A stretch of DNA of 51,714 bases, taken from assembly GCA_013151345.1 (NCBI GenBank), contig JAADIM010000008.1, forward strand, positions 1 to 51,714, in the 5' to 3' direction. This document shows, piece after piece, positions 1 through 51,714 of this stretch (position 1 is its first letter; each line of letters opens with the position of its first letter). Source of the DNA: Gammaproteobacteria bacterium. Its GTDB lineage: Bacteria; Pseudomonadota; Gammaproteobacteria; SG8-11. The notes under the pieces are model-generated. The model saw nothing but the letters and a program-made list of their open reading frames with translations. It did not search any database and was not told the DNA's origin. Both the position numbers and the translations under genes were made by a program.

Positions 1-9
1 CTTGGAACC

Positions 10-789
10 TTGGAACATAGCGTGAACGAAACAACCATATATGAACAACCGTTAAACGAACGAATTCGAACCTTTCTAAGGCTTGAGTTTTTATTTCTAC
101 AGTTGAAGTATATGCTCGAAGGCCAATCGGAATGGGAATCTCGTGCCGCAATTTCGACGCTGATTGATATTCTTTACACCATCAATCGTGGTGATTTCAA
201 GTCTGAAACCATTAAAGAGCTGGAGCGGCAGGAAGCCACATTGACCCGCCTGCAACAAACGCCCGCAGTCGATCACAGCCTGTTAAGTTCAATTCTGGAC
301 AATCTAAAAGGTCTTACACATCATTTGTACTCGATCAAAGGGCAAATCGGTAATGATATTCGCCAAAATGAATTATTAAAAAGTATCATGCAACGTAATA
401 GTATTCCTGGCGGCACCTGTGATTTTGATATCCCGGTTTATCACTTCTGGTTACAGCAAGCGGCCAGTGAACGTCGGCAACTAATCAATCAATGGTTTAG
501 CTCATTGGAAATAGTACAGTTATCAGTTAGTTTTTTATTAAAACTGTTGAGAGAAAGTGCGACCCCTCAAAAAGAGACTGCGGTAGCGGGCAACTACCAA
601 AAAAAACTTGAAACAGACAATACTTGCCAACTTATTAGGGCGCTTGTTTCAAAAAAGTCCCCTTATTTTGCCGAAATAAGCGGTGGCAAACATCGATTTT
701 CCATACGCTTTATGGAAGCAACGCCAGCGACGCGCCCTAAACAAACCGAACAGGACGTTCAATTTCAATTATCTTGTTGTATGTTATAA
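10..789 (+). CDS. zapD: Cell division protein ZapD (DUF1342)
   Basis: ORF 259 aa; sequence [19 protein letters not shown]...[15 protein letters not shown] matches ZapD family; next to yacG. TTG start as tracked; true start may lie outside the window. Confidence 0.9.
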
Positions 790-805
790 TTTGAAACATC
801 AAATA

Positions 806-1006
806 ATGAGTAATATTAAAAAATCGAAAATAATTTTAAGTTGCCCCACCTGCTCAAAACAAGTGGCATTGCAATCCGAGCAACCCTGGCGGCCTTTTTG
901 TAGCGAAAGGTGCAAGCTTATCGACCTTGGAGAATGGGCAAGTGATTCTTACAGCATTGGCAGCGGAGTCGAAAACGAATTTCAAGTGAACTCTGGAGAT
1001 AGTTAA
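806..1006 (+). CDS. yacG: DNA gyrase inhibitor YacG (zinc ribbon)
   Basis: CPTC...[20 protein letters not shown] is YacG signature; ATG at 806 gives 66 aa, more plausible than the tracked 683 start. Confidence 0.9.
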
Positions 1007-1039
1007 ACTGTAGTTACGTTAAGTAACTAAATTAAGTAA

Positions 1040-2029
1040 TTAAATTAAATACTCTTTTACTGCTCGCCCTATATCCTGCGCTTCCCCTTCTGTATCCCAT
1101 AACGCACTAAGCACCGCAATACCTTGTGCGCCGTGTTGAAACGCCTTTGACATTTGTTGTGGGTTCATGCCACCTAGCGCAAAAACAGGCATTGTCGTTT
1201 CATCAACTAACTCGAAAAATGTAGTCCAACCTAGCGTGTCCGCATCTGGGTGACTTTTCGTTTCGAGCACCGGAGAAAGTACAGCAAAATCAGCACCGAT
1301 TTTGATAGCGTGTTTTAGTTCTTCTGCATTATGGCAGGATACGGCAACCCATTTATCCATGCTAACGGGTCGACTATGTAACGCCATCAAACGATCACTG
1401 GAAAGATGCACACCGTCTACACCCAGCTCTTCAACGAGACCAGGATCCGCATTTATTAATAACTTTGCGCCGTATAATCGACAAAAACGTAAAGTTTCAA
1501 TCGCCAGTTGACGAAATTCGCTAATTTCCGAATTTTTTAATCGAAACTGAACAAGCTTAATACCAGCCTGTAGCAGCATCTCCAGTTTTGCAAAAAATTG
1601 TGACGTATCTGTTATTTGAGATTTCGTAATGAGATAAACAGAAGGTAGCTGCAATGCTTTTATAATCGACTGATTCGCATCAGGAAAGTTAAACGTTGAT
1701 AATTGATCTATGCTAACCCATTCTAATGGCTGTCCCTCTCGGCCATAGGCCTTCCCTGTAAAGCCAGTCACTCGCCACACATCCAGTAATACTGATTGAT
1801 CTGGATAATCGTGATGTATTCTGATTAACGGGTGCGCTTGTTGCGTAATAATATCAAGCTCTTCATTGAGCTCTCTTTTAAGTGCTGCATACACATTTTC
1901 ACCGGCTTCAATTTTGCCACCCGGAAACTCCCACAAACCACCTTGATGCACGTGATCGGGTCTTTGCGTCAGCAAAATCCGCCCCTGACGGTCATTTATT
2001 GCGGCAACGACAACATGCATACGGTGCAT
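1040..2029 (-). CDS. Nudix (MutT-like) hydrolase fused to a ThiE/TenI-like thiamine phosphate synthase domain
   Basis: Nudix box GGKIEAGENVYAALKRELNEEL followed by TIM-barrel region LVQFRLKN...GVHLSSDRL...FALGGM. Confidence 0.9.
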   Translation of the reverse strand: MHRMHVVVAAINDRQGRILLTQRPDHVHQGGLWEFPGGKIEAGENVYAALKRELNEELDIITQQAHPLIRIHHDYPDQSVLLDVWRVTGFTGKAYGREGQPLEWVSIDQLSTFNFPDANQSIIKALQLPSVYLITKSQITDTSQFFAKLEMLLQAGIKLVQFRLKNSEISEFRQLAIETLRFCRLYGAKLLINADPGLVEELGVDGVHLSSDRLMALHSRPVSMDKWVAVSCHNAEELKHAIKIGADFAVLSPVLETKSHPDADTLGWTTFFELVDETTMPVFALGGMNPQQMSKAFQHGAQGIAVLSALWDTEGEAQDIGRAVKEYLI

Positions 2030-2052
2030 AACATTTTTTTTAATTTCAGTTT

Positions 2053-3270
2053 TTAACTTCGATACTCGGCATTGATGCGCACATAGTCATATGATAAATC
2101 ACAAGTCCAGATACGCGCACTGTATAAACCCCGTCCCAGATTGACTCTTATCGTAATTTCATCCAGATCCATTACGTCCTGCCCTGATTTTTCGGTATAA
2201 CCCGGCGCCCTGCCCCCATTGCTGACGATACACACATCATTAAGAAATATACTCATTGCGCTAATATCTAAATTTTCTACATCGGCGCGACCAACTGCAG
2301 CCAGAATTCGACCCCAGTTCGGGTCTTTGGCAAAAAAAGCCGTTTTGACTAAAGGCGAATGCGCAATGGTGTAAGCAACTTCTTTGCATTCTTGCTCAGA
2401 TGTCCCTTCGAAAACATCGATTGTAATAAGTTTGGTCGCCCCCTCGCCATCACGAACGATAGCTTGTGCTAGCTGCTCACAAACCTCAGCAATAGCGTCA
2501 CAAACTTTACGGTAAACTTCATTTTCTTCTTTAATTAATGGCAAATTACTCTTGGCAGTCGCCATTAATATACAGGCATCGTTTGTCGACGTATCACCAT
2601 CCACGGTAATTCGATTAAATGATGCCGCAACAGACGTCTGCAAGCACTGATCCAGCAATTTTTTTGATATAGCCACATCGGTCGCAATAAAAGCAAGCAT
2701 AGTGGCCATGTCCGGTCGAATCATGCCTGAGCCCTTGGCGATACCCGTCACCGTAACGGCATGACCATCAATGGAAATTTTCTTTGAAGCTCCCTTGGCA
2801 AACGTGTCAGTCGTCAATATACCATTTGCTGCATCCACCCAACCGTTTTTATTCAGTGCCTGGTAAGTCCCTGGCAACCCTGATTTAACCGTTTCCAGTG
2901 GATAAATTTCGCCAATAACGCCTGTCGAAAAGGGTAAAACTTCATTTGCCTGGCATTCGTGCAACGCAGCTAATGCGCTACAGACGGCTCGCGCATCAGA
3001 CAACCCTTGCTTACCAGTACCGGCGTTCGCGTTACCGGTATTGATAACAAATAACCTTGGTGTCGTTTCCGACATATTTTGACGTGCAATGATGACCGGC
3101 GCAGCACAAAACTTATTCTGGGTAAAGACACCTGCACAGGTTGCTCCTTTATCCAAACTAATAACAACCAGATCCTTACGACCTGGTGATTTAATGCCTG
3201 CACTTGTTGCCCCTAAACAGACACCCTCCACAGGAAGCAAAACAGGAAGCACGGTTTGTCCAACGGCCAT
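2053..3270 (-). CDS. argJ: Bifunctional glutamate N-acetyltransferase/amino-acid acetyltransferase ArgJ
   Basis: ArgJ motifs incl. autoprocessing site KGSGMIRPDMATMLAF and ending RINAEYRS. Confidence 0.95.
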   Translation of the reverse strand: MAVGQTVLPVLLPVEGVCLGATSAGIKSPGRKDLVVISLDKGATCAGVFTQNKFCAAPVIIARQNMSETTPRLFVINTGNANAGTGKQGLSDARAVCSALAALHECQANEVLPFSTGVIGEIYPLETVKSGLPGTYQALNKNGWVDAANGILTTDTFAKGASKKISIDGHAVTVTGIAKGSGMIRPDMATMLAFIATDVAISKKLLDQCLQTSVAASFNRITVDGDTSTNDACILMATAKSNLPLIKEENEVYRKVCDAIAEVCEQLAQAIVRDGEGATKLITIDVFEGTSEQECKEVAYTIAHSPLVKTAFFAKDPNWGRILAAVGRADVENLDISAMSIFLNDVCIVSNGGRAPGYTEKSGQDVMDLDEITIRVNLGRGLYSARIWTCDLSYDYVRINAEYRS

Positions 3271-3296
3271 AATAAATCCTAAGGTTTGTTTGTAGT

Positions 3297-3310
3297 GTGA
3301 GACGTCTCAC
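3297..3310. repeat. Perfect 14-bp palindrome GTGAGACGTCTCAC upstream of argJ
   Basis: Direct reading; centre between 3303 and 3304. Confidence 0.8.
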
Positions 3311-3319
3311 TAAAGGTAT

Positions 3320-3397
3320 TTTCATCGCAAAAGCGCGAAGAACACAAAGGTTTATTGCAACTAACTAATATTTACTTTGCGCCCTTTGCGGTGAAGT
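3320..3397. repeat. Imperfect inverted repeat in secA-argJ spacer
   Basis: TTTCATCGCAAAAGCGCGAAG (3320-3340) versus CTTTGCGCCCTTTGCGGTGAAG (about 3375-3397). Confidence 0.6.
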
Positions 3398-3412
3398 TTT
3401 TCTAGCTTAGCG

Positions 3413-6166
3413 CTATTGAATTTTACCGTGGCACTGTTTGAACTTCTTACCTGATCCACAAGGACATGGATCATTACGTCCAACTTTCTTTCCGTCACGT
3501 ACAAAAGGAGTGTGTTGTTCTCCGGCCTGCACTGCATTTTCACCACCTTCACCACTATCAGACAACGCCATAGCAGATGCATCAGCATGTTGAAACTGCA
3601 ACGCTGCCCCCTGGCGTCGTTGCGCTTCAACGGCTTCGACATCTTCCTCGGCACGTACCTGTACCTTGGAAACAACGCTGACTACTTCTGTTTTAATGCG
3701 TTCCAGCATTTGCATAAAAGATTCAAACGCTTCACGTTTATATTCTTGTTTTGGATTTTTCTGTGCATATCCGCGTAGATGAATCCCTTGTCGCAAATGA
3801 TCCATTGCGGCTAAATGATCTTTCCATAGCGAATCCACTACCTGCAACATGACGGCTTTTTCAAAATGGCGAACCACACCTTTTCCTGCCAAATCCTCTT
3901 TTTCAACGTAACTTTTAGCCAACTCCTCGTGAATTCGAGTATAGAGTGTTTCCTCATGCAGATGATCATCACTATCCAGCCAGGCTTGTATTTCCATTTT
4001 CTGACCAAGTTCCCGTTCAAGCGCTTCCGTTAACCCAGGCACGTCCCACTGTTCTTCCATGCTTTGAGTCGGAATATGAGCAGCTATAACACTGTTCACT
4101 ACATCTTCGCGAATCGTTTTGATTGTTTCAGATATATCATCAGTGGCCATGAGCTCATTGCGTTGCTCGTATATTACTTTACGCTGATCATTGGCGACAT
4201 CATCGTATTCCAATAACTGTTTACGGATGTCGAAGTTACGTCCTTCTACTTTTCGTTGCGCATTTTCGATTGCTTTGGAAACCCATGGGTGCTCAATAGC
4301 TTCCCCTTCTTCCATGCCTAATTTTTGCATCATCGTTGAAACGCGATCAGAAGCAAATATTCGCATCAAGTTATCTTCCAGGGACAAATAAAACCGACTG
4401 GATCCAGGGTCGCCTTGACGACCGGAACGGCCACGTAACTGATTATCAATACGGCGCGATTCGTGGCGTTCAGTACCAATCACATGTAACCCGCCCGCTT
4501 CGATCACCTGTTCGTGACGCTTTTTCCAATCAGCACGCACCTGTTCAATTGTTTTATCGTCTGGCTGCTTTTTCTGCGCAGTAAGCGCATTAATTTCGAC
4601 TTCCAGATTACCGCCTAATACGATATCTGTACCGCGACCTGCCATATTAGTTGCAATGGTGACTGATCCCGGTCGGCCGGCATTGGTAATAATTTCAGCT
4701 TCCTTTTCATGAAATTTTGCATTCAATACCTGGTGATCAATTTTTGAGTCATTGAGTAGCGATGACAGATGCTCGGATGTTTCTATTGACGCGGTACCGA
4801 CAAGCACCGGCTGGCCGCGTTTTCGACAATCCACAATGTCTTCTGACAATGCTTGATATTTTTCCTTGGGAGTAAGAAAAACAAGATCACTATTATCTAC
4901 ACGACCGATGGGTTTATTAGTTGGAATGACAACAACTTCCAGCTTGTAAATTTGCTGAAACTCAAACGCTTCCGTGTCAGCCGTACCCGTCATGCCCGCC
5001 AGTTTATTATAAAGCCGGAAATAATTTTGAAATGTTATTGACGCGAGGGTTTGATTTTCATGCTGAATCTCAACGCCTTCTTTTGCCTCTACAGCTTGAT
5101 GTAAACCATCCGACCAACGCCGGCCAGGCATGGTTCGCCCGGTGAACTCATCGACAATCACAATCTGATTATCTTTTACAATATAATCAACGTTTTTCTG
5201 GAACAGCGAATAAGCGCGTAATGCAGCGTACACATGATGCACCAGGCTGATATTACTGGCGCTATAAAGGCTTTCCCCTTCACCAAGTGTGCCGTCCTCG
5301 GACAGCAATTCTTCAGCATGTTGGTGCCCTTCTTCGGTTAGCAATACTTGTCGCTGCTTTTCGTCAACACTGTAATCACCTGGCCCGTCTTCTTCTTCCT
5401 GCTTTACTAACTTGGGAGCCAGTTTATTAATTTTGTGATAGAGCGCAGAGCTGTCTTCTGCCTGACCGGAAATTATGAGTGGTGTACGCGCTTCATCTAT
5501 TAAGATGGAATCGACTTCATCGACAATCGCAAAGTTCAGATTGCGCTGCACTTTTTCTTCAATACTGAACGCCATGTTGTCGCGCAAATAGTCAAAACCG
5601 TACTCGTTATTTGTACCATAGACGATATCTGAGGCATACGCTTGACGTTTTGCTTCTGGGTTAAGCCCATGAATAACAACACCTACCGTCAGTCCCAGGT
5701 ATTCATAAATTTTTCCCATCCATGCGGCGTCACGCTGGGCAAGGTAATCATTGACTGTCACAATATGTACCCCGTCACCCGACAACGCATTTAGATAAGC
5801 AGGTAACGTCGCCACCAAGGTTTTACCTTCACCTGTGCCCATTTCTGCAATTTTGCCGCTATGTAGTACCATTCCACCCATTAACTGGACATCAAAGTGA
5901 CGCATACCCAGAACGCGTTTTGCAGCTTCACGGACGGTAGCAAACGCTTCCGGCAGCAATTTGTCTAATGATTCACCACTTGCGGCTCGTTTCTTATATT
6001 CTTCTGTCTTTGTACGCAGTTCATCCTCAGATAAAGCTGAAAATTGAGATTCAAGCGCGTTTATCTGTGCGACATCTCTGTGCATCTGCTTGATCAGTCG
6101 TTCGTTACGACTACCAAAGATCTTTTTGAATATATTTCCTACCATAGTGTCTCTATTTCCTGTCAA
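3413..6166 (-). CDS. secA: Preprotein translocase ATPase SecA
   Basis: Full SecA sequence with [36 protein letters not shown] and C-terminal [14 protein letters not shown] zinc motif; start could be [10 protein letters not shown] at about 6145. Confidence 0.97.
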
Positions 6167-6418
6167 ATATCGTGCTAACTATCGTGATCAATGCTTAAGT
6201 GCTTGATTACGTAACTTGATTATCTCAATAAGGACAAAAACCGTTAATTTCAATAAGAAAATGGGAGGGATTATAAAGTAAGGGGATGAGAATGGTAATG
6301 AATTTTTTTATGTATTAGTATTAATGGCTGTAAGGTTGGGGCTTACCAGTACACGGAGTCGTACCTCCCTCCGTACACCCGTTTCGTCATCACCCCCAAC
6401 TATGGCTAATACGTGACC

Positions 6419-7342
6419 TTAGCGGGTGGCTTGAATATATTTGGCTGGATTGACGGTGCGACCATTAAACAACACTTCAAAATGCACGTGAGGACCGGTA
6501 GAACGCCCTGTTGACCCCATTAGAGAAATTTTTTGCCCCTTTTTAACGGTGTCCCCAACTTTAACAATAATCTTTTTATTGTGGCCATAACGTGTGACAT
6601 ATCCATTTCCATGGTTAATTTCTACGAGATTCCCATAACCATAGCGTCGACTGGCCCAGGTGATAACACCCGCTGCAACGGCAATCACATCACTGCCATC
6701 TTTGCCAGCAAAATCCATACCCTTATGGTGTTCTCGTCGCCCGGTAAACGGGTCTGTTCGTAAACCAAAATAAGAGGAGGTCCAGCCCTTTCTGATCGGC
6801 CGGCCGGCTGGAAACACTTCTGCTTGCAGATTTCGATTCATCATCATTGTTTCAAGCACTGAAAGTTGTTGGCCACGATCTTCTATTTGCTTGGATAATA
6901 AAGCGATATTTTGCATAAAATCAGGGACGTCTACTGGCGATACCTCGCTGCTAGCTGGACCACCGACTGCAGGTACGCTGTCAAAATTAAACTCGCCTTT
7001 ATCCAGTTTCGCCATTTTTGTAAGCCGCTGACCCAACGCATCCAAGCGAATAACACGCGCTTGAAGCGAGCCGAGGCGTGACGCCAGCGCGCTCATATTA
7101 TCTTCAACATCGCGCTTCGTATTGTTAATTTGCAAATCCTGTTGTTCTAGTTGCTCTTGTAATACAGCGTATAAAACATCAGGCTGAAATTTCACGCTCT
7201 GTTTACCTAACCAATAACCTGTATACGCCAGCCCACCAGGCAGGAGGACCATCGTGACTAACGCAAAAGCGAATAATCGACGTCTATTCAGATTGATATA
7301 ACCTGAACCACCGCTGTGCTTTCTAATAAGAATTATATTCAT
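6419..7342 (-). CDS. M23 family metallopeptidase (LytM/NlpD-like) with N-terminal TM helix
   Basis: HKGMDFAGKDGSDVIAVAAGVITWA...YGHNKK...STGRSTGPHVHFEV. Confidence 0.93.
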   Translation of the reverse strand: MNIILIRKHSGGSGYINLNRRRLFAFALVTMVLLPGGLAYTGYWLGKQSVKFQPDVLYAVLQEQLEQQDLQINNTKRDVEDNMSALASRLGSLQARVIRLDALGQRLTKMAKLDKGEFNFDSVPAVGGPASSEVSPVDVPDFMQNIALLSKQIEDRGQQLSVLETMMMNRNLQAEVFPAGRPIRKGWTSSYFGLRTDPFTGRREHHKGMDFAGKDGSDVIAVAAGVITWASRRYGYGNLVEINHGNGYVTRYGHNKKIIVKVGDTVKKGQKISLMGSTGRSTGPHVHFEVLFNGRTVNPAKYIQATR

Positions 7343-7590
7343 TGATACTCAGTCCGTTGCCTTACAACTGCTTGAAATTACTAAATTTCTTACTGCGCAT
7401 AGGCACTATACTTCGTGGAGACTTCCAATATATTTTTTACGGTACTTTTTTACTTACTGCTTAACTACTTTGTGTATCAACTTGATACGATCGAATATTA
7501 TACAGAACTTTCTGCAACTCAGCCAATAACATGCACACATACGCGGTTAATGCAATTAGCGAAAAATAATATCAGTAGTAAAAATTAAAG

Positions 7591-7668
7591 CCATTAGCTA
7601 CAATTTAAAATCCATTAGCTACAAAAGGTGCCGTTAGCTAAAATTTAAGAACCATTGGCTAAACTAAG
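7591..7668. repeat. Four CCATTAGCTA-like repeats, spacing 21/19/21 bp
   Basis: Copies begin at 7591, 7612, 7631 (CCGTTAGCTA) and 7652 (CCATTGGCTA). Confidence 0.8.
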
Positions 7669-7719
7669 AGTTTACTTTTACCTATAGTAATATCGACCCA
7701 ATTCCTTTCAACATGAACA

Positions 7720-8232
7720 ATGAGCAAATACCAAAAATTAAATAAACTTTTATCTGACCAGTCCAACGAACTACATACATTGGTCAGTCACGCGCAATTT
7801 TTAGCTCGCTCCAATCAAATATTACTGAACTTACTTAGTGAGCCCTTAAAAAAACACATCTTCTTCTGTAATATTTCAAATGAAACAATGATTATAACAG
7901 TCGACTCTGCAGCCTGGTTAACTAAGGCCAAACTACAACTGCCTGAAATATTTGAAAAATTCAAACAAATGTCTGGGCTTACTAAACTAAAACATACACG
8001 TATAAAAGTCGATCCCTCTAGCTTGTATGCCGATAGTGCGCCTAATACCTATGCCTATGGCCCGTCAAAACCTATACAGGCTGAAAACCTAAATCCATTT
8101 ACCCTGTCGGGGAAAACTTTGTCTCAAATCAGTTCTGCTGCAAACAACTTAAATGAACCAAAATTGAAAAAAGCACTACTCAATCTAGCTAAAACATTGG
8201 CCAGCAAACGCAAACGCCACAGAACAACCTAA
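7720..8232 (+). CDS. DUF721 / DciA-like helicase-loading protein
   Basis: 170 aa; LTIITVDSAAWLTKAKLQLPEI-type DUF721 core; position between lpxC and M23/secA typical for this family. Confidence 0.75.
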   Translation: MSKYQKLNKLLSDQSNELHTLVSHAQFLARSNQILLNLLSEPLKKHIFFCNISNETMIITVDSAAWLTKAKLQLPEIFEKFKQMSGLTKLKHTRIKVDPSSLYADSAPNTYAYGPSKPIQAENLNPFTLSGKTLSQISSAANNLNEPKLKKALLNLAKTLASKRKRHRTT

Positions 8233-8426
8233 TGTTAGCATAAATAATACCCAGAACCGCGAATCCGCTCACAAAAACCAAGCTTTACAAACATTATTAA
8301 CCTATAACTTATTGTAATATAATATAAAGTTTATTAATGGCCAAATAAACACCATTGATAACTGTCTTTCCCTCGGTTTCAAAAAAAGCGGTGACCTAAT
8401 TGTTGATTATTATAGGAAATTTAGAA

Positions 8427-8455
8427 CAAAAAAAGCCAGATAGTTATCTGGCTTC
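8427..8455 (-). terminator. Intrinsic terminator downstream of lpxC
   Basis: Perfect 9-bp stem AGCCAGATA-GT-TATCTGGCT (8434-8453) with an A-tract on + strand (T-tract on - strand) on the distal side. Confidence 0.8.
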
Positions 8456-8458
8456 GCT

Positions 8459-8497
8459 TAACAAAAAGTCGTAACAAAGAGTCCCAACAAAAAGCTC
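8459..8497. repeat. 13-bp tandem repeat, 3 copies (TAACAAAAAGTCG)
   Basis: 8459-8471, 8472-8484, 8485-8497. Confidence 0.8.
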
Positions 8498-8534
8498 TTA
8501 ATAAGTAGTATTACTAAAATAGCTGCTAAACCAA

Positions 8535-9446
8535 TTAATTAATAGCCAAAAGTGGTTGCGCAAATGAAATGGGTGCTGACTCTTCATCATCAAACACAAG
8601 TTCCCAGGCTTCCTGATCAGCAATTAAGGCCTGCAAAAGCTGGTTATTTAATTCATGACCTGATTTACAACCACTAAACGCACCGATTAAACTGCGGCCA
8701 AGCAAATAAAGATCGCCAATCGCATCAAGCACTTTGTGTTTTACAAATTCATCCTCATAACGCAAACCGCCTTCATTTAATACTCGATAATTATCAAGCA
8801 CAACGGCGTTATCAAGCGTACCACCCAGGGCCAGATTATTTTCTCGAAGTTGTTCGATATCGCGCATAAACCCAAAAGTGCGTGCTCTACTTACTTCCTT
8901 AACAAAAGACGTGGTGGAAAAATCTATACTGGTATCCTGGCTATGACTTTGAAACATCGGATGATCAAAATCAATTTTAAAAGACACCTTAAAACCCTCA
9001 AATGGATCAAACCTGGCCCATTTGTCACCGTCCTGCACTAGGACCGATTTTTTTATTCGAATAAACCGTTTAGGTACATTCTGCTCTTCTATACCAGCAG
9101 ATTGTATTAAAAATACGAAAGGTCCGGCGCTACCATCCATGATAGGTACTTCCGGTGCGCTGAGATCAATGTACGCATTATCAATTCCCAAACCTGCAAA
9201 AGCAGAGAGTAAATGCTCAATAGTAGAAATCCGCACACCATCCTTCGCCAATGTGGTAGACAAGCGCGTACCGCCAACATTTTCCGGTTTCGCCTCTATC
9301 TCAACTGGGGGATCTAAATCAATTCTGCGGAAAATAATTCCGCTATCAGGTGCAGCCGGTCGAAGCGTGACGTAAACTTTCTCGCCAGTGTGTAAACCAA
9401 CCCCGGTTGCCCGTATGACATTTTTTAATGTGCGTTGTTTAATCAT
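8535..9446 (-). CDS. lpxC: UDP-3-O-acyl-N-acetylglucosamine deacetylase LpxC
   Basis: [24 protein letters not shown]... [21 protein letters not shown]... [15 protein letters not shown]. Confidence 0.97.
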
Positions 9447-10023
9447 AGTTATTGGTTAATTCCTGTAACCTTCGTACTTCACAAAGGTACTTAACAAAAG
9501 ATGCTTAAAATTGGAAAAATGCCACTAAATTGTTACCTGGATACTGCCTGGACAATTATCTGATAATAAATCACCTGATTAAAAACTGTTACCTAGCAAT
9601 TAGTAGCTATCTATATAATAACTCGCGACTTTTTGAGCTGTAGTTCTTTGCCAGCTATTGTCACCAACGTTTAGTCGTCGACCTCAGTCACCCGCTCTTT
9701 GGAAGCACTTTTGCTTGCACATTATTTTCATCGCCATCATTAAAAAAAGACAGACAATGAGCAAACACTGTGTATTTAGACTCAAAAATTAATGTGTGTC
9801 AAATAAATCACAAGTGTATCAAAAATCTCACAGGTTCGCAAAATTCTAACACAGCCTTTCGCGATTGCCTAGAAAACTATCGGACTTACATCACATATCT
9901 AAAGATAAATTTAGAAACAAATTCTTCTAAGTTTATATCGTCAATTATCCGCTTTTTGGCCTTAAAATAGGCTTAAAAAAACATTACTGTATAATTAATC
10001 ACCGTGCTCGTCCGCAAACGTGT

Positions 10024-11166
10024 TTAGTCAGCCTGCCTCCTTAAAAATGCCGGTATATCCAAGTAGTCAATATTGGTACTTGCAGCCGTCGAAAACCGAT
10101 CTCCAGCAACTTGATTACGAATCACGGTAGGCCTCTCCAATTGCCCATAATCAACCTCGCCCACAGCATTTTTGTGTATTAATTTCATAGGCTTATCTTC
10201 TTGCTCTAAGTTTCTACCTAAGCCGGTTGCGACCACAGTGACCCTCAGCTCATCGGTAATTTCTGGATCGATGACCGTACCTACCACAACTGTTGCATTT
10301 TCAGATGCAAATTCCTTAATCGTGTTGCCAACCTCTTCAAATTCACCAATTGCCAAATCAAGACCCGCAGTGACATTGACGAGAATCCCCCTGGCACCTG
10401 TTAAATTTACATCTTCTAATAACGGGCTACCGATTGCGGACTCGGCGGCCTCTCTGGCCCGTCCATCACCTTGAGCACAACCCGTACCCATCATCGCCAT
10501 CCCCATTTCCGACATCACAGTACGCACATCCGCAAAATCGACATTTATTAAACCAGGTCGAGTGATAAGCTCCGCGATACCTTGAACAGCGCCGAGTAAA
10601 ATATCGTTAGCTGCCTTAAATGCGTCTAACAATGTGATTTGCTTGCCTAACACCGCCATCAATTTATGGTTAGGTATCGTAATGAGTGAATCGACATATT
10701 CACTCAACTCCTTTATACCGTCTTCGGCGATGGCTAATCGCTTATGCCCTTCGAATGGAAAAGGTTTGGTAATCACTGCAACCGTTAGAATACCCATTTC
10801 CTTGGCAACCTGAGCTACAATCGGCGCACCACCCGTACCGGTCCCCCCCCCCATACCCGCGGTGATAAATAGCATATCTGCCCCTTCGATCACTTCTGCA
10901 ATACGATCTCGATCTTCCAATGCAGCCTGTCTTCCCACTTCCGGGTTTGCACCTGCCCCCAATCCTTTTGTGATATTTGTACCTAATTGTAAGATCGTCC
11001 GTGCAGACGAATTTTTCAGTGCTTGCGCATCCGTGTTCGCACATATAAATTCAACACCATCGATATTTTGTGCCACCATATGCTCAAGAGCATTACCACC
11101 ACCACCACCGACACCGACGACCTTTATTACTGCGTTTTGTGTATACGCATCCATTAATTCAAACAT
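10024..11166 (-). CDS. ftsZ: Cell division GTPase FtsZ
   Basis: GGGTGTGAAP tubulin signature and C-terminal tail DYLDIPAFLRRQ. Confidence 0.98.
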   Translation of the reverse strand: MFELMDAYTQNAVIKVVGVGGGGGNALEHMVAQNIDGVEFICANTDAQALKNSSARTILQLGTNITKGLGAGANPEVGRQAALEDRDRIAEVIEGADMLFITAGMGGGTGTGGAPIVAQVAKEMGILTVAVITKPFPFEGHKRLAIAEDGIKELSEYVDSLITIPNHKLMAVLGKQITLLDAFKAANDILLGAVQGIAELITRPGLINVDFADVRTVMSEMGMAMMGTGCAQGDGRAREAAESAIGSPLLEDVNLTGARGILVNVTAGLDLAIGEFEEVGNTIKEFASENATVVVGTVIDPEITDELRVTVVATGLGRNLEQEDKPMKLIHKNAVGEVDYGQLERPTVIRNQVAGDRFSTAASTNIDYLDIPAFLRRQAD

Positions 11167-11224
11167 GTTGTGACCTCCACATTAGGTTTTGATTTAAATT
11201 ACAATTACAAATTTACGAAACTTA

Positions 11225-11268
11225 TTAAACAACAAATGTTAAGCAACAATCGTTAAGCAAAAACAAAA
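11225..11268. repeat. 14-16 bp tandem repeat, 3 copies (TTAAGCAACAATCG) between ftsA and ftsZ
   Basis: 11225-11238, 11239-11252, 11253-11268. Confidence 0.65.
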
Positions 11269-11275
11269 TTAACAG

Positions 11276-12511
11276 CTAAAAATTTCCCTGAAACCAACTC
11301 TTCATTTTCCCCAACACACCTTTAAATCCTTTATTTAACGACGTATCCATTTTCCGGTCATCTCGGTGTTGATGACCGTACAAAAGTAACCCGACACCTG
11401 TAGCATGTATTGGATTACATACAACATCTATCAAGCCGATAACATGTTGCGGATAACCCAGTCGCACCGGCACATGAAAAATTTCTTCAGCAAGCTCAAT
11501 CACACCTTCCATTTTTGAACTGCCACCCGTTAGCACGACACCGGCCGCACATATATCTTCAAATCCGCTACGGCGTAATTCTGCCTGAACCAATCCAAGT
11601 AACTCTTCATAACGAGGCTCGACAACTTCCGCCAAAGTTTGCCGTGCTAAACGTCTTGGCGGACGATCGCCTACACTGGGCACCTCTATAGTTTCATCCG
11701 GACTCGCCAGCTGTGTTAATGCGCACGCGTATTTAACTTTAATCTCTTCTGCATATTGTGTAGGTGTACGCAAAGCAACAGCGATATCGTTGGTTACCTG
11801 ATCACCAGCAATAGGTATGACCGCAGTATGCTTAATTGAACCTTCAGTAAAAACGGCGATATCAGTCGTGCCACCGCCTATATCAACCAGGCAAACGCCC
11901 AAATCCTTCTCATCGTCTGTCAGTACGGAATAACTAGAGGCTAGCTGCTCTAAAATAATATCGTCTACTTCAAGACCACAACGGCGTACACACTTTATAA
12001 TATTCTGCGCCGCGCTAACGGCACCAGTGACCAGATGTACCTTCGCCTCTAATCTAACACCTGCCATACCGACGGGCTCTCTAATGCCTTCTTGCTTATC
12101 GATAATAAATTCCTGCGGAAGAATGTGTAAAATTTTCTGATCAGCAGGAATCGCAACCGCGCGCGCTGCATCAATAACACGATCAACATCACCTTGAACA
12201 ACTTCCTTATCTCGAATCGCAACAATGCCATGAGAATTCAAACTGCGAATGTGACTACCTGCAATACCGGCATAAACGGAAGAAATTTGACACCCTGCCA
12301 TTAATTCCGCTTCTTCAACTGCTCGTTGAATCGATTGCACCGTAGACTCAATATTGACGACTACACCTTTTTTTAAGCCCTTTGATGGATTCATACCAAT
12401 ACCAATTACTTCCACTTCATCGTCCGGCGTAATTTCACAAACAATCGCTACCACTTTGGATGTACCAATGTCTAAACCAACAATCAGATTCTTGTCAGAC
12501 TTTTTGGACAT
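11276..12511 (-). CDS. ftsA: Cell division protein FtsA
   Basis: NLIVGLDIGTSKVVAIVCE... VDIGGGTTDIAVF; C-terminal amphipathic helix MKSWFQGNF. Confidence 0.97.
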   Translation of the reverse strand: MSKKSDKNLIVGLDIGTSKVVAIVCEITPDDEVEVIGIGMNPSKGLKKGVVVNIESTVQSIQRAVEEAELMAGCQISSVYAGIAGSHIRSLNSHGIVAIRDKEVVQGDVDRVIDAARAVAIPADQKILHILPQEFIIDKQEGIREPVGMAGVRLEAKVHLVTGAVSAAQNIIKCVRRCGLEVDDIILEQLASSYSVLTDDEKDLGVCLVDIGGGTTDIAVFTEGSIKHTAVIPIAGDQVTNDIAVALRTPTQYAEEIKVKYACALTQLASPDETIEVPSVGDRPPRRLARQTLAEVVEPRYEELLGLVQAELRRSGFEDICAAGVVLTGGSSKMEGVIELAEEIFHVPVRLGYPQHVIGLIDVVCNPIHATGVGLLLYGHQHRDDRKMDTSLNKGFKGVLGKMKSWFQGNF

Positions 12512-13287
12512 TAATTATTCCTCCTCAAGGAGTCGCCATTTTGTAACATAACGTTCTGCAACAAAGGGTTCTGCAACGTAGAACTCTCCATCATAGACAA
12601 GTGCGTGGATTTCCACTTAACCGCGAACCCGTTTGTATAGCGAAGATCAACTTGTGCGATATCTTTCATATTTTTTGAAAATACCCCACTTACAACGTCA
12701 ACAAATCGATCCAATGCTTGATATACATTGATACGCCCAACCACCAGCTCAACATCATTATTCAATACAATTCGCCATGCTTGACGATCATCCATTTCCA
12801 ATACTGAAATTTTTTGGTCAATATTACTTAACTTCCGGGTCATTTCTTTGTATTGGCTCAACATAACGCTGTGCGAATCTTCAGGACCACGTAAATGAGG
12901 CAAATCACCAGGCATACTCTTTAATTCCGGATAAAATATTGCTCCCTGCGCATTCAGTAATCCGTTGTTATTCCAAATCGCAACTGCTTCCTGTTCTTTT
13001 ACAGTGATTCGTAATGTATCCGGCCATACACGTCTAACTGAGGCAGATTGAATCCACGGCATTTCTTTTACCGTACTCTCTATTTTGGCGACATCTACGT
13101 TAAAGAAACCGCCCGAAATATTATTTGTAATTATATTTTGCAAATGCTCTTGACTAACATGCTCAAATAAGCCGTCAACCCTAACTTTTTTAAACGGCAC
13201 GGAATCAGACTCGAACAGAACCGTCACACCCCAAAACACCAAACCAGTCAGGGCACCAACAATCAATAATTTGCTTGGCAATTTCAA
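12511..13287 (-). CDS. ftsQ: Cell division protein FtsQ
   Basis: POTRA region VRVDGLFEHVSQEHLQNIITNN; WIQSASVRRVWPDTLRITVKEQEAVAIWN; position ddl-ftsQ-ftsA. Confidence 0.95.
   Translation of the reverse strand: MKLPSKLLIVGALTGLVFWGVTVLFESDSVPFKKVRVDGLFEHVSQEHLQNIITNNISGGFFNVDVAKIESTVKEMPWIQSASVRRVWPDTLRITVKEQEAVAIWNNNGLLNAQGAIFYPELKSMPGDLPHLRGPEDSHSVMLSQYKEMTRKLSNIDQKISVLEMDDRQAWRIVLNNDVELVVGRINVYQALDRFVDVVSGVFSKNMKDIAQVDLRYTNGFAVKWKSTHLSMMESSTLQNPLLQNVMLQNGDSLRRNN
12538..12582. repeat. 15-bp tandem repeat in ftsQ 3' end encoding LQNPL LQNVM LQN
   Basis: 12538-12552, 12553-12567, 12568-12582. Confidence 0.85.
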
Positions 13288-14213
13288 AGTTTATTATCCG
13301 TGTTGTTTGTGAAAGACAATATCCTCCAAACCAACTCATCGAAATCAAGACCGGCCTCACTCGCAGCCTTCGGCACCAAACTATGGTCCGTCATTCCCGG
13401 TATTGTGTTGACTTCGATAAACCAGGGATTATTTTTTGTATCGCACATGAAATCAACTCGCCCCCAGCCACTCGCACCAATCGAATGAAATGCTGTTAAT
13501 GCAAGCTGCTTTAACTCTTCTTCTGTTTGTTGCTGCAATCCACTAGGGCAATGGTAAGATGTATCTGTTGCACTATATTTTGCTGCGTAATCGTAAAATT
13601 CTCTTGGTGTCTCCAAACGAATAAGCGGCAAAGGATCATCACCTAAAATTGTTGCGGTATACTCATCGCCGTCAATCCATTGCTCAGCAATTACCTCAGC
13701 ATCATATTTACAGGCTAACTTGTAAGCAGCACTCAAGTCCGCTGCTTGCACTACCTTAGACATCCCAACACTTGACCCCTCATGATTTGGTTTAACAATT
13801 AACGGAAGCCCCAGTTCATTACATACATCATCAAAATTTGTTGACTCATTCATAATCTTAAACAAAGGTGTTGGAATACCCTGACTAATCCATATTTGTT
13901 TGGTTCGCAACTTATCCATACTTAATGCACTTCCCAGAACATCACTACCAGTGAACGGCAACCCCAGCTTTTCAAGAACGCCCTGCATTACCCCGTCCTC
14001 TCCACCTCGACCATGTAAAACATTAAAAACACGATCAAATCCACCATCAAGCAATATTTTAATAATATTTTTGTCCACATCAATACCATGCGCATCAACC
14101 TGTTTACGCCGCAAGGCGTCCAGCACTGCCTGACCACTTTTTAATGACACTTCACGTTCAGCGGATAATCCACCCATCAATACAGCCACCTTTCCAAATT
14201 CTGCCGCGTTCAC
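13284..14213 (-). CDS. ddl: D-alanine--D-alanine ligase
   Basis: VLMGGLSAEREVSLKSG; VKPNHEGSSVGMSKV; FIEVNTIPGMTDHSLVPKAA. Confidence 0.97.
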   Translation of the reverse strand: MNAAEFGKVAVLMGGLSAEREVSLKSGQAVLDALRRKQVDAHGIDVDKNIIKILLDGGFDRVFNVLHGRGGEDGVMQGVLEKLGLPFTGSDVLGSALSMDKLRTKQIWISQGIPTPLFKIMNESTNFDDVCNELGLPLIVKPNHEGSSVGMSKVVQAADLSAAYKLACKYDAEVIAEQWIDGDEYTATILGDDPLPLIRLETPREFYDYAAKYSATDTSYHCPSGLQQQTEEELKQLALTAFHSIGASGWGRVDFMCDTKNNPWFIEVNTIPGMTDHSLVPKAASEAGLDFDELVWRILSFTNNTDNKL

Positions 14214-15133
14214 TTTGCTGGTTCTCCGACTATATGCACTTCTTCAGTTAAATCGACGCCATGAAATTGTTTAACCGCCCGTTTTACATACTCAATCAAC
14301 GACTCGATGTCCATCGCACTGGCGTTGCCCATGTTGACAATAAAATTTGCATGCTTATCCGAAACACATGCACCTCCAATACACTTTCCTTTCAGGTCCG
14401 CACTTTCAATCAATTGCGCTGAATACTTTCCAGGAGGATTTCTAAACACAGATCCTGCCGACGCTTGTTGAGTTGGTTGTGTACTATTGCGCAACATTAA
14501 AAGTTGCTTTATTTGCTTTTTACCAACACCCTTCTCATCTTTTAACGAAAAGTCTGCTAAATTTGATTTTGGCTTTAAATAAACCGCAGCAATCCATTCT
14601 CCTTCTGGGCCGGTTACCTCACGGTACTTAACTTGATAGTCATTGGGAGATCGCATACGACGCAGACCTGTGCTATCAATTGTTTCAATCTCATCGATTA
14701 ACTGCCAGGTTTCACCTCCAAACGCACCCGCATTCATAGCAACAGCACCACCCATCGTGCCGGGAATTCCTGCTAAAAATTCTGCTTTTGCAAGGCCGTT
14801 CTGCACACAAAAACGCGCTGCTTTGGCACATGACACACCTGCCTCGGCGCGAATACGCTGGTCCTGCAAAAATACCAGGTCATTTAGCGCACCACTGGTA
14901 CAAATAACCGTTCCACGTATACCGCCGTCACGTACCAATAAATTGCTACCTAAGCCTAACCAGAAAACTGGTTCATTTTTCGTTAACTGTTGTAAAAACA
15001 AAACCAAATCATCCATGCCGGCTGGTTTATAAAAATGATCTGCCGGACCACCCACACGCCATGATGTGTGACGTGCCATTAGTTCGTTTTTTAACATTAC
15101 GCCCCTAAACGAAGATTGTCGTGCCGCCATCAT
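14210..15133 (-). CDS. murB: UDP-N-acetylmuramate dehydrogenase MurB
   Basis: [50 protein letters not shown]. Confidence 0.96.
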
Positions 15134-16710
15134 GACTTATCTTCCTTACGACGGCTCAGTTTCGGAACCTTGTTTTTTAATGGAATGTTTTTTAATGCAT
15201 CGTTTTGAGAAGACTTGTTTTGCAAAGACGTGTTTTGTAATGAGTTGCGCAGTGTAGAATCCCCCAACAATTCCGTCGATAATACTGGGGCAATCGAACC
15301 AATATCACCTGCACCTAACACCAACACTATGTCGCCGTCTTTCATCAAGCCCTTAACCGTGTGAAGTATGTCATCAATATTTTCAACAAATACCGGATCA
15401 ATCTGCCCACGGTTACGTATCGCACGACACAAAGTACGCCCATCGGCGCCGGCAATCACATCTTCACCCGCTGAAAACACATCTAACAAAACAAGCACAT
15501 CCACTTCGGACAATACAATAGTAAAATCTTCAAATAAATCCTGTGTTCTGCTGTAACGATGCGGCTGGAAAACAGCAAGCAATCGACGATTGGGCCATCC
15601 ACTACGAACGGCTTCGATCACCGCAGAAAGTTCGCTTGGATGATGTGCATAGTCGTCAATTAGCAGAACTTCACCTTGTTCCGTCTTTATTTCTCCATAA
15701 TTTTGAATTCGCCGTCCGATCCCTTCAAATTGTTTTAGTGCCCTTAGTATTGAATCATCATCCACACCTAGTTCATGTGCCACCGCAATCGCAGCCAACG
15801 CATTTAATACATTATGTTTTCCTGGCAAATTTAACGTAATTTCTAATGGTATTTCATTATCACGGCGCATAACACTAAATGTTGTGATAGCTCCTTTCTG
15901 TTTAATATTTTTAGCCACAATATCAGCATCACCTTCTATGCCGTAAGTCACTGTGGGTCTGGATATTTCCGGTAACATTTCAAGCACTACCGGATCATCA
16001 ATGCACAAAATAGCCAATCCATAAAATGGCAGGTGATGCAAAAATTCAACAAACGTATTGCGTAGGCGAGAAAAATCACCTCCATAGGTGCGCATGTGAT
16101 CTGCATCAATATTAGTTACAATCGCAAGCATCGGTTGCAAATAAAGAAATGACGCATCACTTTCATCCGCTTCGGCAACCAGATAAGGGCTTTCGCCCAA
16201 CTTTGCATTGCCTCCGGTACTATTGAGCCGCCCACCAATAACATAAGTTGGATCCAAGCCACCTTCTGCAAGCAAGCTCGCCACTAAGCTTGTTGTTGTT
16301 GTCTTCCCATGCGTTCCAGCAACCGCAATACCATGACGAAAACGCATAATCTCGGCTAACATTTCTGCACGCGGCACAACGGGTATTCTATTTTTATGCG
16401 CCGCCACCACTTCAGAATTATCATCAGCTATTGCAGAAGATGTAACAATGACGTCGACATTGCTTATATTTACCGGATCATGACCTATTATTATTTTTGC
16501 GCCTAAACCAGTCAATCGATGTGTAATGTTATTTTCGCGCAAATCAGTGCCTGATATTTGATAACCCATATTTAATAAAACTTCAGCTATTCCTCCCATA
16601 CCTACACCGCCAACACCGATAAAATGAATTCGATTAATGCGTCGCATGGCCTGCCAATTCAAACCATTTTTGTTTAGTGTATTATCAATATCAGGCATGA
16701 CATCCATCAC
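15130..16710 (-). CDS. murC: UDP-N-acetylmuramate--L-alanine ligase MurC
   Basis: [39 protein letters not shown]; extra C-terminal tail after the usual end. Confidence 0.97.
15169..15258. repeat. 15-bp tandem repeat (5-6 degenerate copies) in murC 3' end
   Basis: CTTGTTTTTTAATGG / AATGTTTTTTAATGC / ATCGTTTTGAGAAGA / CTTGTTTTGCAAAGA / CGTGTTTTGTAATGA. Confidence 0.85.
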
Positions 16711-17858
16711 TTTGGCCCTTGTGCCACATGATCATTCGCCGAAGTGGCAGCCTTCTTACACCACATCGCTACCTCATGAGCTGCATCCGGCGTTGCCAAC
16801 TTATATGCTGCTTGCGCCATATTTAATAGTCTTTCGCGCACCTCCGTCATGTCTTCCTTCGCAAAACTACTCAACACGTCACTGAGATAACGTGGCGTCA
16901 GCTTATCTTGTTGTATAAGCAATCCTGCCCCGGCATCAGTGAGGCTCTTCGCATTTGCAGTCTGGTGGTCATCAACCGCATGTGGATAAGGAACCAAAAT
17001 TGACGCAACACCAGCCGCTTCTAGCTCTGCTACCGTCAATGCACCTGCCCTACAAATAACGATATCTGCCCATTGATACGCTTCGGACATATTCGATATA
17101 AACTGTACAATTTTTGCTTGAACATGGGCATATTTATAAAATTTTTCAGTATCTTCCTGCTTATCGCGACCTGTTTGATGAAACACGATCGGCCTGAATT
17201 TTTCTGATATCAAACCCAAAGCAGGTGGTACTGTCTCATTAAGCGCAACCGCACCCAAACTTCCACCTAACACCAATAAACGTAGAGAACCATTGCGACT
17301 GTTGTACCTTTCTTCTGGTGTATGTAAATTTCCTATATCTGTCCTAACCGGATTTCCCACGGTAATTACATTAGAACCATCATCAAATACGCCTGGAAAC
17401 GCTTGAAAAATTTGACTAGCTATTTTGGAAAGAAGGCGATTAGTCATTCCAGCAATAGCATTTTGCTCATGTATTATTAGCGGTATACGTAGGACCCAGG
17501 CAACCACACCGGCAGGCCCTGTCACAAATCCGCCCATCCCAAGTACCGCATTCGGCTTCAAACTTAGCAACACATAAAAGCTTTGAATTAATGCAAGCAA
17601 TAATTTGAACGGTGCTAATAGCAGTGTAAGTGTATTTTTTCCTCTTAATCCATTGATAGAAATATATGAAATCGGAAAACCTGCTTTTGGAACAATATTT
17701 GATTCCAAACCACGTCGCGTCCCTAGCCAGACAACTGAAACACCTGAAGAACGCAGCTCTTCAGCAACCGCTAATGCAGGAAAAACATGACCACCGGTAC
17801 CACCTGCCATAATCAATATTTTCACCTTAGAATGCTTGTCTATTTGTTTTTTACTCAT
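16707..17858 (-). CDS. murG: Undecaprenyldiphospho-muramoylpentapeptide beta-N-acetylglucosaminyltransferase MurG
   Basis: [39 protein letters not shown]-like motif. Confidence 0.97.
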
Positions 17859-17926
17859 AACTATCCAATTATCCGTTCCTTAGAAAATTTTGTTGCTATA
17901 TTGTTATAGCTATATTGCATCGTCCG

Positions 17927-17991
17927 TTTTATAGCTATGTTTTATAACTATTTTTTATAACTATTTTTTATAACTATTTTTTATAGTTACG
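17927..17991. repeat. 13-bp tandem repeat TTTTATAACTATT, 5 copies, across the ftsW 3' end
   Basis: 17927-17939, 17940-17952, 17953-17965, 17966-17978, 17979-17991; middle three identical. Confidence 0.9.
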
Positions 17992-19242
17992 TCGTTTATT
18001 TCTTTTATTAGAACGAAATGCATTTTTGCCAGACGATTCTCCTTCATTATGCACTTCATAAAAAATGCGCATTACAATCGCCAAAGATATACACACCATA
18101 ACCATGCTACTACCACCATAACTCATCAATGGTAATGTCAATCCTTTGGTTGGTAATACACCCATATTCACACCTAAGTTAATAATTACCTGTAAGCTAA
18201 GCCACAGACCAATACCGTATGCAAGATATGCTGCAAAGCAGTTTCCAATTTTCTCTGCTTGGGAAGCAACATATAAAATCCTCCATACAACGATAGAAAA
18301 CAAACCGATAACTATAAACGATCCCGCCAAACCTAATTCTTCTGCAATCACAGCAAAAACAAAATCAGTATGAGCTTCCGGTAAATAAAACAATTTTTGG
18401 ACACTGGCACCCAAGCCTACGCCAAACCATTCACCCCGACCAAACGCAATCAATGCTTGGGTGAGCTGAAATCCACTATTAAAAGGGTCATCCCAGGGAT
18501 TTAAAAATGTAGTCAAACGTTGCATACGATACGGTGCGGAAAATGCCATCCCGACCAGCGCTGCGATAACCACGGCAACAAATACCGTAAAATGTAACAG
18601 CCTTACTCCGGCAAGAAACAACATACCAAAAACGGTTGCAGATAAAACAACTACCGCGCCAAAATCAGGCTCAGCGAACAGCAAGAGACTTGTAATTGTC
18701 AGCAATACAATCGGTATTAGGAATCCTTTTAGGGTTTCGCGTATTTCTTCTCCTCGTCGCACTAAATAGCCAGAAAGATAAATAATAAAAAATAATTTTG
18801 TGAACTCAGAGGGCTGTAAATTTACAAAACCTAAACTGATCCAACGTGCGCTACCATTAACTTGTAAGCCTATTCCGGGAACAACAACCAAAATAAGTAA
18901 CGTGATCGCGCCTATTAACAAGAACGGCCCCGATTTTTGCCAAAATGACAAGCGCACCTGCAATACGCAAAAGGCTAACAACAGACCAACACCAACGTAG
19001 GCAATTTGCCGTGTAAGAAAATATAAAGGCTGGTGCATTACTTTATCAGAAATACCAATTGATGCAGAACCGGTCATTACAACCCCAATACACAACAGAC
19101 ATACGACGGATCCGACAAACCAGTAATCTAATATTAACGATTGCGTTTTATTATTTTGGGAAGAGCTTCTTTGAGAAGTGCTTCGCGACCCAGGTTGCTT
19201 ACGCTGCCAAAAACCATCAAATATCTTTGCGTAATTAATCAT
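17974..19242 (-). CDS. ftsW: Lipid II polymerase/flippase-family protein FtsW (SEDS)
   Basis: SEDS signature GVNMGVLPTKGLTLPLMSYGGSSM; cluster position. Confidence 0.97.
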   Translation of the reverse strand: MINYAKIFDGFWQRKQPGSRSTSQRSSSQNNKTQSLILDYWFVGSVVCLLCIGVVMTGSASIGISDKVMHQPLYFLTRQIAYVGVGLLLAFCVLQVRLSFWQKSGPFLLIGAITLLILVVVPGIGLQVNGSARWISLGFVNLQPSEFTKLFFIIYLSGYLVRRGEEIRETLKGFLIPIVLLTITSLLLFAEPDFGAVVVLSATVFGMLFLAGVRLLHFTVFVAVVIAALVGMAFSAPYRMQRLTTFLNPWDDPFNSGFQLTQALIAFGRGEWFGVGLGASVQKLFYLPEAHTDFVFAVIAEELGLAGSFIVIGLFSIVVWRILYVASQAEKIGNCFAAYLAYGIGLWLSLQVIINLGVNMGVLPTKGLTLPLMSYGGSSMVMVCISLAIVMRIFYEVHNEGESSGKNAFRSNKRNKRRNYKK

Positions 19243-20671
19243 ATAACCTCGTAACGATATTCATAAAATCAAGTCCGCGTTCTTCAAACCCGCCATACAT
19301 ATCAAAACTCGCGCACGCCGGTGCAAGCAAAACACTGTCCCCTTCATCAGCTAACTCATTTGCACTTTTTACCGCTTCTTCCATATTTTCAACAAAAACG
19401 ACCTTGACATTAGAACCTAATGCATGCGCTATAAGTTCCGCATCCTGCCCCAATAACACAACTGCTTTTGCTTTTTGTTCAACTATTTTTTTTAATGGAG
19501 AAAAATCTGCACCCTTACCTTCACCTCCCGCGATTAAAACCACCTTTCCGGTTAACGCACCAACTGCGGCAACAGTTGCTCCTACATTTGTCGCTTTTGA
19601 ATCATTATACCAATCCACATGATTATAATTACCTAGCCACTGCATACGGTGTGGCAGCCCCCTAAAATCAGACAGGCATGGAATAGTTTTTTCGAGTGGC
19701 AAACCAATCGCTTCGGCCAACGCCAAAGCCGCCAGCGAATTAGCTAAATTATGCTTTCCTTTAATTTTCATATCAGTTTCACTTATTAGATTTTCTTCGC
19801 CCCGAGCCAACCAATTACAACCGGCTACTTTTCGCAAACCATAAACCGCGTCACCCGGCTCATTCAAAGTAAAGCAAATTATCTTTCTATTTTTATCAGA
19901 TTTTTTATTTTCAGAAGACCCTTCATTAGAGAAGTTATTAGAGAAGTCATTAGAAAAGGAAGAAACAAGTGGGTCATCTAAATTAACCACAACAGCACCT
20001 TCACCCTGATAAATTTTCTTTTTGACATCTAAATAATGACTAATATCACGATAACGATCCATATGATCCGCACTTACATTCAACACAACAGATGCAATCG
20101 GATGCAGAGAATACGTGGTTTCGAGCTGAAAGCTGGATAACTCCAAAATGTAAAAATCAGGTTTTACATTGTCTGGTGATGCGTCCGACAATGTGTCAGA
20201 TAACAATTCAAGAACGGGCGTACCCAGATTACCACCCAACTTTGCAGTCAATCCTGCACGCTGAACCATCTCACCCAACAACGTTGTGACGGTACTTTTA
20301 CCATTTGATCCTGTAATCGCAATAACAGGTGCGTTAACATATTGGGAAAATAATTCAATATCACTAATAACATTCGCACCCTGCTTTATAGCGTCAGATA
20401 TAATCGGTTCATCCAACGACACACCGGGAGATATGATTATTTGTTCTGCCACACCAAAGGCATCAGGGTCGAATCCGCCTGTAAATACTGCGATGTCAGG
20501 ATATTCATTGCTCAGTGTGTCAAGTTCAGGTGGTTTTACACGACTATCCGTTACTGCAACGGAGTAACCTTTTTTCGCTAAGTAGCGCGCGCAAGACAAC
20601 CCTGTCTTACCTAAACCAACGATCAATACGCGATTTTCAGCCATATCTCTTTTCAAACTTGTGTTTAACAT
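19235..20671 (-). CDS. murD: UDP-N-acetylmuramoyl-L-alanine--D-glutamate ligase MurD
   Basis: VLIVGLGKTGLSCARYL; ITGSNGKSTVTTLLGEM; GGFEERGLDF. Confidence 0.97.
   Translation of the reverse strand: MLNTSLKRDMAENRVLIVGLGKTGLSCARYLAKKGYSVAVTDSRVKPPELDTLSNEYPDIAVFTGGFDPDAFGVAEQIIISPGVSLDEPIISDAIKQGANVISDIELFSQYVNAPVIAITGSNGKSTVTTLLGEMVQRAGLTAKLGGNLGTPVLELLSDTLSDASPDNVKPDFYILELSSFQLETTYSLHPIASVVLNVSADHMDRYRDISHYLDVKKKIYQGEGAVVVNLDDPLVSSFSNDFSNNFSNEGSSENKKSDKNRKIICFTLNEPGDAVYGLRKVAGCNWLARGEENLISETDMKIKGKHNLANSLAALALAEAIGLPLEKTIPCLSDFRGLPHRMQWLGNYNHVDWYNDSKATNVGATVAAVGALTGKVVLIAGGEGKGADFSPLKKIVEQKAKAVVLLGQDAELIAHALGSNVKVVFVENMEEAVKSANELADEGDSVLLAPACASFDMYGGFEERGLDFMNIVTRLYD
19924..19959. repeat. 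12-bp in-frame tandem repeat, 3 copies, inside murD (SNDF SNNF SN)
   Basis: CATTAGAGAAGT / TATTAGAGAAGT / CATTAGAAAAGG. Confidence 0.85.
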
Positions 20672-20734
20672 AAATCTAATCCCGCCGGATAAACGTTTAT
20701 AGACACTTGTTTAACACTTCTTTCAGCACAAGCA

Positions 20735-21817
20735 TCAACGTATTTTCAACGTCGCCAATCCGATTAATACCAAAATTACCGTGATCACCCAAAAACGAAC
20801 GATCACTCTGGGTTCTGGCCACCCTTTTAATTCAAAATGATGATGTAATGGCGCCATCCGAAAAATTCTTTTTCCTGTCAACTTAAATGACGCCACTTGC
20901 AATATCACAGATACCGTTTCCATAACGAACACACCACCCATTATGAACAACACTAATTCCTGCCTTACGATAACAGCGACCACACCAAGTGCTGCACCTA
21001 ATGCTAATGCGCCAACATCACCCATAAACACCTGGGCCGGGTAAGTGTTGAACCATAAAAAACCTAATCCCGCGCCTACCATGGCTCCGCAAAAAACACC
21101 CACTTCACCCACACCTGGGATATACGGAATACTTAGATACTCCGCAAATTTAATATGGCCAGTAACATAAGCAAATACACCTAACGCACCTCCCACCATT
21201 ACTGATGGCAAAATTGCCAATCCATCCAAACCATCTGTCAGATTTACTGCGTTACTTGTCCCGACAATAACCAGATAGGTGAGTAAAATAAAAAACAAAC
21301 CAAGCTCAATAGATACAGACTTAAAGAAAGGTACAATTAAATTTGTCTCAGCGGGTATCGTTGCCGTGCAATACAACGCCAGCGCTATAATTAAAGCGGC
21401 GACAGATTGAGAAAAATATTTACTTCGCGCCGACAATCCACCAGAATCTTTCTTAACAATTTTTTTATAATCATCAACCCAACCGATCGAACCAAATGCA
21501 AACGTGGTAAATAAAACAATCCAGATATAACGATTACTTAAGTCAGCCCACAAAAGGGTACTCACCCCTATTGCAACCAGTATTAAAGCCCCTCCCATAG
21601 TAGGCGTTCCGGCCTTCGACAGATGTGATTGTGGACCATCATCTCGCACTTGTTGACCGATTTGACGTGAACTCAGTTTTCTGATTAATGAGGGCCCAAT
21701 CATAAAAGATATTACAAGTGCAGTAAGCACACCCAAAATCGTGCGCAATGTCAGATACTGAAACACATTAAACCCACTATATGTTTCGGCTAATAAACCG
21801 AACAAATACAAAAGCAT
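20735..21817 (-). CDS. mraY: Phospho-N-acetylmuramoyl-pentapeptide-transferase MraY
   Basis: [43 protein letters not shown]. Confidence 0.98.
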
Positions 21818-21818
21818 C

Positions 21819-23183
21819 TCAAATATCTCCGGTATCTGTTAATGCCGCAACAATTCGTTCCATGCGCATACTTCTAGAACCCTTAATCAATACAGTAACA
21901 TCTGCGCGCAAACTATTTTTAACTGTGTTTACCAATGCATCCTGAGTTTCAAAAAACAACCCATTTTGACCGCCATTCTCGCAATATGCGTTTACTGCAT
22001 ACTTACTAAATTTTCCCGTGGCATAAAACGCATCTAAGCCAGCCGCTAGAATTTCATTTCCCGCATCACAATGTAACGACTTTGTTGCATCCCCTAACTC
22101 TGCCATGTCACCCAATATCAGTATTTTTGTACCCTCACATGATGAAAGAACATGTAGTGCCGCACCTAAAGACGCAGGATTTGCATTATAGGTATCATCA
22201 ATTATTGTGGAACCGTCCAGGCCGGTCTTTTTCTGCGAACGGCCAGGGACAGATAACTCTGTTTCCAAACCTGCTTTTATTTCTGACAAATCAGCACCCA
22301 CGGCTAACGCAGCAGCACTTGCAGCTAGCGCATTCATCACATTATGTTTTCCTAGCATGGCAAGCGATATATGCACCGAGCCCTCTTTAGTATGTAATAC
22401 GAATTTACTTCCATCAGTTTGCTCTAACCACTGCACAAAAACATCCGCCGCTTCATTCGTTCCAAAAGTAACAATAGTGTGTTTATCTGCACATTTCTTC
22501 CATAATGCGCAATAGGGATCATCATAATTAATAACAGCAACACCATTATCTGACAAACCCTCGAATATCTCTCCTTTTGCTTTCGCCACACCATCCAACG
22601 TACCAAACCCTTCCAGGTGCGCGGGTGCCGCATTAGTGATTAGCGCCACTGATGGATTAACGATATTTGTTAAATACTGTATTTCTCCCGGGTGATTAGC
22701 ACCCATTTCAATAACCGCATACTGGTGGTGCGATTGAAGTCGAAACAATGTAAGCGGCACACCAATATCATTATTAAAATTACCTTGGGTCGCCAATACG
22801 GCACCTTTTTGCCGCAAAATTACTGCTAACATTTCTTTAACAGTCGTTTTGCCATTGCTGCCTGTCAACCCGATAAATGGCCAGTTAAAATCAGAACGCA
22901 ATTTTTTTGCCAACATCCCCAATGCAATTCGCGTATCTTCGACAATTATTTGCGGAATTTTATTTTCACTTTCCTTTTCAACAACAACCGCAACTGCACC
23001 TTTATCTATTGCATTTGAGATAAAATCGTGGCCATCAAAATGCTCCCCACGTAATGCAACATACAAATCGCCCGATTTCAACGAGCGTGTATCAATACAA
23101 ACATTCTCGATCAAACTGTCGACAGAACAGTCATCACCAACCATAGGTGCGTTTAATATTTTCGCTGCATCAGATAAATTCAT
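21819..23183 (-). CDS. murF: UDP-N-acetylmuramoyl-tripeptide--D-alanyl-D-alanine ligase MurF
   Basis: [42 protein letters not shown]. Confidence 0.96.
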
Positions 23184-23193
23184 AGTTACGCTA

Positions 23194-23243
23194 TCTCTAA
23201 CAAAATCACTAACAAAAAATCACCGGAAAAGTCACCAAAACAA
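23194..23243. repeat. Degenerate 12-14 bp tandem repeat in murF-murE spacer
   Basis: TCTCTAACAAAA / TCACTAACAAAAAA / TCACCGGAAAAG / TCACCAAAACAA. Confidence 0.55.
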
Positions 23244-23310
23244 TTATCATAATTCCTTTTTGCCGGTATACTCACACTAAAACCTGACTCTATTCATTCA
23301 TTTCGCATTT

Positions 23311-24849
23311 TCAGTCATTAATGTTGAGTAATTTTGACACCTGTTCACGATCACTGAATGAAATTTTTTCTTTTCCTATCTGTTGATACACTTCATGTCC
23401 TTTGCCTGCTACAAGCACAATATCGTCGGGCTCAGCAGTCGTCACCGCCTTATGGATTGCCTTCGCGCGGTCATGAATAACCTTCACCTTTTTGGATTCC
23501 ATTGTTGCGTTTAAAACACCGCTCAAAATATCGTTTATGATTTTCTCTGGCGCTTCGTATCTCGGATTGTCATCTGTAATGAACACTTCATCAGCAAACT
23601 CAGTGGAAATTTTTCCCATCAAAGGACGCTTCCCTTTATCTCTATCACCACCACAACCAAACACACATACCAACTTACCTTTGACGTGGTCTCGCAATGT
23701 TATCAATACCTGGCGTAACGCGTCAGGTGTGTGAGCATAATCAATAACAACAAGCGGACATGCTGTCTGCTCACTGGTAAATCGCTCCATACGACCAGGC
23801 ACAGTATTTATCCGTTGTAATCGATCAAGTGTCACATCAAATGGCAGCCCTTTAACAAGCAATGAGCTCAATACTGCCAATAAATTATTAACGTTAAAAC
23901 GACCTAGTAGCTTGCTTTTCAATAACCCATTACCCCATGGGGTTTCCACCTTGAAACTGACACCCTGCATACTTAAATTAATTTCCGAAGCATAAACATC
24001 GGGGCGAGTTTCGATAATTTGCATACCATAACTGATGCATTTTTTGCGACCCGACATGTTTGCCAATAATTGACGACCAAACTCATCATCTGTGTTGATA
24101 ATGGCACTTTTGACGCTCGGTAATTCAAATATTTTTTGTTTCGCCTGACCATAAGCATCCATATCACTATGATAATCAAGATGATCACGACTCAGATTGG
24201 TAAAGACAGCAACGTCTATATCCGAACCCGCTATTCTGTTTTGATCCAACGCATGCGAAGACACTTCCATTGCGACATTTTCCGCGCCCGCGTCACGTAT
24301 TTCCTTCAGGTATAATTGCAAAGAAACCGGATCTGGTGTTGTCATATTTGTTTCTTTTAAATCACCATATATTCCATAGCCTAATGTCCCAATCAGCCCA
24401 CAAGGTGATTCATTATTCAAAACTTGTGATATAAAATGACAATAGGATGTTTTCCCATTAGTGCCTGTTACGCCAAAAATAAACATTTTTCGAGATGGCT
24501 CGCCATAGAAACGTGACGCAATCACGCCAACTAACTCTTTCAAATTTTTTAACGCAAAGACTGATACACCACTATCAGGTTTTAGATACTTAGCAAACTG
24601 TAACGGAACCACATTTGAAACTGATTCCCAAATGACCGCGACCGCACCGGCAGCTATTGCGTCATCGACAAAATCACTGCCATTTACATTCAATCCTTGA
24701 TAGGCGATAAACAAATCACCCGGTTTAACGCGCCTACTGTCACTTGAAATCCCAGTGACATTCCTGTTATTAACAGGAGTAACTTCAACGATGCCATTCA
24801 AAAGTTTAGAAAGAGAACGAGCGGTTTGCGAAATTTTTATCGCCATCAT
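23311..24849 (-). CDS. murE: UDP-N-acetylmuramoyl-L-alanyl-D-glutamate--2,6-diaminopimelate ligase MurE
   Basis: GVTGTNGKTSYCHFISQVL; DNPRYEAPEKIINDI (DNPR motif for meso-DAP specificity). Confidence 0.97.
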   Translation of the reverse strand: MMAIKISQTARSLSKLLNGIVEVTPVNNRNVTGISSDSRRVKPGDLFIAYQGLNVNGSDFVDDAIAAGAVAVIWESVSNVVPLQFAKYLKPDSGVSVFALKNLKELVGVIASRFYGEPSRKMFIFGVTGTNGKTSYCHFISQVLNNESPCGLIGTLGYGIYGDLKETNMTTPDPVSLQLYLKEIRDAGAENVAMEVSSHALDQNRIAGSDIDVAVFTNLSRDHLDYHSDMDAYGQAKQKIFELPSVKSAIINTDDEFGRQLLANMSGRKKCISYGMQIIETRPDVYASEINLSMQGVSFKVETPWGNGLLKSKLLGRFNVNNLLAVLSSLLVKGLPFDVTLDRLQRINTVPGRMERFTSEQTACPLVVIDYAHTPDALRQVLITLRDHVKGKLVCVFGCGGDRDKGKRPLMGKISTEFADEVFITDDNPRYEAPEKIINDILSGVLNATMESKKVKVIHDRAKAIHKAVTTAEPDDIVLVAGKGHEVYQQIGKEKISFSDREQVSKLLNIND

Positions 24850-26576
24850 GGGGTCTCCCCCAATTTAGCAATTTTTGCGCCTGTTTTAATACCTTCGGAT
24901 GAAATATTATCTGGTGCAACATTTAACAAACGTAAAGCACCACTTGCTACTTTGGAAAAAACAGGTGCCGCTACCTGCCCACCGTAATATTCTTCGCTGG
25001 TCGGCTCGTCAACAATAACGACCATGGCTATTCGCGGATCACTTGCCGGGGCCACACCAGCAAAAAGCGCAACATATTTATCTGCATAGCCACCAATACC
25101 GGACTTTTTAACCGTACCCGTTTTACCCGCAACCCGATAACCCCACACTTGTGCTTGTGTCCCTGTGCCACCTTTTAAAACCACCTTTTCTAACATAGCC
25201 CGAACCTTTTGAGTCGTTTCAGGGCGAAAAACTTGGTCCGCGCTTGTCTGCGACTCACCCTCTATTTTCAGAAAAGACACAGGACGTAAATAGCCATCAC
25301 CCGCCAGCGCTGAATAAGCCCTGGCCAATTGTAACGGCGTAACTGACAACCCATAGCCAAAGGCCAACGTTGCCGTCTCAATTTTTTGCCAACTGGAAAA
25401 ATGTGTGAGCAAACCGCTTGATTCACCGGGAAAACCACTGCCGGAACGATATCCAAATGATACTCTAGATAACACATCCCAGATTTTTTCCGGCTCCAGC
25501 TTAAGTGCTACTTTAGTTGCACCGACATTACTCGATTTTTGAATAATCGTTGTTAAATCTATACGTCCAAAATTTTTAGAGTCCTTGACAATATTGCTGC
25601 CAACTCTCAGCAACCCGGGCGAGGTATCCACGATGGTCCCAGAGCTGAAGCGATTACTCTCCAGCGCAGCAGCAATAATAAAAGGCTTTATAGTAGACCC
25701 GGGTTCAATAACATCAGTCACTGATCGATTACGATAATTACTGTCTTTTAATTCGCTACGATTATTCGGATTATTTGCAGGCTGATTGACCATTGCAAGT
25801 ACTTCGCCAGATTGGACATCTAGCATCACGAGGGAACCTGCTCGTGCACCGTGACGCTTGACAGCAGCTTTCAATTCTCTGTAAGCAAGATATTGAATAC
25901 GACGATCGATACTAAGTGCTAATGTTTTTCCCGGATTTGAGTCCTTTAGACTTTCAACATTCTCTACCATCCTGCCGAGGCGATCTTTTAATACACGTTT
26001 TTTACCATTGATGCCTTTAAGCCAATCATCATAGGCCAACTCTAATCCCTCTTGACCGTTATCATCATAATCTGTAAACCCGATTAGATGGCCGGTAACT
26101 TCTCCTTTTGGATAATATCGATGATATTCCTGTTGTAGAAATACACCTTGCATGCCTAACGCCATTACCTGTTGTGCAATCTCCGGATTTACATGTCGTT
26201 TTAAATAAGCAAATTCACGTCCTTTTTTTCTTTCTGACAATATTCCACGAATTTTTTCGCGCTTAATGTTTAATTTTGAGGCCAATTGAATTTGCTGCTC
26301 ATAATCAGCCTGAAATATTTGCGGATCGACCCAGACAGAATTAATCGGCGTACTAATCGCGAGAGGCTCACCATAACGATCGGTGATCATGCCTCTATGT
26401 GCAGGAACAGATACATCCCTTAAATAACGTGCATCGCCTTCCTCACGCAAAAAATCTTTTGTTAATACCTGAAGCTCAATCGCACGCCACGCAAGAAACA
26501 ACATAGATGCCAACAGTGAGACGACAACAAAATAATAGCGGTATGGACGAACAATATTATAATTACTTGTAGTCAT
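24846..26576 (-). CDS. ftsI: Peptidoglycan D,D-transpeptidase FtsI (PBP3)
   Basis: EPGSTIKPF, KSSNVG and KTGTVKK active-site motifs. Confidence 0.97.
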   Translation of the reverse strand: MTTSNYNIVRPYRYYFVVVSLLASMLFLAWRAIELQVLTKDFLREEGDARYLRDVSVPAHRGMITDRYGEPLAISTPINSVWVDPQIFQADYEQQIQLASKLNIKREKIRGILSERKKGREFAYLKRHVNPEIAQQVMALGMQGVFLQQEYHRYYPKGEVTGHLIGFTDYDDNGQEGLELAYDDWLKGINGKKRVLKDRLGRMVENVESLKDSNPGKTLALSIDRRIQYLAYRELKAAVKRHGARAGSLVMLDVQSGEVLAMVNQPANNPNNRSELKDSNYRNRSVTDVIEPGSTIKPFIIAAALESNRFSSGTIVDTSPGLLRVGSNIVKDSKNFGRIDLTTIIQKSSNVGATKVALKLEPEKIWDVLSRVSFGYRSGSGFPGESSGLLTHFSSWQKIETATLAFGYGLSVTPLQLARAYSALAGDGYLRPVSFLKIEGESQTSADQVFRPETTQKVRAMLEKVVLKGGTGTQAQVWGYRVAGKTGTVKKSGIGGYADKYVALFAGVAPASDPRIAMVVIVDEPTSEEYYGGQVAAPVFSKVASGALRLLNVAPDNISSEGIKTGAKIAKLGETP

Positions 26577-26845
26577 GGCCGTATCATCACCACTGTATTT
26601 GCAGGCGGTATTGTCATTTTTAAATCACTGCGTGCCATTCGCTCAATTCGTCCATGCGTAATCAAAGTACTCTGTTCCAATTGTAATTGACCCCACTCAA
26701 CATCCATGCGATCACGTTCGTCTTTAAGTGCCTGTAGCTGAAAAAAATACATACGATTTTGATGCTTCGCATAAATGACACCGAATGCTGAACTCATCAC
26801 AGCTACACCCAAAACCGGCACTAATAAGTATTTCACCGGCATCAA
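26573..26845 (-). CDS. ftsL: Cell division protein FtsL
   Basis: Small bitopic protein between rsmH and ftsI; DVEWGQLQLEQSTLITHGRIERMARSDLKM. Confidence 0.93.
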   Translation of the reverse strand: MMPVKYLLVPVLGVAVMSSAFGVIYAKHQNRMYFFQLQALKDERDRMDVEWGQLQLEQSTLITHGRIERMARSDLKMTIPPANTVVMIRP

Positions 26846-27786
26846 ATTTTCTCAGCGACACGCAACACAGCACTACGTGCCCGCGGATTAGCAGATAATT
26901 CTTTGTCAGTGGCACGTATGACTTTTCCGATAGCGCGTAAATTCGGTTTTAGTTGAGAATGTGTAACTGGCAAATTCAGAGGATACGCGTCACCCCGGCA
27001 CTGTTCGCGTATGAATCTTTTAACGATACGGTCTTCTAATGAATGAAAACTAATCACTGCCAAGCGCCCGCCATTGGCCAGTACTTCAACAACCTGCGAA
27101 AGGCAGGTTTTCAAATCGTCTAATTCATTGTTTATAAAAATCCGTATACCCTGAAAACTTCGCGTCGCCGGGTCTTTATTTTTTTCAAGAAATGGACTGG
27201 CATCAGAAATGATTTTCGCGAGTTGGCGCGTCGTTTCAATTACACCAGTTTCCCGTTCCGTGACAATAGCGCGTGCAATACGGCGAGAAAATTTTTCTTC
27301 ACCATATTCTTTTAAAACTGATGCGATTTCGTTCTCACTGGCTTTAGCCAGCCACTGCGCGGCAGTCATTTCTATACTACGATCCATGCGCATATCAAGA
27401 GGCCCATCCTGCTTAAAACTAAACCCTCTTTCTGAGTCATCAATCTGAGGAGATGAAACGCCCAGATCAAGTAAAACGCCGTCTACTTTTCCCAGGCAAC
27501 CATGGTGCTTTGTTATCTGATTTAACAATGCAAAAGTTCCTCGCTCTATGAAAAAGCGTTTATCATGTTCAAACCGGCGTCTTGCCTGTGCAACTGCCTC
27601 CTCGTCCTTATCAATCGCTAATAAACGACCTGTCAAACCCAATCTTTTTAAAATTTCCGCAGCGTGCCCACCACGACCAAATGTACCATCAATATAAATT
27701 CCATTTTCTTTTATACTCAACGCTTCAACAGCTTCTTTCAGCAATACCGGATGGTGAATAAAAGTCTCTGTCATGCCATTAAACAA
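26842..27786 (-). CDS. rsmH: 16S rRNA m4C1402 methyltransferase RsmH
   Basis: HHPVLLKEAVEAL; YIDGTFGRGGHA; SFHSLEDRIVKRF. Confidence 0.97.
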   Translation of the reverse strand: MFNGMTETFIHHPVLLKEAVEALSIKENGIYIDGTFGRGGHAAEILKRLGLTGRLLAIDKDEEAVAQARRRFEHDKRFFIERGTFALLNQITKHHGCLGKVDGVLLDLGVSSPQIDDSERGFSFKQDGPLDMRMDRSIEMTAAQWLAKASENEIASVLKEYGEEKFSRRIARAIVTERETGVIETTRQLAKIISDASPFLEKNKDPATRSFQGIRIFINNELDDLKTCLSQVVEVLANGGRLAVISFHSLEDRIVKRFIREQCRGDAYPLNLPVTHSQLKPNLRAIGKVIRATDKELSANPRARSAVLRVAEKI

Positions 27787-27836
27787 AAAGCCTGGTCACG
27801 TTTTAACAACTGTTTTAACAATTAGAATCAAAACCC

Positions 27837-28286
27837 TTAATAATTAAACGATGAATGTTCTGCTGGAAGCGATTCGATTTCACCGTTTCTCATATTAGCC
27901 TGGTCGTCTTTCCATTTCTGTTCATCCCAGATTTCAAACTTGTTTATCGCGCCAGTCAGAACTATGCTTTTGTCTATGCCCACTTGCTCTCTTAACAAAG
28001 GAGGAATTAAAATTCGCCCATTTCCATCCAACTTGCACTTTGTCGCATTGCCAACCAGTATGCGTACCAACATGCGCGTATACCCGTTCATGCTAGGTAA
28101 TTTTGAAATTTTATCTTTGGTGAATTCCCATTCCGGTTGTGTATATAAAACTAAGCAAGGATCTTTAATGTCCATCGTCAGAAACAAATTGCCTTCGCAA
28201 TACCCATGGATCAGCGCACGGTACGATGTCGGTACTGTCATCCGCCCCTTTGTATCCAAAGACAAGGCATTTGCACCCTCGAACAT
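27837..28286 (-). CDS. mraZ: Transcriptional regulator MraZ
   Basis: MFEGANALSLDTKGRMTVPTSYR AbrB-like double domain. Confidence 0.97.
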   Translation of the reverse strand: MFEGANALSLDTKGRMTVPTSYRALIHGYCEGNLFLTMDIKDPCLVLYTQPEWEFTKDKISKLPSMNGYTRMLVRILVGNATKCKLDGNGRILIPPLLREQVGIDKSIVLTGAINKFEIWDEQKWKDDQANMRNGEIESLPAEHSSFNY

Positions 28287-28342
28287 TGTTTCTCTCCTAG
28301 CTGAACATTAGGGGCAAAATGACGACTATATGACCAATTAAA

Positions 28343-28367
28343 CCCACTTTTCCCCACTTTCCCCCAC
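28343..28367 (-). promoter_or_regulatory. MraZ operator: three GTGGG boxes at exact 10-bp spacing
   Basis: Minus strand GTGGG-GGAAA-GTGGG-GAAAA-GTGGG, 57 bp upstream of mraZ start. Confidence 0.85.
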
Positions 28368-28376
28368 CGTTACTTA

Positions 28377-28406
28377 ACTATAGTTTTAAATCAACAAAAC
28401 TGTCAA
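28377..28406 (-). promoter_or_regulatory. Predicted sigma70 promoter of the dcw cluster (Pmra)
   Basis: Minus strand TTGACA (28401-28406) - 18 bp - TATAGT (28377-28382), immediately upstream of the MraZ boxes. Confidence 0.75.
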
Positions 28407-28466
28407 GGATTTTGCCCACAAAATGATAAATTCTTGCTTATTTCACAGTAACTTAGCGTGTGTTTA

Positions 28467-28480
28467 TTGATCCAAATCAA
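28467..28480. promoter_or_regulatory. Perfect FNR/Anr-type box TTGATCCAAATCAA
   Basis: Exact match to TTGAT-N4-ATCAA between rnpB 3' end and the mraZ promoter. Confidence 0.55.
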
Positions 28481-28584
28481 ACAAATTTGGCACCCAAAAT
28501 GGCCAAAGAAAATACAAATCATGGAGTTAGAAGGCAAAGCTAGAGGAATCTATCAAGAACTGAAGAATACAGAAATAAGAAAAG

Positions 28585-28943
28585 GAGTTGGCCTATAAGC
28601 CGGGTTCTGTCGAGAACAGTCATTCATCTGGGATACACGTCACCGCGCACCTCATGCGACCTACCCGGGAACAGTGTGGGCCACACTCGGCAGCTTACGC
28701 TGCCAGTTCCCCTATTTGGTCTTGCTCCAGGTGGGGTTTGCCATGCCACTGATGTTACCACCAGCGCGGTGCGCTCTTACCGCACCATTTCACCCTTACC
28801 AGCACGACTAGCGTGTTTCGGCGGTATATTTTCTGCGGCACTTTCCGTAGGCTCGCGCCTCCCAGAAGTTATCTGGCACCTTGCCCTATAGAGCCCGGAC
28901 TTTCCTCTACATCTCAAAGATATAGCGACTGTTCAGCCAACTC
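28585..28943 (-). ncRNA. rnpB: RNase P RNA (class A)
   Basis: Minus strand GAGTTGGCTGAACAGTCGC...GAGGAAAGTCCGGGCTC...GGTAAGGGTGAAATGGTGCGGTAAGAGCGCACCGCG...CAGAACCCGGCTTATAGGCCAACTC; P1 GAGTTGGC/GCCAACTC. Ends approximate. Confidence 0.95.
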
Positions 28944-29029
28944 GGAGCAGAGTTTCAAGGATTTCAGTCTATTTTTCAAGATGCACAGCTCTAATTAGTG
29001 ACTAAAAGCGTAAATTTAATAATGTAAAT

Positions 29030-29045
29030 TGTGATCATTGTCACA
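29030..29045. promoter_or_regulatory. CRP/Vfr-type palindrome TGTGATCATTGTCACA
   Basis: Exact TGTGA-N6-TCACA between rnpB and the DUF1631 gene. Confidence 0.55.
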
Positions 29046-29128
29046 CTTTTATATTGCTTTCCGGCACAAAATCACTAGAATCAGGGCTGATTTAGTTATA
29101 TAAGCAAATATATAAGCAGGCCCCTGAT

Positions 29129-30460
29129 TTGCAAGGACAAATGTTGATCTACAAGGACAAATGTGAGGCAAAAAATAAGGGGTATTTGGGCATGATTTTA
29201 CAATGCAACGCGGCAGGATACGCTAATAGCACAGATACAATAGAAATTAATTCTACGGTAATATCCAAAAAAAAGCTTTCCAAAGAGGAAGTTTTCAGCC
29301 TAATTTCAGAATTACTGAATTGTCGCTCCTCCAATGAATTTTCTACGAATAAAAAACGCATAGATAATGGTGATATTGTCACTGCTCTATCTTTAATGCA
29401 GCATAATATCGACACTCTTTTATTTGATAATGATTCAGGTGAATTCCGTTTAGACACGAAAATTATTAGCGATTTCGAACGCTTACTGCATATTAATATG
29501 TCTAGCACGATGAACAAGACTGACGTAGACACAATAGACGTCGTCAGAATGATGTTCGATATTATTTTTGAAGACAAGCGCTTATCAAATAAAACAAAAA
29601 CGCTGCTAGCAAAACTCCAGATTCCAGTACTCAAGGTCGCCTTTCTTGATAACGCTTATTTTTCTGACGACCCGCATCCGGCAGAGCGACTAATTAACAA
29701 ATTAACTGACGCAGCAATATCGCTCACAAAAATCGACGACAATAATAGCCCGTCTTTCTACCCTGAATTAAACGCAATTGTGACCCGAATAACGAATGAA
29801 TTTACCGATGACGCTGCCATATTTTCGGGTATTCTGGAATCATCCCAACTTTTCAAAAAAGAAAAACAAAATAAAACGAATCCATCTACCCAACACTTAT
29901 ATGACGCAACAGAAAAATTAAAACTTTTGTCTAATAGAATACAAAAATCATATTCCACAGACAACATCAAAAAATCAGTAGATGACAAATCAGCGAACAT
30001 CAATGTCAAAACCATTAGTAAAAATAAATTAAACCCTCCTATAGCTGCAACTGCATATGATTCAATAATAAATACTAAAAACTCTGCGCATACCAATCAA
30101 TTGATAACCAATGCAATTAGAAAAAAAATAATTGCAGATGAATTACCAAGAGAGGTGCGTGACTTTCTCACCACTACCTGGGCAAATGTTGCAACAAGGA
30201 TCTACAATGATCACAGTGATAAAAGTGAAATTTGGAAAACAACAATTTCGGTCGTTGATCAATTGGCCTGGATTTTTCAGCCAAAATCAAACTTCGAGGA
30301 TAAACAAAAAATAACTAATATCATTCCTCGTTTAGTAACAAATATTCAAGACGGTTTGGATTCAACAAATAGCGTTAGCAAAAACAAAACGCAATTATTT
30401 GCCACATTGCTATCGATACATGCCGCAAGCCTGAAAGAACAGCGCTTAGCTCGCAACTAG
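29129..30460 (+). CDS. DUF1631-like protein, short form
   Basis: DVVRMMFDIIFEDKRLSNKTKTLLAKLQIPVLKVAFLDNAYFSDDPHPAERLINKL resembles the DUF1631 core. TTG start tracked; ATG at 29141 or later is possible. Confidence 0.7.
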   Translation: MQGQMLIYKDKCEAKNKGYLGMILQCNAAGYANSTDTIEINSTVISKKKLSKEEVFSLISELLNCRSSNEFSTNKKRIDNGDIVTALSLMQHNIDTLLFDNDSGEFRLDTKIISDFERLLHINMSSTMNKTDVDTIDVVRMMFDIIFEDKRLSNKTKTLLAKLQIPVLKVAFLDNAYFSDDPHPAERLINKLTDAAISLTKIDDNNSPSFYPELNAIVTRITNEFTDDAAIFSGILESSQLFKKEKQNKTNPSTQHLYDATEKLKLLSNRIQKSYSTDNIKKSVDDKSANINVKTISKNKLNPPIAATAYDSIINTKNSAHTNQLITNAIRKKIIADELPREVRDFLTTTWANVATRIYNDHSDKSEIWKTTISVVDQLAWIFQPKSNFEDKQKITNIIPRLVTNIQDGLDSTNSVSKNKTQLFATLLSIHAASLKEQRLARN

Positions 30461-30507
30461 CGCTTAATACCATGCCATGTTAAGTAAATGAGTATGTAAG
30501 ACCAACA

Positions 30508-31308
30508 TCATTTGCGCGCTGCTTTAATCTGCTCATATGCAGCTTTGATCTCCTGTGTTTTTTCAGTTGCAATTTTCATCATTTCCTCTGGCAAACCCTT
30601 TGAAACAAGTTTGTCTGGATGGTGTTCGTTCATAAGTTTTCTATACGCTCTTTTCACTTGTTCATCACTTGCTGCCTCAGACACACCCAGAACAGCGTAG
30701 GCCTCCTTTAGTTTTTCCTCACGCGACTTACCCGGGGAATCATAGTCGGCGGTATATTGCTGCTGTGCTTGTATCAAGCTAAGTAACTGCTCAAACTGCG
30801 CATGCGAGAAGCCTAATTTGCCAGAAATATAAACAAGTAATTTTTTCTCCGTTGAATGCACTTCACCGTCTGCTAGTGCTGTGGAAACAAGCATTTCGAG
30901 GAACATTTGAATTAAGTTTCGACGTCCACGGCATTCGTTTCGAAATTGATCAAGTACATCATCTAACGGAAATTGAGACTGCTTTCCTTCACCAAATAAA
31001 TTCATCGCGGCCTTGCGTTGATCTGGTGAGAGTTGCATATGAATCATCAGGTTTCGAGCAAGATCCAGCTCATCATGCGTAACACGGCCGTCCGCCTTGG
31101 CCATATGTCCCATAACAGAAAATATCGCTGTAAAAAATGCGGTTTGAACGCGCTCGGTTTCTCCTGCGCCCAATAATACTGAATCACCGGAGAACCCATC
31201 CAGGCCCTTGTCCAGGTTGTGACCCAGTGCGGCGCCCATTAACGCCCCTAATGGCCCCCCCAACATGAAGCCAAACGCGCCGCCTACTAATTTTCCCCAC
31301 CAGGCCAT
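30508..31308 (-). CDS. djlA: DjlA-like co-chaperone (TerB domain + C-terminal J domain)
   Basis: N-terminal glycine-rich GAFGFMLGGPLGALMGAALGH, TerB-like middle, AYAVLGVSEAASDEQVKRAYRKLMNEHHPDKL. Confidence 0.9.
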   Translation of the reverse strand: MAWWGKLVGGAFGFMLGGPLGALMGAALGHNLDKGLDGFSGDSVLLGAGETERVQTAFFTAIFSVMGHMAKADGRVTHDELDLARNLMIHMQLSPDQRKAAMNLFGEGKQSQFPLDDVLDQFRNECRGRRNLIQMFLEMLVSTALADGEVHSTEKKLLVYISGKLGFSHAQFEQLLSLIQAQQQYTADYDSPGKSREEKLKEAYAVLGVSEAASDEQVKRAYRKLMNEHHPDKLVSKGLPEEMMKIATEKTQEIKAAYEQIKAARK

Positions 31309-31509
31309 TTCACCACCTCAATAGTCGCTGAGTTATAATTTAGCACCCAAAGTAATATCAGCTGCGCCTGTTTTAACATATTAAGCTGCACAGCTAAAGA
31401 AATTTCAAAAAATGAGGATATAACTATATACATAGATATAATTGGAAACTAGTGTACTGTATCGAGTAATCTCCCCTAACCTAGGTTAAAATGATATTAA
31501 ATCAGAAAT

Positions 31510-31968
31510 ATGAAACGCTTCTCTTTCAAAAATTTCTTCTCTCGAACCAGCAGCGAACGTCGCAAGCGTGGCCGCGCTCAACGTTACAATGCAACAATTC
31601 TTATCGTGGACGATTCTCGTACCGTAGTACATGTACTCAAAACCCTATTAGTGAAAGCGGGCTTTAAAGCATTAACAGCCATGACCGGCGAACAGGGAAT
31701 TAGTATGGCAAAAATACACAAGCCCGACCTAATTCTTATGGACCTCGTGATGCCAGGGATAAACGGCTTTCAAGCAACACGTATGATACGCCAAGATCCA
31801 CTTATCAAGGATATCCCGATCGTTATTATTAGCGGAAATGAACAAGCAGCTGAAAAATTTTGGGGTATTCGTATTGGTGCCAACGGATTCCTAGCCAAGC
31901 CTATTACTCGAGAAAAATTCTTTGAAACCATTGATGAAATTCTCAATTTAGAATCAATTGCCAGTTAG
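31510..31968 (+). CDS. CheY-like receiver, PilH-like, with basic N-terminal extension
   Basis: ILIVDDSRTVVHVLKTLL; LILMDLVMPGINGFQATR; GIRIGANGFLAKPI. Confidence 0.85.
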   Translation: MKRFSFKNFFSRTSSERRKRGRAQRYNATILIVDDSRTVVHVLKTLLVKAGFKALTAMTGEQGISMAKIHKPDLILMDLVMPGINGFQATRMIRQDPLIKDIPIVIISGNEQAAEKFWGIRIGANGFLAKPITREKFFETIDEILNLESIAS

Positions 31969-32048
31969 GAACGTGCATGTTTCCTGAACCCCTCTATTAA
32001 ACACTTTAATTATAGGGAAGCTGTGACTGTATACTTACTGATTGTATA

Positions 32049-32219
32049 TATACCCGTAGCGATTGAGATTTAGGTGTAACTGCACGCCCTCTTTATTCCA
32101 TGGCGGCGTTGAAATTCCTCGCAATAGAGCGACTATAGCGACTATTACTCGTCATTTCGCCTTGCCATGAAATAAATAGGACGCACATTTACACCTATAT
32201 CCCAAACGCCACGGGTATA
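32049..32219. repeat. ~171-bp imperfect palindrome (inverted repeat)
   Basis: Outer arms TATACCCGTAGCGATTGAGATTTAGGTGTAA versus reverse complement TATACCCGTGGCGTTTGGGATATAGGTGTAA; homology continues to the centre with small indels. Confidence 0.85.
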
Positions 32220-32298
32220 CTTAACTTTACCCGCCAAATCATGTTAAAATAGCAACAATTGTTTTAGATATTACAATAAAACTTGTACGGAGTATGGC

Positions 32299-32664
32299 AT
32301 GGCCAATATACAATTTGATCAAAAATTAACAAATGAAATTAAAGTCTCGCCTGCAGCGATTGAACAACTTATCGCAATCACTTCAAGTGAGGAAGACGTA
32401 AATGGTATTCGCATATTTGTTTCTGGCGGTGGTTGCGGTGGTATGACATACGGCCTGACCTTTGTCGACAAACCCAGCTCATATGATCGCGTACTAGAAA
32501 GTAAAGGCCTGAATATATATGTCGACTCGGTTGCATTGAGTTTCCTCGAAGGCGTAGAAATTGATTATAAAACGGAGGGTCTTAATACGAACTTCGTATT
32601 CTCAAATGTATTCGCCAATTCAGGTGGAAGCGGCACGTGCGGTGGATGCGGTGGTGCAGGTTAA
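32299..32664 (+). CDS. A-type iron-sulfur carrier (ErpA/IscA/HesB family)
   Basis: IKVSPAAIEQLIAI...VSGGGCGGMTYGLTFVDKP...GTCGGCGGAG. Confidence 0.88.
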   Translation: MANIQFDQKLTNEIKVSPAAIEQLIAITSSEEDVNGIRIFVSGGGCGGMTYGLTFVDKPSSYDRVLESKGLNIYVDSVALSFLEGVEIDYKTEGLNTNFVFSNVFANSGGSGTCGGCGGAG

Positions 32665-32717
32665 GTGGGGATGAAGGAGGAGGATGCAGTTGAACCCTAT
32701 CCTTCTACCCAGTTTTT

Positions 32718-32802
32718 TAGTACATTATTTTAGTACATAGTTTTAGTACATAGTTTTAGTACATAGTTTTAGTACATAGTTTTAGTACATAGTTTTAGTC
32801 AG
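32718..32802. repeat. 13-bp tandem repeat TAGTACATAGTTT, 6 copies plus degenerate 7th
   Basis: TAGTACA cores at 32718, 32731, 32744, 32757, 32770, 32783; TAGTCAG at 32796. Confidence 0.95.
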
Positions 32803-32953
32803 TAGTCGTGATAATATTTTTTTCAGTACTTTTTTCTAAAATTTTTTTAAAACTTTTTTTAAAAGAAGTGGCCCGGTTATACGCTCTCGTATTCTACTCA
32901 TAACCCAACCAAACAGTTACCGAATTGCACCCTACATAAAAGCAGCGAACCGC

Positions 32954-34123
32954 ATGGGCCTCGAGGTACTGATTGCGTCGCGCGGCGAACATTCGCTGAT
33001 TTCCGAGGTTCACCGCGGCTTGCACATTGATCTGGAAAATCTCAACAGTTCACTCACCCACATTCTCAAAGAAGAAAAAAAAACACCCTTTGCAGGCGTG
33101 TTAGGCAGCGATGACAGTACCGTAGAGCTTGCTGCTAAAGTCGCAGACGCACTTGGACTCCCGCAAAACCCACAAACCGCCGCACGCTTGACCCAACGCA
33201 AAGACCTGGCACGCGCCCACCTGACACAAGCTGGCTGCCCCGTACCAAAATACCGCTTGATCAATATTGACATTCCGCTCAATAAGCAAATAGCGGGCTT
33301 TCCTTGGCCCTGTGTGATCAAACCCCTAAATCTATCTGCAAGCCGGGGGGTTATTCGCGCAAATAACACCGAAGAATTTGTTGCTGCATGTAACCGTATT
33401 AAACCCATTATTGCAGAATCAAATGATGAGTTTGCGAAACACCATATACTTGCAGAAGAATATATCGATGGTATAGAAGTCGCTTTCGAAGGTTATCTTC
33501 ACGACAGCGAACTCACCACGTTGGTGATATTTGACAAACCGGATCCACTAGAAGGACCTTACTTCGAAGAAACAATCTATGTCACGCCATCACAATTGGA
33601 CAATACTACTCAAATAAGAATTAAACAAAACATTGCGCAAGCGTGCAAGGCATATGGCCTGACCACAGGCCCTGTGCACGCCGAGTTACGAATCAATGAA
33701 CAAAATGCCTGGATCTTGGAAGTCGCTTGCCGCACGATTGGTGGAGATTGCGCACGTAGTCTTGATAACGGTAGCAATTTCAATCTGGAAGAACTCGCTA
33801 TATCACTGGCAATAGGTCGTCCAATAAAAACGCGACCACCTGAAGATGCTCGTGGTGTCATGATGATTCCGATCAAGCAAGGCGGTATATTGCGCCGCGT
33901 AGAGGGTATTTCCGCTGCTCTAAAAATCGCAAACATCAAGAAAATTGATATCATTATTCGGGAAGGAAACGAGCTAATCCCGCTTCCGGAAGGAAACCAA
34001 TATCCAGGTTATATTTTCGCTCGCGGCCAATCTCCAACAGATGTCATTCATGCACTCAGAGAAGCGCTTTCTAAGCTAGACTTTGTAGTTGCGCCGCTGT
34101 TTAAATTAAATAAGTTAAATTAA
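32954..34123 (+). CDS. ATP-grasp domain protein (carboxylate-amine ligase type); true start probably upstream
   Basis: PWPCVIKPLNLSASRGVIRANN...LAEEYIDGIEVAFEGYL...ILEVACRTIGGDCARSL; open frame extends upstream to about 32840. Confidence 0.85.
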   Translation: MGLEVLIASRGEHSLISEVHRGLHIDLENLNSSLTHILKEEKKTPFAGVLGSDDSTVELAAKVADALGLPQNPQTAARLTQRKDLARAHLTQAGCPVPKYRLINIDIPLNKQIAGFPWPCVIKPLNLSASRGVIRANNTEEFVAACNRIKPIIAESNDEFAKHHILAEEYIDGIEVAFEGYLHDSELTTLVIFDKPDPLEGPYFEETIYVTPSQLDNTTQIRIKQNIAQACKAYGLTTGPVHAELRINEQNAWILEVACRTIGGDCARSLDNGSNFNLEELAISLAIGRPIKTRPPEDARGVMMIPIKQGGILRRVEGISAALKIANIKKIDIIIREGNELIPLPEGNQYPGYIFARGQSPTDVIHALREALSKLDFVVAPLFKLNKLN

Positions 34124-34128
34124 ATAAG
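34101..34128. repeat. 14-bp tandem repeat TTAAATTAAATAAG, 2 copies at the ATP-grasp 3' end (KLNKLN*)
   Basis: 34101-34114 and 34115-34128 identical. Confidence 0.85.
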
Positions 34129-34154
34129 GCAAACTGAACAAACAGTAATTGAGA

Positions 34155-34445
34155 CTACTTTTTACCGCCGCCAGCCGCCTGAAAACCTGCAGGTAATTGT
34201 CCGTAATCACCTTCTCCAAAAAAGAAGCCTAACATGTGTTTTTCGATCAACTCAATAGATTGAATATCAGCCGTGCTTAGGCCGTTTTCATTTATTATAG
34301 TAGTTGAGCGCTCCAGCCATTGCTGCCACCCTTCCTTGGAAACATTATCAAAAATTCGTTGACCCAATTCACCAGGATGGGTAAATTTATCGAGGCCTTC
34401 GGCTTGTGTTTTTAGAACAACACATTGTACTAATCTGGTCATCAC
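34155..34445 (-). CDS. yggX: Probable Fe(2+)-trafficking protein YggX
   Basis: RLVQCVVLKTQAEGLD...PGELGQRIFDNVSKEGWQQWLERSTTIINE. Confidence 0.95.
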   Translation of the reverse strand: MMTRLVQCVVLKTQAEGLDKFTHPGELGQRIFDNVSKEGWQQWLERSTTIINENGLSTADIQSIELIEKHMLGFFFGEGDYGQLPAGFQAAGGGKK

Positions 34446-34448
34446 TTA

Positions 34449-34508
34449 TCCTAATAAAAAAGTCCTAATAAAAAAGTCCTAATAAATAAAAGTCCTAATA
34501 AATAAAAG
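34449..34508. repeat. 14/16-bp tandem repeat TCCTAATAAAAAAG, 4 copies, upstream of yggX
   Basis: 34449-34462, 34463-34476 (14 bp); 34477-34492, 34493-34508 (16 bp). Confidence 0.9.
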
Positions 34509-34552
34509 CACTAAAAATTAATGCTTAATATTAATAATACTAATAAAAAATT

Positions 34553-35623
34553 TTATTCATATTTTTTCAACAAAACACCTTCATCACCACAACAGCTGGC
34601 AGCACATTGTTTTATTTGAAATATCTCTTCTTCGCTACCTTCGAGATAAGATGCTATCGGGCGGTTTTCCTTGGCACAATCGCAACCCTTATCATTATAC
34701 ACATAAATATTTTTCAGTCCCGCCCGTACGGCTGCGTCTTGCGCCTTAAATAATATATCTTCTGGTGTTGGGGGTAAATGACTTAATTTATAGGCCGGAA
34801 AAAACCGGGTGATATGCCAAGGACTTTCTTTACCCAGATTATCCCGTACCCAACATGCGATTTCGTAGTGCTCTTCAGGATCATCATTCTTGCCAGGAAT
34901 AATATTGGTTCGAGTTTCCACATGAATACCCAACTCATGAGCTTTTTTGATCGAGTGCAAAACCTGCTCTACTTTGGCAGGTCGACATATTTCCTTATAG
35001 AAGATATCACGCATGCTTTTGATGTCAGAACAGAGCACATCAATATACGGCGCAACTAATTCCAGCGCCTCGTCGGTAATATAGCTATTGGAAACATACA
35101 CCGTATATAATCCTGCGGCATGCGCCAATTTGCTTACATCTATCACGTACTCTAACCATACCGCTGGCTCTGAGTAAGTAAAAGCAATACCCTGAACATT
35201 AGCCCGTATCGCTGAATCAATCAGAGACTGGGGCGTTACCCAGGCTTCCTTGGACTCGCCTTTCGCAAGACTATCCAATGCTTCTACACCCCAGGAAATA
35301 TCCAAATTATGACAACCCCCACAGCGAAAGCTGCAACCGTAACTACCTACTGACATTACGCGTGTTCCCGGGCGAAAATGCTTGACCGGCTTATCCTCGA
35401 TAGGATCAATATCAATGGACGACAAAATACCATATGATAGGTTATACAACGTCCCATTGCGATTTACATGCGCCTGACAAAAACCACGTTGCCCATGAAC
35501 AATCTTGCAACGCCACAGACACAGATTACAGCGCGTTGCCCCATTATCTAGTTTTTCCTGTAACCGAGTTTCTACGAGTTGGTATTGATTCGCTACTGCC
35601 ATAACAATTGACCTTAAATACAA
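34553..35623 (-). CDS. Radical SAM protein of the AmmeMemoRadiSam (AmrS/PflA-like) type
   Basis: RCNLCLWRCKIVHGQRGFCQAHVNRNG; radical SAM CSFRCGGCHN; Cys-rich C-terminal tail. Confidence 0.88.
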   Translation of the reverse strand: MYLRSIVMAVANQYQLVETRLQEKLDNGATRCNLCLWRCKIVHGQRGFCQAHVNRNGTLYNLSYGILSSIDIDPIEDKPVKHFRPGTRVMSVGSYGCSFRCGGCHNLDISWGVEALDSLAKGESKEAWVTPQSLIDSAIRANVQGIAFTYSEPAVWLEYVIDVSKLAHAAGLYTVYVSNSYITDEALELVAPYIDVLCSDIKSMRDIFYKEICRPAKVEQVLHSIKKAHELGIHVETRTNIIPGKNDDPEEHYEIACWVRDNLGKESPWHITRFFPAYKLSHLPPTPEDILFKAQDAAVRAGLKNIYVYNDKGCDCAKENRPIASYLEGSEEEIFQIKQCAASCCGDEGVLLKKYE

Positions 35624-35786
35624 AATACTTAGGATGCGTAATAAAACAAGCGCATAGTGGAAAAACCGTTTTATGTTATATATTTATATTAACACACCAA
35701 ATCAAGCACAAACACTCAGCAAAACCAGGTGTTCTTTACAGTACTAAACGTTAAAATATATTAATTTATTAACAAAGGTAGCTACC

Positions 35787-36470
35787 ATGTTTCATTGCCT
35801 GTCACTTCGAGTTTTACTGCTCATTTCTATTATTTTCCTGCAGTCCAACGCCGCACAAGCCTTGATGTTGGATATGCAAGAAAATGGTGAGTTTTCACTT
35901 AATTTGGAACGTGTTACGACTGACCTGAAATTTGACAACGCGGTCATCGAGAACCGTATTAGCCGTATTTATATGTCAATATATGAAGCGTCTTATGCCT
36001 GGTTTCAACCTGGATTGAAATTGGGTTACTTGTCCAGCACACAAAGTAACAACCCAATTACTGCCGGCATCAATCTGTCGGGAGAAATAATCGGCATTTC
36101 ACTAATTACTAACATTCCACCACGTCGATTTCTAAGTACACAAATTGAAATGGATTATCTATATCACGATGTTAATAAAGAAACATTTACACAAAAAGTC
36201 TCACTCAAATGGTACGAATTTATAGCTAAAGCAGGCGTATCGATAAATCCAGGCTTGTGGCAACTTTCAATTGGCAGATACTTTCATTTAATTGATGGTG
36301 ATGAAACTGCATATGGCACAATTATTCAAACACGACATTTTAAAGAAGAAAAACAAACCGGAAGTTATCTTGATTTTACGTTATTCGTCGACAGTACCGG
36401 TAAAGTAGGTATCCGTGCACAAGGCGGAAGTCGCCGTGGAATTAATCTTGTTTTTTCAAGAGAATATTAG
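35787..36470 (+). CDS. Exported hypothetical protein (possible outer-membrane beta-barrel)
   Basis: N-terminal signal peptide LLLISIIFLQSNAAQA; alternating-hydrophobicity strands; ends with aromatic (VFSREY). Confidence 0.55.
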   Translation: MFHCLSLRVLLLISIIFLQSNAAQALMLDMQENGEFSLNLERVTTDLKFDNAVIENRISRIYMSIYEASYAWFQPGLKLGYLSSTQSNNPITAGINLSGEIIGISLITNIPPRRFLSTQIEMDYLYHDVNKETFTQKVSLKWYEFIAKAGVSINPGLWQLSIGRYFHLIDGDETAYGTIIQTRHFKEEKQTGSYLDFTLFVDSTGKVGIRAQGGSRRGINLVFSREY

Positions 36471-36511
36471 ACTACCTCGAAACTACTATCTCTAGACTGA
36501 AAACAGCGACG

Positions 36512-37456
36512 TTATTTTACAGCGACTTGGCTGTTTTTGTCGCTATTGGCCGCTAATATTTTTATTAAACTCTTCAACTTCACAGGCACCATAGTAAATT
36601 GAATACCGTACTGGTGCTGATCTCCTTTTGGGCTATAGTAGGTAATTAATCCTGAAGCACGTAACACCATATCTTTATATCTTAACTCAAGTCTTATTTT
36701 TTCACCTAACCGAGGATCTGTCGCCGGTGTCGACAAACTTAATCCACCCAAACTAACATCGCTTGCTTCGGTCGTAATAAAATCGACGAAACTGGCTAAC
36801 CCTCGACTTCTTGCTCGAACAGTGAGTAATCTTGCATTATATCGTACGTCGACTCGACGTTGAGTATCCGGCACCGTTTGAGACTTATTTAGTACTTCCG
36901 AAACTGATTCAAGATCTTCCAGACTTGAATCTGATATGGCTTTAATATTTCGAGTATTATTTTGTGCTTTTAGAATAGCGGCCTGGCCAATTCGTTTTGC
37001 ACGCAAAATCTGTCTACTTTTGATGATATCAGCAATACTTATTTTTTGTGTTTTTTGATACGACGCCATATCCACTTCATCTACAATCTCTATTGACTCT
37101 TCCGCTGATCTCTCAAGCAAGGTATCCAGTAACTCTTCAAACTGATGAGGCAGTTGGGTAAACATAATGCCATAAAACTCTAGACCTTCTCTTTCTTGCA
37201 CATATACCACAACACCGCTGATGAAATACTCCTCTGCGTCATAGTCTAAGTGCAACCTTACCTTTTCCAGCAACTTCAATTTCAAATCACCAGAGATAAT
37301 ACCCACCCCACCACGATTAACATCCATGGTTTCAACATCAAGGTATTCTTCAAATATAAGCCAACGTTTGCGTTTTACAGACACAAACAACTCCGGCGCC
37401 TCAATTCGGTCAGAACGGCGACGATTTTTTCTTGGTTGCTGTTGTAAATTATCCAT
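36512..37456 (-). CDS. Protein with two PilZ domains
   Basis: Domain 1 RRSDR...DVNRGGVGI; domain 2 RRVDVR...DVSLGGLSL. Confidence 0.85.
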   Translation of the reverse strand: MDNLQQQPRKNRRRSDRIEAPELFVSVKRKRWLIFEEYLDVETMDVNRGGVGIISGDLKLKLLEKVRLHLDYDAEEYFISGVVVYVQEREGLEFYGIMFTQLPHQFEELLDTLLERSAEESIEIVDEVDMASYQKTQKISIADIIKSRQILRAKRIGQAAILKAQNNTRNIKAISDSSLEDLESVSEVLNKSQTVPDTQRRVDVRYNARLLTVRARSRGLASFVDFITTEASDVSLGGLSLSTPATDPRLGEKIRLELRYKDMVLRASGLITYYSPKGDQHQYGIQFTMVPVKLKSLIKILAANSDKNSQVAVK

Positions 37457-37597
37457 ATAAACTTAAAAATGTGCTCCACAGAAAAGACCAAAATTATTGC
37501 CAGTTAATCAGCATCTTTCGATTTTAATACTGTTTCTATTTTAATACTGAGTATTACGGCAAAAATACAGTTTTCTATAGTTCCATTATAAACAGGG

Positions 37598-38809
37598 CTA
37601 TAGCCGATCTCTAAGAATAGCGCTAATTTCCTGATTAGTCAGTAAGATAGGGTTTGTTTTCATGCTGCTTCCACGGGAATGTGCAACAATATCATCAAAA
37701 TCCGCTTCAGTTATTCCATAATAATTCAGCCGGGGAAGACTGAATTGTTCGATCCAATCGGTCAATACTGCAACCAGCCTGTCGTGCGACGCCAAAACAC
37801 CCGTATCTACTTGATTATTAATTATATTTCCGATTTTCACATACTTCGCAAGCGCAGGGTTTCCTGGCTCACGTTCAAGCATGCTCTGGATATTCATCTG
37901 TGTCGCAGCAGCCGCCAATGTTCCGCACACTACACCATGCGGAATCGGGTAAAAAGCACCGAGAGGTGACGCCAGGCCATGTACAGAACCCAGGCCAACT
38001 TGGGCAAGCGTAATACCTGATATTAGCGCAGCATAGGCCATTTTTTCATGAGCGTCTGTCGCCCCGGGACCTTCTTCGTACCAGTTTACCAAGCTCGAAC
38101 AGACGGCGTGCAGACCACTTATCGCTAATGAATCCGTAATTCCGTTTGCATTAATAGACACGTAGGACTCAATTAGCTGTGTCAACGCATCCATTCCATT
38201 AGCTGCAATCAACTCGGGCGGGCAAGAGGCAAGAAAGTCCGGATCAACGACAGCGTACTCTGCAACCAACATTTCATGGCGAAAGGATTTTTTAAAACCG
38301 TTCCTTCCTGATAAACTAAGCACTGCATTTTTTGTTGCTTCGCTACCAGTACCCGCCGTTGTTGGTACTGCTATAAAAGGAACTGCAGGGCCGTTATAAG
38401 AAAGCTCTGGACCGACACCTTCCAGATAATCCATTACCGAGTGATTTATTTTTAATAAACCCGCAATTGCTTTTGCTGCATCCAGTACACTGCCTCCACC
38501 TATACCGATAACAACCTCAAAATTTTCAGATCTATAGTTATTTACGAATTCATCGACAATCGCCGGTGAAGGTTCATTAGAAATTCTGCAGTGCTCCCAA
38601 CTAACATTTTTGCGCTTTAATGCAGCTAAAAATTGAATCCAAAGCTCAGTTTCGAGGATGAACCGACCCCCAGTCACGATTAAAACACGCTTACCGTACA
38701 GTTCTAAAATAGCAGGCACATTACTGAAAACGCCTCGACCAAATTCAATACGCGGTAATCGTGCAATAGAAAAAGAATTCATATCAATGTCCGCTTGATC
38801 TAGAAACAA
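37598..38809 (-). CDS. Iron-containing alcohol dehydrogenase
   Basis: VIGIGGGSVLDAAKAIAGLL; VPTTAGTGSEATKNAVLS; GLGSVHGLASPLGAFYPIPHGVVCG; likely start MNSFSIARLPR. Confidence 0.93.
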   Translation of the reverse strand: MFLDQADIDMNSFSIARLPRIEFGRGVFSNVPAILELYGKRVLIVTGGRFILETELWIQFLAALKRKNVSWEHCRISNEPSPAIVDEFVNNYRSENFEVVIGIGGGSVLDAAKAIAGLLKINHSVMDYLEGVGPELSYNGPAVPFIAVPTTAGTGSEATKNAVLSLSGRNGFKKSFRHEMLVAEYAVVDPDFLASCPPELIAANGMDALTQLIESYVSINANGITDSLAISGLHAVCSSLVNWYEEGPGATDAHEKMAYAALISGITLAQVGLGSVHGLASPLGAFYPIPHGVVCGTLAAAATQMNIQSMLEREPGNPALAKYVKIGNIINNQVDTGVLASHDRLVAVLTDWIEQFSLPRLNYYGITEADFDDIVAHSRGSSMKTNPILLTNQEISAILRDRL

Positions 38810-39105
38810 TCAGTTCTGGGAAATAATCCGTTATAAGACACACCCTCTCTGGGGCTGGCCATCCAATCCGCAACGGTGTCTCGCCATTTCAAATAATGTG
38901 CTGTCTTTTTATGCTCAATAGCATCTGAATCAGATTGGTAGGCCTCATAAAGCACAAAACGAGAGAAATCTTCTGGTGACTGTAAAATATCAAAACGTAA
39001 ATTACCTGACTCTGATACAGAATTTTCATGATTCAAACGCGTAGCTTCTATAAAACTGGTTATATACTCTTCTTTAACATGAACATAAACAATCGTTGTA
39101 CGCAT
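38800..39105 (-). CDS. Antibiotic biosynthesis monooxygenase (ABM)/quinol monooxygenase-like protein
   Basis: YVHVKEEYITSFIEATRLNHENSVSESGNLRFDILQSPEDFSRFVLYEAYQSDSDAIEHKKTAHYLKWRDTV. Confidence 0.88.
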   Translation of the reverse strand: MRTTIVYVHVKEEYITSFIEATRLNHENSVSESGNLRFDILQSPEDFSRFVLYEAYQSDSDAIEHKKTAHYLKWRDTVADWMASPREGVSYNGLFPRTDCF

Positions 39106-39144
39106 TTTCTTTGCTCCCTATTGCTCCAATAAAGTACACTCCAA

Positions 39145-40302
39145 TTATACTGGCGAGACGAAGGTACTCTTTACAAATTCAAACATATTTTGATAACGCA
39201 ATTTTTGCTGCTTCCAACACAAGCCGGACATATCATCAGATTGCATAGCACAGCCTTTTTCAAACAGTCTTGCGATATCTAATAGCCGGTCTACCAGCCC
39301 TACCAACTCATTGTCGGGATTATTAATATTTGATTGATACCTGTATTTTTTATTTATGTATTCCTTATATGCCAACCGATCAGGCACTACGGGTATACAG
39401 CCCGCCGCTACAGCTTCCAATACCGCAAGCCCCTGAAAATCATGTAGCGCTGTGGAAACCACAACATCAGAGCTACGCAACAAATCACAATATCGATCCC
39501 GCGCAACCATCCCCCATGCATTGATATGATCCTGTAACAATACATAATTTTCTTCAAAAACAGCTGGCACATTCCTAAATTTCTGCCCGACCACATTCAC
39601 TTTGAAATTTATTTTTAATTGCTTAAGTTTTATTAGCGCCGAAAAAAAGCGGTCAGGTGCTTTATCATATTCCCAACGATGATTCCAAAGCAACGTCAGA
39701 CTATCATTTTTATTTTTTTTCCGACAACCAGCACCGAATTCATCAATTAGAGGCACTGGTAACACATCACTTTTACCCAGAATATGCTCACCTATTTTTG
39801 GTGGCACGCAATCCGGCATTTTTTTCAACAATGCGCTTACCCCCTCTACGAACGATGACCGATTATACTCTGAATTAAAAACCACTCGATCTGCCGCAAT
39901 CGCGGAAAAAAGGTTAACCATCTTTGCTTCTAAATTGAGCTGTGATTGTTCACTCTCTGGGTAGGCAAACTGATTTTCATGGAAATATAGTATATTAGGA
40001 CAACGTGTCAAAGACGGAACCAAACCTCGTAGCGTTGCGAGATCAGTCATCGATGTGGCAATTATAAGATCAAAAGACTGATTCAATATATCTCGCTGAA
40101 AAAAAGCCCATGTCAATCCATTGCTGCGAATTCGCCAATTAAAATACCGAGGCGGTAGTGTCAATTCTACCCACTCGTATTCAGTAAATGTGTTCTTTAA
40201 TCCTTCACGCCAATACCGATGACTCATTGCATCATAAGGCGAAAGCAATAAAACCCGAAAAGGCGTAATATCATCGATCATATCAATCCAACTAGGTAAC
40301 AT
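39145..40302 (-). CDS. DUF3524-type glycosyltransferase, tRNA-queuosine mannosyltransferase (QTMAN/GTDC1)-like
   Basis: LLLSPYDAMSHRYWREGL...WVELTLPPRYFNWRIRSN...ILYFHENQFAYPES plus GT-B C-terminal region HDFQGLAVLEAVAAGCIPVVPDRLAY. Confidence 0.8.
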   Translation of the reverse strand: MLPSWIDMIDDITPFRVLLLSPYDAMSHRYWREGLKNTFTEYEWVELTLPPRYFNWRIRSNGLTWAFFQRDILNQSFDLIIATSMTDLATLRGLVPSLTRCPNILYFHENQFAYPESEQSQLNLEAKMVNLFSAIAADRVVFNSEYNRSSFVEGVSALLKKMPDCVPPKIGEHILGKSDVLPVPLIDEFGAGCRKKNKNDSLTLLWNHRWEYDKAPDRFFSALIKLKQLKINFKVNVVGQKFRNVPAVFEENYVLLQDHINAWGMVARDRYCDLLRSSDVVVSTALHDFQGLAVLEAVAAGCIPVVPDRLAYKEYINKKYRYQSNINNPDNELVGLVDRLLDIARLFEKGCAMQSDDMSGLCWKQQKLRYQNMFEFVKSTFVSPV

Positions 40303-40306
40303 ATAA

Positions 40307-40322
40307 TGTGATGCAAATCACG
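40307..40322. promoter_or_regulatory. CRP/FNR-superfamily-like palindrome TGTGATGCAAATCACG
   Basis: TGTGA-N6-TCACG directly upstream of the glycosyltransferase gene. Confidence 0.4.
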
Positions 40323-40781
40323 ATCTACATTAGAAAATGTGTTATAGATACGCGAGACTTTTATGTAAGATCTTTCACATAAAGAGACTCCATAAATAAA
40401 TACAACTTATGACAATAAATTACACCTAATACAGCTCTAAAATACCATCTAAAAACATAAAAGTAGTATCTTAATCACCCAGTATAGTGGGATTTTGCCT
40501 AATAATAGTTATCAGTCATTTAGTAGACCGGTAATCCTGGGTGCAGAACGTAGCTCGCCAACAACTATGAAGCATTATCCCTGGAGGAAAAAAAACCTGG
40601 CTTTCGCTTGCTAGGCATTATAATGATAAACTGCGCACAGTTAATAAACGGGAAAGGACATGTTGTTAACTTCCGGGCATCATGGGCTTGCCCTGTAAAT
40701 AAAAAAATACCAGTTTTTAATCGCATACAAAATAAATATGACATATGACGCAGATGGCGTATTATTTATCGACATTGCCAT

Positions 40782-40805
40782 TTATAACCCCAGTTATAAC
40801 CCCAG
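40782..40805. repeat. 12-bp direct tandem duplication TTATAACCCCAG x2
   Basis: 40782-40793 and 40794-40805 identical. Confidence 0.8.
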
Positions 40806-41173
40806 TGCAGTATAAGTGTTCACGACATCAATCCCAACCCATTACCCTGTGCTCGTAGCCCATGCCGCAGCTGTTAAGTTAAGCTGGTTAAAAATTACAA
40901 AAAATACCTGGCGCGTAATTGAAAAAATTAATTAATTGTTATTATATATTATGAACTTTATACGAAATTTCGGGTCGCATCTTAGCGGCGTGAATGTGAG
41001 GCGTATCAGTTATAATTATATAAACATATCCATAAATTTATTGCTCTTACTCAGATTACGTTTATTCAAATTTTATTCAAAGAATAGGAGGCCAAAATTA
41101 ATCTTGCGTTCATCTAGATAATCATATGAAAATAGACGCCACTGAAGAATCTTTTAATTAATAACACCCTAAC

Positions 41174-41578
41174 ATGGAGACAGCTATGCACACATCAGTG
41201 AACAATCGAATATTCCAGCTTTTTTTAATAGTTTCAATTTGTGTTTTTACCACTCAATTATCTATTGCGGGTGACGGTGCTATTCAATCGATGGCCAACA
41301 TCATGATGAAGATAAATCATTATCCTAGTGACAGTGAAAAGAAAACGTTAGGTGATATTGTCAATGATAAATCCACATCGGAACATGATCGTGTTATGGC
41401 ACAATCAATAATCAATCTTCAACACAAGGCAAGTCCTGCTGACAAAGAAAAATTGAGCAAAATCATGAACGACAAGTCTGCACCAGCGGACGCACGCGAC
41501 CTGGCAGGCATTATTCACAATTTAAATCATACGCCTAGCGAAGGTGATAAAGCACGACTCGAAAAAATGATTCATTAA
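41174..41578 (+). CDS. Small exported protein with about 2.5 helical repeats of ~36 aa
   Basis: Signal peptide, then INHYPSDSEKKTLGDIVNDKSTSEHDR / LQHKASPADKEKLSKIMNDKSAPADAR / LNHTPSEGDKARLEKMIH. Confidence 0.75.
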   Translation: METAMHTSVNNRIFQLFLIVSICVFTTQLSIAGDGAIQSMANIMMKINHYPSDSEKKTLGDIVNDKSTSEHDRVMAQSIINLQHKASPADKEKLSKIMNDKSAPADARDLAGIIHNLNHTPSEGDKARLEKMIH

Positions 41579-41816
41579 ATAGCAGCGCTATTGCATGCTA
41601 TTCGACAGTTGACAGTTATAGTGAGGCTCTCTTTAATAGAGGGTCTCATTCGAAAATGTTGTTATTGAGGCATTATTTTATGGGTAGAGTTATGAGGATA
41701 GTATGCATGAGAGGTACAAGGAAGTAATTCGTTGACATTGATCATTTTAAAGCCATGTATTACATTACTGTGTTATTCACAAAAAAACAATGAGGTAACA
41801 TTGAGGAATTGCAATA

Positions 41817-44789
41817 CTATTTTTTGATTTTAAATTGTTGTTGTAACCAATTCGACAATTCGTCTGCTGGCAATGGTTTGCAAAACAAAAAACCTTGACT
41901 CGACTGACAATGCTTGGACCGCAGAAATTCCAATTGACCTTCGGTCTCAACACCCTCTGCAATTACATCCAGCTTTAAACTTTGGCCCATCACAATAATC
42001 GCGGTCGCTATCGCAGCGTCGTCTGAATCAATCGTCACATCTCGAATAAACGAACGATCAATCTTTAATGAATCAATTGGAAACCGGCGCAAATAGCTTA
42101 GGGACGAATAACCCGTTCCGAAATCATCAATAGCAAATCGGACACCCAATTCACTCAACGTATTTATTGCTTCAATTGTACTTGTAGTATTACGCATTAA
42201 TAAACTTTCAGTAATTTCCAGTTCAAGTAATCGAGGATCAATACCTGTATCGGTGATGATTTGTCTAATTTTGGAGACTAAATTGCTGTCATTAAACTGT
42301 CTACTTGACATGTTCACTGACATCCGTAACGAGTGTTTTTCAAACATATCACCCCATCGCACGGATTGTTTACACGCGTTGCGCAAAACCCATTCGCCGA
42401 CAGAAACTATCTGGCCTATTTCTTCGAGAAAGGGTATAAATTCTAATGGAGACACTAGTCCCAAATCAGGATGCTGCCAACGTATAAGCGCTTCAACACC
42501 AATTACATTTTTATTATTTACATCAATTTGCGGTTGGTAATGTAAAACAAATTCATCTAACTCAAGCGCACTCCGTAAACTGCTTTCTAACGTTAGACGC
42601 TCAAATGCTTTTGCGCTCATTTCAGTAGAATAAAATTGGTAATTATTTTTACCTAAGTCCTTTGCCCTATACATGGCAATATCGGCATGCTTCAATAACG
42701 TTTGCGAGTCCACCCCATCATTGGGACAATTACTCACTCCTATGCTTGCGGTAATATAGAATTCTCTTTCGTCAATAACAAATTTAGGCTCCAGGGCCTC
42801 AAGCATTTTTTTTGCCAAACTTGCAATATCTTTTTCTAAAGCTATATCATCCAGCAAAACTGCGAATTCATCACCGCCTAATCGTGCAACGGTATCACCG
42901 TCACGTATATCGCCTACTAAACGCTGAGCAATTAATTTTAGTAGCTTGTCGCCAGTATCATGACCCAATGAATCATTAATCGTTTTGAAACGATCCAAAT
43001 CAATAAACATTACGGCGATGAGTCGTTTATGATATCTGGCGCGGGCCAGCGCTAGCTTTAATCGCTCAAGAAACAAGGTTCGGTTGGGTAGTTCAGTTAA
43101 CGGATCATGATGCGCCATGTGATGCAACTTTTCCTGGGCATGCATCCTATCTGTTATATCTTTACCTGTCGAAACAAAATGCGTAATGTTCCCTTCCGCA
43201 TCTTTGAGCGGTGTTATCGTTTTTTGTTCATAATAAAAAGTACTATCTTTTCTCCTGTTAATTAATACATCGCTAAATACATTCCCACTGGAAATTGTCT
43301 GCCATAAATTCGTATAAAACTCCTCATTTTGTTTGCCTGATTTGACGATATTTGGTTTTTCACCTAAAACTTCTTCTTTTGAATAACCCGTCGCCAGCTC
43401 GAATGATTGATTTACATATTCAATAATACCTGAACAATCTGTAATCATAACTACATCCGCCGATTGCTCCAAGGCCATTGAGAGCTTGCGCATTTGCTCT
43501 TCTGTTTCTTTAATATTGGTAATGTCTCTAGTCGTCCCCTCAATGCCTATTTTTTTCCCGGCAAGATCGTAATAATAATGGGCGTTCGTAGACACCCAGA
43601 TTGTCGTCCCATCTTTGCGTTTCAACTCCGCAATATAATTTTCAATTTTTCCATTATTTTCTTTTATCAGCCGTGTGAGCTTGTCCCTGCCATCGGGTTC
43701 AACAAATAAATTTGCCAAGTCTATTCCCAATATTTCATTTGGCAGATAACCAAATAACTGCTCTACTGAACTCGATACACGAATTACTTTACCCAATTTG
43801 TCTGCTCGGAAAAATGTATCCTGCATTTCATGCAAAATCGCGCTTAGCTCTTCTTCAGATGATTCTATTTTTTTCTTGGATTGATGAGACTCAAGCTCTA
43901 AAGCAATGCGTTGACAGAAAGTAGCGAGAATTGACGCAGTCCATGGCATTAACTTCATAGGCTTAACATCCAATACTGACACTAAACCAATTGTTTCACC
44001 GAAAGAATTTATCAATGGCGAACCGAAGTAACTTTCTGCTGACATATCTGCAAGCATTTTGTCATCAGGATAAAGCTTGACGACATCGCGTGAAATCAGT
44101 TTTTTACTGCGATCCAAAATGTCTGCGCACGGTGTACCAGCCAAGTCATATTCAAAATTTTCCAGAATCTCGTTGCCCGCCCACACGGCCCGCGTTTCCA
44201 CCCTTGTTTTATTAGCATCGAGCAATAATCCAACAAACGCAAATCGCGCACTATATGCTTTCGAAAGCATTTGTACACAGGATTGCAAAAATTCATCAAG
44301 ATCAGTTACATTGCTCTCTGCCAGTAAATTTAACGCCTCTACTGCATTTTTACGGTCGGAGATATCTGTAAAACTGACACGCACCAGCTTTTGGTTTTTG
44401 ATAGGTAGCCGAACTATACGAACTTCACAGGGAATGTGTTTTCCTGACACATCGAGGTAATTCCATTCATAAACATAGAATGCACCCTCTAATACTTGAT
44501 TAATTTGCGATTGAATAATTTCTTCAGACGACTGACCATTTTGGAGAGACTCATGATAAAATTTTTCCAATCCAACTGTTAAAAGTTTCTCTTTATTTAT
44601 CCCAAACGCTTTTACAGCATGCAGATTTGCTTCAATCAACTTACCTTTTTCAATATTATAAACAACAATAGCAATAGGCGCATGTTCCGTGAGCGCCCTT
44701 AATTCTTCCGCACTTTCCAGAAATGTATTCTCTGACATTTTTTCGAGTTTTTTTTCTAACATAAGAAGCTGTTTGTAACAAACTGACAC
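41817..44789 (-). CDS. PAS-GAF-PAS-PAS-GGDEF-EAL protein (diguanylate cyclase/phosphodiesterase)
   Basis: RDGDTVARLGGDEFAVLL (RxxD I-site and GGDEF intact); VEALIRW, DDFGTGYSSLSYL, KIDRSF, IAEGVET (EAL residues intact). Confidence 0.95.
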   Translation of the reverse strand: MSVCYKQLLMLEKKLEKMSENTFLESAEELRALTEHAPIAIVVYNIEKGKLIEANLHAVKAFGINKEKLLTVGLEKFYHESLQNGQSSEEIIQSQINQVLEGAFYVYEWNYLDVSGKHIPCEVRIVRLPIKNQKLVRVSFTDISDRKNAVEALNLLAESNVTDLDEFLQSCVQMLSKAYSARFAFVGLLLDANKTRVETRAVWAGNEILENFEYDLAGTPCADILDRSKKLISRDVVKLYPDDKMLADMSAESYFGSPLINSFGETIGLVSVLDVKPMKLMPWTASILATFCQRIALELESHQSKKKIESSEEELSAILHEMQDTFFRADKLGKVIRVSSSVEQLFGYLPNEILGIDLANLFVEPDGRDKLTRLIKENNGKIENYIAELKRKDGTTIWVSTNAHYYYDLAGKKIGIEGTTRDITNIKETEEQMRKLSMALEQSADVVMITDCSGIIEYVNQSFELATGYSKEEVLGEKPNIVKSGKQNEEFYTNLWQTISSGNVFSDVLINRRKDSTFYYEQKTITPLKDAEGNITHFVSTGKDITDRMHAQEKLHHMAHHDPLTELPNRTLFLERLKLALARARYHKRLIAVMFIDLDRFKTINDSLGHDTGDKLLKLIAQRLVGDIRDGDTVARLGGDEFAVLLDDIALEKDIASLAKKMLEALEPKFVIDEREFYITASIGVSNCPNDGVDSQTLLKHADIAMYRAKDLGKNNYQFYSTEMSAKAFERLTLESSLRSALELDEFVLHYQPQIDVNNKNVIGVEALIRWQHPDLGLVSPLEFIPFLEEIGQIVSVGEWVLRNACKQSVRWGDMFEKHSLRMSVNMSSRQFNDSNLVSKIRQIITDTGIDPRLLELEITESLLMRNTTSTIEAINTLSELGVRFAIDDFGTGYSSLSYLRRFPIDSLKIDRSFIRDVTIDSDDAAIATAIIVMGQSLKLDVIAEGVETEGQLEFLRSKHCQSSQGFLFCKPLPADELSNWLQQQFKIKK

Positions 44790-45335
44790 GCAACGCCGAC
44801 GGCTGCGCTACTGTGAATTATGTATACCGGGACCCAACGATCATGGAATAAATAGCACAATAAATAACTCTAATAGTAGTTACAAATGATCGACTAGCAA
44901 GCCATGATTGGGTTGAAACAAGATTTAAATAACGTTCTTATAATAATTTATTATATATAGTGAGTGTATCGCTAAATAACAGGTCAAATCCAAGATCAAA
45001 ATTGCAGCAGCGTCTTTGGCTTAACACCAAATTTGAGGCCTAACAGATTAATTACATGAGCCCACAACCCAACATATCGATCATAAAATCTACTGGTGTT
45101 GATACACACAGGCCGCAGCTTCACCAACCACACTCATTGCGCTAAGACTAATAACTGATGAGAATTTGGTTTTTTAATAACCTTATCTAAGCTACGTCAA
45201 CTCCACGATAGCCTTGTTTTTCCGGTAGCTATGTAAGCCTTTGCAATTTAAGTATGCGGCCTGACTTTATTGACTTATCACGTAGGATCCACCTAATATT
45301 GAAGTTGGTGACGAAATGGATTTTTTTCTGGAAAT

Positions 45336-45800
45336 ATGAACTACCCGACAACAAATTTTTTTGTCCTTTTTATAATTACTTCACTCGTCCTGCTGCCTAT
45401 GCGTTCAGGCTTGGCGTGTCAGAACGCCTCTGCGCACAAAAATAACAATGAACAAAATAGTGATGACTGCGCCCATCATCAAAACACCTCACGTATCGGC
45501 ACTTTCTCTTCGGACACTTATCCAGGTTCCTCATATTCAGATTTTTCTCTTTCAAAAGATGTCAAACTAAACACACAACAGATCATAATGGCTGATATTA
45601 ATAAATCAGACCATATAAATCACGATACGGTTTGTGATAGCGAATGCTGCAGCAGTTGCGCTCATAGCTTTTCTGCGTTGTCTACTTTGATTAATTTAAC
45701 CGGCAAATCTATGCCACCACCCTATTTCTACTCTACTTCGTTCTTTAAGGAACCAGACCTAACACTACATCATCCTCCTCCAATTTTTTTCTTCCTTTAG
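45336..45800 (+). CDS. Small Cys/His-rich exported protein, possible metal-related (CopL/DUF2946-like)
   Basis: Signal-like N-terminus; CDSECCSSCAHSFSA; C-terminal HHPPPIFFFL. Confidence 0.5.
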   Translation: MNYPTTNFFVLFIITSLVLLPMRSGLACQNASAHKNNNEQNSDDCAHHQNTSRIGTFSSDTYPGSSYSDFSLSKDVKLNTQQIIMADINKSDHINHDTVCDSECCSSCAHSFSALSTLINLTGKSMPPPYFYSTSFFKEPDLTLHHPPPIFFFL

Positions 45801-45806
45801 TTACTA

Positions 45807-45854
45807 ATAAGTAGTTCTATAAGTAAATTTATAAGTAGTTTTATAGATAGTCCT
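45807..45854. repeat. 12-bp tandem repeat ATAAGTAGTTCT, 4 copies
   Basis: 45807-45818, 45819-45830, 45831-45842, 45843-45854. Confidence 0.8.
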
Positions 45855-45905
45855 ACAAACAATCTCAAAGAAACAATCTATGCGGTTCTACTCGTGTAAA
45901 TATTT

Positions 45906-46805
45906 ATGCGTAGAGAGGAATTCATGTTCTATTTTATATTCTATAAAGTACCAGCAACATTAGCATCAATACCTAAATTACGCGTTAACATAATCGTAGT
46001 GGCAGTAATACTTAATACAATGAGCCTCAGTCCGTTATGCAACCCCGCTATGGCTAGCCCTACAAGGGCAACCCTGTCGAAAGACCTATTTGAAAAAGAA
46101 GAAAATATTGCAGCGCTGGTCAATAATCTTAAGTCTCTGGCTAAAAGAGGTGACGCTAAAGCACAATTTAGATTAGGCGCATTGTACGCAGAAGGCAAAG
46201 GTGTAAAGAAAAACTATAAACAGACAATAAAGTGGTGGTTAGCCGCTTCAAATAATAACTATGCAGCTGCTCAATATAATTTGGGTATTCTCTACCATGG
46301 CGGAATTGGTACTAGCAAAAACCATATCAAAGGAATTGAACTGATAGAGAAAGCGGCTAAAAATGGCCATATACTCGCCCAATCGCTTCTTGCAGATGAA
46401 TACGCTTTTCATACTGATGAATTTAGTGATCAATCTAAAGCAATAAAATGGTACACAGCGGCGGCAAAAAATGGTTATCCCCCGGCTCAGTTTAATCTTG
46501 GTGTTATTTATGAACGTGGGCGAGGCGTAAAAAAGAACGTTAATGAAGCAATACGATGGTGGCAAAAAGCAGCCAAGAATAACCATCCATATGCTCAATA
46601 TAATCTTGGCTATGTCTATGAAAACACCTCTGATTTCAGCAATAATTTCATAGAGGCATTTAAATGGTATACAATAGCAGCGAGTAACGGTGAGTCACAA
46701 TCAAAAATCGGCTTGCAACGTATTAAGAAAAAAATGAGCAACGAACAACTGGATAAAGCGAACATTGAAGTGAACAACTGGTTAAACCTCAAGTTATCTA
46801 ATTAA
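45906..46805 (+). CDS. Sel1-repeat (SLR/TPR-like) protein
   Basis: Repeats AQFRLGALYAEGKGVKKNYKQTIKWWLAA, AQYNLGILYHGGIG, AQFNLGVIYERGRGVKKNVNEAIRWWQKAA. Confidence 0.92.
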   Translation: MRREEFMFYFIFYKVPATLASIPKLRVNIIVVAVILNTMSLSPLCNPAMASPTRATLSKDLFEKEENIAALVNNLKSLAKRGDAKAQFRLGALYAEGKGVKKNYKQTIKWWLAASNNNYAAAQYNLGILYHGGIGTSKNHIKGIELIEKAAKNGHILAQSLLADEYAFHTDEFSDQSKAIKWYTAAAKNGYPPAQFNLGVIYERGRGVKKNVNEAIRWWQKAAKNNHPYAQYNLGYVYENTSDFSNNFIEAFKWYTIAASNGESQSKIGLQRIKKKMSNEQLDKANIEVNNWLNLKLSN

Positions 46806-46874
46806 ACCTACATTATTGAAAATAAAGAACCTTTCTAATTAAAAAATCAACATTTTGCACGAGGATTGTAAATT

Positions 46875-47312
46875 TTGAAAAAAATACTTGTTACGATCGA
46901 TTTCTCTGACACGGCAAAAGAAGCATTAAATCAGGCCATTACTTTGGCGCATGATACCAATACCGAGATATATTTGCTCTATGTCGCTCCTGCAAATCCG
47001 GACTACATCGGCCTTAAAACAATTAATCAACGTGAACGCGAAGAATTGTCTGAGATACTACACAAAGAACATGCACAGCTGCATGAAATGGCGCATGCGT
47101 TAACGAAACGAGGCGTTAAATCTAAGGCCCTGATTATGCAAGGCGACATAGTCGATTCTATACTTCATGAAGCAGATAAAATAAATGTGGATTTGATCGT
47201 AATGGGATCACATGGCTATAGCGGGCTGACTCGCGCTTTATTAGGCAGTATAAGTGAAGGCGTCTTAAAAAAAACAACCTGCCCTATCCTTATTGTGCCT
47301 CATCGAGAATAA
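46875..47312 (+). CDS. Universal stress protein (UspA family)
   Basis: KKILVTIDFSDTAKEALNQAI; VMGSHGYSGLTRALLGSISEGVLKKTTCPILIV; TTG start not required - alternative starts possible. Confidence 0.92.
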   Translation: MKKILVTIDFSDTAKEALNQAITLAHDTNTEIYLLYVAPANPDYIGLKTINQREREELSEILHKEHAQLHEMAHALTKRGVKSKALIMQGDIVDSILHEADKINVDLIVMGSHGYSGLTRALLGSISEGVLKKTTCPILIVPHRE

Positions 47313-47400
47313 TTAGTTTGCACCCATGGGAGCATTTACTTTGAAGTACTTTTAAACCAGGACATGCTTAGTGGTGCGCGTAATTAATAATACTCGTAAT

Positions 47401-47955
47401 TTAAACCGCCGTCATAGTAGCATCAAGATTCAAGTCATTACAAAAACCAATAAATTCTTCTCGCAATTTTGCGATGGAAATGTCAGACGGAACACTTATA
47501 CTCATTTGCAGAGAAAACATTTTTGTGCCTGTATGCGCGGCTGAATAACTGCTGGTGTCCATTTCCTCGATATTTATATTACGTGCTGACAAATATGCCG
47601 CGACATCGTGAACAATGCCAGGATGATCCATCGAAATCACGGTTATGTTATATGGCACACGTGACGCTATAGGTGCTTTCAATTCTGTTCGTTTAAACAA
47701 TATAGCCAAGCCATATTTTTCCTGTAAGGCACGAAGTTCATTTTCCAATGCCTCAATTACAATATCACTGCTTCCAACTAACATTAATAATGCAAATTCC
47801 CCTCCTAATACCGTCATACGGCTTTCTGTAATATTGCCGCCACAATCTAAGATAGTTTTCGATAGATCATTGACGATCCCAGGTCTATCTTGACCTACTG
47901 CAGTAATAACAATATATTTACCCATAAAATATTCACCCAAATAATAATAGCGCAA
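47401..47955 (-). CDS. ACT-domain protein, GcvR-like glycine cleavage system regulator
   Basis: YIVITAVGQDRPGIVNDLSKTILDCGGNITESRMTVLGGEFALLMLV; second ACT VISMDHPGIVHDVAAYLSARNINIEEM. Confidence 0.85.
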   Translation of the reverse strand: MRYYYLGEYFMGKYIVITAVGQDRPGIVNDLSKTILDCGGNITESRMTVLGGEFALLMLVGSSDIVIEALENELRALQEKYGLAILFKRTELKAPIASRVPYNITVISMDHPGIVHDVAAYLSARNINIEEMDTSSYSAAHTGTKMFSLQMSISVPSDISIAKLREEFIGFCNDLNLDATMTAV

Positions 47956-48011
47956 TATAAAACTGTACTACATTTACTAGTTACCTATCTCCGAATTTAC
48001 TATATTTGTCC

Positions 48012-48401
48012 TTAGTCTTTATCATCAGTACCAAACAATTGATCAAGCTTGATTTTCGCCTTGTCAGTGTCAGACAAACCAGACGAATCATTATCTTTCT
48101 GATCGCTGCCAAATAACATTTCTAATTCTGCACGGGCTTTTTGCGCAGCTGAGTCTCTTTCTTTATCATAAACGGCAGGCTGCGCTTTAAAATAATCACA
48201 AAAATTTGATCGTTCCTTATTACTTACATCTTCTGCTACGGGTTCCCGACAGCTGTTATTACTGCGTGCATCATAAAATTTGCACATTCGGCAGACGTGA
48301 ACATCTAATTTACACGCGGGACACTCATCATGCCTATTAAACGGTGTTAATAAGGATGATAGAGACTCACCACATTTCCAGCAAACCACCGTATCGGACA
48401 T
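48012..48401 (-). CDS. Conserved hypothetical zinc-ribbon protein
   Basis: CWKCGESL...CPACKLDVHVCRMCKFYDARSNNSCREP. Confidence 0.75.
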   Translation of the reverse strand: MSDTVVCWKCGESLSSLLTPFNRHDECPACKLDVHVCRMCKFYDARSNNSCREPVAEDVSNKERSNFCDYFKAQPAVYDKERDSAAQKARAELEMLFGSDQKDNDSSGLSDTDKAKIKLDQLFGTDDKD

Positions 48402-48487
48402 TATATAGGCCTTCCTTTTATGCCGTTTCTAACACATTTTGTAAACCTGTTTGTGACTAAAATAATTAACCACTATTTCGTATACTT

Positions 48488-50188
48488 CTATTGTTTCCGT
48501 TCAATTTTAGCCCAGGTATCACGCAATGTAACAACCCTGTTAAAAACGGGCACATTGCCTGGCAAGTGCATAGAGTCCAGACAAAAATAACCTTCACGTT
48601 CAAACTGAAACTGTTCTCCTGCCTGTGCTTCAGCCAGACTCGGCTCTATATAACAATGTGCGAGTGTGCGCAGAGAGTCAGAATTGATAAGATCTTTATA
48701 ATCACTTCCGTCTTTCGTTGCATCAGATGCATCAGGAGTGGGATGTTTAAACAAGCGGTCATACAAGCGAATTTCTGCTTGCAGTGCGTGTTTTGCTGAG
48801 ACCCAATGAATCACCCCTTTTACTTTTCGATCCTCCGGGTTCTTTCCAAGTGTATCTGCGTCATAACTACAATGTAATTCAATGATATTACCATGCGCGT
48901 CCTTTATGACATTATCACAGCGGATAACATACGCATTACGCAAACGTACTTCACCACCCACTGTCAGCCTTTTGAATTTTTTTGGTGGTACTTCGGCAAA
49001 ATCATGCTGATCGATATAAATTTCATTACTTAATTGAATAACACGCGTTCCCATAACCTCATCTTGCGGATGATTAGCGGCCGGTAACTCTTCAACATCA
49101 CTTTCTGAATAGTTCGTTATTATGACTTTCAAGGGATGCAATACGGCCATTCGCCGAGCTGCTGTCTCGTTCAAATCAGTCCGAATACAATCTTCAAGTA
49201 CCGCCATTTCTACAATATTGTCTACCTTGGTTACGCCAATCCGTTGGCAAAAATTTCGAAGCGCCCTAGGCGTATAACCGCGTCGTCTTAAGCCTGCAAT
49301 AGTTGGCATGCGCGGGTCGTCCCAACCTGCTACCAATCCCTCATCAACCAGCTCAGTCAACTTACGCTTACTGGTAACTGCATATTCCAAGTTTAACCTG
49401 GAAAATTCGATTTGCTGCGGATGACAACTTACCTCTAGTTCCTCCAGGAACCAATTATATAATGGCCGGTGATCCTCAAATTCCAATGTACATAAAGAAT
49501 GAGTGATGCCCTCAATCGAATCGGATATACAATGTGTATAATCATACATTGGGTAAATACACCATGCTTCGCCGGTCTGGTGATGCACAACACCATGGCG
49601 AATACGATAAATAGCTGGATCACGTAAATTAATATTTGGCGAAGTCATATCAATTTTGGCGCGTAACACACATGCTCCATCCTGGAATTCACCGGCACGC
49701 ATCCGTGCAAACAACTCAAGATTTTCATCCACAGTGCGTTCGCGATAAGGGCTGTCCTTGCCAGGTTCTGTTAGCGTACCCCTGTAGGCACGTATTTGTT
49801 CAGCATTCAGATCACACACATAGGCCTTATTCTTTTTGATAAGCTGAACGGCATAGTCATATAATTGCTTAAAATAATCTGATGCAAAATACAATCGGTC
49901 TTGCCAATCAAACCCCAGCCAATGCACATCATTCATTATCGCGTTGACAAATTCTTTATTTTCTTTATGTGGATTTGTATCATCGAACCGGAGATTACAA
50001 GTTCCGTTATAATCATTTGCGATTCCAAAGTTAAGTGCGATGGATTTGGCGTGGCCTATATGTAAATAACCATTTGGCTCTGGTGGGAAACGCGTCGCTA
50101 CACAACCATCATTTTTACCTGTTACCAGATCTTCATCAATGATGTGCCGTATAAAGTTACTAGGCCGGGTGTTTTCGCCATCAGTCAT
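48488..50188 (-). CDS. glnS: Glutamine--tRNA ligase
   Basis: [33 protein letters not shown]. Confidence 0.97.
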
Positions 50189-50327
50189 ATAGCTTTAATT
50201 CCTTAATTTTGCGGGAGATTTTTCAAGAATCTCTACGTTAATCTTTCCTAGACTAGAAAAATATTGATCGTAATCCTCGGATAGTATCATATTCTTACAA
50301 ACCCGATTATTAGTAACAAATAATTAG

Positions 50328-50368
50328 CCACAAAAAACCCCCGGAGCAAGCCCACGGGGGTTTTATTA
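50328..50368 (-). terminator. Intrinsic terminator downstream of the cold-shock gene
   Basis: Minus strand CCCCCG...CGGGGG stem followed by TTTTTT. Confidence 0.85.
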
Positions 50369-50397
50369 AAGCTAAATTTGTAATAATTAAATTAGCT

Positions 50398-50598
50398 TTA
50401 TACGGTAACCTGCGTTGCTTGTGGCCCTTTAGGACCATCTTCAACTTCAAAGGTTACCGACTGACCTTCAGCCAAAGACCGAAAACCATCGCTCGCAATT
50501 GCAGAAAAATGTACGAATACATCTTTCGATCCATCTTCCGGTGTGATAAACCCAAACCCCTTCGAGTCGTTAAACCACTTAACAGTACCTGTAGCCAT
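50398..50598 (-). CDS. Cold-shock protein (CspA family)
   Basis: [34 protein letters not shown]. Confidence 0.97.
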
Positions 50599-50846
50599 AT
50601 AAATACCTCAAAATATTAAAATAATTGTTCAATTGCATAACTTGACGAGGTAATTTACAGGAGAAAACTCGAGAAACAACCTTGATATTAATACAATCCG
50701 ATTCTATTCTACCTGAAATACGATTAGAAAATCCACATTACAGCAGCAGTTAGCCCAGCAAAAACCGATTCTAACTAACTAATATATAAAATAATTTACG
50801 CTAAATTGATTTTTTTAACTAATCTAGTTTCCAGCAAATCCCATAT

Positions 50847-51107
50847 TCACCCCTTAGTATCGGCAACAAGATATTCTTTTTCAGTTTTATTCAACTGCTT
50901 AATTTCGAATTCGCGCTTACTGGCCGCTGATCGCGATGTCATTACTTCCTTATAAACAAGCTTGACCGGACGCCGGGTACGTGTATATTTCGACGCTAAA
51001 GAATCATTCTGATTATGTTCATCAACCCGCCGCTCAACACCTTTGGCAATACCGGTATATAGGGTATTATCATTACAGCGAACAATATAAACCGACCAGT
51101 CTTGCAC
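50847..51107 (-). CDS. GIY-YIG nuclease family protein (YhbQ-like)
   Basis: WSVYIVRCNDNTLYTGIAKGVERRVDEHN. Confidence 0.92.
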   Translation of the reverse strand: MQDWSVYIVRCNDNTLYTGIAKGVERRVDEHNQNDSLASKYTRTRRPVKLVYKEVMTSRSAASKREFEIKQLNKTEKEYLVADTKG

Positions 51108-51134
51108 AAAAACCCCTTATTCTATGCCCACTGC

Positions 51135-51713
51135 TTATTTTAACCCACTACGCAACAGCGTCTCATAAGCTTCGCGTATTTCCCGAAATCGTGCCGCATC
51201 TCCACCTTTATCGGGATGATATTCTCGCGCCAGTCTACGATAAGTGTGCTTCACCGTAGACAATACGGCATCTGCTGGCAATTCCAATGTTTGCAGCGCC
51301 TCCATCCGCTTATCAACAGCCAAAAAATGTTCCCAAAAACCAGCCAATAATTTATCTACATCAGCCCCCTCTGTCACCTCAAAGTTATTCCAGTCCAAAT
51401 AATAGTCACGTATTTTAGATTCAGCGCGCTCTGCTGGCAGGTCTGTTAGGCCTGACTCCTGTAACGGCTCCAAGCAGATCGCAAGTGGCGAGATAGATAA
51501 ATACCAGCCCTCGTTAAAAAATACTGTTTGCATCTGATATAACGTATGCATTATCAGAAAATGCTTGCGAAAAAGAACCAAACCTGGATCGATATCGTTA
51601 AAAATCATCGCCTCGTTTTTTTGCAGCTTAACCATCAAATCGTACTCACTTATACCCGAAGGTTGTGTTTCGATGATCTCGCGAATGATGGGTAACAAAG
51701 TATTCACTGGCAT
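51135..51713 (-). CDS. DnaJ-related protein (N-terminal DNAJ_related + C-terminal J domain)
   Basis: LSTVKHTYRRLAREYHPDKGGDAARFREIREAYETLL; start at window edge, could extend further. Confidence 0.85.
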   Translation of the reverse strand: MPVNTLLPIIREIIETQPSGISEYDLMVKLQKNEAMIFNDIDPGLVLFRKHFLIMHTLYQMQTVFFNEGWYLSISPLAICLEPLQESGLTDLPAERAESKIRDYYLDWNNFEVTEGADVDKLLAGFWEHFLAVDKRMEALQTLELPADAVLSTVKHTYRRLAREYHPDKGGDAARFREIREAYETLLRSGLK

Positions 51714-51714
51714 A

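Follow-up and report, generated by a model that had tools for sequence, protein, structure and literature searches.

Short tandem arrays are familiar in bacteria as the VNTRs or minisatellites used for strain typing, which lie in spacers and in-frame within genes; slippage between short direct repeats is the origin usually assumed for them. The arrays that we describe here resemble VNTRs both in their short spacer arrays and in their in-frame genic arrays, but their density is several-fold higher than in other gammaproteobacteria and most of them are doublets or triplets. In mammalian cells, small tandem duplications form at staggered breaks through fill-in and Ku80-dependent joining (PMC8355091). 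Those duplications are likewise short, tandem, and largely microhomology-free, and are thought to come from the fill-in of offset strand ends; the process requires Ku80 and CST-Pol alpha-primase (PMC8355091), whereas here we deal with a bacterium in which Ku was not found. The genome of a marine member of the Beggiatoaceae carries a single heptamer, TAACTGA, in 169 repeat sets (PMC4679880), and is similar in that short direct repeats are plentiful in the spacers near the genes of an uncultured gammaproteobacterium. In that case, however, one fixed 7-bp unit is repeated and is presumed to be regulatory (PMC4679880), while here the units, 8-16 bp long and some of them intragenic, number in the hundreds and are unrelated. 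In the literature that we searched, mostly papers outside subscription, we found no bacterial precedent for microhomology-free duplications of 8-16 bp, which is weak evidence.

Tandem arrays in a dcw window

The window that we analyzed, 51,714 nucleotides in length, is contig C61 of a MAG (2.18 Mb, 134 contigs, 68.5% complete) from an uncultured gammaproteobacterium; genome-wide figures refer to 982 kb of the same MAG, read by stretches. The dcw cell-division and cell-wall cluster is located in the window, which also holds a bacterial class A RNase P RNA (28580-28944, - strand) and a thiamine monophosphate synthase with a fused NUDIX domain (1040-2029, - strand). In a three-protein tree (FtsZ, FtsA, and LpxC), the sister is a genome of the same genus, G001 (support 1.0), followed by G002 and G003 (0.99), in a neighborhood of uncultured Chromatiales-like Gammaproteobacteria. 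Our sample of G001 covers 247 kb, 20 kb of it masked, and entered only the whole-sequence counts and the comparison of loci.

A sequence-only reading of the window had listed 14 tandem arrays, 12 of which are recovered by TRF with the same or similar coordinates and periods (Table 1). The other two have no TRF row at a score of at least 30: 12538-12582 is a degenerate 15-bp array, recognizable in the FtsQ protein, and the two 12-mers at 29098-29121 are too divergent to count. Five arrays had been overlooked, at 9474-9498 (13 bp), 19155-19184 (15 bp), 32828-32864 (12 bp), 37516-37549 (17 bp), and 47914-47946 (15 bp). Randomized sequence does not reach such numbers; the window has 12 arrays with a period of 12-16 bp and a TRF score of at least 50, whereas 60 dinucleotide-preserving block shuffles average 0.07 and 40 order-4 Markov simulations 0.075, with a maximum of 1 in either set.

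Table 1 Tandem arrays and one conserved direct repeat in the window.
Feature	Position	Location or product	Evidence
13-bp array TTAAGTAACTAAA x2.3	1019..1048	end of NUDIX-ThiE gene, overlaps stop	TRF 53
13-bp array TAACAAAAAGTCC x2.8	8459..8494	spacer downstream of lpxC	TRF 51; aligned G001 passage without array
13-bp doublet GTACTTAACAAAG	9474..9498	immediately upstream of lpxC	TRF 43; G001 without
20-bp direct repeat TGTGTCAAATAAATCACAAG / TGTATCAAAAATCTCACAGG	9785-9830; L237:6763-6802	between ftsZ and lpxC	
14-bp array TTAAGCAACAAACG x2.9	11225..11264	ftsA-ftsZ spacer	TRF 52
degenerate 15-bp array in ftsQ	12538..12582	codes TLQNPLLQNVMLQN in FtsQ tail	protein alignment; TRF <30
15-bp arrays in murC	15172..15237	code ~40-aa C-terminal extension	TRF 49 and 51; alignment
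13-bp array TTTTATAACTATT x4.5	17927..17985	ftsW end and ftsW-murG spacer	TRF 104
15-bp doublet in ftsW	19155..19184	N-terminal part; translation RSTSQRSSSQN	TRF 46
12-bp array TCATTAGAGAAG x3 in murD	19923..19958	part of 18-aa insert SNDFSNNFSNE...	TRF 58
12-bp array ATCACTAACAAA x2.1	23193..23217	murE-murF spacer	TRF 43
13-bp array TTTTAGTACATAG x6.5	32715..32799	~50 bp past iron-sulfur biosynthesis gene	TRF 156
12-bp array ACTTTTTTTAAA x3.1	32828..32864	same spacer as 32715..32799 array	TRF 58
perfect 14-bp doublet TTAAATTAAATAAG	34101..34128	spans stop of ATP-grasp gene	TRF 56; slack 0, zero microhomology
14/16-bp array TCCTAATAAAAAAG x3.7	34449..34502	spacer	TRF 90
17-bp doublet TTTCGATTTTAATACTG	37516..37549	spacer	TRF 61; G001 without
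12-bp array CCAGTTATAACC x2.4	40778..40806	spacer	TRF 51; G001 without
12-bp array ATAAGTAGTTTT x3.2-3.8	45807..45851	spacer	TRF 57

We aligned MurC, MurD, and FtsQ with about 16 homologues. The C-terminal extension of MurC, built from 15-bp repeats, is private to this genome, and so is the 18-aa insert of MurD, which is built on 12-bp repeats; both are missing in G001 and in the other gammaproteobacteria aligned. G001 FtsQ likewise lacks the tail repeat. Wherever the spacers can be aligned, the window arrays are missing in G001; in the ftsW-murG spacer, G001 has a different, unrelated 14-bp doublet, CCTTGCGCCTTGTT, in place of the 13-bp array. Judged by these alignments, the arrays are lineage-specific. 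An exception is the 20-bp direct repeat upstream of lpxC, which is conserved in G001; unlike the arrays, it is probably a different, functional thing, and possibly a candidate regulatory site for lpxC.

Array density and the structure of exact doublets

At a score of at least 40, TRF returns 323 arrays in the 982 kb (329 per Mb), most commonly with periods of 12-15 bp. Because the TRF score rises with the period when copy number is equal, we also tallied exact self-matches at every lag, a count that is free of this bias. Intergenic DNA shows a peak at lags of 11-16 (at lag 12, 42 matches were observed where 1.7 would be expected) and harmonics at lags of 24, 26, and 28, and coding DNA shows peaks at 12 and 15. 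This exact-run spectrum rules out that the 12-16 period peak is a TRF threshold artifact.

For comparison, we used 80 control loci, gammaproteobacterial DNA around ftsZ (dcw), and their AT-rich subset. Counting arrays with a TRF score of at least 50 and a period of 10-20 bp, the density is 161 per Mb in this genome, 69 in G001, 22 in the 80 loci, and 36 in the AT-rich subset; arrays are indeed denser here than in ordinary AT-rich gammaproteobacteria. Noncoding or mixed DNA has 654 arrays per Mb here, compared to 78 in the 80 loci and 168 in the AT-rich set, fold differences that are approximate, since little noncoding DNA was sampled in the controls (24 kb in the AT-rich set) and genes were called by a simple procedure of our own. 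Exact doublets of 10-18 bp follow the same order, with 98.8 per Mb here, 39.7 in G001, 18.0 in AT-rich gammaproteobacteria, and 9.9 in the 80 loci; a 100-kb sample of E. coli K-12 has 0. These comparisons show that this genome is hot and that its sister species is intermediate.

Intergenic exact doublets exceed chance from 8 bp upward, reach their maximum at 12-13 bp, and drop steeply past 16 bp. A relation of the period to one helical turn, suggested in the sequence-only reading, finds no support in sizes that span 8-16 bp. In 65 exact doublets of 10-18 bp we determined the slack, the match length beyond one unit, which shows whether a short repeat bracketed the segment beforehand. For slack of 0 to 8 bp the counts are 27, 7, 6, 9, 4, 5, 2, 2, and 3. 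A blunt process expects fractions of 0.52, 0.28, 0.12, and so on, while a requirement for 3 bp of homology expects zero below three. A two-part fit assigns 70% of the doublets (57-81%) to the microhomology-free, blunt class; as in the mammalian duplications, most have little or no end homology. Point mutation may shorten the apparent homology, yet it would not be expected to create a peak at exactly zero. As a kind of mutation this is known, and it is unusual in degree and flavor; what looks new is the excess of exact doublets at 8-16 bp, with few larger and most apparently microhomology-free, and the interest lies mainly in this blunt signature.

Could ordinary slippage between short prior direct repeats make these duplications, in a genome that is merely AT-rich and has loose spacers? 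Repeats may have been present beforehand at the ends of 20-40% of the exact doublets, those with at least 3 bp of homology; AT-rich gammaproteobacteria are likewise somewhat enriched in arrays, and slippage readily expands a doublet once it exists. But end homology is shorter than 3 bp in 40 of the 65 doublets and absent in 27, where a 3-bp requirement expects none; slippage should favor short periods, yet periods below 8 are few; and doublets are five times fewer in AT-rich gammaproteobacteria. The 8-16 bp excess and the predominance of blunt doublets thus argue against most duplications being born by simple slippage, and we consider this explanation unlikely.

Several candidate defects and pathways were checked against the gene content. 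Neither Ku (PF02735) nor an ATP-dependent ligase was found in this MAG, which is 68.5% complete, or in four relatives of its family, which agree with it and include a genome that is 99% complete; Ku-dependent end joining of the mammalian type, or by bacterial Ku/LigD, was rejected accordingly. Loss of mismatch repair was set aside since MutS is intact, as was a FEN1-like defect through loss of the Pol I 5'-nuclease, since this domain is present and Pol I is full-length (917 aa).

Placement, reading frame, and unit sequence

The preference for spacers and gene ends that had been read from the window is borne out by the coverage profile, which is highest beside gene ends. Arrays cover 6-8% of the first 75 bp past stops and about 6% of the region 25-75 bp ahead of starts, whereas coverage farther out than 150 bp is about 1-3.5%; within genes, the final 150 bp have at most about 1.5% and mostly below 0.5%. 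This clustering is the pattern that insertion tolerance would give. By spacer type, the density is 931 per Mb in tandem, 593 in convergent, and 435 in divergent spacers. The tandem excess mostly follows short spacer length, and a strand- or operon-specific cause was rejected.

The contrast between coding periods divisible by 3 and spacer periods that are not also extends from the window to the genome: at a score of at least 50, the period is divisible by 3 in 45 of 51 coding arrays, whereas the mod-3 classes of 100 intergenic arrays are even (34/33/33). Most coding arrays translate into short repeated peptides, and many of these are polar (e.g., KQGQ, SNRE, and AEGSSH).

Placement of this kind might also be expected if the arrays were functional elements, regulator sites for transcription, translation, or termination that are kept by selection, as has been proposed for the Beggiatoaceae heptamer. 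Arrays are concentrated within 100 bp of gene ends, and an EM motif search gave a log-likelihood of 52.7 for the arrays, above shuffled units (38-49) and AT-matched intergenic oligos (32-38), so that a weak AGTT/TAAAAC-type preference exists; its orientation with respect to transcription is only slight. Against a functional role, the units are mostly unrelated to one another, orthologous spacers do not conserve them, and the same class of array also occurs in-frame inside genes. We regard this explanation as improbable.

That the arrays are seeded by a family of short repeats, mobile or dispersed, is more improbable still. A few pairs of arrays do have a common unit, such as those at window 17927 and L093:2869, but in an all-against-all BLAST of 265 arrays at the lowest threshold we found 21 pairs vs 11 in shuffled-unit controls, about twofold, rather than homologous copies at many loci. 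Neither this comparison nor the motif search revealed a shared unit of the TAACTGA type, and with a weak excess only, a single family was rejected. The description of the units as sequence-unrelated therefore stands for the most part, qualified by this twofold excess of similarity and by the weak motif preference. Finally, although the MAG is fragmented (134 contigs, 68.5% complete), the chance that the arrays are an artifact of metagenome assembly or sequencing is negligible, as an artifact would not preserve frame in 45 of 51 coding arrays, yield mutated multi-copy arrays, leave the extended MurC and MurD frames intact, or account for the same array class in the separately assembled G001.

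The strongest pair in the genome, window 17927-17985 and L093:2869-2932, lies at unrelated loci and has the 13-bp unit TTTTATARCTATK, with 87% identity over 61 bp. Beside secA, the window also carries an imperfect inverted repeat about 90 bp long (3313-3404; arms CGCAAAGG.../...CCTTTGCG). It is dispersed, with copies on the G001 contigs L237, L240, L243, L255, and others and elsewhere in the MAG, and looks MITE- or REP-like.

A model for the origin of the arrays

We think that the arrays are probably the footprint of an elevated, Ku-independent duplication of gap or flap type, followed by slippage expansion, decay, and frame selection, with no repeat family involved. In the first step, a single event would tandemly duplicate 8-16 bp, mostly with no prior short repeat at the ends. 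Given that the doublets are mostly blunt and bounded in size, that Ku and the ligase were not found, and that MutS and Pol I are intact, we propose that a gap or strand-displaced flap of 8-16 nt would be filled and the displaced copy ligated rather than removed, with no joining of the Ku type. This length would fit the sizes that are generally given for excision-repair patches and for primer remnants. Filling and ligation as the enzymatic step is offered tentatively; that the duplications come from a blunt, bounded process and then pass through selection is well supported, and far firmer than the enzymology. In the second step, ordinary replication slippage would grow the doublet to 3-8 copies, which point mutations would then wear down. 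Selection would leave arrays mainly in spacers near gene ends, and within genes only in-frame, in tails and loops. The model takes its size range, its lack of microhomology, its lineage specificity, and its frame filter directly from the observations.

In its central proposal, a general local-duplication process with reading-frame selection in place of a single repeat family, the sequence-only reading holds genome-wide, as seen in the frame counts, the unrelated units, the sister-species sites, and the private inserts. We would refine it in two respects: the duplications are bounded in size at 8-16 bp, and most recent doublets appear independent of microhomology.

The bounded, microhomology-poor size spectrum and the clear frame filter provide a countable record of a duplication process in a bacterial genome, one that is seen reshaping conserved cell-wall enzymes, and the lineage offers a place to seek the responsible repair step. 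A bolder and rather doubtful reading is that the lineage runs a specific Ku-independent pathway, a counterpart of eukaryotic fill-in, that makes blunt 8-16 bp duplications at a high rate and feeds in-frame sequence into MurC, MurD, and FtsQ. If true, a dedicated pathway would measurably supply new in-frame sequence to these essential proteins.

Similar arrays are present in a few other AT-rich uncultured gammaproteobacteria. Two such MAGs, L169 and L192, each have several arrays of 12-15 bp in the vicinity of ftsZ, and to judge from these, other lineages may also have become hot.
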